This document shows, in pieces, positions 1-64,000 of a stretch of DNA of 64,000 nt. The notes under the pieces were generated by a model. The model was not told the origin of the DNA and searched no databases. It saw only the letters and a program-made list of their open reading frames with translations. Made by a program: the position numbers and the translations under genes. This DNA comes from Tribonema minus (lineage: Eukaryota > Sar > Xanthophyceae > Tribonematales > Tribonemataceae): contig JAFCMP010000006.1 in assembly GCA_017506865.1 (NCBI GenBank), positions 248,001 to 312,000 on the forward strand. Reading direction: 5' to 3'. How positions within the stretch are numbered: the first letter of the stretch is position 1; every line of letters begins with the position of its first letter.

Positions 1-1836
1 TCGGTGGTCTAGGAAAAGCTGAACATGCAGTTCTGCAAATTGCTTCCCTTTCCCTGTGTGGCGCGTGCGCTGGTGTGCACATGCGTGTGCCGCTGGGCAA
101 TTCTTGCCCAGGGCGCGAGGATTTGCTCGCACTATGAACTTGTCGCACATGCGGCAGTCCAGCCCCGGGATATTGACCTTCCGGTTGGCAGCGTGTATCT
201 TGGCGGGCGCCAGATCTGTCCTAGCGGTGATGCCGGATATTGGGTGCCCGTTGCGACTGTTACCGTCAGAGGTGACGCTGCCGCCTGACAGAGAGGCGCC
301 GCTGCCAGCTGGCTGCAAAGACCGGGACGTGATTTGTCTCTGGTGACCCGCCGGCCCAGGTTCGCCAACTTCCATCGGTACAGGCATGGTCACGGTGACC
401 GGCTTTGCCAGCGCACCGCCAAGCTGTGGCTCTGGGCGGGTGACGCTGCCAGTGCTTTGGGCGCTGGCGCGGCGCCGACCCCGCCGGGGTGCAGTCGCCC
501 CACGTTCGCCGCCCGGTGCAGCAGCGGCCGCTGGTGCTGTTGTCACCATGTCTGCAGCACATGGGGTTGCCGCTGCGGTGACCTCCATCGGCTGAGGACC
601 GGGATGCCACTGGGGAGGGGCGCCGCTGCTAGCTGGCTGCGAAGGCCGCGACGTGATCCGTCTCTGGTGACCCGCTGGCCCACTGGTAGGTTCGCCAACT
701 TCCATCGGTACGGGCACGGTCATGGTGACCGCCTTTGCCAGTGCACTCAGTTTGCCACACGGCGACTCTGGGCGGTTGATGCTGCCAATGCTTCCGAGGC
801 GGCCCAGGGGCGGCCCAGCGTTGGCGCCGCGGCGCCGACCCCGCCGGGATGCAGCTGCCCCGCGTTGGCCATCTGATGCGGCAGCGGCTGCCGGTGGTTT
901 TGGCACCATGTCTGCCGCACGTGGCGTTGCCGCCGCCGTTAAGTCGGAGGTAACCTTGCGACCGCATGCAGCGGCGGCTGTGACAGTCGTCCGTGGCTGT
1001 GCAACCACCGGGTTGGCCGGTGCGGGCCCCGCCGCTGGTGCGGCAGTGGCAGCCGTCACTAAAGGCGTTTTCCGCCGCGATCGTCGTTTTGGCATTGGTG
1101 TTGTCGCTACTGGTGGATCCGGCGGCAGTGTCGCCCGACGGCGTGTACTTGCCGCTGGTGGCGGTAGTACCACCAAGCTCAGTACAATTATCGCTGTTGG
1201 CGGCAGTGCCTCCCGTAAACTCGCCGCTTGAGACTCCGAGTCACTGGCAGGCTGATGCCGCGGGCGCTTCGTCTGTGAGCATCCCCTGTTACAGTGATTA
1301 CTGGCACCTGGGCTGGTCAGATGGCGGCGGCGCTTCTTGACGTGCGCATGGCTGCCACTGCCCTGAGGCTCGTCCGAGTCGGCTGACGACAAGTGTAGTC
1401 TGCGCATGCTTCTGCACAGCTCTGCAACCTGACTGCACACTGGCACCTCTGGCATCGGCCGCGGTCTAGAGCTCTGGGCCATCAGCTGAGGTGGTGGCGG
1501 GCCGGGTATCGGCGGCGGGCCCGGAATCGGTGGCGGACCCGGGATCGGGGGGGGGCCCGGTATCGGCGGCGGGCCCGGGATCGGCGGCGGGCCCGGAATC
1601 GGCGGCGGGCCCGGGATTGGCGGCGGGCCCGGGATCGGTGGCGGCGGCGGTATCGCTAGGCGTACCCAACGGCCAACACCATGGCGGCGTCTGCGGCGTG
1701 TGTCAGATTGGCGTGCAGCTTTGACCTGCCACCACCACAAGCCAGTATTCAGCCCGTGGTTGCGCTGTCCCCGTTTGCGTTTCAGAGGTGACCCCTCCCC
1801 ACGTGAGGTAGGGCTGGTAAGCCAGTGGAGGGCCAT
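1..1836 (-). CDS. Proline/alanine-rich nuclear-type protein, N-terminal part (C-terminus beyond window)
   Basis: On the minus strand one frame stays open from a stop at 1959-1957 to base 1. I take the ATG at 1836-1834 as the start because the codons above it run through an 18-T tract; this gives 612 residues without an end. Visible parts: KRKR (about residues 19-22), RRRRRH (47-52), nine or so PPPIPG repeats (about 63-112), KKRRRH (167-172), a hydrophobic stretch (213-230), and a duplicated block of about 110 residues (roughly 292-410 and 412-520) containing TAAATP.AADMV, GRRR and PMEVGEP. Near the edge is a Cys-containing segment (LDCRMCDKF, about 559-567). The basic clusters suggest a nuclear protein. 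I recognise no family. The open frame over GC-rich repeats could in part be composition-driven, but its length, with opposite-strand frames all much shorter, argues for coding. Introns may be hidden. Confidence 0.55.
   Translation of the reverse strand, partial: MALHWLTSPTSRGEGSPLKRKRGQRNHGLNTGLWWWQVKAARQSDTRRRRRHGVGRWVRLAIPPPPPIPGPPPIPGPPPIPGPPPIPGPPPIPGPPPIPGPPPIPGPPPIPGPPPPQLMAQSSRPRPMPEVPVCSQVAELCRSMRRLHLSSADSDEPQGSGSHAHVKKRRRHLTSPGASNHCNRGCSQTKRPRHQPASDSESQAASLREALPPTAIIVLSLVVLPPPAASTRRRATLPPDPPVATTPMPKRRSRRKTPLVTAATAAPAAGPAPANPVVAQPRTTVTAAAACGRKVTSDLTAAATPRAADMVPKPPAAAAASDGQRGAAASRRGRRRGANAGPPLGRLGSIGSINRPESPCGKLSALAKAVTMTVPVPMEVGEPTSGPAGHQRRITSRPSQPASSGAPPQWHPGPQPMEVTAAATPCAADMVTTAPAAAAAPGGERGATAPRRGRRRASAQSTGSVTRPEPQLGGALAKPVTVTMPVPMEVGEPGPAGHQRQITSRSLQPAGSGASLSGGSVTSDGNSRNGHPISGITARTDLAPAKIHAANRKVNIPGLDCRMCDKFIVRANPRALGKNCPAAHACAHQRTRHTGKGKQFAELHVQLFLDHR
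266..940. repeat. In-frame tandem duplication of about 320 bp inside the Pro/Ala-rich gene
   Basis: Two diverged copies lie side by side, roughly 300-610 and 628-960. Shared anchors are GACCCGC.GGCCCA, GTTCGCCAACTTCCATCGGT (at 360-379 and 690-709) and CACCATGTCTGC (545 and 904). The duplication keeps the minus-strand reading frame, giving a repeated protein block. Confidence 0.85.
1491..1650 (-). repeat. PPPIPG-encoding 18-bp minisatellite
   Basis: Tandem units of GGCGGCGGGCCCGGGATC (plus-strand sense) repeat about nine times with point differences. On the minus strand they read as PPPIPG. It lies inside the open frame of the left-edge gene. Confidence 0.9.
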
Positions 1837-2936
1837 AGCTTTGAAAGGCGACTTTGAGGGGCGAGAGAAAAAAAAAAAAAAAAAAGCCCAGGCTCGATCT
1901 CGAAAGCGCGGCTGCCTACCGCGAACACGTCCCTGCACAACTATACCACTTCCAGTTCAAGATCACACCCTGCTCTGGTGTATCTGGTGAGGTGCTTTTC
2001 CCGCCGTCGTGAAACGAGCGGTGGTGGAACGAGTCGGTGTGCTCAAGCTCTCTGCCTCTGACCAACACAAGGCAGCTAGGTTGAATGCAATGCTGTGCAA
2101 TTCGTGTCCTTGCCGCTGCAGTGTCGTGATCCTGTCGTGTCTGTGCGTGTGCTGAATGCAGCCAGTCTCTGCCAGGCGAGGTCCCTTGTGCGGCTGCAAA
2201 TCAAGCTGGTCAGCAAGCGTTCAAACCTTAATCTGGTGAGCTGCTATCTACTGTCCTGCGATCCAGTGTGCCCTAGGTTCCCCCTTCCCGATCCGTCGAC
2301 GGCGATATCGTCTGATGTTTTCTTTTTTTTTTTTTTTTTAGTTTGCCCTTCTTGTGCTTCGGCCGATGTCGCTGTGTGCGTAGGTAGCTTTAGCAAAATC
2401 AATGCGAGGCTTACTTGCTGTCACCGGCGACCCACGCTGCGTGTCTGGCCTTGTTCGCCACAGGCCCGCGGTGGAGCGAAATCCGCTCTCTAGTCCTCGG
2501 GCTGTAGCCAGGCTGACAGGTTGAGCGTGCGGTGCTGCTGTGCCCTCAGTGTCCCCTGTGCATCCTCGCCTTCCGCGCCGCCGCTCCGCCAGCGGCTCCT
2601 CCTAACCTTGCTGTTGACCCCCCTCAGGGGTAGCCGCGGGTTGTCTAACAAATCGAGGGACGCAAACTTCTCAGAGCCAGGACGCATAGGGATTAGTGGC
2701 CTGTACTTCTGTATCATACTTCGAAGTACTCAAGTATGGTATAGTCGGACAGGCCCCAACGTGCAGTGCGTGTGATACCTGTGGCAAAGCCAGCGCGTAC
2801 ACGTGTGACTTTACTGGATTTTGAAAAATCTCCGTTGTAATAATTCTTGTTGCTCACGTAGAAGGGGAAAGATCCAAGGTATCAGTAGTAGTTGGTGAAA
2901 AGATGTGTGCATGACAAGAGGCAAACAGTCTTCATG

Positions 2937-3248
2937 CTATTGAAGTTGAGCTGTTACTGCCTTTGAGCATCGTTTCAACGTTAGGAGAGCAGAAGCAGGC
3001 TCTTTGAGCCGATCACACGGCTGCTGTACGACCGTAAGCATCTGCAGCAACTTGCCATTACAAGGGTCATTCGTCCCATGCACCAGAGCAGAAAATGGTG
3101 TCTCGCTTGGATCAATGCGCACAGCAGTGATGGTGAACATACCCAGCGAGCGATTGCTCGTGCGCATAGCGCACATTCGTGCGAGCACTTTGAGTGCCGG
3201 CAAGCTGCGGGACTCGTAATCAGGGGATTTGTGAGCGCCTTCACTCAT
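2937..3248 (-). CDS. Hypothetical small open frame
   Basis: A 103-codon minus-strand frame begins with ATG in the context AGCCATGAGTG. It reads like ordinary soluble protein (for example RSLGMFTITAVRIDPSE, then SALVHGTNDPCNGKLLQML). No family is recognised and no splice partners were found. It could be an isolated exon or chance. Confidence 0.25.
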   Translation of the reverse strand: MSEGAHKSPDYESRSLPALKVLARMCAMRTSNRSLGMFTITAVRIDPSETPFSALVHGTNDPCNGKLLQMLTVVQQPCDRLKEPASALLTLKRCSKAVTAQLQ

Positions 3249-3270
3249 GGCTAGTGAACGTGTTGCTGTA

Positions 3271-3345
3271 GGTGATCATTGAGAACCAGGAGGCAAACAT
3301 CTACCATCCACGTCAATGCCCAACAGGATCAACCTCACCATGAGC
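3271..3345 (+). repeat. Displaced, inverted copy of an exon edge plus intron from the gene at 6977-10678
   Basis: The plus strand here matches the minus strand at about 7607-7680 over some 75 bp, at roughly 80 per cent by eye. The match covers the end of exon 4 of that gene (ATTGAGAACCAGGAG), its donor (GTAA there, GCAA here) and intron bases such as TGCCCAACAGGA. It is the one clear case where an exon-edge copy lies kilobases away and inverted instead of alongside its source. Confidence 0.75.
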
Positions 3346-3579
3346 AGACCTGCCAGTGTGCGCTGTCAGCATAGCAGCAGCCTGCACACGTCATTGGCGT
3401 TGGCTCGACACTGCCCCGGGCAGCTGTGCGATGACTAGCGCCAGCCAACAAAGAAAAAAGAATCATGCTCCTCTTGTCAGTCATCTGATGTTGTTCTGCA
3501 TTTCACTCCTCTCGGTGGCAATATTTACAGATTCAGCAGTTTACAGATTCAGCAGGCCGCAATCACGGCGTCATTGCAG

Positions 3580-3801
3580 TCATACGCACGCGACGCTGCC
3601 CGCGACAGCATGCGCAAGAACCCCAAGCGACAAAGAAGAGCGGGCGATTCCGATGCCGGTGGCGGCGGCAGCAGTGGTGGCGCTGGCGGCGGCAGCAGCA
3701 GCGGCGGCGGTGGCGGCAGCAGCTCAGGAGCGGCAGCCGCCGCGGCTGCGGAGCACGCATTGACAGGCACAGACTGCAGCCTGATGCCATGGTGGACCTG
3801 A
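3580..3801 (+). CDS. Possible terminal exon, basic then Gly/Ser/Ala-rich
   Basis: After an acceptor-like CATTGCAG at 3572-3579 the plus strand reads SYARDAARD, then RKNPKRQRRAGDSD (NLS-like), a Gly/Ser run, seven alanines and a stop at 3799-3801. The amino acid order looks coding but no upstream exon could be joined and the GC-rich repeat part could be open by chance. Confidence 0.3.
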   Translation, partial: SYARDAARDSMRKNPKRQRRAGDSDAGGGGSSGGAGGGSSSGGGGGSSSGAAAAAAAEHALTGTDCSLMPWWT

Positions 3802-3965
3802 TGATGCGTAGCTGTTGCATTGTGCTTGTCTCTATTACTGCTATAGGGGACGGCAGGCAGAGTGGCACAAGAGCTCATGTAGAAACATAGTTGACAGGCA
3901 CAGACCGCAGCGTGATGCCATGCACCATGGTTGGACATGATGCTGTGTAGCTTTCACATTGTGCT
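3762..3965. repeat. Two copies of a ~70-bp sequence
   Basis: TTGACAGGCACAGAC.GCAGC at 3762 recurs at 3891, followed in both by TGATGCCATG and a TGTAGCT..CATTGTGCT ending. The spacing is about 130 bp. No function is visible. Confidence 0.7.
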
Positions 3966-4534
3966 GTTCCCTTCAGTGCGCTTGGTCGTGGTTGCACCTC
4001 TGCATTGGGTGCTGCTTTGGTGTTGCCTAAGAAGCGTAGAAACGGCTGCAAACGAGGCCATGCAGCGTTGCAGACTCCCAGGCGGGCATAAATTATAGGT
4101 GCATAGTAGCCCCCCACGTGTTTGACTAGCTGTTCCATGGCCAGATTTGCACCTCCCTTCGGGTACTCGAGCTTTGAATTTGGATCTTGAGATCTTGAAG
4201 TTGTGCATTGTCCCATGAGAAAGGCGCTGTTCGAGATGTATCATCACGCCCCACTTCCCCCATCTGCCCCCTCCGAACCCCCAGGCAAGGTACCTGCTTC
4301 GGCCATTGCTTTAGGGGGGACAGGAGGGGGCAGTGCAGCAGACGCTTGGGGGAACAACTACCCCCCTGCCGTTTAAGAGCTCGTCATGAAAGGTGTCCCG
4401 TTGCACCGGGTGCAGCACGCGTATGATTTGGTGGGGGACTCAGTGGAGGACTTGCTAGCGTTGCTGCTTCAGAGCTAGCACGCTGCGTCCTGTTCGTTAA
4501 CCTTGGGACAGTGTCGGCAAACCCACCTGTTCTG

Positions 4535-4605
4535 TTGCCTACACTGGAAGAAGTGTACAAATCTTGGGCCTTTTATAAATACAAGTCCATACATACAAAT
4601 CTGTG
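4535..4605 (+). mobile_element. 3' tail matching the LINE-like element of 58.8-61.1 kb
   Basis: CTTGGGCC(T)TTTATAAATA followed by CAAGTCCATACATAC at about 4566-4599 matches the extreme 3' end of the element at 58824-61085. Only the tail is shared. The sequence upstream differs, so this is either a very short 5'-truncated copy or another element using the same tail. Confidence 0.6.
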
Positions 4606-4681
4606 GTGCTGAGAGAGGGGAAGCCCCCTGCAGGGCATGTGAAGGGGGGGGGGGATGAGGAGAGTCTCATATCTGTACTTT

Positions 4682-5340
4682 TTATTAATTCTCGCTCAGG
4701 ACGCGAAAAAGCCCAGATGATGGTCTAACTTGATGCTGCTGTATGGAATCTGCATGTCGTGTGTCTTCTGAAAGTGTCTCAACGACAACCACTCAAACGC
4801 CGCCGCCGCCAAATGGCATCTCGGGATCCTCCCCTACGTCCTCCTCCATGTGCCCCCCCCCCCTGGATTCTGCCATGTGTGTCATGACACGGCCAGAGTA
4901 CGCCATGCGGAGCGCTGCCGACAGTGCCGAGCGTAAGCGCGCCAGGGCGATGCCCTTCAGAGCTTTAGGGCGCGCTCCTCCGGGCACTGACATCCTGCTT
5001 GCATACTCCGTCGCCACAGCCTCCAGCAGCTTCCGCCCCTGCTCCCCGATGCTGCCAAAAGACCCGATTGCCAAAGTGGCAAGTTTGTAGCAATTATGGT
5101 CATAATGACCAGAATAGTGGGATAATTTGGCGGCCTCTTGGTCGCGGCAGCAGCGCTCGGGGTCTGCTGCGGTCTTCGCCGCCCGCGACGCCACCTGTGC
5201 CTCGAAGCAGGTGACGTCCACCATGAGCGGTAGGTGACGTGTCGGGTCGTCGTAGCCGGTCACCGGGAAGGCGTCGGCAGGCAGCACGATGTCCATCCTG
5301 CGACTCCCCGGCGGCCCGGCGGTACATCAGCCACTTGTAA
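4682..5340 (-). mobile_element. LINE-like retrotransposon family B, 5'-truncated 3' end
   Basis: The minus-strand frame entering at about 5330 and ending at 4793 encodes the end of a reverse-transcriptase polyprotein, a restriction-like endonuclease: RRMDIVLP (RPD-like), LMVDVTCFEAQV (catalytic D), EAAKLSHYSGHY (K..Y), then LAIGSFGSIGEQGRKLL. A 3' untranslated stretch follows to about 4682, ending GAATTAATA and containing the hairpin-like GGCTTTTTCGCGTCC. No reverse transcriptase core is present, so the copy is 5'-truncated, as is usual for LINE insertions. Two further copies of this tail lie at 38606 and 39905, both minus strand. Family assignment to endonuclease-type (REL) LINEs rests on motif order, not on a search. 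Confidence 0.75.
4793..5330 (-). CDS. C-terminal endonuclease fragment of LINE family B
   Basis: About 175 codons, open from just after a stop at 5330-5328; an internal ATG lies at 5296-5294. The protein resembles the C-terminal nuclease of non-LTR elements (see the element entry). It lacks its N-terminal part and is not a host gene. It ends in a Gly/Val tail at 4793. Confidence 0.7.
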
Positions 5341-5344
5341 GTAG

Positions 5345-6976
5345 TGCTGTTTTGAGTCAGCGTGGCTGCACTGCGGTCGCCGCGCCACACTGCCTCTGAT
5401 GAATGTGCGCGACAGCAGCAGCAACAGCAAATAATATACTTCTAGCTTTGTTCAGGCACGCACCATCACCTTGGCTCACAAATGGGATGGCGCCTTTTAC
5501 AAGCTGCCGAATTCATCAATGGCTGGGTTCTGTGTGGGTCTGAAGTCTATCTCGCGTTTTTTGCATTCGTGATGGGCACTCTGGGTATTGGGTGCGTGTG
5601 TGCCATGCCATGGCAAACCTCTTGCTTGACATCTACTGACACATCGTTTCAAGTACGCCAACACTTGGATGAGGATGTAGTGGGCAGGGGGGGGCTATGC
5701 CTGGCAATGTCATTGTACGGTGATAATCACTGGTCAATGAGCACCGATATACTTTGTCAATTAATGGTGATCGTCAGCGAGCATTGAGACACTTTGTTAC
5801 AACGGCTGTGGTAGACTCTTGTAGCAAAATCGACATCAATCTTAAATTGTTCGCGCCCCATTGAAGCGAGAACCAATGAAGAGCTGTACTTTTTTAGGTA
5901 GTTCTTAGCTTGGACGGTCGTGCGGCAGCATGTCTCCCAAAAGTTGCACTGCAGCCTCAAGAGACTGTCGTGCACACACTCAAAAAGGCGTGCACTACCT
6001 TGCAGGGTTTGCGAGCTGCTCCTGCAATGAGCATTGATTAGTGGTGTCACGGCCGCCAGCTACAAAACATGTCAGCCCAAAGTGATGCGCATTGACTGCA
6101 GATTCTCTGGGGGGGGGGAGGGGGAGGGGGGGCAGGGGCAGCTGAGCGCTGCTGCATGGCTCTTAGGGGCAGTAGTGACAGCAGTCGTCTTGGCCGGTCT
6201 GGTGCTCTGCAAACCGTCGCATGTGCACTGCATGTGCAAATGTGATCTAAAACACGCTTCATGTTTGCCGCACCTATGCAGCGACCGTGATGCTAAATTC
6301 GTCTCTGAGTGTTGCGATATATCACATGGAACTTGTGCAAGATGACGCGTTGCTGGTGGGCAACAGCAGCAGCAGAAACGCGCGCAAGGGCGAAGATTAT
6401 GCGGCTGCGAAGGCCGTTTGCACGATGTGTGTCGTTTAAGCGCATAGTCCAGAGCACCAAGCGAGCGTCCTGTGGCATGGCTCTTGTAAGGCACAATTCC
6501 TGCTCCCAAAGTATCATGTGCTGTTGAGCATTGCCCCCTGTGCTCCCCCCCTCTTGCATCGGTTTCAACATCAATGCCAATCCTCCTACACAGCCCCTGG
6601 GGCCGGGGGGGGGGGGGCAACAGTCTGAACAGCACCTGTGGCTAGCGACCACCATCATTGCCGATCAGCACGCCATTGCTGCCGACAGCACCGTCACAGA
6701 GACAGAGCGGTGCTGGGCACTGGGCGAACATGTACTAACCGTGAATGGGGTTTTCGATGCCCAAGGCTTAACACAAGGCCCGCTCCACTTGCGCCCAGAT
6801 GCAAGCACTCGTGAATACCCTCGCCACGCGCACACAGGGCATGTGCACAGGGGGTACCCTTGTCGCCCCCTTCCCCCCCCCCATACCTTCCCTCAACCAA
6901 CGGCTAGCGTGCAGTGACAGGGGGCACTGACAGCCCAGACAGAGCCCTTGTGTGACTTTGAATGTGCGGCGTGCTG
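5345..6976. other. Intergenic stretch with G-tracts
   Basis: No gene was recognised. It has several poly-G runs (5688-5697, 6110-6134, 6605-6617) and a segment at 5668-5720 that resembles 52495-52545. The latter lies in the space between the two M16 genes. Both contain GAGGATGTAGTGGG, a G-tract and TGGCAATGT. Confidence 0.5.
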
Positions 6977-9900
6977 CTATTTGGACTTGACGATAACGCT
7001 GTCGAGCAGCCAGCAGCCCCCATGCTGCGAGAGCGAGAAAGAGACGACCTGCCAGCAGTTGGCTTCGCTGTCACGCAGTCGCAGAAGCTGATATGCGCGA
7101 TTGCCCGCTAGCGACATGTCCAATGGCCTGCGCGGCAGCGGGCGAGGCGAAACGACGGCGGCGGTTTCAGCAGGTGTAATGGGCGCAGGCACTAGTGGTG
7201 ATGGGGTGTCGACGGACCACAGCCTGCGTCACAAATGCATGACAAAGCAACGCAGAGGTGGCTGATGCAGGAGCTGTAGCAACAGGCATGAGACTGGTAC
7301 ATCATCGGGTCCCAGCTGACTGTGTCCGCTTGTGTCCTCGCAATCACGTCGAGGATGGTCTGCTCAAGGATGTTCAGCTCTGAGCCAACGCACCTGACAA
7401 GAAAAATGAGTGCACAACTACCGCGGTGTGCTCCACAGCGTCATACTTTGAAGTACTTCGCTGCTGCGATTGATATTAACGCATACTCAGCTTTGCACTG
7501 TCCCAATAACTGTATTCACAAGCCCTAGCTGCGGCAGCAACACGGTAAATAATGTATCGACTGCGGCAACAACACGGTCTCACTGCGGAGAGTTGATGGC
7601 ACAGCTCAGCTCATGTTGAGGTTGGGTCCTGTTGGGCACTGACGTGGCTGTTCACATTTACCTCCTGGTTCTCAATGACCAATTCTTCTGGCAACACAGG
7701 CACTAGCCGCGAGTCTTGAGTCTGCTTGGGTAAGCTGGTCGTCCATCTCTGGCACGGTGGTGAGGCTATAGACGCTCAGGAGGCAGCAATTGTTTGTGCT
7801 GCTTTCATATCTCACCGCGGATAGTTGATGTATATCATATCTCACCGCGGATAGTGGATGGCCCAACACGTCGTGCACGCCTAACCCTGCTCCTAACCCT
7901 AACCCTAACTCTAATCCTAATCCTAACCCCAATGCGTGTTGCCGCTGGGCCACTAGCTGCTGCACGCTTGAAGCAACATTGCATTATGTACTAATTGGTC
8001 TTACCGTGGGTAGTTGATGGCGTCCCACCGCGTCAGCAGCGCGTACTTGGACGACTTGATGTAGCCCGCGACTCTGTCGAGTTCAAACTCATACGTCACC
8101 GAACTGGGCGACGTGAACCGGTAGAACACCTGCGAGTGGGCAATTTTCATTTGCGTCAACAGCAGAAATTAGTTCTTCATGCTGTAAACATCTGCACGGC
8201 GGCGTTTTCGGCATTACCAACAGGCATAAGTTGCACTTGAAGTACATCTTCTGCCTTCTTCAAATACATTGCTCATTTTGCAAACAAGTGCATGCAGCGC
8301 ACCACGGCTGCAATTTAGCCAAAGCAGGCACGGTCGCAGCCTGTTGTCATGTCACCAGCAAAATGACTTCTGTGGCTTTGAGTTTTTGGAAAGTGTTGCT
8401 CTTCTTTTGTCAAAAGACTTGAATGCGGCGCACACCAGCAGGCGGTCATGGCTGATGCCGGCACCGATGCCTACCTCGATGCCGTGGTCCTTGTATGGCT
8501 CGTCATTCGTCCGCAGTGCCTCCAACAGCAGCATGATGACCTCATTAGGGGTCCGCTCCGGGTCCGGCAGGATGTTGGTGATGTTGCGCGTTGGCGTTGT
8601 CGTGTTGCGATTCTGCGGCCGATGAAGCAAGCGGGAAAGTATGATTGCATTGTAATACTGCGATTCTGAGGCCAATGCAGCAAGCAAGAAAGTATGAATG
8701 CGTTGTGGTGTTGCGGTTGTGCGGCCAATGCAGTGACTGGGAATCATCGCCAGCTCAGGTACCGAGGTGCAAAGCGTTGCAGCTGTGCCTGCCATGTGCT
8801 ATGTACGATACTTTGAAGTATGATTGGTGGCAGGTGTGTTTGGTAGGTGTTATCGTGTTTGCGGTTCTGCAGCCTACACAGCTGATGATCGTCAGCTCCG
8901 CATGACTACTGAGGCGACTGGTTTGCAGCTGTGCCCACCATGTGCCAGTTTAACCAGTTATGATGTGTATGTGTGAGATCGAAAACCAGTTGCACAGCTC
9001 ACAGACGAATTTGGGCAGTCCACCATCTCCATCACAGCGTGACATTTAGGGTGTCAACCATTGATGGAGGTGGTCAGCAGCAGCACAGAGCTTGATCAAA
9101 TCGTGAACACCGTCTTCCATCGTGATCTTGTGAGTTTACAATGCAGTCTGGGCGGGCGAAGTAGCGCGTCGTGACATCGCTGTATGGCATGTAAGCATGC
9201 ACGATTAGGCGTAACGCGACTTAATGACATCACATGACAGATGCGGCTGCGCTTGCGCGGCATGCATCGGAACTCGCGACACACATTTACCTAGGAAGTG
9301 TTTCAGAAGGGTCCAACGACAGAGCTGACGGAATCATTCGAGCGCTACCTGACGCACGTGCATGCACCCTTGCTCGCTCTCGCAGACGCACAGGCGGCAG
9401 ACAACGTGTGGTTGAAGAACCTTTTGTGAACTTCAACTATATGAACTTCAAATGTTGCGAAACCGTGCCAGCCCGCACATTACACCACAGCACGGGCGCC
9501 GAATTCCAGAACCTTTCAACACCATCCACGCTTGCAGTGATGAAAGGCGCAGGCTGCAATCGACTCGAACATCAGCTAGCAGAGTGAGATTTGAGCCGTG
9601 GCGGTGGCTTTGTCAGAGCGCATCGCTATTGGACAATTGCGTCCAGAATACTACAGGATTTGATTGCGGTTTATTTTTGCTGCAGAACTCATGTCCTGTT
9701 CATGTTGGTTGCACTGTTAAGTTGCTGCGAAAACATCAGGACAGCATCAGCGTGCTGATGCTGATGGAACAGTATGCCTCAGGTCTGACAGTTGATCTAA
9801 ACACACAGGTAGAGGGGAGGGCGCATAGGTTCCTTGGCTAGGAGCTATTGAGCAGGTCTTGCAATCCTCCTCACCCCAACATCCTGTTCACATTTTCCGT

Positions 9901-10678
9901 AGTTGGGAGGGTTCCGCTGCGCACTGCATCATGACATCATGGGTTGGCGTCGCATGTGCGCGGTGCATGGTCTGGCAACGACGCCGTGAGTGCCGAACGA
10001 GCATTGGCGCACAGCTCTCAGTGGTAATCGGCGATTCGCTGAAGATTTCGGATCCCCTGCTTCAAGTACCGATGGATCTTCCGTCCACCCCTCATGTGCC
10101 ACGTGCAGACACTTGCAGCCGATCGAGTGACTGCAATAACCAGCGCCTTGGCATAGCATTGCGTTTGCAATGCGCGTGATCCGTACAGCAGCGAACTTCC
10201 GCTGCCTGACCAAGCCCAACTGGCAAAACTGTACGCCGCAGAGGTGCCCGGATAACGCTGAACAACTGCCGGTGCAGCAGTATTTCCTTTCGGACAGTAA
10301 CGAGGCAGGATCAAAGATCTGCACTGCAGTCTTTTGATAACTTCATACCTGCAACTCCCCATAAAGCTCGCTCTCGAGCATGAAATCCCTCCTCTTGTTG
10401 AGTTCCTTGTACAGCTGCTTGTCGGTGACCTCTCCGGCGGGAGCTGAGCCACCATTCCCTCTCGCCTTCAGTTCGCTGAAGAACTCCTCCGTCGTCGCCA
10501 GAGCCTCCTCGCTAGGCTCGCGCGCGTTGTCTTCGCTGTCTGGCGGCGCCATTTGGATCCTGCGTGATGCTGCTGTACATCGACGAAACACCGATTGTTG
10601 CAACGCAGCAGGGACGAACGCTGTCGCCACATTGGCTGCGCCGCCACCCACCAACAGCAAGGCTCGTGCTAACCGCAT
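6977..10678 (-). CDS. Probable plastid protein with DUF4864/NTF2-like domain
   Basis: Six exons join in phase: 10678-10349, 8612-8475, 8129-8005, 7746-7662, 7377-7301, 7223-6977 (1002 nt, 333 residues). Exons 1-3 and 6 have clear splice sites; the acceptor of exon 5 (GCTCAGAG) is chosen to keep phase. Residues 1-23 form a hydrophobic leader ending ATA-FVP, like the signal peptide plus Phe of red-lineage secondary plastid presequences. After an acidic/Ser linker, about residues 125-190 (TPNEVIMLLLEALRTND, VFYRFTSPSS, Y..LLTRW) and the last 40 (AYQLLRLRD, QHGGCWLLDSVIV) follow the order of DUF4864-type NTF2-fold proteins. No enzyme function is known for these. Plastid location is inferred. Confidence 0.75.
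7579..7863 (-). repeat. Exon-edge echoes of exon 3 (right edge), three copies
   Basis: The end of exon 3 with its donor (minus strand GCCATCAACTACCCACGGTAAG at about 8026-8001) recurs downstream as ATC.ACTATCCGCGGTGAGAT at 7863-7842 and 7830-7811, and as ATCAACTCTCCGCAGTGAGA at 7598-7579. Each copy keeps a GT(A/G)AG or GTGAG donor-like string. The 7579 copy lies past exon 4, so the series spans that exon. Confidence 0.75.
7881..7930 (+). repeat. Interstitial CCCTAA telomere-like tract
   Basis: About eight degenerate CCTAAC units lie in intron 3 of the minus-strand gene. Confidence 0.9.
8600..8872 (-). repeat. Exon-edge echoes of exon 2 (left edge)
   Basis: The acceptor and first bases of exon 2 (plus-strand sense TGCGATTCTGCGGCCGATG at 8606-8624) are repeated at 8654-8672, 8703-8722 and, more diverged, 8850-8866. 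The first three make a roughly 50-bp tandem array that also carries intron bases (AGCAAG.GGGAAAGTATGA). Copies lie upstream of the exon in gene orientation. Confidence 0.75.
8613..10348. other. Intron 1 of the plastid-type protein gene
   Basis: Apart from the exon-2 edge copies at its 3' side, this 1.7-kb intron shows no gene, element or repeat that I can support. Confidence 0.6.
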
Positions 10679-11135
10679 ATCTTGCACTGCAGATATACAG
10701 CTTTTTTGAAAAAAAAAAAAGCAGGGCTACTTCAAGGTATACGTACGTAGGCATGAAGGAGCATCATCGCCTTCCCCCCAAACGTCTGCAATCGAAAGTG
10801 GCATGTCGTTCAGCAGCCTCCTGATATAACACACATCAAGCATCCCGTATTGCTGGTCGCTGTCGATGCATGGGTCAGGTAGGTTGTCTCCACACAAGCA
10901 AATCAGAAACATTACACGTGTGTTCTGTGGTCTCACACCTGCATTGCGCAGACCAGCAATTGTCCACAAGCATCACCAGCGGAGAACAAACAATGACAAG
11001 AGCTTGAGCTGTGCGCAGCACATGTCCTCGTGGCATTGAGTCTGCTCCCCTCGTATACCTACCCGGCTACCCCCCCCGCGCCCCTGATCCCCCATCCACG
11101 CATGCACCCCCCCCCCCTCCCCCACAACAAACGCT
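10679..11135. other. Intergenic spacer between two minus-strand genes
   Basis: The spacer carries the 3' region of the Y14 gene and the promoter of the plastid-type gene. It contains a C-rich tract (11070-11122). No TATA box or regulatory motif stands out. Confidence 0.5.
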
Positions 11136-12861
11136 TCATCTTCGCTGCCGGTTAAACCGTCCGCGACTTCCGCCCCCGCCCCCACCGCCGCCGCTGCCGC
11201 CGCCGCCACCGCCGCCGTGCCGCCGCTTGCCCTCGGAAGGCGAAACGAAAGCCCAGTCCACGCTGATGGTCTGACCCAGGAGCTCTTGTCCGTCCATCTG
11301 AGCAATGGCGTCGGACGCTTCTGTCTCCTCTGCGTACTCAATGGCCGCGTACCCCTTGACGAAGCCGTTTCGCCGATCCAGGTTCATCTGGAAGCCCTTC
11401 ACGTCTCCAAAGTCCTGGGGAGGGGGGAGGGGGGTGGGGGGGTGCTTCAAGTAGGTTCTTAGCATTTGAAGTTGCTGGTGATCATCTAAAGGTAGGCAAA
11501 GCCCAACTGAAACAAGCGCCAGGTGGAAGTGACATCGCCTTGATCTGTGAGGTAGAGCACACTGCTCAGGGTTATGGTGATATTGTGATAGTCTGGACAC
11601 CACAGAGTGTGCTGTGATGAAGCTTTTGCTGTTGACGACCAAGTGTCGCACTGCGTTGATTGCCTGGCACAGATACCAGTGCCATGTGCTCAACCACCCA
11701 CGTTGTCGTTGCCACAGCCACATCTTGTACCATTGCAGCAATACGATCTTTCAAGAGGTACGCCTTGAATGAGAGAGGCAGCAGTGCAGCAGCAGTGTGC
11801 CTGGCTGCTGTTGACTATGGGCACCGGTGCTATGCGAGCAAGTCAGTTCAACGTTGACTGCTGACACAAGTGTGTGGTCGTTTCTACCTTACTGCAACCA
11901 CGAGGGCCTCAAAGATGTGTCGGAGTTGAAGTTGCAGTCGTTCACTTGAACTCATGAATGCCCCAGAGCAATGCTAGCTGTTGCCCAGCGCATGCAAGAT
12001 CATTTGCGCAGCTATGGTCGAGGCTAACATCGCCATCAACGCCACACAGTGGCTGCTGCTGCGCTGTTATGCGAACAGTAACACGCCTCTGTGCCCCTGC
12101 TATGCATAATGTAGGTGGCGTGCACAGACAGGGACTAAGACAGTAAAAGTAACTGCTTGGTGATGTTGAAAATTCTTGTGACCATATCTGTAAGCCACCA
12201 TTATATATATTTTTTGCTGATGGCAAATCCGCTTACGGCCTACTCAACAGGCAGCAAATGTCTGCTTGAAAAAAAACATGTTTGACGGCTGGTCATAGCC
12301 ACCAGGTCACTTCTCTTCAACCACTAGCGCCAGGGTGTTGTGACGCACAGAAGAAGCGGCTTTGACTGTGATGTCAAATGACCAGCTTGGCAGTGCTCTT
12401 TCTCGCAGCGAGGCTGTGAGTTAACCAACCGATACGGTAAGCAGAGGCCCTTCCGGCACATTGCACCACACCCCAGCGTGCAGCACGATAACAAGAGCTC
12501 CAGCGCAAAAATCCAGAGCATGTGACTTACTAGCAGATTTTGCGAGCAATCTTCTCAGCTTTTGCAATAACAACTTCTGAACTTCAATTCTTACCGCGAA
12601 GGCGTCAATCACTTGGTCCTCCCCAGCTTCTTCGTGCACTCCCGTGACGAATATCACCCATCCCTCCACGCTCTTCGCCCCTGCCCCCTTCCCTTCGCTC
12701 TGCACCCTGTCGTAAACGCCTCCCCTGGCTGCCCTGTCGTCTGTGCCAAGGTGCCCCCTCCCGCGCTGGATCTTTGAGGCTATCTTGGGGGCAGGGGCGG
12801 CTGCTGCTGCGCCGCCGCCATCCGACATATCGTCGGGCTCGAAGTCGAGCTGATCCGCCAT
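11136..12861 (-). CDS. RBM8A: RNA-binding protein Y14 (exon junction complex core)
   Basis: Two exons, 12861-12595 and 11414-11136, join in phase 0 across a 1,180-nt GT-AG intron, giving 181 residues (human Y14 has 174). Residues 1-65 are acidic then basic (MADQLDFEPDD at the start). One RRM spans about 66-146: WVIFVTGVHEEA (RNP2 region), NLDRRNGFVKGYAAIEY (RNP1), GQTISVDWAFV. This closely follows Y14 and differs from generic RRMs. The tail is a Gly run ending in RGRFNRQRR, replacing the usual RS/RG tail. Y14 pairs with Mago nashi in the exon junction complex deposited on spliced mRNA, and acts in nuclear export and nonsense-mediated decay. It is divergent from SAR1, with 402 bp between starts. 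Confidence 0.95.
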
Positions 12862-13263
12862 GCTGCTTGCTGCTGTTAGTCACTTGCAAGTAGCCTGAGA
12901 GATACCCCAAGACAAAGTCCTCTGCCGTGCTTCAGGTAGCTCGGGTAGAGTGGATCGCGAGACTGTCGACCGCGCTGAAAAGAATGAGCGTCTTTTAAGC
13001 AGCGCTGATACTAACCCCGCTGCGCTGCTATTAAGCTATCCTTCACACTGCACTGCTCTCTCTCTCTCTCTCTCTTTCAAGTTTTCATCTTCATCGGTCC
13101 AGCTGCTCATCACCGCGAAAATGTGAAAAAAAAAGAAGGTGCAAACAAGATCAGAGGCGAGACACAGGAGCCACGTTCGAGCTCCGCAGGCGTCCAGGGG
13201 TTGTCTACAGCAAGCCACTTCGCAGTGACCTTCTTCCCTGAATAACACACCTCTAGTGGAGGG
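12862..13263. promoter_or_regulatory. Divergent promoter region between Y14 and SAR1
   Basis: The two start codons face away from each other across 402 bp. A (CT) tract lies at 13052-13076. No TATA box or known element was identified, so the promoter role is inferred from gene orientation only. Confidence 0.4.
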
Positions 13264-16200
13264 ATGTTTTTCGTAGATTGGTTCTACAACGTTTTGGCCT
13301 CTTTAGGTGAGCGCTCCAGCCTGCCTATAGCGACGCTCGCAGCGGAGCTAGCGGACTCCAGGTCCTTCTTGTTTGGTTGGATGGCTTTGGCCTCCATGCC
13401 TATGCGCTTCATGGCGATCATCAACAGCGCTTAACCCTTGCGAGCCGCCTTCTGGCGCTGCGCTCTGGGTGTTGGTGACAATATATATGCTGCGATTTGT
13501 CTGTTGCCAATGCTCTCGCCGTCCGCTACTTCTTAGGTTTCTACCACAAGAGCGCCAAAATCCTGTTTCTGGGGTTGGACAATGCGGGAAAGACGACGCT
13601 GCTGCACATGCTGAAGGAGAACAGGGTCCAAGTCCATCAGCCTACCTTGCATCCGAATCAGGTGACAAAGTGTCTTGCGATAGCGTTTTGCCTACAAAAA
13701 CGAATGTGATTTGCTACTCTTTCTGGTGGCGCTGTAGTTTATTTGTGTGATGCACTGGATTTTATGCTCCTGTGCAGATGCGCCCTCTCAGAATCCGGCA
13801 TGCCGGATTGCAAGGGTGCAGCTTTCGAGCACTCCCACTCGCAAGTGTGCTTTTTGTTCAGTTTGCTGATGTCGTCCTCCCAATTTTTGCTGTTGTGATG
13901 GCACCGCTGTATCGGATTGCCATAAACTATCAAGCCCTTAGCGATTTCATTCATATTCTTCTTGCCCCAACTTCAAAAACATCCATCAAGAGGTTTGACT
14001 CGCAGCAGCTGCGATCCGTCTCTTGCTGCCGCTTGAGCCATGCGGAGTCAAGTTCCAGTTCGTCCATGGCATTGAACAACATGTGTCGGTAGTGCCTCTG
14101 TTCATTAGCCTGCCTGCTGTCTTGTCTCAGTCGAGTCAGATCACATTTATTTGTTTTGAAATGTTTTCACTGCAGAAGCGCTTGGCTGCAGCGCTCACTG
14201 CAGCTTGTGCTTGAAAGCTAATCGAGTCAGATCACATCTACTTGTTTTCACTGCGGAAGCGCTTGGCTGCAGCGCTCACTGCAGCTTGTGCTTGAAAGCT
14301 CACAGGGGAGCCTTGTGGCACCTGGCGTCGGCAGCACGCTCTGAGCAGCAGTCGTGCTCTAACCCTAACCCTAAGCGATAGACTAGCATGCTTCGGATGG
14401 CCATGCCTGTGAATTGAGAATGGCGATCTGGAGGGCGCGGGGGTACGGTATGTAGGTATGGCTAAGACGGCGGTGAGGACGTCCAGGCAGCATCGCTTGT
14501 CGCAACACCTCATTCTGACAACACACAAGTCGTCACTTGATGCCATGCCCGGAGCGCCCTGTCCCTGCATTGCAAAACGCTCCAGAATTTTATTGTGATC
14601 ACACGGAAGGCCGTCGACGGTTTGCTACAGGACACAACTGGCGCCCTTCTTGCAGAGCGCAGGTGCTGCCTTCGTTCATTGGCGCTTAGTTGGAGAACAC
14701 CATTCACTGCGGGCATGCTGCGCCTGTGCCTACGCTTCTAAGCGCGCCCTCGTGCGCGCACTTGTGAAGTTGATGTTGGTGAACTTGATGTTGCCCTCAC
14801 TTACCACATGTCACACGGCTTCACGTTTGTGAACTTGATGTCGGCAAACTCCATGCTGGAGCGTGCTTGTGGAGGCCATCACACTGGAGTTTACAGGCGC
14901 GCACCGTCCGCTGCCACCAACACTTCACTTCCACTTTCAAAGCTACACTTGAAGTACACCATTCACTCCACTTCAGCAGCGCACATTATTCGCCATCGCC
15001 GCTGCATGTTCTAGCCAGAGCGCATGAAAGCAGCACTGCTCAGCCGAGCTGTGCTGTCAAACCCCCCGCCTCCCCCCCCCTTGACAGGATGAATTGATAG
15101 TGGGCAAGGTCAGATTCAAGACGTTTGACCTGGGAGGGCACGAGACGGCGCGCAAGCTCTGGAAGGACTACTTCACCACGGTGGACGGCGTGGTGTTCCT
15201 AGTGGACGCGCTGGACAGGACGCGCTTCCCGGAGGCTAAGACGGAGCTCGACGTGAGTGCTTCTACGTAGTCGTTTCGGAGGTGTCTTTGCAACTACTTG
15301 CACTGCCCATCAGTCGTGACTGTGTGAGTTCATTGCACCAATTCGTAGCTGGTGGACGAGCCGGACAGGACGCGCTTCCCGGAGGCTAAGACGGAGCTGG
15401 ATGCGAGGGCCTGTATGTAGTCATTTCGGAGGTCTGTTCTCAAATATCCGCCCTGCCTGCCGGTCACAAATGTATGATGTGATTGTACAGACTTACAGCT
15501 GATTGACACGCTAGACAGGACGCGCTTCTCGGAGGCGAAGACGGAGCTCGACGTGAGTGCCGCTGGCCTATCTGAAGGCGCCGGACAGGGCTGGTTATCA
15601 AGAACTTGTACTGCCTGCCAGTCACTACCATTCAAGTATTGTACTTCATACGTGGAAGTACAAGCTTTATAGCTGGCGGACGCGATGGCTCGGACGCGTT
15701 TCTTAAAGACTCAGGCTAAGGTGGAGCTCGCCGCAAGCGCCTCTAATCATCGTGGAGGTTCCACCAAGGCACACTGCCTCTCACTCACTGGACTCCTGAC
15801 AGCCAGCGTGAGGAACAGGGCTGCATGCGCCCCTGCTGCAGGTTGCGCAAAGCGCGACACGCTTGTGCTGCGTAACATACACAAACGCACAGGCGTGTTG
15901 CGCAAGTTTGATAGCTGGTGGTCGCGCCGGTTCGGACGCGCTGGTGCTGCTTGCCACGGTCTCATGCAGTCACACGCTGCCCATTCCGCTGCTGCTATCT
16001 CGATGGCAGTCCCTCCTGTGCGACGACAACCTGTCCAAGGTGCCGTTCCTGGTCCTGGGGAACAAGATTGACATGGCGCCTGCGGCCAGCGAGGACGAAC
16101 TGCGGTATGCGCTGGGGCTCTTTGACACGTTCGGCAAGGATAGCAAGCCGGACAACCCGGGGGTGCGGCCCATCGAGCTGTACATGTGCTCCGTCGTGAA

Positions 16201-16902
16201 GCGCATGGGATATGCCGATGGTGAGTCACCTCTTGCGCATGTGCGGTACGTGTCGGTGAAGTGGTGCTGGCCCTGACAATCCGGGGGTGCGACCCATTAA
16301 GCTGTACATGTGCTCCGTCGTGAAGCGCATGGGGTACGCCTACGGTGAGTCACCTCTTGCGCATGTTCCACACTTCAAGTGTTGATTCAAGTGTTAAAGT
16401 GCTGCTGGCAAGGACTTGGCAGTACTCAATCACCTGGGGATGCGGCCCATTGAGCTGTACATGTGCTCCGTCGTGAAGCCCGTGGGGTACGCCGACGGGT
16501 GAGTCACATGCATTCTACAGTTCAAGTGGCTGCAAGCGTTGAAGTAGAGTGTTTTATTCACGGAGTAAGCGCAGAAAATGCTGCCCTGTCAAGCATGCTA
16601 ATGCGGCAAGCCGCCGTTGCCGTTGCTGCTGCACAGACTGTCGGTGCTTGATGCCGCAGCACAGACTGTCAGAGCTTGGTTCTTCAAGAGGAGCGCAGAG
16701 TCCTCAGTGCAACAGACTGGCATGCTGGTGTGCAGCTTGAAGTCGAATTTTATGATCTCACAAAAACTTGCACAGTTGCTACGTCAACTGCACGCTGCCC
16801 ATGTCTTCTTGCTTGTCGAAACCGCGCGCTACGCTCACATCACATGCATGTCACGCCCCCTGTGTATGCGCAGGGTTCAAGTGGCTGGCGCAATTCATCT
16901 GA
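13264..16902 (+). CDS. SAR1: SAR1 small GTPase (COPII coat initiation)
   Basis: Five exons, 13264-13306, 13537-13661, 15088-15252, 16010-16220, 16874-16902, join exactly in phase to 573 nt, 190 residues, the usual length. The N-terminus [15 protein letters not shown] is the amphipathic membrane-inserting helix of Sar1. G1 is GLDNAGKT (27-34), the switch-I Thr lies in QPTLHP (51), G3 is DLGGHE (70-75, His74 catalytic), G4 is NKID (129-132), and the C-terminus is FKWLAQFI. Sar1-GTP inserts into ER membrane and recruits Sec23/24. Introns 3 and 4 carry conspicuous copies of the neighbouring exon ends. All catalytic elements are present, so the gene looks functional. Confidence 0.97.
14136..14300 (+). 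repeat. Tandem pair of ~85 bp in SAR1 intron 2
   Basis: Two copies contain GTCAGATCACAT, TTTTCACTGC.GAAGCGCTTG and GCAGCTTGTGCTTGAAAGCT. A short CCCTAA tract follows at 14358-14374. No exon sequence is involved. Confidence 0.9.
15347..15945 (+). repeat. Exon-edge echoes of SAR1 exon 3 (right edge), four copies
   Basis: The last ~55 nt of exon 3 plus donor (GGACGCGCTGGACAGGACGC to GACGTGAGTG, ending 15260) recur at 15347-15410, 15498-15560, 15671-15740 and, more diverged, 15911-15945. Spacing is about 150, 150, 175 and 240 bp. The intron bases after the donor are copied too, for example TCGTTTCGGAGGT and TCATTTCGGAGGT after the first two. The second copy keeps GACGTGAGTGC intact; the others have changed the GT. 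Confidence 0.95.
16275..16508 (+). repeat. Exon-edge echoes of SAR1 exon 4 (right edge), two copies
   Basis: The last ~70 nt of exon 4 and donor (GTGCGGCCCATCGAGCTGTA onward to GGTGAGTCACCTCTTGCGCA) are copied at 16275-16365 and 16428-16508 with few changes. The exact shared run CTGTACATGTGCTCCGTCGT in all three copies, and the shared intron sequence after the donor, show recent tandem duplication. Both copies keep a GTGAGTCAC donor. Confidence 0.95.
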
Positions 16903-17544
16903 GAGGGGCAAGGCGGGGAGAGGGGGAGGGGGCGCATGCGCGCTAGCAGGTGTCAGGTGGCGATGCTTAGCACGCACTGGCGCAGCAGCGAGAGCAAAGG
17001 GTGTGCGTGCGGTGCCAGCACACCTGTGTGCAAAGTGCACTATATGAATAGCCTTCAGTCACAGGGATAGGGGGGGCGGGGGTAGGGGAGGGCAGGGAGG
17101 CTGTATGCGTTCTCTCCGCAGTAAATTGAGACAGCCTGCAAAGCATGCTGCCTGTCAGCCTACGGTGATGCTGCTTGGCTGCTGCGGTTCATGCATGGCC
17201 TGCGTGTGCTGAGATTCGGCTCTGGATTTTGGTTCTGAAACATCAACTTGAAGTTTGTTGTGCAATGCTCACATGCTCCCATCATTTGCCCACCTGAGAG
17301 CCGGGCGTGCATCACCAGCAAGCTCAGACTTCTGGCAAAATGTGATCATCCTCAAGCAAAACTCAGAATTGTACACGCTGGTACAAAAATTATAAGTTGA
17401 AGTACACGCATAGGAAAGGAATCAATTCTGAACTCCATCCTGCAGTGGTGAGGTTTGTGAAAACTTCAACATCAACTTCAAGCGCGAAAAAAGTGTGTGT
17501 GTATTGTGCTTGCCCGGCCAACTAAAATTGCTAGGAAGGCGGTG
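16903..17544. other. Intergenic spacer SAR1-DPH1
   Basis: G-rich runs (16910-16930, 17068-17100) follow the SAR1 stop. The rest should hold the SAR1 3' end and DPH1 promoter. No gene or distinct element is seen. Confidence 0.5.
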
Positions 17545-20500
17545 ATGGATACCTGTGCGGACATAGAAGCAGCAGCTGGTGCTCTGCCGCAGCAGCCGGC
17601 AGCGCCAGCACTAGCAGCACCTCGAACCAATCGCAGACCACGACAAGCCCGCAGAGTTCCCGACAGCATCACAAATGATCCACAGCTCGCCGTCGCTATG
17701 GCTGCTCTGCCAGCCAACTACAATTTTGAAATACCCAAGACCATTTGGAAGATCCAGGAGCTAGTCCGAGAAGCAGCAGTCGGCATGTCACTTGCGCCCG
17801 GAGCAGCAGCAGCAGGAGCAGCGACACCGGCGGAGGCGGGAGCAGAAGCATTAGCAATACAGGCAGCACAGCCAGTAGCTCTGTCACCATCAGCAGCGGC
17901 GAATGCAAGGCCCAAAGTGGCGCTGCAGTTCCCCGAGGGACTGCTGATGTACTCCTGCGCTATAGCGGACATACTGGAGAGGTTCGCTGGCTGCGAGTGC
18001 GTGGTGTTGGGGGACGTGACCTATGGAGCCTGCTGCATTGACGATCTGACCGCAAAATCGCTCGGATGCGACATGATGGTGCACTACGGGCACAGCTGCC
18101 TGGTCCCAGTGTCTGCCACAGTCATCAGGTGCGTCTGTGCGCCACCCTGGCCTCGTGCATGCACAGTGCTGCTGATCATGTTCGGCAGCATTTCAGCTAA
18201 GATTAGTCTATGATCATGCCCGGAATTGCGGAAAGTGGCATTTGGAGTCTGGTCTCCAGATCATAGGCTGTTTCACTGCCTGTTGCCTCGCGCGTGTGCG
18301 ACGCGATGGCGCGCTTCGGAGCGCTGACACAGCTCTCTGCCTCCCCACGCCACAACTCGTCATTCACTTCTGCATACCAACAATCCTTACATGACCACAG
18401 CACATTCGTGATAAGCAGCAGGGGGCAAAATGAGGCGTAACTTAAAAAAAAAGAAAAGGTGCCGGTATTGGGCCTGACTCTAAGCAGCTTCCTGCTCAAC
18501 AACGGAGCGTCACTACACTGTTCACAACATTCGATGTCTGTCCACTCAGCACTGATTTTTGAAGCGTCTCTTCAAGCGCTTGAAGTTGAAGCGAGAAGCG
18601 CGCAGTAGCATGCGGGATACGGCCAGACCCAAGTCACAGCAGTGGCATGGAGCCTGGACGTGTGTTGGCTGCTCTGGGTGGGGTGAAGGGCGCGGTTTTG
18701 CGTCGTTGCACTGCCGCAAGCTGACGTCTATTCACGCGTGCGGAAAGTGCCACGTATTCGCGCGCGCAGATTGCCATGGACTGAGCCCCCCGTTGAGCAT
18801 TGCCATCAGCTGATGCATTCGTTTACAACCACAATGCAGAAGCGTTCGCTCAGCACCAGCACAGAGCGCAACATCCGACTGCAGCCCCCTCCCTCCCCCC
18901 CTCTTGCGCCTGTGCGCTCGTGAGTGCTGATCGCCATCAGACTGTAACCGCCTGTAACCGCCTGTTGAGCAATCACCACCGGTTAACCAGGAGCCATTCA
19001 CGACCGAGCAGCAGCGCGCTCAACACCAGTGCATCTCTCAAGCTTCAATTTTCGCACCAACCCCGGCAGGTGCCTGTACGCCATCCGTACTTGTGCAGCA
19101 GCGCTCAACACCTGTTCAAATGAGCGCTGTTTTGTTAGCAGTCGGGTTGCACTTGAAGATGTGCACTTGACGTCGCAGTTGTTCAACATCTGTTTGAGAT
19201 CAGTTCGAGATCTTCTGCACGGCTGAAACAGGTGAGCTGGAATGTAATGACACCATTGCACTTGCAATGCTCAGAATTCAATCTTGTTGACGTCACCCGG
19301 CGCAGGTGCCTGTACGTCTTTGTCGAGATCGCCATCGACGTGGATCATCTGTGCGAGTGCGTCAAAAAGACTTTTGCAGCCGGCACAGAAGTCGCACTCA
19401 TGGGAACAATTCAGTTTGCCAGCGCCGTTCACGAGGCGCGGACGCGGCTTGCGGAGCATTTGCCAGGTACGCATGTGTCCTAAAGTTGAAGTTTGAAGCT
19501 TGAAGTTGACGAAGCATCGACGCCGCGCTCATGGGCACCATTCAGTTCGACGGCGCGGTTCACGAGGCGCGGACGCGGCTCGCCGAGCATTTGCCAGGTA
19601 TGCATGCATGCATGGTTCATTATTTGAAGTTTGCAAATTGAAGAAGGTGGTGATACTTTGGAGTCACGCTCATGGGCACCCTCCAGCTTGCGGCCCTGTG
19701 CACGAGGCGCGGACGCAGCTTGCTGAGCACAGCCAGCACTATGTTTCATGCAGTTCCAAGTCGGCAAGCTGGTGATGCACAGGCATTGCCATTGAATGAG
19801 CACCATTCAGTTCGCCAGTGCCGTGCACGAGGTCCAAATGCAGCTCCTGAGCACTTGCCAGGCATGTATGTATGCATGATGTCCCAAGCGGCGGTCGATA
19901 TAGGGCATTGCTAGTGTTTGAATTGAACGTGGTGCCTCGTTGGCACCGACAGGACTCGTGAGGCTTGTAGAATATGCCAGGGCTGCGCGTCATATGGGCG
20001 GCGCGCGCCGAACAGAGCACTGCCACGACCTGCTAGCACGCCACTTGCAGCACAAGAGACACGCATGCACAGACAAGCCCTGCAGTACACGTCACAGCAC
20101 CAAAAGCGAGCACGTGAAATGCAACCTTCTCCAGTGCCGTGACCAGATTGGGAGCCACATGAGGCACGTCACAGGCATGTGTATACTTCAACTTTGACAT
20201 TGACGGCAATCTCTGTACATGCGCATCTGCGCATCTCCTCCGCCGGTACTTCCCTCTCCGTGACCGCAATGCTAATCAAGACCCCCACAGGCGTTCTTCA
20301 ACAGCTTCAAGCATGTGCGTACGAATGCGTCTGTCTGCGCACTACTTCAACTTAGGAGCCCCAGATGACCTCCCTTCCCAACGCTGTCAGGCACGTCGGT
20401 CCCCCAGGAAATGTCCCTGGGGAAGTCCTGGGTGACGTGTTCAATGAGCTTCAAGCATGCGCGCAAGCATGCGTCCCTCTGCGCACTACCTCCACCAAAG

Positions 20501-22245
20501 AAGTCCCTCAGACAACCGTCCTTTCCCCTTGCTGCAAAACGCCAACAGGCACATCGGTCCCCCAAGCAAAACCCCTGTCCCCGGGGGAGGTCCTGGGGTG
20601 CACAAGCCCCGCCATCGACGGCAAGACCGCGCTCGTATTTGTGGCGGATGGGCGCTTTCACCTCGAGAGCGCCATGATACAGAACCCGCACATGGAGCAC
20701 CTGCGCTACGATCCGTACAGCAAGGTGAGCTGCATGCTGAGATCTGCTGCCGGGGGGGCGCTGTTGCAACGTAGAGAGCCGCTGCTCACCAGCCTGTTGC
20801 TCCACACCGACAGAGGTGGACGTCAGGGTGACCAGTGCAACAGAAGGCCGACGCCAATCGCGTGCTGCTAGCAGTGAATTGTCTCGTGTAGTCCGTGTAC
20901 CGCCAAGTCTACCGGCAAGTTCAACTGAGTAACCGTCAAAGCGGCAATGCTCGTGTAACTGCCATGTGCTCCAACAAGCGCTGCGCAGAGGGGATACACG
21001 TCCCTCGCAGTCGCGTCGCGTTGCAGCGACGTGCACACGTTGGCTGCGTTGTCTTTCACGAGTGCGACAACATCGGATACCAAAATTCGATGAATTTGTC
21101 ATCCGCGCGTGTCAAGCATCATTATGCAGCGCTAGGATCATACACAGCAGGGTGCGCTGCGCGTGCGTTCTTGCCTGAGCGCTGCATCCCAGTGATGCTG
21201 CAGCTGAGTGTGTGCTCACAGTGATACTGGAGCAGTGTTTCCCGGTAACAGCTGATACAGGCTGCTACATACAGAGCTCTGGCTGCCGGATACAGTTGAG
21301 CAGCCGACACCGTGTGATGACTGGCTGCATGCGAACCCTAACCCTAACACACCCTGACCCAAACACACGCCGGCGGGCGTGCTTCGACTCTCCTTGCTAA
21401 TTTGGGGGGAGAGGGTAGGGTTAGGCTAATCCTTACTTCAAACTTTAACCCTGGCCCTAAGTGTTTTTGTCCGCATCGATCTCACGATATGCTGCGTGCG
21501 CGTGTATACTCATCAGGTCCTGTCGCGCGAGGGCTGCGACACAGACGAGGATGTGTATATATATATGTGTATATATATATATATATATAGATTCTCTGCG
21601 CGCACGAACGCTGTGACGCTTGCGGTCGCCGGCAGTTGATCACATCCGTGCACGCCGCAGCATGCGCTGTCCTGCACACGTGAAGCCGCGGCAGTGTGAC
21701 TATGAATACTGTAAGTTGAAGTGTGCTATTTGACGCTTTGCACTGATCTGGCGTGCTCTGCACTGCACACACAAAGCCGCATTGGGCTTACGTTGATACG
21801 ATGCGTTCGCGTGTGTACTCGACAGGTCCTGTCGCGCGAGGGCTACGACACGGACAAGATGCGCGCGCTGCGCCGCGCCGCCATCGACCGCGCGCGCGGC
21901 GCCACCGCCTTCGGCGTCATCCTCGGCACGCTCGGCCGCCAGGGCAACCCGCACATTCTCGACCGCCTGCTTAGCATCCTCACGAAGCACGGCAAGCGGC
22001 ACTTCGTCATGCTGCTCAGTGAGATCTTCCCTGCGAAGCTCGCGGCGGTGAGGGGCGTGGATGCGTGGATTCAGGTCGCGTGTCCGCGGCTCAGCATCGA
22101 CTGGGGGCACTTCTTCGACAAGCCGCTGCTGAGCCCGTACGAGGCGGAGGTGTGCCTTGGGGAGACGGACTGGCGCGCGGTGTACCCGATGGACTTTTAC
22201 GCCAAGAGCGGGGGCTCGTGGTCCAATGGGTTCACCGCTCGATGA
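17545..22245 (+). CDS. DPH1: Diphthamide synthesis radical enzyme subunit DPH1
   Basis: Exons 17545-18128, 19306-19466, 20549-20724 and 21826-22245 join in phase to 1341 nt, 446 residues (human DPH1 443). With DPH2 this enzyme transfers the 3-amino-3-carboxypropyl group of S-adenosylmethionine to a histidine of elongation factor 2, the first diphthamide step, in the cytosol. Family blocks are [16 protein letters not shown] (55-70), [10 protein letters not shown] (125-134), [33 protein letters not shown] and [11 protein letters not shown]. The three cluster-binding Cys expected of DPH1 are present (163 or 164, 266, 393). An Ala-rich insert of about 40 residues (roughly 77-120) separates the first two blocks. 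Exon edges are heavily copied in the introns and beyond the stop codon. Confidence 0.97.
19060..19092 (+). repeat. Exon-edge echo of DPH1 exon 2 (left edge)
   Basis: CCCCGGCAGGTGCCTGTACG matches the acceptor and start of exon 2 (CCCGGCGCAGGTGCCTGTAC, 19296-19315) 240 bp upstream of it. Confidence 0.75.
19521..19868 (+). repeat. Exon-edge echoes of DPH1 exon 2 (right edge), three copies
   Basis: The last ~75 nt of exon 2 and its donor are copied at 19521-19605, 19662-19740 and 19789-19868. All share CTCATGGGCACC or GAGCACCATTCAGTT, then CACGAGGCGCGGACGC or a relative. The first copy retains TTGCCAGGTATGC as a usable-looking donor; the later two are more decayed. Confidence 0.95.
20287..20497 (+). 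repeat. Exon-edge echo of DPH1 exon 3 (left edge) and repeated intron flank
   Basis: At 20379-20445 the acceptor and first ~55 nt of exon 3 (CAGGCACRTCGGTCCCCCA, GGGGAGGTCCTGGG) occur a first time before the real exon at 20549. The intron piece CTTCAAGCATG.GCG..ATGCGTC.. at 20300-20340 is likewise repeated at 20450-20490. Confidence 0.85.
21490..21553 (+). repeat. Exon-edge echo of DPH1 exon 4 (left edge)
   Basis: GCGCGTGTATACTCATCAG followed by GTCCTGTCGCGCGAGGGCT copies the acceptor and first ~35 nt of exon 4 (real acceptor at 21825). A TA microsatellite follows directly at 21554-21590. Confidence 0.9.
21554..21590. repeat. (TA)n microsatellite
   Basis: Alternating TA with two TG interruptions, in DPH1 intron 3. 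Confidence 0.95.
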
Positions 22246-22955
22246 ATATAAATGTTACAATGTGCAACGTGCGTGCGTTGTTACGTTCTGAGTGATGTGC
22301 GCACTCTCTCACTTGATTGCTGCGCGGCGATGTGTGCGCAATCCGATGGACTTCCTTGCCAAGAGTGGGGGGTCGTGGTCAAATGGGTTCACCGCCTGAT
22401 GAATAAAAATTTGACAGCGTGCAATGCGCTGCATTCTGATTGCGCGTCATGCAGACTCTCTCAGCTGGCTGCTGCGGTGGCGGCGACGTGCGCGAGCACT
22501 TGGAGATGAGGTTTGGGTGCGCGGTTGAGCACTGCTGCGCGCTGCAGTGCAACATGTATGTGGCTAGATTCCGAGTGCACGTCGTGCAGACTCTCTCAGC
22601 TGGTGGTTGTGCGGCGCGACGTTGGCGCCAGGTAGAAAATGAGGTTTTGGGCGCGGTTGAGCGCTGCTGCACGCTGGAGTGTCACCTTGTGCATAGAGGT
22701 GAACACAACAGTTTGACTGACAGACAAGAAAATTACATGCTCTAGTGAACAACTTTTCAGTCACTTTTGCCTGTCTTGATACTCTCGCCGTACCCCAAGC
22801 AACTCATAGGCTTACATTGGTGCGAAGAAACTTCTGGGGCCCCCTCCGCGGCGGGGTTCGGCGCATCCAATGTTGAAGATCCCCTCAGTTTTTGGACACA
22901 CACGCCAAAACTGTGCTCGGGTGCTGTGCGTATACCCTAGATAGCCTTTGCCACC
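22246..22955. other. DPH1-M16 spacer with tandem repeat
   Basis: After the DPH1 tail copy, a ~115-bp unit repeats twice (22447-22562 and 22570-22690; anchors GCAGACTCTCTCAGCTGG and GCGCGGTTGAGC.CTGCTGC). The remainder upstream of 22956 should be the promoter of the M16 gene; part of it (GAAACTTCTG at 22826) has a counterpart before the paralogue at 53248. Confidence 0.6.
22335..22428 (+). repeat. Copy of the DPH1 3' end including stop and AATAAA
   Basis: About 95 bp downstream of the true stop (22245), the last ~65 coding nt recur (CCGATGGACTT, GCCAAGAG.GGGGG.TCGTGG, GGGTTCACCGC). The stop and GATGAATAAAAAT, a polyadenylation-like signal, follow in both (AATATAAAT at the original). Since no intron lies here, this shows that the duplication process is not tied to splice sites. 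Confidence 0.9.
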
Positions 22956-25900
22956 ATGTTGAAACGCCAGCTGTCGGGGGAGCTGCTTACTCTCCACGAA
23001 GGGCAGTTTCACAAACATGAGAAAGAGGAATTGGAAGTCCCTGCTGATGTCGCAGCAGCGTTAGAGATAGCGGCTGCGCTGGACGGAGAGGAGGATGCTG
23101 CTGTGCTTGAAAAGGAGGAGTTCGAGGCATCCAAGGTGAGTGCATCACCTTACCACCTATCATGTTGTTCTCATCACGACTGTCTCAAAGTGGCTTGAAC
23201 TCACTTGAGGCGCTGTTGCATGCATGCAACAGGTGGAGTTCACCATGGAGCAGGAAATTCCGTTCGACACCCGCGTGGTGACTGGTCAGTGCCTCAAAGT
23301 CCCCATGCTGCGTATAGGCTTTGGCTCAGAGAGCAATGACAGTGGTGCAAACCATCAACGTGACCTACCTGTTGAAGTTAGTTTATGTCAGTTGTAGCGA
23401 CCAAAGGACACGCTATGGTCAGATGACATGGTCATTTTCTACTTGAAGTATCATGCCCTGCCCTGTTGTTCGGAACATCATACCAGCAAACACCAGTAGG
23501 TACTGTACCTCAGCATCGCGTTGCTGCGCCACCTGCGGATAATTGCCATGATGCTAATTGCAGGTCTCTATGCCGCTGATATGAACATTCAAGCTCAAGG
23601 TACCCGGCTGCAACAATCACAGATTGCGTCATCTAGCAACAACAGTGCAAATCACTTTTCCTGCTGCATACAAGCCCTTGGTGAAAATCTTCACCCTAGG
23701 TTGTGCGGGCAAGAATAGGGTTACGCGCCTGCCAATGCACAAACTGAGAGCCACATACGCTGCTTGTTGCCTCGCAGGCGAGCTTGAAAACGGGATGAAG
23801 TACTACGTGTTGCATAACCCAGAACCCCAGAATAGGGTGGAGCTGAGTGTGGCAATAAAATCGGGGTCGATCCACGAAGCCAACAATGAGCGCGGCGTTG
23901 CACACATGGTTGAGGTAGGTTGGTAGTGTCATTGGCTCTCAAGAAGGGTATGTATAAGTATGATTTGCAGACGTGCAGTGCATGCCTGCGTGGCGTCTCT
24001 GTCGTCACGCGCATGTTTTGAGGGTCAATGGCACATGCGACGAAAGCTGAGGGATCGTCTACTTGTGCACTCGAGAGTCCATCTGTCAGTCCACTGTACC
24101 CCATGTTCATGCCTACATGTTTGGACCGTTCTAGACGTCCTTGTGCAGAGAAATCAGCGCACTTGGTGATTTATCCACGTGGTGTCACAGTGATTGAAGC
24201 TTTAACGCTTGATGCTGCAAGTACCAAAAGTCACGCCAATTTTGAGTGCAATGTACCATAAGGTCGTACTGTGTCCCTGACCGTCTCTGTCCGGAAGCTT
24301 GCTTGAGGCTTACGCAATTGCTTTTCATTAGGGGGTCAAGTATTAGGTTTTGGGTCAGGGGCATTTCTTTCAGTGCTTATACCAATGCACTTGCTTCGCG
24401 CGGCGCAGCACCTGGGGTTCCGCAGCTCCGAGGGCATGGAGGGCGAGTTTGAGATCATCAAGCAGCTGGAGGTGCGTACCAGTGCTGAGCTGACGTCTAC
24501 TTGATGTACAATCTAGCACTCGGTGAGCGTTCAAATTTTGTGGCCGATGCTCAGGTGATGTGCGTGTCAGTGCTTACCAGAGGTGCATGCCAGTGCTCAG
24601 TATAGGTGTGTGCCACGGCTCAGCGCATACATATATATTCATATATGTCAGTGCTCAGCAGAGGTGTGTGTGGCGCAGCGCTCAACAGCGGTGCACAGTC
24701 AGTGCTCAGCGCAGGTGCATACGTATCAGCGCTCAGCAGAGGTGTGTGTCAGCGCTCAACAGAGATGCATACATGATGATGTGTAAGTAGTGCTCGGGGA
24801 TGACGTACTCTTGGTAGCGCACAGGGGAGGGGCGTTTCAGCGCGGCGTACATCAGTGCTCGACAGACATGCGTGCCAATGCTGAGGGGTTAGGGTTAGGG
24901 TCAGGGTTAGGGTTAGGGTTAGTGCCCAGCTGAACGGCAAGCATGCACAGCGCACAGGCGCTGCATACTGCTGCGTTGTGACTGTTGCAGCAACAGCTGT
25001 CGTTGCACGTCGCTGTGTCGTGCTTGTAGTAGTAACAGCTGACATCGAATGACCTGCTCTCATTGTGCATGCTTCGGATGGGTTTTGATGCTTCCGCTTT
25101 GTACACTTGAGCGCAAAAGCGCCAATAATGCAGCTGCTGTTGATTCAGACATGAGTGTCATGCACTCATCACCCGCCTTTTCGGATCGGCGTTTCATGAA
25201 TTCATTCATCTGCCCAGGCTCTCGGCATCAAGTTCGGTCCCCATCAGAATGCGTACACCAGCTTTGACAGGACTGTGTATCAACTTCAAGTTCCGCTGGA
25301 CGACATGGACATGCTCAAGCAGGGCATGAGGGCCCTGTGTCAGCTGGTGAGACTTCATTGAGGTTATTCTGGTGACACTCTGTCACAACAATTATGCTTC
25401 ATGCAGTAGAAGCTGAGCGACGTGACCACCGCCTTACCCTACCCTGATTGTACCCTATTCTTGCCGATCAGATAATTGCTCTCCACCCTATTTGCAGTTG
25501 GACTCCACCATATGTGGAGTTTAACGATTACTGTGTGTTGTGTCCAGTGACACGATGCACGTTTGATAAGCCTCGTGTGCCACGCAAGAGTGGGAGTAGC
25601 ACAGCCATCATGATGCAGCGTCGAAAGCAATCGCGCTGCCATCTGTCAGTTGCTGCAGGTGCGCTTGTCCAACACAGTTCAGGTATACATTTGTGTTGAA
25701 CTATACATTGCAGATGCTAAAGTAATAATTTTGACTCTTGCAACCCTTTTATTTTCCTGTCTTATCATCCCTCTGCTTCTGTATGTACTTGTTGCCTGTA
25801 TTTATGGATCCAATAAAAATGCAGCAAAGAAGGTAAGCTGCGCATGCGTTGTTGTCCTTCACCAGTCTCTGCAGATGCGTCTGTCGGATGAAGACGTGGA

Positions 25901-28900
25901 GCGCGAGCGGAGCGTTGTGGCAGAGGAGTGGCGACAGAGCCTAAGCGCTGACACCCTGAAGTATATATTTCTGGAGTAAATTTGTATATTGTTCTGCCTC
26001 ACCGCCTCTCTACTGCTACATGAGCTTCAAATGCAGCACAAATTAAGCGCGCCTGCCCTGTTGTCATCCACCAGTCGCTGCAGATGCGCCTGTCTGACAA
26101 AGACGTGGACCGTGAGCGGAGCGTTGTGGTAGAGGAGTGGCGACAGAGCCTGAGCGCTGACACCCGCAGCTGCGAATGCCTGTGCCAGTCCATCTACAAG
26201 GGCAGCATCGTCCCGGGTATGTACAGAGCCAAGAATGATGAAAAACGAATCAAAACATCGTTGAGCTCTAGGTGACAAGGGATGGTTAGCCGCAAGTGCC
26301 TTCCACCAATAGCCGTGGTCGCCGCTGCTGCAGTCATTGGCCACGAGTCAAACAGTGCGACCATAACCACAGTAGTGATAATGTATTGCTGCAAAGTGTC
26401 CTCCACACGAGCCTTCAGACCTTAAGTGGTCGCCAAAGACCTCAACTTATTGAGATCAGTGCTGCCCGCCGCAGCTGCGAGTGCTTGTGCCAGTCCATCT
26501 ACAAGGGGCAGCAATGTCCCAGGTATGTACTTCTATGTATATCTTGACGACCACTGGATAATCGATTGTTGCTTTAAGCTGCGAGTGCCTGTGCCAATCC
26601 ATCTACACAAGGGCAGCATTGCCCTGGGCAGCATTGCCCTGGGTATGTATGGGTGTATGCTGGGAAAACCGTTGGTGAGCTCATGAATTGCTTCAGCAGG
26701 CTGCTTCTATGCATGTATGAAAACGAATCAAAAGATCATTGAGCTCTACTTAAGTAGGTGACAAGGGATGCTTAGCCGCAAGTGCCTTCCACCAATAACC
26801 GTGGTCGCCGCTGCTGCAGCAATTGGCCACGAGTCAAACAGTACCCGGGTATCCACGAGTTGAAAAGACTTCTGTGTGCAAGCTCTTAGCGTTCGAGACA
26901 TGGGTGGTCAGTATTGGAAAGGCCTCATGCGTTCCGTAGGATACATATTTATGTACCATGGGCTTAATTATAGATAATAAGGTACATCGTTTTCTGCTGT
27001 CATACATGGACGACCGCTGGGAAGCCGTTTTCAGAGCTGTGAAGTCCTTGAAGAAGCTGCTTTTTGATGATGGTGAATAAAAAAAAAAATCAAAAAAACT
27101 TTCACGCATTATTCACCAATTTTGACGCCACAAACCATTTATAGCCCTGTGCGTGGTGGAAGTAGCAGTCCATGTCGCATACGAACTTCAAGATGGCCTT
27201 GATCAGTCACGCTTCCCCTGCGTGAGAGCCGCATTAAGGTGCACAGAAACTGCTGTGGCAGAAATTCAGCGCAAGCGCAAGTAGCCATTGCCTGCCCCCA
27301 CGCTGTCCTATTTCTCTGGTTCACCTGCGGCGCAACGCTGAACTACTTGTAGGAAAGTTTTAGCTTTGGCAGCACTGTTGTTGGTGCACCATCGCTTCAA
27401 AATTGACCAGATTTCTGATCTTGTTGCATCTATTAGTCTCAACGATTGAACCCGAAAAAAAAAAAACGCGATTTTTGGGGCTGAGCGCGGCCGCTGGGGG
27501 TACCATTAAGCATGTCTGAGCATATTGTATGCTGTCACTCAGCATAGGTTGAGCAATTTGTAGATGTGTTGTCATCGTGTGAGAAGATGTCAAACCCTCA
27601 AGTTCTATGTTGATCATATGGTCTGTGTGGAGCGTCCTCAGGATGGTTGCTTACAAGAAAGACGTACTTTGTTTACTTCCGCTTGAGGGGCGGAATTCCC
27701 ATGGTGCATGCAAGATGTACAGCTCTGATGCTCACGCAATGCAATCGCAAGGAAGTGCAACCCCGTTGTAAAATTTGACTTGTGAGCTCTGAGCACTGCC
27801 ATCGGTGCGTCATCGCTCCGAAACTGCAGACCGCATGCCCATTGGCGTAATGGACGTCATTGAGAATGTCTCCCCCGACACTGTGCGGGGGTTCTACAGG
27901 AGGAGCTACCATCCAGAGGTGCGTCCCCTCACTTGCACTTTTTAGTTGAACTTGGGACTGAACTTAGTCTAGGGCGATTTCCTCTAATGCGCTGAGCATT
28001 CAAATATGATACGCAGATGTGTTGTAGGGTGCGTCCCTCGCTTGAAGTATTTCTGAACTCTTGATGTGTGTGCTGGGCGTTTGAATTTTAAAGCAGGCGT
28101 TTGTGCACCTGATGTGCGACAGGTGGAGAACTTGAAGTTTTTTTTTTGTACTTGAAGTTCTCTGTGTGCATCTGCCCGTGCTTGTTTGCACTACAGTCCA
28201 CTGCGTGTGTTCGCTCAAGTCTTGCATATCAAATATACTCGCGAAAAATTGTTGCGTCAACGTTGCCAATGAAAATGGTTTCTTGTGATTGCGCTGATGA
28301 TGTGTAGAAATTGCCCTGATGTGTCTTGCCAAAAATGTATTTGTCCTCAGGTTCTGTTTTTCTCACGACCAACTCATTACACCCACGCCTGTTGCCCTGA
28401 TGTTCTTGCAAAATATTTATTTGTCCTCAGGTTCTGTTTTTTTCACCACCAAGTCATCAGACCCACGCCTGTCGAATACAAACAGGTAATAGCGAACCCC
28501 TCTGCGCCAGGTCGGGCACCTAAGCCAAGCGCTGCCACCCCAGCTGTAACAGTTGTAACTGACGACGTGGCGACGCTCAGATCCAGCTAGCCGCTGACCG
28601 CTATCTAGCAGTATTCAGCAATGTCCGTCAGATTTTTGTGACGTGCCTGAGCCCTGCCATCCGCAGCTGTCATGGTGAACAGCGCTGCAATCCTCATGAC
28701 ACCACTTAGGCGACCCCCCTTCCCGTCGCCGCCGCGGTAATGATCAGCAACTGCTGCCCTGAGCGCTGGCGCCAGCGGGCAGCTTTCATAATGACAATTA
28801 TCACCTCCCATATGCGTGCAAATCCGCCTCCGCAGCTGACGGCAGTGGTCGCGGTGGGCGCCTTCACCTGCGAGCTGGCCGAGGTGGTAGGTATGATACA

Positions 28901-31900
28901 GGAGATCTTCGGAGCGCTGCCACGCAGAGAGGACCCCGCCCCCCCTCGCCCCCTTGTGGAGGTGCCGATACAGCCTGAGCCGGTGGTCAGCATCTTTTCC
29001 GACAAGGCAAGTCCGATTTGAAGATGCTGAAAATGTGCCGACAATTCACTGACTCGTTTTCATGCTGTCAGTGATGTGGTGGTTCTCCAAATTCCCACAT
29101 ATGGTTTGCAACGCCTCAGGGGCTCCTCACCATTGCCAGCCTGTCAAAGGGGCGTCCGTTTTGCTGCGAATGCTGGCACTTGGAACTTGTATTCAGTATA
29201 ATTCGCCCAGGTCTACATGAAATGTGATCCTGGTGCATTCAGATGCCTCGTAAAGATTCAGCGCTTCATGAGCATGCAATGGCAAGTGCCCAATCACAGA
29301 GGGCCACCACCGGTGCGGTGAAGTGCTTCAGGACGGTGTGCCTGTGCGCTCTGGAGTATGTTGGATTGCCTCTCGTTTATGCCACAGTATCACATATGCT
29401 CGACATGCATCCTTTTGCCAGTCAAGCTTACCCTGACCCTCATTCTAGCCCTGAACTCGCCTGTCAGATATCGCGAGTACTGCTCTCAATGGTAGATCTC
29501 GGAGCTCAGCGACAGCACAGCACCTAATGAAAGCAATGTGAGTACGTTGAATCATGATTTATGGTGCAGGCGATGACACGGCAATCGTGCACTTCTAGCT
29601 GTTCTTAACTGTTCTTGGTTGCAGCAGCTGAGAGACACGACTGTGCTGGCACACAAGCCGCATAAGGATGAAGATACTTCAAACCATAATGGCAAACAGG
29701 ATCATGACGGATGATGGCGGTGCTAAGATGAATCTGATGGTGTAATTGCCAATCACCTGGCTGCTCTCGTTTGCAGGAGCTGAGTGACACGACGGTGTCA
29801 GTCTGCGTGCGCCAGCCCCAGGTGGTTCAGCCGTCCACCGTAGCCGACTACAGGAAATTCATGGTGCTGCACCTGTTCCACACTGCGCTGTCCGAGCGCC
29901 TTTCCAAGTGAGTCAGAGTCTGAGAGTCAACATCTGTGAGTCAGAGTTTGTGAGTCAGAGTCTGAGAGTCATAGTCCCTGAGGCTCAGGAGGGCACTGCT
30001 GCTGTCACCGCATGTCATCAAAACACTATATTTTGACCAAAACGATGCTCTACGCAGAAAGCATCATGTCCGGCACTGTCGGAGCGCCTCTTCAAGTGAG
30101 TCGGAGTCTGGGAGTCAAGGTCTTTGAGTCAAGGTCTGTTGGAAGAAATCATGAGACCCAGAAGGGCAATTCTGCTGTGACCACCAATGGTCGTAATGAC
30201 CAGGCTCTGATCATGAACGAATGCTCTACCCAGAGAGCACCATGTTCAGCACCACTCACATCATACACAAGTTGAAGAAGAATCTTCAACGCTAACTCTA
30301 TGGTACGTCACCGCATCTTGGACCAGCCTGGGCGCTGCATAGTGGACTTGCGTAAGTCCTTATGGATGAGTGGTGGAAATACGGGTCAAACTGCAGCCCA
30401 TGTGGCTGAGTACGCCTCCAGAAGCGGAGCGCCAGCTGCTCGTCTGCCCTCATTCTGTGGCCGGCCTGTGTTGCCGTCGCTGATTACAAGTCCCCAAGAT
30501 GTCATGAGTTGCACCTTGAGTATTTCCATACCTGCGCATTGGGTCATTCACATTTGTACTAGGCTCGAGCCACACAAAGCATCAGCGCGAGATGCACAAT
30601 GCGTTGGACCTCTATGTGAAGTGCTCCATGTATTCCGCACAGCAAGTTGAAGTTCGACTGCCTCCCGCTGCTCTGCTGAAGGTCAGGTTTCGGCGTACGT
30701 TTAGCTAACCCTAACTTTAACCCTCAACCCTAGCCCTAACTCGCGATCTTGAGCATCAACCAGCGACATGCGCTCTGCAGCTGTTCAATCATGGCTCGCC
30801 TTTGCCTATGCACTGCAGGATTGCCCAGCGCAACACACCCCCCTTCATCGCCGCCAGCTCATGCTTGGAGGCGCCACTGACAGGGATGCACGTATTTACG
30901 GTGAGCCTCGCAGTCTTTTCTCAATTATGGCGTTCTTTTCTCAAATATGGTGTCAGCTAATTGTACCAATAGATCTGCTATGTTTATGCTTTGCTGGCGA
31001 TTTGTGCTAGTAGGCCTGTGGTACTTACAAGTACGGTTATTAAGTATGATTTTGCGTTGCTACTGGAAGACACTCCTTCTTAGGCCTTCCTACCGTAAGG
31101 TTTGAAGCATTGCCTGAGAAGGCTTGAGGGCTCCTGTTCAAGCCCGAAGGTTTACTTGCCAGGCATCCAGGCGCCACTTGGGGTACACTGCAGATGCACT
31201 TGTAGATATCGTCGTGCACTAGTGGTGCACTAGCAGTGATATAATGAAACAAGTGCTTGCACCAGCGGACTACTGCGATGCGTCATTTGGCAGCAAGGGT
31301 TTCAAATATTCTACACAAGGCCCACACCTGGCCATGTGACGTCTCACTTACACCCATCTTACTATGTGTATTTCTATTACTTTGTGGTCTGTCTGTATGC
31401 TGTTTGCGAGCACACGCTACCACCCCTCTGAGCACTCAACCATTACGGTGCAGCCTTTACTCCTGGGAACCAAAGATCATTCCGCAGCTTACAGTGGCAT
31501 GTCACCGAACGGCCTTTTACTTTTGTAACAACTGCTGCTGTACAAATCATAAATACAATACTACAAGTACGCAGTCATCAGCACCACTGCCTTGCCTCTG
31601 AACGGCATTTTGCATTTGTAATTAATGCTAAGGGTTGCCAAACTGCGTGTAATGTATATTATACGCTATAAGTATATATAAGTTATAATAATCGTTGTAT
31701 CGATTCAGCTATACGCTCAGGATTAAAATGCCTGTTTCGCCGCTGTTCGGCGTGTTCCGCAGTGTGCGAGCTGCGCAGAGTTCCTGCGCTGAATAAAGCA
31801 TGTAAAGGGTAGGTACATCTTGCTACCTCAACAGCTGCACGCACTAGACAGTGAGTTGTGCTCACTTGCCCATTCAGTCAGCTGCAGTCGTGACCTCCCA

Positions 31901-34900
31901 GCACAAGCCTGGGTTGCTGTTCAACAAAGCCTCCTCGACGCATGGTATGCGCAGCGAGTGTAAGGCTACGGTCATCATCAGCTAGGCCTCTGCAGCTATG
32001 GTCTGTGGCGTGTGTGCTGTGAACTTCCGAGAACGTCCGATGTTGTATATTATGTCCTGGACCGCATGGGCTGAGCGCGCGATATATCGGGCTTGCAATA
32101 ACCAAATCTACGGAGGGGCCGGCGGTGTTGAACATTGGCAAAAAAATCGAAATTGACCTTCGTTTATTTGGACAAGATTGTGTGTGGCTGAGTTTTGTAA
32201 ACATCACAGTCATTTTGCAGGGATTAACTTCTGAGGTCACACATGGTGCTTGGCAAACATTCCTGTACAGATGGACCAAGTATGTTGAGCATGCACTGCA
32301 TTGCATGGACTCACACACACTCTCTTGGAGTGATGCACCTGAGTCTTACCGTTTGGATTGGCAACTGCTATGCCATGACATGTGCAGTACCACTGTTTGT
32401 GCACTATGTATTCATACAAACAAGCCTGGCATCACGTTGAAATCTGGAGCTCCCGGCGCGTACACTGGATGCGTGAGTGCATACATGGATGCTGGTTGTT
32501 TTGTACTTCTATGGCATTGAAGTTGAGTCAGTGGCAATGCTGCTAATTGCCAGGTATACTTGCACTAGTAGAATGTGACGGGTGTTTTGGACTCTTGAAG
32601 ATTGACACTGTTGTGCGTAAAGAAAAAAAAATTCAATCGGAGCTTGCCTTCAGATTTTGGCTGATTGATATACGTTGCTCTACGCAATATAGATTATATA
32701 TATATGTTACTTCCTCTGTCCCATAAGTATGTTTCCCTTAAAGTCGCCTCAAAGCTAACTTTTTGAGATGGGCTTGTTGGTGAACAGTTCCTATGTAAAA
32801 ATTGATGGTCAAGTCCCGAGCTTTCCGGAACAATTTTCAAAAATGAAGTCCGTTACAATCTTCACCATTGAAGTAGAGCTTATCTGAAAAAAAGCCAGAT
32901 TTCGGAGTCAAATCTGGGCCAAAATTTCGCCAAAAGTCAAATCCGCCGTGGCGCGCAAAAATCACTGTGGCAGCTCCACACACAGCACACGCGCTACACG
33001 ACACTTGAAGAGGAGTGGTTGCTCACAGCTGCCAATGATGGCATTAGTTCCAGAGTTACTTAGCGCACCACATGGCCAGGGTGTGCCTGAGGACGGCAAG
33101 GCGGCTTTTGGCGTGGAGGTCCCAAATTGAGCTAGGTGGCAGTCAGGTGGCTACAACTCGCTGCCGGCACTACCTGGCATGTGCCAGGCAGTCGGAATCC
33201 CTTAAGGAAGCAGCAAAGATGCTGTGTGGTGGCCGGTGCACCTGCTGGTGTGCTGTGTGGGCGGCGCATTGATGTCTGCCTGGGGGAGTGCAGTCGCAGG
33301 CGACTGCAACTCTGCGAAGGAAGCACACGCTGCAGCTCGTGTACCATGAGCTCAGGTGAGCTGTCAACCACACATGGCGTTCCATTGCTGCTACTTAAAC
33401 TATAGCAGCAACCTGAGCACCAGCCTGTTTGTACAAGGTGCCTTGCAAGCCTCACAGATCGGTGCTGTCGCTCAGGTGGCGTGTCACCAAGCTCTGGCTA
33501 GAGCATGGCGCTACAGCACATTGCCTATGTGGTGGGGCAACCAAACTTCTTGAGACGTCTCACTACTGTTCGTCTATGGTGTGGTGAAATTGCTGCCCAT
33601 GCAATGGACATGCAAGGCTTGCTGTGCTGGTTGCCACCTCGTGCAAAAACTTGGTAGACCAGCACAGGACGGCAGCCGGCCTTGAGCGGTGTATGTGGTG
33701 CATACGCAGTCATGTGGTCTTGTGAGCTGTTGCTGAGGCCTGCCTTAGCTTCTGACCATGACATACTGGTATGCCACACACAAGAAACTGCATCTACCCC
33801 TCAAAATGGCAGCCATCACAGCAGCCTATGTGGTTGCCGTGCTGTGCATGTCTGCCTGCTGGGCTGCAAAATGTTAGATACACGGTAATGAACCGTTTAT
33901 CAGCGTATCGAAGAGTTGAGAGCTGAGAATTTGACACGCAACAGGCCTATACCCGACACACAAGTTTCATTATGACTCTGCACATTGGTTGCCGCAATTG
34001 CAACTGGCACTGTCATGTTTGTACAATGGGAAACATACTTATGGGACAGAGGAAGTATATGTTATACGCTATACGCCATATAGGAAATCTCATTATACGC
34101 TGGTCGGCAACCCTATTAATGCCGCTAAATGCATCATAGATACAAGTCCACGAGTATGCCTTCATCAGCACCACTGCCTTTGTTTGCGCTTGTGTGATGT
34201 TCTGCAGCTGTCAGTGTCGTGCATAAACCAGTCCAGAAGTACGCAGTCATCAGCACCGCTGCCTTTGCTCGCGCTTGTTGATGTTCTGCAGCTGTCAGTG
34301 TCATGCCAGGAGGGCCGCGAAGCTCAGGGACTCTCTGCAGTGCTCACTGAAATCGAACACATCAAGGTACGCCTCAAGTACAGATGTACTTCAAGTCAGT
34401 TACAAATGACTGAACTGTGCCTTTGTGATTTGGTTTCTGTGACCCACTTGTTAGCTTTGAGATACTGCAGATGCTCAGGCGTGTGACACTTGCAGGGACC
34501 TCATGAAATCGAGCATGTCAAGGTATGATGCCACGAGTACAAAAATATCGAGAGTGCTGCAGAATCTATGTGTGATGGGGTAAGAACACATGTGAGGCAG
34601 GCTGCTGCTTTAAGCACATGATATTCACTGCACAACACAGGCAGGCTGCTGCTTTGAGCGCGAGGTAGCACCAGTTTGTACTCAACGTGAACTTCATGTG
34701 TACTTACTGTGGACACGTGGTCATTTCTGGCAGTTACCAACTGTCTACTGCTCGCATGCGCTGACAGTGTAACTGCCAAAGTAAGCGTCAGGCGATGCGC
34801 CACTGGCACTTGCAGTGTTGGGGTATTGGTGTCGGCGTTTCTGTGAATCTTCATGCTTATGTCGTTTACAGCTGCGTCGCCCTCCTGCTGGGCACTGCTG

Positions 34901-37900
34901 GCATAAGATTACATGCAGTCTAAGAAAAGAGAAATTTGATCGCTTATCCAGGTTATAGTTCTTTTCGGTTGCATCACTGGTGAGTAACTCAGCCTCAATC
35001 GCTCAGATGATTGTGTGCCTCGGAAAATTCTTGGCCATTCCTGACCACACAGCACGACGCCCCGGAGCAGTAAAAAATTACGTTGACAAGCTGCAGCGCT
35101 TGCAGTAGTGTCCAAATCCGTAGCTGTGACGCTTCTACCCAGACGCTGCATTCGTTTCGTGTACTTGCATTGTCTACTGCACGAGTATTGAGGTCTCTGG
35201 CTTCAGAAGCTATGCGCAGCGCTCAGGCCCAAGGGGGCGTGAAGCGCCCTGTATGTTTTCATATTCGATTAGTGAACGTCTATGTTCTCGAAAATTGCCT
35301 GCATGAATCCCCTCTCTCTTTGGCTCAGCACATCTTGTGGAGCGCGCATGTGCAGCATCCCGGTTTCAGGGCGTATGCCAATCAATGCCAACACCGGAGC
35401 TGCACCGCTCACTTGTCACAACAGCAACTGCGACGCTCCTCTTTGAAGGCGCTGCACTCCCTCATTTTTGTCACCATCATTACCCCTACTTTCAAAGATT
35501 GAGCGTCTCAAACGAAAAAGTCGTGCATTTTTGTGCGGTGCAAAACTGTGCGCAGCGCACAGGCACGAGGGCGCGCGAAGTGGCCAGTACCAGGCTGCAC
35601 TCAGCCATTATACATCTTCAACTGTGACGCTCATACCTATGTTAACAACATTGGAGCATGTCAACACCTGTACAACTTTTGTGCACAGCGCACCCTAACC
35701 CTAACCCTAACCCTAAGGGTGCCACCGCAAAGCAGCAGCGCTCCATCCTCAAATCTGCAATTTTGTGCATGGAAACGAATCAAAAGATCGTAGAGCTCTA
35801 GGCGACAAGGTGTGCTTAGCCGTCAAGTTGAATGCCTTCTTTTGTGAACATTGAAACATTGTCTTTTGTGCACAGCGCAGCGGCCTGAAGGAGCGCGGGG
35901 TTGCTAACGCCAAGCTGCAGCGCTCAGTTCTCACATCTGCAACAGTGACGCTCAATGTTGAAGCATTCCAAAACCTGTATTTTTGTTGCGCACAGCGCAC
36001 GGGCCTGAAGGAGCGCGAGGTTGCCAACGCAAAGCGCAACGCTGCCAAGTGGTGGCAGCACTACCTCCTGTCACACGCTAAGCGCGAAAGCGCGGCCGCG
36101 TGCTCGGAGCTCGTCGACCACTTCCTGAGCGCTGCCACGGTGGTGCCGCCGGACTGGGAGGTGAGTTCCAGAATTACTGAGCTACAGTATGCAGTTGTAA
36201 ATTTGATTTGATATGAACTCTGAGGCACTCAGTGCAAGTGGGGTGTGGATGTGAAAGCGCCGCTAAAGCTTGATACACTTGTGCGTCAGGAGCTCGTTGA
36301 CCACTTGCTGAGCGCTGCCACTGTGGTGCCGCCGGACTGGGAGGTGAGTTACAGTATAATTACTAGTTCATGCAGTTGTACATTTGTTCTTGAAAGTATG
36401 AGCGTTGAGGCATTGTGTACGAGTTGTCAGTTGAGGCATTGTGTACGAGTTGTCATATACGTGATAAGCTGCTGAAACTTAATATTACAGTCAGTACACT
36501 TAAGATTCACTGTACTTGTATGTACTGCCGCAGACTGGTATGGCGCTGGAGGTGCTTGAGCGCATCGCCAGTGACGAGGTATCTGCAGCAATAAGTGCAC
36601 TGAGCGTGCACTGTACTTTTGTGTGTGCTGTATTGAGCACTGCAGACAGGTATGGCGGTGGAGGTCCTCGAGGGCATCGAGCCCTATGAAGTATCGGCGG
36701 CGGTCGCTGCGTACCATTGGGGCAAGGGCACCGTGGTACACATTAACAGGCCCGCAGCGCTCAAGGGCGGACTCCGGTGAGCAAACACTATTTGCTGTTT
36801 ACTGTATCTGCAGCAGTTGCGCTGTGCGCTGCTGTGTAATTGAGCAGAAAAAAGACCACACATAAATCAGTCGGTTGCGCCAGCCGCATCCCCACCTAAC
36901 CCCAACCCTAAGGTAGCATACCGCTTTGCCAGTAGTCCAATTGCGACAACGTTGAGAAGCAGCGCGTATGCAGTGCTGACCCCTGCTTCGGAGGCAACAT
37001 CCAGCAACGGAATGTTGGACACCTGGTGACCTAACAGAAAACATCAAAGCTCACTATGGCTCGACTAAGCAGTAAAACGCACGCATGCCTTCAGTCCCTG
37101 CTTTGATCGTTGATTTTCGCGATTTGTGCTTTGGCAATGCTCAGCAACTTGGGTGCTCGCGCCATCGTGTAACTCAAAGATGAAGGCTACAAGCTTCCGC
37201 CATGTGCTAATCGGTGCTCTCACAACGTCGGCCGTTGTGCGATTGCAGGCAGGGCGCGGAGCGCATGGCTGCTGCCGTCAAGCGCATGCTGAGCCGCGCT
37301 GACGCAGCACCGCTCGACAGCTTGCAAGGTGCGCGCGCAATTGAGCTCAATGTTAAAGTTAGGGTTAGGGTCGGGTTGGGGTTAAGGTTGAAGTACAGAC
37401 AGGCACCTCATGCGAGCATCTATTGTCATTACAGCATGGCGAAAGGCCTTGCTTTTGCGGGGCGCAGCTGCTGCGCTGCCGTTGTGGGGCGCATGGATGC
37501 CAAGCTTTTGAGGGTGATGCTGCCGGGAGCTTTGTGGGCTGCTCCCCGGTGCGCTTCGCTCAACAGTCAACCGGCTGAGCGTCGCTGCGATGCGCAGTGG
37601 CTAGCCTGCCAGATTGAGGTTGACCGGTCGGTGTGGGTCAAGCCCTGCATCATTTGATCGGTTGATCGATTACAATTGGATAGCAAGCCGAACTGTCTAA
37701 AACATCTGCATGGACATGTTGTAGATGGCATTCAGCACGTTTCTAGGCACGTAATGAGATGCCAGCATGGCAGTATGTGCCGGTCAGCTGAAGGTGCGCA
37801 ACTGAATGACTGACCGGAAATCCACGGTCTTTGAATCAACTTGTCTCTCGCTCAGTTTATCGATCAGTTCAAGCGAGGCGATCCTCTAAATGCAATCAAG

Positions 37901-40900
37901 GCGGTGGGAAGCCTATCAGTGGCGCCGGGTTAGGGTTAGGGTGAGGTTTAGGTTTAGGGCTGATCCCGCTCCACCTGCACTGCAGATGGCAGCGGTTTGT
38001 GCCTGCTTTGCTAGTGCCTGCTTCTCTACTCTTACGTTTGTGTCAGAGCTGTGTCAGACGTGTTGGTGCGCAATGTGGTGCTCCTGGCGAATTGAATACT
38101 TTCCAGCGCATACTCGTGCCGCTGTGAGCCACGCGTTGTTAGGCGCCTTTGGGCATCTTCATCCTTGCAAGGGTGTAAGGGCACAGTCGGTCTCGTTGTC
38201 CTTGATCACCTCATATGCGCCACTAATGCTGAAGCACCATATTTATAAGAGGCATAGAAGTATATAATCCACATCAACTAAAAGGGCAACGTCTGTTGTC
38301 TATGGTGCGCTGCCGCAGCAGGCGTGGCAGCAGGGAGGCTGGGGCAGCAGGTGCGCGCACCCCCCTTGCATTAGCGGTCCGTCAAGTGATGAACCGTGGT
38401 GTACTGTCGTGGACCACCAATGTGTACTGCAGTTGTACTGGTGTTACATGCGCACAAGAGAGCTGCAGCGCTTTGTCACCACTGCATGGCACGTGCACGG
38501 GCATGCTATGTAGGGTACCGTAGCTGTGCAGAGTGTGCAGGATTAGGTGCACTGGTCGGCTGGCTGGCATATTCTTGCCACCAGATGCGGGCCTAGTGTA
38601 CTTCTTATTAATTCTCGCTCAGGGCTCGAAAAAGCCCAGATGATTGGCATCTAGCTGTACGGAATCTACATGTCGTATGACAGTCTGAAAAGTGTCGTAA
38701 CGACAACCACTCAAACGCTGCGGGCTGCGAGGAGTGCAGCTGTACTGCTTTCGCGTGTGTTGTAGTAGAGTGGTACTGCTTTCTGAAGCATGCATGTCAC
38801 GTGCATAGGCGTTGTGCCCAATGTGCCCTCAACGCTGAGTTGCAGTGCCACTGGCCCACTTGGGTGTACCCCCATGAGAGTGACACCACAAGCACCTTGT
38901 GTACATGTACCTCAGATGACTGTCGAGCAGCCATTCACTGTACAGGCCATACTAAGTAGTTGCCACCACAGTGTACTCTTACGGTATGGTCATCTCTGGA
39001 GGACCTGCTGCCACTGCTTCCACTGCAGATTGCCAACATTGTGGACGGCGGTCCAGAAACGGAGGAGGGCGTATCTGCGCTGCTTGCTGCACACCGCTAT
39101 GACAACCCCGAGACTGGACAGAATATCCATGCCTCACACGCAGCGGTCTCAAACAGAGCCAATGCCCCACTCCCTTTAATCGTCAACGCGTTGCGCTGCC
39201 ACTGCCGCCATCCCACTTCAAATGCAGATCGCTGACAACGTGAACAGCGGGCTGATAACAGAGGAAGGCGTCGCAGCATTGCTCGCCGCGCACCGCAACG
39301 ATGACCCCGAGACCAGACCGAATCACAATGCCTTGTACACAGCGGTCTCACACCGAGCCAATACTACTTCCTTCAACCATCAACGTGCATCGCGCCGCCG
39401 CCGCCTCACTTCCAACGCAGATTGCCGGCATTGTAAACGACGGGCCAATCACAGAGGAAGGCGTCGCAGCGCTGCGCGCCGAGACAAGCATAATGATCAT
39501 GATTGTCTGTACGGCGGCCTCAACCATGACCAGACACACGTGACGTTACATTGCGCCGCCGTTTCCGCTGACGCGCTTCCACTGCAGATCGCCGACATTG
39601 TAAACGGTGGGCCGATAACAGAGGAGGGCGTTGCAGCATTGCTCGCCGCGCACCGCGACGACGACCCCGAGACCGCCCCCGTACGAGCGCTGCTGCGGCA
39701 GTGGTCCAGCGGCGCGCTGAGCGCTGGTGCGCCATCCGACTTTGCGGATTTGCTGCCGATCGACCTGGAGGCTGGGAGTATCGTGAAGCGCGCGCACTAC
39801 GCAGGGCCGGAGGATGTGAGTTTACGCTGCGTGCAATGCCGTCGATCACTGAAAGAGAATCATTTGCTGGCTGGGTCCGCAGGGTGGGTCGTGATTGTAC
39901 CCTGTATTAATTCTCGCTCAGGGCGCGAAAAAGGCCAGATGAATGGTTTCTAAGCTCGCTGTACGGAATCTGCATGTTGTGCGACAGGCTCAAAGTGTCG
40001 TAGTGACAACCACAAGCGACGGCGCCGCCAAATGGCGTCTTGAGATGGTACTTTTGCTTCCCCTGGTTGTTAGCGTAGTCGTGTGGGTGTTGCGAGGCGT
40101 GCTGCCGTGTTCTGCGGGCTGTGGGATGTGTGCGCTGCTCGCGATGCTGTCAAGCGCCAACTTCAACAGAAACCCCACACTCGCTGCCGTGTGATGATCG
40201 TGTCTACCGTTGTGTCCCGTGCGCGCGCGCTACGCCGTGCAGCGCTGTCGATCACCGGGAGGAACCCTTCGCTCAGCTCGCTGCTATACAATGGATGCGT
40301 TTACTAAAGTATTGCTTTCCCTGGGTATTAACCGCTGCGCGCGTGGGCCGTGTGCGTGTGATTGTTGCGAGCCGTGCTGCTGCCGGGGAATGCGAGCTGT
40401 GGAATGGGTATCAGCCACCCTGTCAGAGTACCAGTTAGCTTGGGGTTTGGCAGCATGACACTCTCAATCAAGCGCAAGACTGTGTGTTGACAGCCGTGCA
40501 GCCTTGCACATGCAACAGCACGTGTTTCAATCCGTGCAAACGCTGCTGATCACCCTGCCACGCTCACGCGCAGCTTGACATGCTGTCTGACTCACAGTTA
40601 CGCTCAGTGGCCGGCCTGTTTTCGGAATACATAGAATTGAAATAGCAGCACCAAAAAGACGACTATTTTGATAAATTAGTGTCGACCAACGAGTGGCAGT
40701 GTTAACCCTGAACACGAACTTGTTTGACATGGCATGCCTTGTGAGTGAGCTCTCAACCAAACTATGTGCTTGTCGCCTGTGTCCGAATCTCCAGCGACTT
40801 GACTGCCATGAGCTGGTGCTGTCCAATGGAATGGAGGTCGTCTACAAGCAGACGGACTTCCAGGATGACGAGATACTCTTTTCCATCAATGCAAATGGAG

Positions 40901-43900
40901 GTAAGTCGTGTTGCTCATCACCACTAGCCATGAATGGAATATAAATTCCTCCCATTGTTTGCTCATGGTCTTGTGTTTTGCTGAGAGTCACCAAGGTTTG
41001 CAGCCCTTTCTGATTATACATACTGTCACTGCTGACCAATCATGATGGGGCAGCGCAAAGTACGCAAATATGAGTGCTCAATTAGTAGTGGAGTTGGGGT
41101 GGTTAACACTAAGTAGAAGTAGGTCGCAATAAGGGACGACGAGATTCTCTGAGGGACGACAAAATTCTCTTTTCCGTCAACGCAAATGGCAACCAGTCAT
41201 GACTCGACTCATGTTCATCACCACTGTTTATTTGTACTGATCTTCCGCGTTTCTCCCCCCAAGACGCTGGCTTGAGAAGTGCAAGTACCATTTGCGTGAG
41301 ATGGTAACACTGTTAATGCTAACTTTGCTGTACCCTTGGTTCTTTTAAAAAAATTCAGAGCAGCCTCGTTGCTACCACTTGAAGTTGCAGTACATGAGCT
41401 GTGTACATTTGAAGTTTTGTGTACGCTGGCCCTTGAAAGCATGTGCATCGACGCCCCGGGCAATGCCCTGCAACACTGCCCTGCTTATCTGTCGCTCCAC
41501 TGCCCGCAACTTCTACGCAGCTTCAAAGCTCCAATGGGCTTGTTACATCTTGAAACCAGCTGCAAAAACCCCATTGTCAATTGACGAATCTTCGAAGCAA
41601 TTGCAAAGCCAGTTAATAGGCTAATTGCAATGATTCACGGCACTGACCTGCTCGGATGGCACTCGTTCGCCCGCAGGCATGAATGAGGTGCCGCCTGAGC
41701 ACATGATAAATGCCATTATGGCAGATGCCATTGCTCAGCAGATGGGGATTTTTGGGGTGCCTCCGCGGTCGCTGCTCGACCTGGTGAGACCGCCAGCTAG
41801 GGTTTGGGTTATGGGTAGGGTTAGAGAAGGTTAGGGCTAGGGTACTTTAGGGTTGGGGCAGGTTAGTGTGATCTTCGCAGCGCCTCCGCAGTCGCTGCAC
41901 GTCCTGGTGAGACTGCCACTTAGGATTAGGGTTAGGATAGGTTAGGGTCAGGGCAGGTTAGGGTTAGGCCTGTCCTCAATGCTGCTTTCGCGCCCATGCG
42001 TGAGCACTTACAGAAGGCTCAGGGCTACATAGGGATGATATTCCGGACGCATTAGAGGTAGGATTAGGGTTAGGGTTAGGATGAGAGTCCCACTCGTAAA
42101 AATGTTCCGCAAGTTTGCGCAGTATACTTTGGCTCGGAGAATTCGCTAAAGGTCATTGCGCAGGTTCTTGGAATCCCCCTGCTGTGAACATTGAGTTGAG
42201 TGTGCCGATGACCGCCATTGTATTCTACTATGATCTACTCTGATGTTGACAAGAGCTGCGGATGCGCACGCATTGTGCGGGCCAGGCCACAGAGTGTATT
42301 GCAATCGCTATCGCTAAGAGGCAAAATCGACACTCTCAATGTTCCTGCAGGGTGATGCAAAGCAGCATTGCTCAGCATTGTGCCCTCAAACACTGTGCCT
42401 TCCCTAAACACCCTTAACAGGGGCATGCATGTAATGGTGTGCTGATTGTAGCGTGCTCGCGGCTGCCGGTGATCTTGCCGATATGTGTTCCCTGCTGCAT
42501 CAGTACTGTGTGGCGCATGCCACTAGCATACCTCTCTACCTGTATGGTCATCTCACAGACATCCGAGCTCATCAATGCCATGGCTGCATACAGCCGACAC
42601 CAATTGCAACGCAGCAGCGTGTGGAGCGCAGTCACGAGCGCAAGTGCGCCCATTGGCTCTCATTATTATCTTCAACACGTGACGCTCCGCAGCTCCAGCC
42701 TGAGCCGTTTCTACACGCTACTTCAGAGTGTCTTGAGCGCTGTCACACACTTAGATGCTCACACATCTGATCATCATTGCCATCATCATCAACACGTGAC
42801 GCTCCGCAGCTGGCCGGGTGTTGAGTACTGTCACGTGCTCAAATGACGTCTGATCACCACCACCACCATCTTCAACAGGTGACGCTCCTGCAGCTGGCCG
42901 CGGCGGCGCATCACGTTCAAGACGAGCATCGTCAACATCATTGTGTTTAGTGCTGTCACGCGCTCAAATGTCCACGACTGATCATCACTACCATCTTCAA
43001 CACGTGACGCTCCGCAGCTGGCCGGGCGTCGCATCACGTTTGAGACGAGCGTCGGCAACATCTACAGGGGGTGCTCGGGGGTCTGCCTTGCCGACGACCT
43101 GGAGACGGCGCTGCAGATGGTCAGTGCTCAGAACTTCAAGTCATCAGTGCTCAGCAGATTCTATCCGAATCATACAGAAATACTTGCGGAGTAGATGGTC
43201 AGCGATCGGCAGCTTCGCGTTGTCCTTGCTCAGCAGATGGCGTTCGAATCAGCAAACGATTCTCCAGGAAGTTGTCTGACACATCGTTCACTTTGTCAGG
43301 GCTCAGTGACTTCGTTTGTACTTCATTACTTCCGCTTGAGGGGCGGAAACCCTATGAATGCAAAATGTGAAACTCATGTACACATGTGCTGTATCAAATG
43401 TGTAGCACATGTGCTATCTACACTATAGATATATCAAACGTTTGTACCAGTGCTCAGCAACTTCAGTTCGGATGGGTTGGTGCTTGCCAGTTTGTTGAGC
43501 TTCTGATATAGTTCTCACTTGTGTACACAGGGTGCTGACTCACGAAGAGGTAAAAGCTCTGACAATAGAGCGTGGGGGGAGCGTTCTGAGCACTGCTGCC
43601 TACCAAAGCGACGCCACACTTAGGAGTCGCTATGCGCCCTACAAATTGATGCAGCACGGACACCTAACCCTAGCCCTAACCCTAGGGCTCACAGACCACC
43701 CGCACACGTGCGCATGCCACTGAGCCTGTGTGATCTTCCCAAACCTTGTCCGTAAGAGCAACATCGCGACAGAATGACGGATCGCAGAGCGCGCCTCTGA
43801 TGTGACCATGATGTGACAGTAAACGGGCGTGAGCACTGCTGCGGTCTGGTGTGACCAATCTCAACTGTCTTCGTTGTCCACCAGTCACGTCCAGCGGCGC

Positions 43901-46900
43901 AAATGTGACAGCGCTCAGCACTTGCTGTGGCCCCGCCGTGGGCTGCTCGTACCATCCCAGTGCCCTTGTCCCTCGGAGTGCAGTGCCCCCCCCCCCCCCT
44001 CAATCTCCATTGCATTGGGTGGGTGGGCAGAAAGCCGTTGATCAGCAAAAACTTGGGGGTTATGGCTGGTGGTCGCCGCATGACTTTGTTGAAGGAATAA
44101 AACTTCAAACCACATGATCACGCTATAAAACGATATCATGCATGCGCACTCAACGCATGTGACATCACTGCTTTCAAGCACTTCATGAGCTTGCCCATTC
44201 ACGTGCTAAAATATGTGCATTTTCACCCTCAGACAAGACTTGAACCCTCCCCCCCCCTCCCCCCCCCTGCTTACACACCCGTTCTTGCAGATTCACGTGC
44301 TGTTCACCGCACGCATTGAGTATGACGAGGAGCGCGTGGAGCATGTCATGGCCCTGGTTAGGGAGGGCGTGGCCAGTCAGTCCAGGGACCCCAGCACGCA
44401 GTTCTCCAACACGCTGTGGGGCATCATCACGCAGGTGATTGAACTGTACTGTGGTGTACTGTGTACTAGTGTGTACTGTGTGCTATAGTACAGAGTACTA
44501 CGGTGCACAGCGCACACTGCACCAGGTTGTGCTCATGTTCCCTGCAGCGGGCACGCCTGCAATGGTTACTGTGCATCAGCGTGTACTGTGTACTGTACTA
44601 AAGTGTACAGCAGAGACCGCGCCCGGTCGTGCTTGTGTTCTCTATGCTGGCGCGCCTGTGTTTGCCGGTCCGCCTCTTGGCTGAGCGCTGACACCTCGCG
44701 CAATCCTGCGCTACTGCCACCTCACGACCACAATATTCTTTATGTTCCATTGGAGCAGGCGCTTGCCGCCTCCCAAGTGTGCCCAACACTGCGGAGTGCT
44801 GCTATCACAACACGCTTCTGAGTAGGGACTTGCCTGCTTCAAATGCGCGCCTTACTACACTTGGCATACGAAGTGCCGGCACATTGACGACCTGCTGCCA
44901 ATGCGCTTGCCTCATTGACGCTCCGCTCCAATCTTCATGTGAAAAGTGTAACTGCTTGCCACGTTGTCCCGCAGAACCATCCGTGGTATGCTCCTGCGTC
45001 TGTGGAAATGTTGGACACGGTCGACGCCAAGCACAGCCTCAGCATATTCAACGACATGTTCAAGAACCCCGCCGAGTTCAGGTGTGACATGCCTCTGCAC
45101 CAGCACGGCACGCATAGATTTTTTGTGTTTATTCATATGCTGGTGCCATTGTTGATAGCGTGTGCAGCAGCTGATTTTGCTGTGCAGCAAAGTAGCTGCC
45201 CTTACTGGCAGCGTTGACTGTACAAGCACTGAGTTCATCATGCTATGAAAGTACGCTCTGTTGCACTCAAACACCTCGCACAGTCTGTCACGTGAGCCGG
45301 GTATGCTGACCCTGGCCCTAACCCTAGCCTAACCCTAACCCTAACCCTAATCCCACCGTACAGGTGCACATTCGTGCCCACACTTAATTACTGTAGGCGG
45401 CTAATTAGGGTCAGGGCTAGGATTAGGGTTGGAGTTAGGGTTAGAGTTAGGGTTAGGGTTAGGTCAGCACATCCGCAATGCATCACCACCACCCTTGATA
45501 ACACTTGCAGTGCAACATGCAAATCGTCAGCCCCGCTGTTGCTGGTCTTCAAACTCGGGAAGTCGGTAATTTATTCTGAAAGCATCTGAGGCGAGCTTGG
45601 ACAAGGGTCTGCGCTCGTCTAGCGACGCTGGTCCTGAAATATGCAGTAGGAACATTTGCAGGGGGGTATCTACAGCATCCATGACGCATAATCTGATACA
45701 TACCCCCACACAAGATCCACTAGCAAAGCAGCGTCTCAGCAAGCATGTATTGACCGTCTCCGCATGTTCTGCTTGTCTTGCATGCAGAATGGTGATGTGC
45801 GGCAGCCTGGACCCTTCAGAAGCCGAGCAGCTGTTTGAGATTTATCTGGCCAGCATACCCGTGCCCAACCCCCCCCCTGGCCCAATACTGTGAGTGCGCG
45901 CATGTCGAGCGATGCCTCATGTCTCAACACCAATGGCATGCCTCTTTCGTTGCTCACAAATGGCGCTTGCAGTGTGCATCCGCGTGCGCTGAGCATGTAT
46001 GTATGTCCATACTTTTGAAAAGTATGTGCTTAGAAGTGGGTACTTCAAGAAGCTTGGCCAGGCGCGGACATGAGCTTTGCACATTCCTGTTCAGATGTTT
46101 ACGGTTGAGTATGCACTCGCAGTGGACTCTTTGAATGGAGAAGCACGATGCGAAATGTTTGCTGAAGGGCTCCCATATTTCTTGTGTCATGCAACCTAGC
46201 TGGTGTGATGATTGAGCTGTTTCAGCTCAGAACCAGCAATGGGCCGCAAGAGCTTTCAAAGTTGTTTAGGCAATCTCGGTGCTTCTGCTGTCGATCACGT
46301 GTCATATGTCATGAGCAACCCTCAAGATTAACGAGATGGCACCATGGTTGCCACCCCGTATTGCTGGGGCAACTTGATATTGATCCAAGCAAGAGTGTGG
46401 CTAATGCGCCACGGTGCCCTTTTAGCTGTGACCTTCGCGATGTTTTCTGCTTGTGCAATTCCTAGCCAGCCCCGGTAATCCCTCAAAAACCACCGAGGAC
46501 TGTGGAACCACCCGTAAATTTCAAACATGTTTGGGTCGCCAACGCAGGTCGGTGTCAGAGGTGACTCCCCTGAAGATCACGTTCCCCACTGTGGGCGAAG
46601 TGTGCGAGCTGCATCTGCCCATGGTGGATGACACGGCCAGCACGGTGATAACGCTGCCTGCAATGGTCGGCGGCGCAGCGAACCCGACACACCAGGGCCG
46701 CATGCAGGTCTGTATGTGTACTTCAAGTGTACAGTACATTGTAGCTGTAGGCATGTCTTGTTCTTTGCTTAATAAGTACTGAACTTCGAGAATTACCAGC
46801 TTTGTACGCTGCCTGCAACGGTCGGCGGCGCAGCGAACCCGACACACCAGGGCCGCATGCAGATATGTATGCATATCACATCGGAATATGGTACTTCGAA

Positions 46901-49900
46901 GTATGCAGGGTATGTTTTGTGTGTGCAACAGCACCAGACAAGGAAGTGTAAATGATTGGACTGCCACAGACTTGAAGCACGGCCTTGCCGTTGTGTTGAA
47001 GCTTTTGCTGAAGTTTTTACTGCACCGGCCAGGTGTGACCCAGGTTGTGCATAGGTCGCCTGTTGGTAATGGTTGCCTTAACCTATACCCATCGCACCAA
47101 CATAGTTTTCGCTTCATCGATAGGCGCAACTGGGTAGGCATTGTTGTTCTGTGTGCTGATGCCAGGGTCATTGCAGGCTATTCTGCACGATTCACGTACC
47201 CTGCCTGCACAGGCAAGTGCGCAACCACCCCCAATCCTAAACCTAACCCTGACCCTTCCGCCTCGGCAGCGCCAACAAAAAAGTGCAACGATCAAGTCAT
47301 AGCATGAGTGTGCCCGCACGCACATGACCATCTTGACGACGCACACTTGCGCCGTTGGATGCTTGGCAGGAACGCGTGCTGCTGGCATTCACGTGTAGGC
47401 CACACAGGGTGTAGGTCACGCAGACTGTAGGCACAACACACTGGCCTGCTGAAAGTGTATGTATCACTCCATCCGGCATACATACCTCTTAAATGGCGTT
47501 TGCACATACATGAAAGTCACAAATGTTCAAAGCATGCTCCCGCCTGGCTGGCAGGACGAGGTACTGCTGGCATTCGCGTGCAGAGTCGCGCAGGACCGGC
47601 TGACGGAGGTGCTGCGGTTCGATCTGGGCAGCGTCTACAGCGTGAGCGTGTCCCACGTGAGCCCTTTACGTACTCATCATGGCCTCGTAGTTCACTCTCT
47701 ATGGACTCATAATGTACTGCTGGGGGTGCTGCGGTTTGACCTGGGCAGCGTCTACAGCGTGAGCGTGTCCCGCGTGAGTGAACAATTTGCGTACTTCTCA
47801 TGGACTCATTGTGTACTTGTTGTGAACTCACTCAGTGATATCATGAAACCGATGTGAAGTTATCAGGTACCCAACGTCACCATGAACTTAGTCATGAACT
47901 TGGCATGAACAAGCGGTCGTGGAAGCTGTACCCAGAGCCAGCTGCAGTTAACCCCTTCATGTACTCATCTGTATTCATTATGGACTTACGGTGTACTCAT
48001 CATGGACCCAGGTGTCATGAAGCTGCACAAGAGGGCAGCTCCACCGTGCACGCATGACTACACGCAGCCACGTCTGCACGACTCAGCATGAGCTGCCACA
48101 ACCATGTACATGTCTCAGGACTACTGTAGAGCAACATGCAAATATGGATCCATTGTGCATTGTCCGCAGTAGTGGGCAGTTCGCAGCGTCGTGTCCTGAT
48201 GCACAGTCATGTGCCTCATGCCTCTATGGCATCAGTTGTTCAGTGCTGTCCTCTGCGTGTTGCTCATTGTGTCAGCTCAGGTGCGCTGCACTGTCGAGTG
48301 CACGTGATGAGTCCTGCACATGCCGCTCGCCCTGCCTGCCCGCACTTCGTGATGACAAAAGCATTGAGATGAACGTCTTCTTAGGTGTACGTATAATAGC
48401 AAAAGCTTGTTTGATTTGTGTTGTTGTGGTGTAGGGCTTTCACCGTGAACGTTTTCAGATTGTAATATGCACTTCTAAAGTATGATGGTATTTGGCGTGC
48501 TGCTACTGCCCTGCGGTTCATGAACAACGAACGCACGCCCCTGTTGTTTGTGGTGACGTCTGAGGTGTTTCATGACGATTTACTCCCTACTGGTGCTGCC
48601 CTCCATACCATACATGATATCAATGTCGTGCCGTTTCCGCAGTCTGAGCACGGCCGCGCGCCGCCGCGGCTGCCCGAAGACCCGGTCCAGTATGTGGTCA
48701 CCATCTCGTACACATGCAAGCCCAGTGAGGTGCCAGTGCTCAGGCAAAAGGTGAGCCGATACTGTAGGTATGTGGTTGCTACATGCATTACCTTCCAGCC
48801 CTACGAGGTGCCAGTGCTCAGGCAGAAGGCGAGCGGAGCCCTGTGTCCTGCGCGGCAGCAAACCGTCAGGCATGTGATGATATGTGAGCCTGGCAAAAGC
48901 TGTTTGGGATATTGATGATGATGTTGCTGTACCGATGTTAGGAGTTTTTGCCTAGTTCAAGCGGCTCCAGCGTTATGGTGCAGGGCAGACCAGCACTCAT
49001 TATCAGTCAGTGCAGGCAAGATGAATGCACAGCCATGCTACTGCAAGGCTCCCTTGCCAGCACAATGCCAGCTCGCGTTATCGGAATAATTCTGTAGGAT
49101 CAAGTTTCCGGCCATGAAGTGCAGAGGGGGCACATTGTATTACTCCAGTACATTTCACTGTGCGAAGCTCTTGCAAGGCACAAAGTGCAGCAGTACATCT
49201 CAACAGCCCCAGACCTTCAGTTCCAATGATATCTGCCATGCTCACTTGCACTGCCGTTTCTGCTGATGCTACAGCACTGAGAAAAGCAAGTGCAAAGCAG
49301 CTGCCACTGCGAAATGGGAAAAGCAAGTTCAATGCCTCTGCCATACCTGACACTTCCATTCATGCCGTTATTGCAGATGTAATCGGGGAGCAAGCTCAAG
49401 CCCTCTGCCATGCTCTCACGCACTGCCACTTCATGTTGCATGCTGTTATTGCAGATACTGGAGGAGCTTGCCAAGATGCAGCAGGAGCCCCCCTCAGACG
49501 CGGACGCAGCCGACGAGGCAGTGCTGAAAGAGGAGGAGGTGTCCAGCGCCATAACCGCTGCCGCGAGGGACACGGAGGTGGATCAGCGTACCAATGAGTG
49601 AGTGTGCTGCTTTGCCTGAGCGCTGCTGCTGCCACTTGCCACGTCAGCACTCCGTTGCCATGGTGTGGAAATGCACTGTGCAGCAGGAATCAAAGTACTG
49701 CATTTCTGTTGTCGAAAGCGACACGGATGTGGATCAGCGCACGGACGAGTGAGTGCGGCAACTTGCCTGAGCGCTGCAGCTGGTGCCAACTGCTGTGTGT
49801 CAGTGCTCCATCATCGAGCGGAGCACTGTAGGCGCGTCAAGGGCGCTGTACAACGAGTCATTAGCATTCATGATGCTATTCGCGCTCACGTGCTGCACTT

Positions 49901-51182
49901 TGCGGTGGTGCTGCCGTGTGGCACGGAACCCCATACTACCACCACGACTTATTATTACCAGCACCAGTGAGCAGGGCCACAGAGACATGTTGACTCTGCT
50001 TTCAACTCTCAGTTACTTCTCAAGCGCTTCGGAAGCAGCACTATGGAGATCATCTAACATCACACACACACGATCTTTTGATTCGTTTCCATCACACTAT
50101 TTGCACAAACGTGTCGCGCTTCGCGGCTGCGCTGCCGCAGGTACTGGATAGGCAAGATGCTGGAGCTGTACGACTCTCCCCTGTACGGCGACGACATTGC
50201 GGCCACGCTAGAGGAGCAGTGGGCCGTGCGGAGCGCTGTGGTTGAGGAGCTGAGCGCTGACTCTCTCCGCAGTGCCTACACTCGTTTTTTCGGTGACCTG
50301 TCTAGGTGAGTTGGAGAATAATATTTGTACTGCTAAGGTCAGCCTGCGTGCGCACCTGCGCGATATATGTACTTCTAGAAGTATGCATCTATTAACTGCT
50401 TGGCTTGGATGGCTTGCGGCGCGTGCGTCTTCTGAACAGTTAAGATCGCCGGTGTGGGTGCCTGAATGCAGGACAATGCAGGTGTGCTGTTGTGTACTGG
50501 AGTGTACAGAGCAGTACATAACAATACAGGCGCCTGTTGCGCTGCATGTCCAGCGATGCATTCACTACATGATAACGGATGTCTTGCGTAAGTATACGAC
50601 CTGATTGAATGCATGCAGACGTAACATGAGGGTCCATGAGAGCAGACCTGATTGAATGCCAATTTCGGGCACGCGCGTGTGCCTGTCTATGGTGCCAGGC
50701 CTTGCGCATCGCTACACTTGCGACTTTGCAGCATGCAACGCTTGCTGACCTTTTTTAGTTTAGGGCGGGGGAGGGGGGGGGGCGCGCCAATCCCACGCCC
50801 TCGATCAAAATTGAAATTTACAAAAAAAGTTGCGCAGTGCTTGTGGAGGATCGCAGGGACCGTAACCGTTGCCAGAACCAGCGCTGCCATGCAAACTTCC
50901 AACGGCAGCTCATGAATGTCATGTCATGCACTGCATGCACTGCCACCAGACCACCACCAACATACCCCGGCTCTGACACATCATATATGTTTCACCGGCA
51001 ATGCTCTATGTGACCCTAGTATTCCTGCTGTTTGGTCCTGTGTCCTGCTGAGCAGGGCTGTGTGCGTGTCCATGGTGCCGCGCACGCTGTGGCGCAACTT
51101 GGGGCGCTGGCTGGCCATCGCCGCTGTAGTGTCCAGCGTCGCATTTGCAGTGTCGCGCTCGTCCCGGAACGCAACGTGCTGA
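22956..51182 (+). CDS. M16-family zinc metallopeptidase A (PqqL-like, long form)
   Basis: 27 exons plus one probable micro-exon spell about 1,119 residues across 28 kb; they follow the plant/algal PqqL-like M16 proteins from end to end. The inverted zinc motif HMVEH (120-124) is split by intron 3; the second-site acidic pair is in ERSVVVEEW (E201 and E207/E208). Later blocks include ALGIKFGPHQNAYT (145-158), ERLSKIAQRNTPPF, the inactive-half start LVLSNGMEVVYKQTDFQDDE, LETALQM, DPSTQFSNTL, GSLDPSEAEQLFEIYL and LRFDLGSVYSV. M16 enzymes are two-lobed proteases that close on short peptides. The last exon adds a hydrophobic segment (WLAIAAVVSSVAFAV) just before the end, suggesting a tail anchor. 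No N-terminal signal is evident. The introns average about 900 nt and hold exon-edge copies, telomere-like tracts and transposons. A paralogue follows. Confidence 0.95.
24545..24790 (+). repeat. Minisatellite in intron 4 of M16 gene A
   Basis: Units of about 25-45 bp built on GTCAGTGCTCAGCAGAGGTG repeat about eight times. Intron 4 of the paralogue (55065-55270) carries a related, more diverged series (GTTGGTGCTCACCAGAGATG), so the array predates the gene duplication. Confidence 0.85.
24887..24921 (+). repeat. Interstitial TTAGGG tract
   Basis: Five to six units in intron 4 of M16 gene A, one with TCAGGG. Confidence 0.95.
25863..26650 (+). repeat. Exon-edge echoes of M16A exon 6, both edges
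   Basis: The left edge is copied once upstream at 25863-25965: CCAGTCTCTGCAGATGCG through AGCGCTGACACCC, about 95 exon nt including the codons for the zinc-site Glu. The right edge is copied twice downstream, at 26470-26527 (GTGCCAGTCCATCTACAAGG to GGTATGTA) and 26577-26648, the second with an internal duplication of CAGCATTGCCCTGGG. The real exon is 26075-26216. Confidence 0.95.
26236..26850 (+). repeat. Dispersed repeat with AAACGAATCAAAA
   Basis: Two long copies in intron 6 of M16A (26240-26352 and 26716-26848) share AACGAATCAAAA, TTGAGCTCTA, GTGACAAGGGATG, AGCCGCAAGTGCCTTCCACC and GCCACGAGTCAAACAGT. A shorter copy is at 35768-35830 (intron 11), and an inverted fragment at 50070-50092 (intron 25). 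It may be a small nonautonomous element or an intron segment spread by the echo process. Confidence 0.75.
27669..27692 (+). repeat. Shared hairpin-like repeat, copy 1 (copy 2 at 43330-43353)
   Basis: TTACTTCCGCTTGAGGGGCGGAA occurs in intron 6 and again in intron 18 of M16A in the same orientation; TTCCGC and GCGGAA can pair. After it both continue with CCATG or CTATG and TGCA. Confidence 0.8.
29620..30125 (+). repeat. Exon-edge echoes of M16A exon 9, both edges
   Basis: Left edge: GGTTGCAGCAGCTGAGAGAC at 29619-29638 mimics the acceptor and start of exon 9 at 29770-29790. Right edge: CTGTCGGAGCGCCTCTTCAA followed by GTGAGTCGGAGTCTGGGAGT at 30077-30116 mimics 29889-29927. A GAGTCAGAGTCTGAGAGTCA direct repeat lies between (29909-29968). 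Confidence 0.9.
30704..30743 (+). repeat. Interstitial CCCTAA tract
   Basis: Five degenerate units in intron 9 of M16A. Confidence 0.85.
31629..34115. mobile_element. hAT-like DNA transposon (nonautonomous), interrupted by another element
   Basis: In intron 10 of M16A the left end TAAGGGTTGCC (31629) and the inverse of the right end TAGGGTTGCC (34115-34106) are inverted. Beyond these, both ends share AGGGTTGCC, then C.GCGT.TAATG, and both carry TATACGCTATA-type subterminal motifs. The flanks are TTAATGC on each side (31622-31628 and 34116-34122), a 7-8 bp target duplication as in hAT elements. Removing the inner element leaves about 1.1 kb with no transposase recognised. Family is inferred from end sequence and duplication length. 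Confidence 0.6.
32710..34055. mobile_element. Tc1/mariner (Stowaway-like) nonautonomous DNA transposon, 1,346 bp
   Basis: A perfect 28-bp terminal inverted repeat lies at 32710-32737 and 34028-34055; it starts CTTCCTCTGTCCCATAAG. TA dinucleotides flank both ends (32708-32709, 34056-34057), the target duplication of the Tc1/mariner group. The end resembles the CTCCCTC.GTCCCATAA start of plant Stowaway-type elements. No transposase frame was recognised inside, so it probably moved with enzymes from elsewhere. Identical ends suggest a fairly recent insertion. It sits within the hAT-like element, close to its right end. Confidence 0.85.
34160..34530 (+). repeat. Exon-edge echoes of M16A exon 11, both edges
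   Basis: Left: an ~86-bp unit (CATCAGCACC.CTGCCTTTG to GATGTTCTGCAGCTGTCAGT) occurs at 34161-34217 and then at 34248-34306, where it runs into the real exon (34292). Right: AAATCGAGCATGTCAAGGTA at 34506-34525 copies the exon end and donor (34350-34370). Confidence 0.9.
35213..35930 (+). repeat. Exon-edge echoes of M16A exon 12 (left edge), four copies
   Basis: The acceptor and first ~50 nt of exon 12 (GCGCACAGCGCACGGGCCTG, real acceptor 35995) are mimicked at 35872-35926 (close), 35549-35605, 35684-35745 and, faintly, 35214-35252. The 35684 copy has CCCTAA repeats where the GGCCTGAAGG part should be. Confidence 0.85.
35692..35718 (+). repeat. CCCTAA tract inside an exon-edge copy
   Basis: Four CCCTAA units lie between GCACAGCGCA and GGTGCCACCGCAAAG, which otherwise belong to a copy of the exon 12 edge. 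Confidence 0.85.
36291..36350 (+). repeat. Exon-edge echo of M16A exon 12 (right edge)
   Basis: GAGCTCGTTGACCACTTGCT to CTGGGAGGTGAGTTACAG copies the last 60 nt of the exon and donor (36107-36173) about 190 bp downstream with only a few changes. The donor is intact. Confidence 0.95.
36531..36600 (+). repeat. Exon-edge echo of M16A exon 13 (left edge)
   Basis: CGCAGACTGGTATGGCGCTG to GAGGTATCTGCAGCA mimics the acceptor and first ~60 nt of exon 13 (36642-36705). Confidence 0.9.
37355..37962 (+). repeat. Interstitial TTAGGG tracts in intron 14 of M16A
   Basis: Degenerate TTAGGG runs at 37358-37388 and 37926-37962; between them is sequence without recognisable features. Confidence 0.85.
38606..38722 (-). 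mobile_element. LINE family B 3' tail, 5'-truncated copy
   Basis: On the minus strand this matches the 3' untranslated end of the element at 4682-5340: GTGGTTGTCGTTACGACACT, TAGATTCCGTACAG, CATCTGGGCTTTTTCGAGCC and GAGCGAGAATTAATA. About 117 bp are retained. It lies antisense in an M16A intron. Confidence 0.85.
39013..39512 (+). repeat. Exon-edge echoes of M16A exon 15 (left edge), three copies
   Basis: Copies at 39013-39120, 39213-39322 and 39405-39500 precede the real exon (39588), at about 200-bp spacing. Each has CAGAT.GC..ACAT, then ACAGAGGA.GGCGT. and up to CACCGC.A.GA..ACCCCGAGAC, about 95 exon nt with acceptor. The second is nearly identical to the real exon. This is the longest echoed exon segment in the window. 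Confidence 0.95.
39905..40047 (-). mobile_element. LINE family B 3' tail, 5'-truncated copy
   Basis: The copy runs a little further upstream than the one at 38606 and includes the codons before the element's stop (CATTTGGCGGCGCC). It ends GAGCGAGAATTAATA at 39905, in intron 15 of M16A, antisense to the gene. Confidence 0.85.
41125..41921 (+). repeat. Exon-edge echoes of M16A exons 16 and 17 (right edges)
   Basis: Exon 16: GACGACAAAATTCTCTTTTC with CGTCAACGCAAATGG at 41155-41192 copies 40866-40900, preceded by a shorter partial at 41136-41152. Exon 17: GCCTCCGCAGTCGCTGCACG then TCCTGGTGAGACTGCCA at 41882-41919 copies 41759-41796, with TTAGGG tracts before and after it. Confidence 0.9.
41796..42084 (+). 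repeat. Cluster of TTAGGG tracts around an exon-edge copy
   Basis: Degenerate TTAGGG runs at 41796-41866, 41920-41968 and 42058-42083 in intron 17 of M16A. They directly flank the exon 17 copy, as if both were laid down together. Confidence 0.9.
42665..42965 (+). repeat. Exon-edge echoes of M16A exon 18 (left edge), three copies
   Basis: CTTCAACACGTGACGCTCCG then CAGCT (real: 42994-43020) occurs at 42674-42700, 42790-42816 and, variant, 42870-42896. The third continues well into the exon (GGCGCATCACGTT.AGACGAGC). The intron phrase CTGTCACGYGCTCAAATG is repeated between copies. Confidence 0.95.
43660..43686 (+). repeat. Interstitial CCCTAA tract
   Basis: Three to four units in intron 18 of M16A. 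Confidence 0.85.
45315..45463. repeat. Head-to-head CCCTAA and TTAGGG tracts
   Basis: A CCCTAA run (45315-45352) and a TTAGGG run (45406-45463) face each other across about 53 bp in intron 20 of M16A. The two could fold into a hairpin. Confidence 0.9.
46803..46868 (+). repeat. Exon-edge echo of M16A exon 22 (right edge)
   Basis: GCTGCCTGCAACGGTCGGCG to GGCCGCATGCAGATATGTA copies 46652-46715. The GTCTGT donor has become ATATGT, so this copy has lost its GT. Confidence 0.95.
47718..47780 (+). repeat. Exon-edge echo of M16A exon 23 (right edge)
   Basis: GTGCTGCGGTTTGACCTGGG to GTGTCCCGCGTGAGTG copies 47610-47664 with a handful of changes and an intact donor. ACTCAT-rich intron sequence is duplicated with it. 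Confidence 0.95.
48796..48840 (+). repeat. Exon-edge echo of M16A exon 24 (right edge)
   Basis: GAGGTGCCAGTGCTCAGGCA then GAAGGCGAGC copies 48727-48756; the donor GT has changed to GC. Confidence 0.9.
49365..49760 (+). repeat. Exon-edge echoes of M16A exon 25, both edges
   Basis: Left: GCCGTTATTGCAGATGTAAT at 49364-49383 mimics the acceptor GCTGTTATTGCAGATACTGG (49442-49461), and the CTCTGCCATGCTC intron phrase recurs. Right: GACACGGATGTGGATCAGCG then CACGGACGAGTGAGTG at 49720-49755 copies 49568-49603 with donor intact. Confidence 0.9.
50670..50700 (+). repeat. Exon-edge echo of M16A exon 27 (left edge)
   Basis: CGTGTGCCTGTCTATGGTGC mimics GTGTGCGTGTCCATGGTGCC (51060-51079) of the last exon, about 385 bp upstream of it. 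Confidence 0.65.
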
Positions 51183-53365
51183 TATGCACAGAAGGCACAC
51201 ACAACTCAGCTGAACAAGGGAGCTGCAGCAGTGCTCAGTAGTGCAGTTGGCCTATGACCGAGTGCTATTCCAATGTGCGGAACGCGGTGCGTGGCGCAAT
51301 GCCGTGCAGGGGACCTCCGCTTGCTGTGTGTCCTTGGCAATACTGCCAGTGTGCATTGCTTTTGTAGTTGCAGGTGGTGTCTGCTTGCGGCGTGGTTACG
51401 AAAGTCGTGCGAAGTTTCTGGGCAAGGTGGCATGTGCAACGGACTGATGCGCAGTGTACATTGCATGCCAATTACAGCAGTTCGCAAGACTGAGCATCAC
51501 CATAATAAGCACTGCGACCGGTAGCCACCAGGATGATTTCCATGGTGTGGAGTCACCAGCTTCTTACGCAATCGCAAAGATATATTCATATAGGACGTGT
51601 TGTGAACAGAAGAGAGTTCAATTGCTTTAATCATGTTGACCACAGCAAAATACGCCGGACAGTAGAACACTATTGCAGAGAGTGTGCAATCAGATTACGC
51701 ACGGTTCTCAGGATGTTGCACCGGCAATATTTGCACTTTGAGATGAGATGAAACCTTCGGCCAGTTGAGATGCCCACATTCTGCACTAGCATGCCTGCGT
51801 GTCGTATTGCCACTTTGCAATGGTTGCTTGAGAAAACTTCTGCGTGCGTGCAGTTGCGTATAGTAATGCAATGTTTCCTGTACACATATTTTCGCTCATG
51901 TGAGCGTTTCAGGAAAACATTGTTGCCATCACGTCAGGATCAGTGCTGACTTACGTATGGACTTGTATTTATAAAGGCCCAAGTGAGGCCGGGTTGCCTA
52001 TGCAATCGAAAAGCTTGCGTCAACGCAGCAGCCTAGTCTGCGCTTACAAATTTCATCTACACGCATCAAGGCTAAATCGGATGACTGGGTCAAGTAACTG
52101 AGACTACTGCACCCTTCTGAGGGTGTCAGCGCCCATCAAACTGGTCGAGGCTTCGTTCTCGCCAGCCACCACATGGGATGACGGCGATAGGGTAGGGGCA
52201 GTTGGCGACAATAACAGCGGTGCGGCTCAACCACCGGCGCCGCCTGAAGTGCCTTGTGCAGAGAGCAAGTGCTCACTTTTCTGATCAGCATTCCGCAATT
52301 AAAGGCTTCAAACGCAGGCACACCATCGACCCCAATGGCCCGAGAATTGGACCCCCCCCCTGAAACAAATAAAATAAATTTTACTACTACGTAAATACAC
52401 GCGCATCAGGATCTATGAGGCTTGGACCACAAACCCAGCGCCGACCTCCGGTCGGAACCTCTCCAGGATCCCTTGCCTACAACTTGAAAGCTAGGACGAG
52501 GATGTAGTGGGGGGGGCGGGGGGGGGGGGGCATTTGGCAATGTTTTGCACATCGTGCATCTTTGACACCACTTTGAGCAATAGGTAGGGCATGCACTCTT
52601 CAGCGGAAGCGCATAGAGCAGGCGTAGGTTCTGGTAGCTAGCTATAGTATGCTATAGCAAGCTTGACATCAATCATGTGGGCATTTTCAGACCCTGAGCA
52701 CGGGCTGAAACGAAGTGCAAGCTAGACAACTTGCCATCAACATCTCAGATGACTACCTTTGTGAATTCTACGGAATAATGACTGGGGGCACTTTCTGACG
52801 AGCTGTGGAGCCTCCTGAGGCGGCAGTGTGCCGGCATCAGGCTCAGGGAAGCGGTCTGGCGGTGTGTCGCGATGGAAAGGCGGCGGCATGTAGTCAAATT
52901 GCGTCACCGCGAGATGTATACTTTTTTATTACTAATGCCGCAAAGATACGTATTCTGACAATTGCTTAAGAATAGGGTACGTGTGCCGCACATGCGCGTA
53001 TCAAAGAATCAGGGCCGGATGCAACATTGCATCTCTGTCCACTTTTGGTGTGCAGCTAGAGCACTGCCGCAGTCACGGTGCACAGGTGTCACCGTAACCC
53101 ATGTACACCAGACACAGACGTGTGACCCTATGCAGCAATGACTGTCAGTCGTATGTAGGTGCCAACGTGCTGCCCCGCTATCAATGAATGCATCTGAACC
53201 TTGGGGAGGCATCGAACCCAAATGCAGACCCCCGAAAGCTGGAGCGGAGGAAACTTCTGAGACCCTGTCGGGAGGGTTATGGCGTTGAAGATCGACACCG
53301 TTCTGGACACGCTGGACACATAGTGTACACTGCAGTGACTGCATATCTGGCCTGCTTACATCGCG
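51183..53365. other. Spacer between the tandem M16 genes
   Basis: It holds the 3' end of gene A, an inverted LINE tail (51957-52046), a G-tract segment resembling 5668-5720, and an open plus frame at about 52108-52278 (LRVSAPIKLVEASFSPAT onward, Pro-rich, stop, then AATAAAATAAA at 52367). That frame reads coding-like but has no partner exon or recognised family. The promoter of gene B should lie near 53100-53365. Confidence 0.5.
51957..52046 (-). mobile_element. LINE family A 3' tail, inverted, 5'-truncated
   Basis: The minus strand matches the region from the stop codon to the 3' end of the element at 58.8-61.1 kb: CGCAGACTAGGCTGCTGCGT, CAAGCTTTTCGATTGCATAG, GGGCCTTTATAAATACAAGT. Homology starts about at the stop codon, so this is a strongly truncated insertion. 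Confidence 0.9.
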
Positions 53366-56300
53366 ATGCTGAAGCGGCAAATCTCGGGAGAGCTTCGTGC
53401 CGTTCATGACGAGCATTTTCACAAACATGAGAGCGATGAATCGGACGTCCAGCCAGCCGAAGTTGCAGAGCTCGCGGCAGCGCTGGAGGCGGACGGGCCT
53501 GCTGCTGCACTCAAAAAGAAGAAATTCGAGGCACCCAAGGTGATTGCAGCGCTGTTGTGACGACGGCACCGCGTTTTATCTGTGAAGTGGCGAAAAAGCC
53601 AACATGATCTCGCAAAGCTTGAACTTACGTGTCAGAGGCCTCCATGAACTGTGCCAGGTGGAGTTCACCATGGAGCAGCCCCTCCCGTTTGACACGCGCG
53701 TGGTGACTGGTAAGTGTCTCAGTCTTAAGAGATGCGTATCATGTGCGCCTGTAACACCTCTTGAACTCTTTTATTTACCTTCGGAATGAACCTCGCTCTG
53801 GGATCAGAGTGTTCAAGCAAGTGCCGGCCTTCCACACCAGGATGTTCAAGCTGCTGACATCTTAGTTTATGACCGTCAGCGTCTCATTACAACAAGCGTT
53901 GATGTCAATGTAACGACTGGCAAGCTGGGCTTTGGTCAGCCTACTCTCATGCCATCAACTTGAATTTAGAGTATATTGTGACTGTTCTGGACACAAGGCA
54001 ACCTTCAAATTGTGAGCATTTGCTTTCAAAATGCGCAAGCCCTATGTAGGGCCCGCAACAGCAACAGTGAATAAGTTTTTCATACGAGTCCGCGACGGCA
54101 CCCCCGGTCCTTTCAACTCCAATAAATGTTACAACCAGCTGCCACAGCCAGAAGTGCCTCAGCCTGTGGTGTCGTCTCATCAGCCCCAGGTTGTGTTGGT
54201 GGAAGCCACTATCTCTGCATCTGCCAGTGCACTCACTGAGAGCCACATTATCTGCCTAATGCATACAGGCAAGCTTGACAATGGGATGAGTTACTACGTG
54301 CTACAGAACCCGGAGCCTCAGAACAGGGTGGAGCTGAATGTGGCCATCAAAACGGGGTCAATCCATGAGGCCGACAACGAGCGCGGCCTCGCGCACATGG
54401 TTGAGGTAGGACGGTACCTATTAACAAATATTATACTAGCAGCTGCAGAAGGTATGCATGGTAGACGCATTGTACCCGCGCACTCGGTTGTGCTCGTCGT
54501 CGCACGCGTTGTCGAGGTTCTAGCATGGTATTGTCAACGCCATTGAATGGCACTTGCTTGAACTTGAAACAGTATGCTTAAAGCTCTTTAAAGTATGGTT
54601 TTGTGACTTCAAGTCCAGGCAGTCAGCTTGACGTTTCAGTACATGAGAGGCGGCATCAAGCAAGAGGCATGGCGTTTTAGTGCAAATACATGCAATAATA
54701 CGTGCCTGCCGCTGTCCTGCAGGCGAGTCACCCTGCAAAGCTGTGCGTGCAATGCGCATTAGCAGCTGCCTGCGGTGTTGGTCACACCAGTTACAATACC
54801 GTAATGGCTGGCCGTGAGCAGAGCAGCAACGCTCAGCCATTGTGTACGGTGACAAAAATCTTGCATTTGGCGCGTTTTGACATCTTAAGTGTACGCCTAC
54901 ATTAGAAAGCATCAAAGCTGAAGTAACAGTTGGACAACAGATCGGGTTACAAGGTCATTTCGTAGAGGCTTACACCAGTTTACTTTGCTGTCGCACTGCA
55001 GCACCTGGGGTTCCGCAGCTCCGAGGGCATGGGCGGCGAGTTTGAGATTGTCAAGCAGCTCCAGGTGAGTTCCAGTGCTCTGAGGTGTAGTGAAAGTGCC
55101 ATTAGTGCTCAGCGCTCACTGAAGTTGTATGCCGCTGCTCAAGTGATGCACGTGGTTGGTGCTCATTAGCGGTGCGTGTTGGTGCTCACCAGAGATGCGT
55201 GTCAGTACTCAATACGGGTGTGTGCAGCTCAGCACTAATGTATACTTGGTGCTCACTGGATGTGCGTGCCGTTGCAACAGCGCATTTGCTATGTTGTTAA
55301 TGAAGGCTGGTGCCGATCATGGTGGTAAACTGCTCACAGCTGTCCTCAGGTGGGCGTTCTATGCTGCTTACAGTTGTTTGTGCATTCGGGTCAGGGGTAG
55401 GACTGGGGCAAGGATCTGTGCTGAGTCTGCAGAGTGCAGCAAGCGCACCTCTGCTGCTCAGCGTTCATGCCATTTAACATGCGTGCTTGCAGATGCCGCC
55501 TGAGCTGGTTCATTTACTTGGTCTTGTGCAAGTTTCGTTGCAGACAGCGTGTGTGGTTAGCACATCAGCTTCAGATAATAATGTCGCAGCTTTGTGCAAA
55601 TGAATACGAAAGTGCAAATAGTAGCGCAGTTGCTGTTGGTTCAGTTCTGAAATTCATGTGCTTATTACGCACCTGTCTGATTCACCATTTCACACATTCA
55701 TTTCATGTATCAGGCTCTCGGCATCAAGTTTGGCCCCCATCAGAACGCGTACACCGGCATTGACAGGACAGTGTATCAGCTGCAAGTTCCGCTGGACGAC
55801 ATGGACATGCTCAAGAAGGGCATGAGGGACCTGTGTCAGCTGGTGAGACTTCATTGGAAGTCGTGCTGGTGACATTCTCACACATGTCCATGCTGTGCTG
55901 CATGAGCATCGTGGTGAAGCAGCATCATATGCTTGCGCCACTGACTGGTGAAAAAGGAGCGGAGCCGATGTCACTGGCGCGTTCGGTGGGCGTTCTTGAT
56001 GCAAATGCGGACCCGTAAATGGGCGCTGCAGCGGGAGTTGAACACTGATGCCACAACTGTCTAACCCCAACTACCTCTGACCCTGCTGCTCTCCGCCCCG
56101 CAGTGGGTTCAACGATTGCTCTCCACCCTCTTGTCTGTCGAACTCCACTTTATGCTAAGTTTGAAACTATTGCTGTCTGTCATGGCCCAGTGGCTCGATG
56201 AATGTATCAATGAGTTGCAAGAGCTGCACAATGGTGTCTCTAGCACAGTCATGCAGTATCGAAATCAGGTGCACCGTCATCTGCCTGTTGCTGCAGTGCG

Positions 56301-59300
56301 CTTGATCGACACACCTTCAAGTATATGTACTCTAAATTATGCATTGCAGATGCTCATGCAAGACCTTGGACTCATGCAGTTTTTTTTGTTAACCCTCACA
56401 GCCTCGCAGCTACCTCACGTGGACTATGTATATTATGTCCCTATGAATTGTATTTGTATACCTCTACGGAGTGTTTTCCTGCCTTATCACCTCTCTGCTT
56501 CTATATGAGCTTCAAATGCACACCCAAAGTAAAGTGCGCCTGCCCTGTTATTCCTCTGCCAGTCGCTGCAGATGCGTCTGTCCGACGACGACGTGAAGCG
56601 CGAGCGGAGCGTTGTGGTAGAGGAGTGGCGACAGGGTCTGAGCGCTGGGTTGCGCAACAGCGAGTGCCTGTGGCAGTCCATCTACAAGGGGAGCATGATT
56701 CCGGGTATGTGCAGAGCCAGCCATATTGATATATTGCTGCATAGTGCTATCATCCACATGAGCATTGAGACTTCAATTGGTTGAAGTCAGTGTTGACCAC
56801 AGCTGGGGCTGGCTGTGACACTCCATTTAATGGGAGCCTCGTCCCGCGCAAACATACATAACTGCAGTCACAAGAACTCGCGTAAATTGCTACGAGGCAT
56901 TTGAAGCATCATCCATGTATGCCCGGCGACTGCAATAATATAGGTGTTGACGTCAGTGCAGCCGGTGCTGCTGCAGCTGCCTGTGCCGGTCGGTACACAA
57001 CTAAGTAGAGCATTGTCCAAGAACTGTTGCCAAGCACGCACTCATGCTGCTGATACTTGCAGATTATGGGTACTAGCAGAGTTCAGCAATGTGTCAACAG
57101 ATTGACTCAGCGCACTGGCAGCTGTCTCTGGGATCACCTGCATGGCATTCCAAGCTAGCGCGATTGCTGCAGTCATCAATACCGCACGCATCATTATGTA
57201 CACTTGAATGTGTCATGCACTCTTGAAGTACTGTCACCCATTTTTAATGTATGTGCGCACCGCAGCGGCAGAGCTTCAGTGCATGAGCAGCCATCCGCTG
57301 CGATTGCTGCCCATGCTTTGTGTGAGCTGCAGGCGCCGCCACTGGTGATGGCAATCAGCATAGCTAAGAGCTCTGTACTTTGCGAGTCATTTGACACAGC
57401 ATAGGCCCTCCAGTAATTTTGATGCGATAGTGATCATCTTGACTGTATGGCGTCCACTTCAAGCTGAACCGTGAGCTCTCAGGAGTGCCATTCGTGCGCA
57501 TCTTGTCCACCTGAAGGCCATCGTACTTCCAACTTGTTGGACAACTTGAAGTACTATGTTTTCGCACACTCAGCAACAATCAATAGAGAGTATGGTCTCA
57601 GCTCTGAGCACTGTCATCGGCACATCATTGCCCCAAACCTGCAGACCGCCTACCCATCGGCATCATGGATGTCATTGAAAATGCAACTCCCGACACGGTG
57701 CGGGGGTACTATAGGAAGAACTACCATCCAGAGGTACGTTTTTCACTTGAACTTTGACCTTAGCCTATGTATGTACATGCGGGTAGGGTTATGACATGTA
57801 AGCGTCATGGTATCTTGGCAGAAGTTCGTGACGGTGCGTGCTGCCGCATCCTGCTGGGTTGAAATACGGGTTAGGAAAGAAGACAACTACCTTAACTTGA
57901 AGTGCAGCATTTCTCAAAGCATACTTTCTGACGCCTGTACCTATGGACTTGTATTGGTTGCACTTGCTAGCATCGCTTGCTGAACTGTGCTTGTTCGGCT
58001 TTCAGGAGTGCTCATTTGGTGGAAATGTTTGTGCGGTGTGCACAACATCCCATTTGCTTGTGCCCATGAATGAGATAAATTTGCGTATCAACTACAAATT
58101 GGTCTAGCTATGAAGTGGTCATCGGCATGTTACATTGGGCATCAACTGCCGTCTAGCTGTTTGCAGTGGTCATGAGACAGAGCAATCGCCGTGAGCGGTG
58201 CCAGCCAGCTGTCACGCTCATGATCATCAATCTGCCTTGAGCCCTGCTATCAAGCAGTCATGGTGATGATCAGCAGTTTCCCTGAGCATTGCCATCCAGC
58301 CCGCCATGATGATTGGTCACAACTGCTGTCAACGCGGCCACTGGCAGGCAGCGGTCATGATGACAATGATCACATCCTTATGCGACATGTTTGCCTTCGC
58401 AGCTGATGGCAGTGGTCGCGGTGGGCGCCTTCACCTGCGAGCTGGCCGAGGTGGTAGGTATGATACGGGAGGTCTTCGGAGCGCTGCCGCGCAGAGAGGA
58501 CCCCGCCCCCCCTCGCCCCCTTATCAAGGTGCCGATCCAGCCTGAGCCGGTGGTCAGCATTTATTCGGACAAGGCAAGTCCGATCAAACAATCTAAGAAT
58601 GTGCTTACAACTTCAAGTTCGGATCACTTCTCCTGCGGTGGCCTTGCTGTTAAGAAACAACAGGAACACATGGTGACACAGGATGCTCCCAATCATTCAT
58701 GCCTGTGTATTGCAGTCATGATGTACTCATACGCACCTGACTGCCCTTGTTTGCAGGAGCTGAGTATAACGACAATGACGATATGCAGGCTGTCATCTTG
58801 ATGATGGTGATGCTAGGTTGATCATGTCCTTTGTTTATCGTAGGGTGAGGGGGCGAAAAGTCCTGCAGGAAATAGAGTACTATGACGCCACCATGCCAGA
58901 ATCCAGTCAGGGCTTTACGTCGGTCGGGGTACCGGTAGGGCACCCAGCCTATGTGCATGCTGCCATGAGCAAGCATCTTGTTGACGCAGGGACATGGCGA
59001 TTGTCGTGGCAGCTAGCTGGAATGGCGCGGCATCACCTACAGGCAGCACAGTTCATTCTGCGCAGGTCACTGACGAAGCGCATGGGCTTCTTAGCTCGGG
59101 TCGTTGACACGGCTTTGAGTGAGACATGGCTGCACGCATTTGACGGGTTCTGTGCATGGACGCTTGAACGCATGCTGCACCTGCACGGCTGCGCTACCGC
59201 GGCAGTCATGAAGTCACACCTGCTGGCCGCCTGCACTGCTGGTGACAATGAGGAAGCCAGCAGTGGCAGCGTGCTGGTATTGCCGCGCTTGGGCCCGCCA

Positions 59301-62300
59301 GAACTCACGGACATCGCAGTGCCACTGCGGGCGTCATGGTTGCCGGAGCGACGAGGCGGTCTGGGCATGCCGCTTTTGGGGCTACTGGCACCAGCCGCAT
59401 ACACGGCCCAGGCATGCACAACACTGCGGCCTGCAATAATTCATGCCACTGTGGCAGCAGGGGCCCTGAGGCTCGGCACTGACGAACACGGCGCAGTCAC
59501 CTGGTTCGCGCAGCACTCATGCGCAATACGCGAGGACCAGGGACTGCCGCCAATCATCGAGGCCGTGCGACACTCTACGCGAGCGCTGACAGCTGATGGC
59601 GGCGAAAAATCACGCACAGCTGTGGCCGAGCAGCTCCCAGCATCGTTGCTACGGTGGGCAGCAGATACGACGGCCGCAGCGTCGACGCTCCCCACTGCGG
59701 TGCAAGCGATCTACGCCGCAACTGCCGTCACGGAGACGGGGACCACTGAGCCAGCCCCACACACCCACGGCATTGTGCCTGGCGCCGAGGCGGCCGCTGC
59801 GGCGGCGACCGTGCCTGGCCCTCAAGCCGCTGCCGCGGCTGCCTCTTCCACGCCCGCTATAACACAAACTAGCGCGGAAGAAAGCAGCTGCAGCGGCGGG
59901 CAGGAGAACGACGACGACGACTGGGAGGCCTATGCTGACGAGATCTGCAGGAAGGTAGTGCCCCGCCGCCGGCGCGGTCACTTCACGCATGGACTACAAG
60001 CCGGCCTTTCAAATGTTCTTCGACGTCAATACGAGGACTGCCTGGTGGAGGACCTAGAGGCTGCCTCGGGGGGTGCCGTGGGCAAGCCGACGCAGGCTAC
60101 ACTTATTGGTGACTCGCGTGACACCAGCCGCCGCCGCCAACAGGCTAGCGCGCGGGTCCTGGCGCAGCTGCGCAGCCAGCGTGCGTCCGGGGCAATGGCG
60201 TGGATGAGCGTGCCGCCCGCTGCCAATGACCGCCCGGGTGCGGCGCCCATGTCCAGTATGGCAGCAGCCACGATGATTTTGGTTGCGATCTTTATAGACG
60301 GGTGGGGCATACAGGGCGAGGTGTGCCCATGGCGGTGCAGTGACGTGAGCCCCACCTCCACGCATGCGATCAGCTGCCCCAGCCAGCACATACGGGGGCA
60401 CAACGCGACACACACTGCCCAAAAGCGGTGCCTACAGCGCATCTTGAGACAGCACCATGTCTCTATTGTCCGCAATGAGGACGCTAGCGTCTTCAAGGTA
60501 CCGGGGTATCGGGCGGACACAGTCATTGACCCAGGGTGTCTGCACTTTAGCAGTGCATACCGTAACAAGGGAATAGTGCTAGACACAAGTGTGCGCGCGC
60601 CCACAGCGAGCTCGTACCTGACAGGCAAAACAAATGCCTCGAACACGGACGGCTATGCTGCTGGGGTGGGGGAGGACGCGAAGGTCAAGCACCACACCGG
60701 CACCTTGACGTCATCTTGGGCTTTTGTGCCATTCGTGCAGGAGTCGTACGGACGGCTGGGCAAGCAGACAAGCCTTTTTGTTAAGGAGTTGGCAATGCAC
60801 TCAGCACTGTGCTTAGGGGGGGGGAAGGCAGATGTGTTACGCAAGGCCGGGTTAGCTAAGCGTCAGATCCACATTGAGCTGAGCATATCGCTGGCGCGGG
60901 AGTTGGCGGAGCGCGTCATGGCATACACACGTGGAGCGCGAATGCTGGGCTGTGTTGCGGCGCCGGTATCCAAACTCCTAGGGCACACCGCAGACTAGGC
61001 TGCTGCGTTGACGCAAGCTTTTCGATTGCATAGGCAACCCGGCCTCCCTTGGGCCTTTATAAATACAAGTCCATACGTACTTCTATGCAAGTAGGGTTTG
61101 CGCAGTTTACACACCACACTGTCAGCAACCAGCTTCCAGTGCGCACAGAAGCGCATCAGTGCATCTACTAGCAGCACACACACCTACCTATTTGCATCTA
61201 CCACTACTGCTGCTACTACCACTACTGCTACATCTACTGGTAGTGCCGCTGCTGCCGTGCCCAGTTGCTACAAGGATCCCCAGCAGCTACTTAACTGCAC
61301 TGCAACAACGCGTACTTTTTACCAATACCGCATGAAGCACGAAACATCCCAGATGGTGGATGTCAAGCGTGCTACCATTTTGATAATATACATGCATATC
61401 GTGACAGCTTGAAACTGTCAATTGCACCCACCATGTACTTGTCCACCCGTTCACCCAACTTGCAAGGTCCCGTCTAAATCACATCACGTGCCTGCTCTGT
61501 GTTGCAGGAGCTGCGTGACACGACAGTGTCAGTTTTTGTGCACCAGCCCCAGGTAGTGACGCCTACCACCGTGGCCAGCTACAGAAACTACCTGGTGCTG
61601 AGCATGTTCCACACCGCCCTGTCGGAGCGCCTCTCCAAGTGAGTCAAAGTCTGCGAGTCAAGGCTTACATGTAAAAATCCTGGGGCTCAGTGGAGCAATG
61701 CAGCTGTACCCGCCTACGATTGCGACACCTTAGCTTTGGAGCTCATACTTTTGAAAAATTTCAAGGCACATCAGATACGGCAGCCTTGAATGTGATACTG
61801 ATGGTCTATCTAGGGCGCGTTACGCACGGCAGCCGTGACAATTGATACCATGCACATGGTGCTTCCACTTGAAATTCCTGGTTTAGTAACAGCCAGCACG
61901 TCAATGCATCTACGTAGCTGTATTTCAATCGGTCAGCAGAGTCAACAGATATGCACAAACTGATGTTGCGGGGCGGCCTGCAGTCCCATGTAGCTGATTT
62001 TGCCTTCAGAGCTCTAGGCATGGCGTGTCAGCTGCTTGTGTGCCCACTTTCTTATTGGCGGTCCTTGCAGACACTGTGACAGTGAATGGCGCAAAGCTGC
62101 GCTCTGACACTTCTGCTTTGACATGCTTAAAATATGTTTTCACCTCAGCAATGATTCATGCAAACCCAGCTGGTTGACAGCACTGAGTGTAGCAAGCAGC
62201 GTGTCTTCAAGCTGTTGTTTGAGTATGAATCGTCGAGTGTGAGATGGATAGCATCACAGACATCATCGTGCCGTTAGCCCCACCTCAAGCCGCTGTTCTA

Positions 62301-63913
62301 CAAGGTTGGCAGTTTTCAACTCTAGCCACCGATGTGTGCGCTTGATTGCTTCATTGGGTGCCTTACCATGCGGTGTACTGCAGGATTGCCCAGCGCAACG
62401 CGCCTCCGTTCACTGGCGCACAATCAGGCGTATGCGAGCTGGTGGCAGGGACGTATACATGCGCGGTGAGCCTCTCAAGATGTTTTTCCGAGTCTGCAGC
62501 GCATACTAGAGTGATGCGGGGGGACAGACCTGTGGCATGCTTCAGAGAGCACTACTCTCCTTTGCCATTGACAATGAGGAAAAACATTGAGCTCTGAGAT
62601 CTAGTAGCTACCTGTATCGAGACTTCAAGCTTGCGACAACAGGCCGTGAAGGCTCCCATTCAGGACGCCGTGCATACCACGTGCTTTGTGGTTAACATGC
62701 ATGCTGTGCGCTTGTACTGAAGTCCTGATTCGCTCTTGATTTGCGCCAAGGCATACTCTGAAGTGTGCCTGTAGGGGAGGGGGGGGCGGGGGTGGTCTCT
62801 GGACAGTTGAGTTTGCAGCTCGCAGAAAGAGCGACAAAATGCGCATATGGAAGCATGTATTATTCCATGCTGTTGATCCCTTGTCACAGGTCATACAACC
62901 ACTGCAGTGCGCTTGTTACCACTGGTGATTTACAGTGCTTTGCATCATTATCAGTGGCCGAGCCGTTCTCTCAGAGACTCAACCCTACCGCTACCCCTAT
63001 GTGTGCTGCTTACAGCCCATTGTTACTCCGCGTGCGCACTCAATCATGACTGATCAGCATTTGCTTCTGTAGACATCGCTTCTGTGCACATCACGAATAC
63101 AGTCCACAAACATGCAGTCATCAGCACGGTGACCTCTGCCTCACTGCTAAAATTGCAATTGCGCTTGTTAATGTTCCGCAGCTGACAGTGTCATGCCAAG
63201 AGGGCCACGAAGCTCAAGGGCTCTCTTCGGTGCTCACTGAAATTGAGCACATCAAGGTACGCCTCAAGTACAGGACCTGGTATAATACAAGCGAGGCACA
63301 GCTGACTGAGAACTGTGCCTTTGTGGTACTACTGTACATGGCCCCTGAAATCTTGCTATCAGTAATCGTCTGCATCTACGTCCGGTTGGCCAAATGCTCC
63401 TTTCCGCACGCGCATAAGCAGTGCACAAGTCTAAAGGAGTGTGAATTAATCAAGCTCAGCTGCAGCGTTTGATTTCTTAATCCGCAGGTGTGACGCTCCT
63501 CTGCCGGAGGCGGCACACACTTTTGTTCTGACTTTGATGTTGGAAAGTACTTGACAAGACTGTGTGGTCCTCAAACAAGGCGTAGCGCACTTGTCTGAAG
63601 GGACATCATGAAGTAGCTTTTTGTGTTATGTGTATATTGTGTTGTACCCTGTCCGCTTATGCTATCTAGCTCGCAGCCTTGAAAATGGTGCGCCCCGATG
63701 TTTTTTTTGTGTGCTGCTCTCGATGCTACCTCTCGTGTGTGTGCGCAGCGCACGGGCCTGAAGGAGCGCGAAGTGGCCAACGCCAGGCGCAACTTCACCA
63801 AGACCTACCAGCACCGCCTACTGTCCCACGTCAAGCGCCAGAGCGCCACAGCGTGCGCTGACCTTGTCGACCACTTCCTGGACGGTGCCACGGCTGCGCC
63901 AACGGAATGGGAG
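53366..63913 (+). CDS. M16-family zinc metallopeptidase B, first 12 exons (continues beyond window)
   Basis: Exons: 53366-53539, 53658-53709, 54269-54405, 55002-55064, 55714-55842, 56563-56704, 57645-57733, 58403-58573, 61508-61638, 62384-62465, 63182-63256, 63749-63913. Eleven of twelve have exactly the length and phase of gene A (exon 1 is 174 instead of 180 nt), and intron 8 again has a GCAAGT donor. The zinc motif HMVEH and EEWRQ are kept. Proteins differ by conservative changes (for example ALGIKFGPHQNAYT is identical), which indicates selection on both copies. Exon 10 is the most diverged. A LINE-like insertion in intron 8 is in gene orientation. Far fewer exon-edge copies are visible than in gene A. 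Confidence 0.95.
58750..58790 (+). repeat. Exon-edge echo of M16B exon 9 (left edge)
   Basis: TGTTTGCAGGAGCTGAGTAT and following ACGACAATGAC mimic the acceptor and start of exon 9 (real acceptor 61507). The LINE-like element now separates copy and exon by 2.7 kb, so the duplication is probably older than the insertion. Confidence 0.8.
58824..61085 (+). mobile_element. LINE-like retrotransposon family A, 5'-truncated with long open frame
   Basis: A 725-codon frame (ATG 58824, stop 60998) continues upstream without the reverse transcriptase catalytic core. It begins near FTSVGVPVGHPAYVHAAM, the block that follows the RT palm in such polyproteins, and continues with the helical connection region, an Ala-rich acidic linker (about residues 320-375, ending DDDDWEAY), a Cys/His knuckle (CPWRC...HAISC..H, about 505-530) and a restriction-like endonuclease (YRADTVIDPG, LDTSVRAP, K.KHH, FVPFVQESYG). 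The 3' untranslated part ends CAAGTCCATACGTAC. The frame is undisturbed over 2.2 kb and more GC-rich than the intron around it, suggesting recent insertion. Assignment to endonuclease-type (REL) LINEs is from motif order. Confidence 0.8.
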
Positions 63914-64000
63914 GTGAGTGTTGGTAGTACCAACATACAGCTGCATGTGAGCATATATGTGAAGTACTTGTCTCAATAAAATGCTTTCAAAAGGCATTCC

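Follow-up and report, generated by a model that had tools for sequence, protein, structure and literature searches.

Why should the ends of exons recur, in the same orientation, in the non-coding DNA beside them? The question is raised by the window analyzed here, a 64,000-nucleotide stretch of eukaryotic genomic DNA with GT-AG introns. Working from the sequence, we assembled the exon models manually and checked their splice sites and open frames; in the joined exons, Pfam identified the domains Arf (SAR1), Diphthamide_syn (DPH1), and Peptidase_M16 and M16_C (M16 genes). A PDB search aligned the joined M16A protein with the M16 peptidase 9ldy (residues 67-522 and 618-926). A second M16 gene, M16B, begins at 53.4 kb, and its exons 1-12 are covered up to the window end. 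In the M16A model, exons 14 and 15 do not join in frame and a few residues are seemingly absent between exons 6 and 7; therefore, one or two small exons probably lie outside it. An Rfam scan of the window gave no match at gathering scores, and two scans of viral contigs found no relatives.

We use the term echo for a same-orientation copy of an exon-edge stretch in adjacent non-coding DNA. Once telomere-like runs and microsatellites had been masked, a self-BLAST search of the window yielded 67 direct and 2 inverted pairs that were separated by no more than 1.5 kb and had a raw score of at least 30, compared to 0.2 in shuffled sequence, in agreement with the single orientation described in an earlier note on this DNA. 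When each exon border was separately probed against its own flanking DNA, using shuffled probes as the control, strong echoes (scores 30-88) were found at 2 of 5 edges in SAR1, 5 of 7 in DPH1, and 18 of 50 in M16A, that is, at 25 of the 62 edges scanned in these three genes. The echoing exons listed earlier (SAR1 exons 3 and 4, DPH1 exons 2-4, and M16A exons 6, 9, 11-13, 15-18, and 22-25) carry identical numbers in our own hand-built model, and the one to four copies per edge described earlier were also recovered: three clear and one weak for SAR1 exon 3, and three each for the right edge of DPH1 exon 2 and the left edge of M16A exon 15. Clear echoes were confined to three genes rather than the four given earlier, M16B having weak matches only. 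One of the 25 edges is the border between the DPH1 stop codon and the 3'UTR, which has no splice site; the process is therefore not tied to splice sites as such. Right edges were indeed copied downstream and left edges upstream, with the working exon innermost; however, this is no independent regularity, since duplication leads to it whenever the spliced exon has to stay whole. We conclude that the exon-edge echoes are real (Table 1). Tandem duplications lying wholly within introns, such as those at 14131-14300 and 28311-28472, and intergenic duplications also occur in the window.

Table 1. Working exon copies, their echoes, and the comparison gene (window coordinates; working exons in parentheses where they share a line with their echo)
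Feature	Position	Strand	Basis or remark
SAR1 exon 3, working copy	15088..15252	+	GT-AG model; Pfam Arf on joined exons
SAR1 exon 3, three right-edge echoes (splice points 15402, 15552, 15732)	15349..15745	+	TRF period 150
SAR1 exon 3, further weak right-edge echo	15903-15942	+	
SAR1 exon 4, working copy	16010..16220	+	GT-AG model
SAR1 exon 4, two right-edge echoes (splice points 16344, 16498)	16272..16545	+	
DPH1 exon 2, working copy	19306..19466	+	GT-AG model; Pfam Diphthamide_syn
DPH1 exon 2, three right-edge echoes	19524..19878	+	
DPH1 exon 2, short left echo	19066-19080	+	
DPH1 exon 3 (20549-20724), left-edge echo	20303..20432	+	
DPH1 exon 4 (21826-22245), left-edge echo	21486..21549	+	
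DPH1 stop codon and 3'UTR start (working copy 22186-22245 and on), echoes	22343..22681	+	non-splice border
M16A exon 6, old left-edge echo	25647..25677	+	M16B counterpart near 56286, read from sequence
M16A exon 6 (26075-26216), left-edge echo, 86%	25817..25956	+	
M16A exon 6, two right-edge echoes	26458..26642	+	
M16A exon 9 (29777-29907), left-edge echo	29609..29645	+	M16B counterpart 58757
M16A exon 9, right-edge echo	30073..30252	+	
M16A exon 11 (34292-34366), left-edge echo	34142..34222	+	85-bp unit, nearly contiguous
M16A exon 11, right-edge echo	34500..34525	+	
M16A exon 12 (35996-36160), three left-edge echoes	35207-35253, 35547-35586, 35866-35924	+	
M16A exon 12, right-edge echo	36289..36412	+	
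M16A exon 13 (36646-36776), left-edge echo	36530..36567	+	
M16A exon 15 (39588-39815), three left-edge echoes	39016..39481	+	
M16A exon 16 (40795-40900), right-edge echo	41154..41189	+	match stops at exon end, without intron part
M16A exon 17 (41677-41783), right-edge echo	41882..41968	+	
M16A exon 18 (43018-43119), left-edge echoes	42729..42939	+	TRF period 125
M16A exon 22 (46548-46707), right-edge echo	46806..46871	+	exon nt kept 56/57, intron part 35/54
M16A exon 23 (47555-47656), left-edge echo	47364..47398	+	
M16A exon 23, right-edge echo	47722..47830	+	
M16A exon 24 (48643-48750), right-edge echo	48797..48837	+	
M16A exon 25 (49455-49597), right-edge echo	49717..49782	+	
M16B paralogue, exons 1-12, comparison gene	53366..63913	+	echoes with score of at least 30 at 0/23 edges; three weak

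An apparent link to exon edges could arise from ascertainment if duplications fell evenly along the genes and exon-bearing copies simply stayed recognizable for longer. The existence of the intron-only and intergenic duplications fits this account, as does a forward simulation in which 2400 duplications were placed one at a time on the M16B gene, left to decay neutrally with exons held under constraint, and then searched for by BLAST: 74% of exon-bearing pairs were detected compared to 55% of the others. The simulation nevertheless predicted an edge share of only 27% with this bias included (20% under uniform placement), whereas automatic unmasked clustering of the region 13.4-50.7 kb placed 25 of 38 repeat families at an exon edge and 13 away from one. 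That count merges the left- and right-edge families of M16A exon 6 and scores a short exon 16 match and a doubtful exon 17 match as edge families, without which the strict count is 23 of 38; it replaces a previous, partly hand-curated count of 33 families, 24 or 25 of them at edges. The probability of the excess was 9.8e-7 for at least 25 of 38 at 27.5%, 1e-4 at an assumed 35%, and 2e-5 for at least 23 of 38, values that assume independent families, several of which sit at both ends of one exon, and that should be read with the fact that the window was chosen for its striking look. Of the 13 non-edge families, those at 26242-26842 and 38597-40013 have further matches in other parts of the window; both are probably dispersed repeats, and leaving them out would strengthen the excess. 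A count of young copies made by eye (11/19 at edges) carries no weight in this conclusion. Ascertainment as the sole cause is thus unlikely, and the earlier claim of an edge link, against which an equal density of duplications away from edges would have spoken, stands for this window.

The excess is broader than the splice site itself. Local repeats covered 35% of the last 25 exon nucleotides, 20-28% of the first 200 intron nucleotides, and 11.5% of intron sequence beyond 300 nt. Among 12 of the 13 non-edge families, 7 lay within 70 bp of an exon, where 2.4 were expected (P=0.004), and 5 of 10 did so without one telomere-like and one dispersed family (P=0.024). Since the non-edge families also hug exons, the excess lies around borders and not strictly at the splice site.

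The unit length, taken as the spacing to the nearest copy, had a median of 151 bp (IQR 124-184) and a range of 78-309 bp at 23 of the 25 edges, the left edge of DPH1 exon 2 and the stop-codon edge being left out. At these 23 edges, each unit carried 15-91 exon nucleotides (median 45) and was confined to the near half of the exon in 21 cases (57% expected, P=0.0004), and left and right borders behaved alike (10 and 13, respectively). Alignment extended over at least 80% of the unit in 12 of the 25 edge families, over 50-80% in 3, and over less than 50% in 10, one of which, the left edge of M16A exon 15, is a script miss that is seen as an array in pairwise alignment. A head-to-tail layout was therefore seen in about half of the edge families, and we infer it for the rest, which may have decayed.

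The families that could not be aligned as whole units, again about half, are also what would be expected if an intron break had been filled by a patch templated on a nearby exon border (templated insertion), and the right-edge echo of M16A exon 22, with its well-kept exon part and poorly kept intron part, resembles such an isolated patch. However, copying and pasting predicts patches from exon interiors that lack a border, as well as inverted patches. In the automatic clustering, all edge families but two crossed the border by at least 5 nt; the exceptions were the exon 16 match, which ends 2 nt short of the border, and a 15-nt interior exon 17 match 1.5 kb away, which is probably due to chance. 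Border crossing favors tandem duplication because a tandem unit must include the border, while a pasted copy need not. Together with the rarity of inverted pairs and the 12 families aligned over most of their unit, this makes templated repair an improbable source of the echoes.

If the extra copies are relics of tandem duplication, their decay should be that of non-coding DNA. Of 63 pairs, 20 were aligned over a sufficient length on each side of the border; in these, the corrected divergence of exon parts was 0.157 and that of intron parts 0.327, a ratio of 2.08 that rests on cheap-gap alignments and on overlapping pairs within families, so that intron divergence may be underestimated. Such a ratio is expected under neutrality because change is one-sided in the exon part and two-sided in the intron part. 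Per 100 columns, exon parts had 0.5 gap openings and intron parts 4.4, a contrast above the expected twofold to which the cheap-gap alignment may have contributed by inflating the intron figure. Exon-to-echo gene conversion was considered on account of the right-edge echoes of M16A exons 22 and 12 and SAR1 exon 3, and was set aside as a general cause, the pooled ratio being reached without it; it may have acted at M16A exon 22.

Codon positions were compared in 36 of 38 hand-anchored echoes, two with unclear ends being left out. Raw mismatches between exon and echo showed a strong third-position bias (50/554, 48/543, and 133/546 at positions 1, 2, and 3), as would be expected if echoes were, or had been, alternative exons or reserve splice sites under selection. 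Base and CpG composition does not account for it (44 third-position mismatches expected, 133 seen). When changes were polarized using M16B as the outgroup (exons 6, 9, 11, and 12), those on the echo side were 8/159, 17/153, and 18/152 (p=0.09) and those on the exon side 1, 0, and 11, with 1, 2, and 5 sites unresolved; polarization by sister echoes placed 0, 0, and 9 changes on the exon side. Most of the bias therefore belongs to the working exon, whose changes are recounted in every sister echo and inflate the raw figure, and translated echoes were rejected as its source. The combined resolved echo-side changes were 31/409, 34/400, and 44/402 (p=0.26), leaving out 16 ambiguous sites in multi-echo families, distributed 3, 1, and 12 over the codon positions. 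Attributing these sites to the echoes makes the echo-side changes third-position biased as well (p=0.02 when counted once each, p=0.0008 when counted twice each). At 12 of the 16, however, the base differing from the exon is common to two of three echoes and the third matches the exon, which is the pattern left by an exon change between successive duplications; we read these sites as such changes and hence prefer neutrality. We conclude that constraint has acted mainly on the working exon, and some past constraint on the echoes is possible.

In favor of function, some echoes are open in frame, and all 19 left echoes retain CAG, a degree of preservation above that suggested by neutral decay, although these copies were hand-anchored at AG. 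In contrast, by reading of the individual sites, only 12 of 19 right echoes retain the donor GT, and gaps occur in 11 of 36 echoes, in 10 of which at least one gap run has a length not divisible by three. Scoring of the echo far ends for a partner splice site revealed no excess (p<0.1 in 2 of 19 right echoes and in none of the 17 left ones), and the idea that echoes are hidden cassette exons was rejected, these scores being nothing above chance. Selection for the copies thus appears quite improbable, and the selected supply of alternative splice sites suggested earlier is not supported, given the absence of a clear echo-side codon bias (p=0.26, or p=0.02 with the ambiguous sites charged), the lost donors, and the lack of an excess of second splice sites.

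M16A was also compared with its paralogue M16B. The 11 intron positions compared are common to both models, exons 2-12 have equal lengths, and the two genes differ by dN 0.12 and dS 0.40 with open frames. With a score of at least 30 required, 8 of 23 M16A edges and none of the 23 M16B edges have echoes (Fisher p=0.004); if the significance criterion of the scan is applied instead, the counts are 8 and 3 (p=0.17), the three weak M16B matches scoring 24-26. BLAST clustering found no local repeat family in M16B, and TRF found two short-period arrays there, of 23 and 18 bp. The old left echo of exon 6 lies within intron sequence that is homologous in both genes (25475-25742 in M16A and 56115-56378 in M16B), with a weak match in M16B, and the M16B counterpart of the exon 9 left echo lies 2.7 kb from its exon in an intron of 2934 nt, compared to 770 nt in M16A. 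From these counterparts, the duplication process seems to predate the paralogue split, with strong echoes in one copy. Introns 6, 10, and 11 of M16A exceed those of M16B by 0.7-2.7 kb. Shorter ancestral introns were rejected as the cause of the edge bias: M16B introns 2-5, 7, and 9 are similar in length to those of M16A, and introns were therefore probably several hundred bp long at the split.

The homologous position of the exon 6 left echo also bears on the assembly. False duplications are a known problem in assemblies, and divergent haplotypes or reads falsely joined at conserved exon ends might leave copies of exon edges; however, such joining does not fit an echo embedded in intron sequence shared by M16A and M16B, nor edges with as many as four copies graded in age, and copies with frame-breaking gaps and without clear coding constraint are unlike alleles of a working exon. 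We regard an assembly artifact as very improbable. Introners (transposon-like introns) or other mobile elements carrying splice sites would account for the dispersed matches among 4674, 38597, and 39896 and for one sequence that recurs in introns next to echoes of exons 6 and 12 (26243, 26714, and 35766), but each echo matches its own exon border. The 51 long-range or inverted pairs (E<=1e-3) comprised 11 equivalent M16A/M16B exons, 14 telomere-like pairs, and 26 others, and none of these 26 links exon-derived echo parts of two different exons; a mobile origin of the echoes is extremely unlikely.

The echoes are thus probably relics of recurrent small tandem duplications that crossed exon borders and decayed in a mostly neutral manner, with an excess at borders beyond detection bias. 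The direct orientation, the several ages of the copies, the head-to-tail alignment of about half of the families, and the absence of clear coding constraint are observed, and the earlier proposal of repeated events over time is supported by local duplications of different ages. Our confidence in neutral tandem duplication is tempered by the 16 ambiguous sites and by whole-unit alignment in only 12 of 25 families. A tandem duplication of about 80-310 bp (median 151) would include an exon border, leave the working border intact, and so be tolerated, and the extra copy inside the intron would then decay mostly as ordinary non-coding DNA. In this window, a background of approximately 0.4 duplications per kb is joined by a several-fold excess at and around the borders of the three genes. 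Most likely, this excess reflects where duplications start, in a mutational hot zone around the exon borders of these genes, and not selection for the copies.

More tentatively, and with considerable doubt, the hot zone could be genome-wide and produce nucleosome-sized tandem duplications (approximately 150 bp), for example from nicks or Okazaki-fragment ends phased by nucleosomes on the exons of transcribed genes, the nucleosome part being speculation from the unit length alone. If so, exon edges would be a continuing source of intron growth and spare splice sites, and the longer M16A introns 6, 10, and 11 would be examples. A lineage in which borders are preferred could gain intron length and duplicated splice sites through a directed mutational supply without selection. 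The series of decaying copies offers a relative record of the duplication process, and echo-rich M16A and echo-poor M16B form a ready test of what controls it.

Tandem exon duplication and mutually exclusive exons likewise place duplicated exon sequence in an adjacent intron in the same orientation, but there selection has preserved complete exons flanked by both splice sites. The echoes are partial (at most 91 exon nt at the 23 edges measured) and lack clear coding constraint, and no whole-exon copy with both splice sites was found among them, second splice sites showing no excess. Introners share with the echoes a repeated sequence that includes splice sites; as described in the available parts of two reports, they form dispersed families inserted at many places (PMC7789003, PMC9860276), whereas every echo copies the exon border beside it, and no echo element dispersed among many introns was found within the window. 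A further related kind is the Rogers model of intron gain, in which tandem duplication of an exonic AGGT yields a new intron between the copies, as outlined in the available part of a review (PMC3443670), with Drosophila cases of within-exon duplications giving new introns in the accessible text of a further report (PMC2891723). Rogers-type introns and, on our reading, the echoes both begin with coding sequence being duplicated locally in tandem, but the Rogers-type unit lies within an exon and creates an intron, whereas the units described here straddle existing borders; no new intron position from exonic AGGT duplication was seen among the 11 compared between M16A and M16B, all of which are shared. 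The same partial review text presents tandem duplication as the only proposed mechanism of intron gain shown to be genuine in vivo and says little of where such duplications start (PMC3443670).

The earlier note knew of no named process behind such copies. Our search covered border-crossing duplications, dinoflagellate introns, and nick-induced duplications, most subscription journals lying outside it, and the literature searched yielded no account of a gene with border-crossing duplications recurring at many of its exons. However, one tandem duplication across an intron-exon boundary has been published, in a potato RdRp gene; RNA reads confirmed that the duplicate there had given rise to a new intron that is spliced, and an 83-bp intron-only duplication in the same gene is also described (PMC4974935). 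As in the echoes, the potato unit takes the splice site with it, running from the last part of an intron into the first part of an exon. The potato case is one event in one gene, while here 25 edges in three genes are involved, with copies that apparently lie unused in introns. Taken together, the echoes are real and apparently neutral relics of local duplication with a several-fold border bias in three genes; single border-crossing events are already known, and it is their density and border bias that are new to us.

The right echo of exon 22 in M16A, the echo-rich M16 peptidase gene, is a same-orientation downstream copy of the exon's right edge, and it retained 56 of 57 exon nucleotides versus 35 of 54 in its intron part. 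Simple neutral tandem duplication does not explain this exon/intron contrast; the echo is possibly a recent conversion or patch-like copy. A further segment matched the left-flanking sequence of exon 11 in M16A and also in the paralogue M16B; it is perhaps an older copy of this flank, displaced 2.7 kb upstream.

Exon 8 closes with a GC donor (GACAAG/GCAAGT) in both M16 genes. Intron 8 of M16B is ~2.2 kb longer than its M16A counterpart and contains a 739-aa open frame, for which no Pfam match was obtained at E<=0.01; a 91-bp stretch at the 3' end of the frame region has an inverted copy (99%). M16A exon 15 is flanked by two copies of a dispersed repeat, and a second dispersed sequence, listed with a short inverted match, occurs in several M16A introns.

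Interstitial telomere-like TTAGGG/CCCTAA runs numbered 17 in the window (518 bp in total), many of them within introns. The word ACTTGAAGT occurred 9 times in the whole window and its reverse complement, ACTTCAAGT, 7 times, each against ~0.14 expected from base composition.

Positions of the features described
Feature	Position	Strand	Remark
Region of M16A exon 22 right edge and echo	46651-46920
Upstream exon 11 flank match	31516-31593
M16A exon 11 left flank	34133-34180, 34237-34265
M16B exon 11 left flank	63060-63127
Exon 8 GC donors	29001-29012, 58568-58579
M16B intron 8 region	58757-61508
739-aa frame	58779-60998
91-bp stretch	60989-61079
Its inverted copy	51952-52042
Dispersed repeat	4674-4827, 38597-38721, 39896-40046		4674 copy versus other two, 79-81%
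Second dispersed sequence	26243-26297, 26714-26783, 35766-35828
Short inverted match	35764-35791 / 50070-50096
Telomere-like runs (examples)	24886-24922, 41798-41866, 45405-45463
First minus-strand frame	11136-11747	-	RRM domain (Pfam)
Second minus-strand frame	12421-12876	-	no match in Pfam

Taken jointly, the two minus-strand frames look like RBM8A/Y14.
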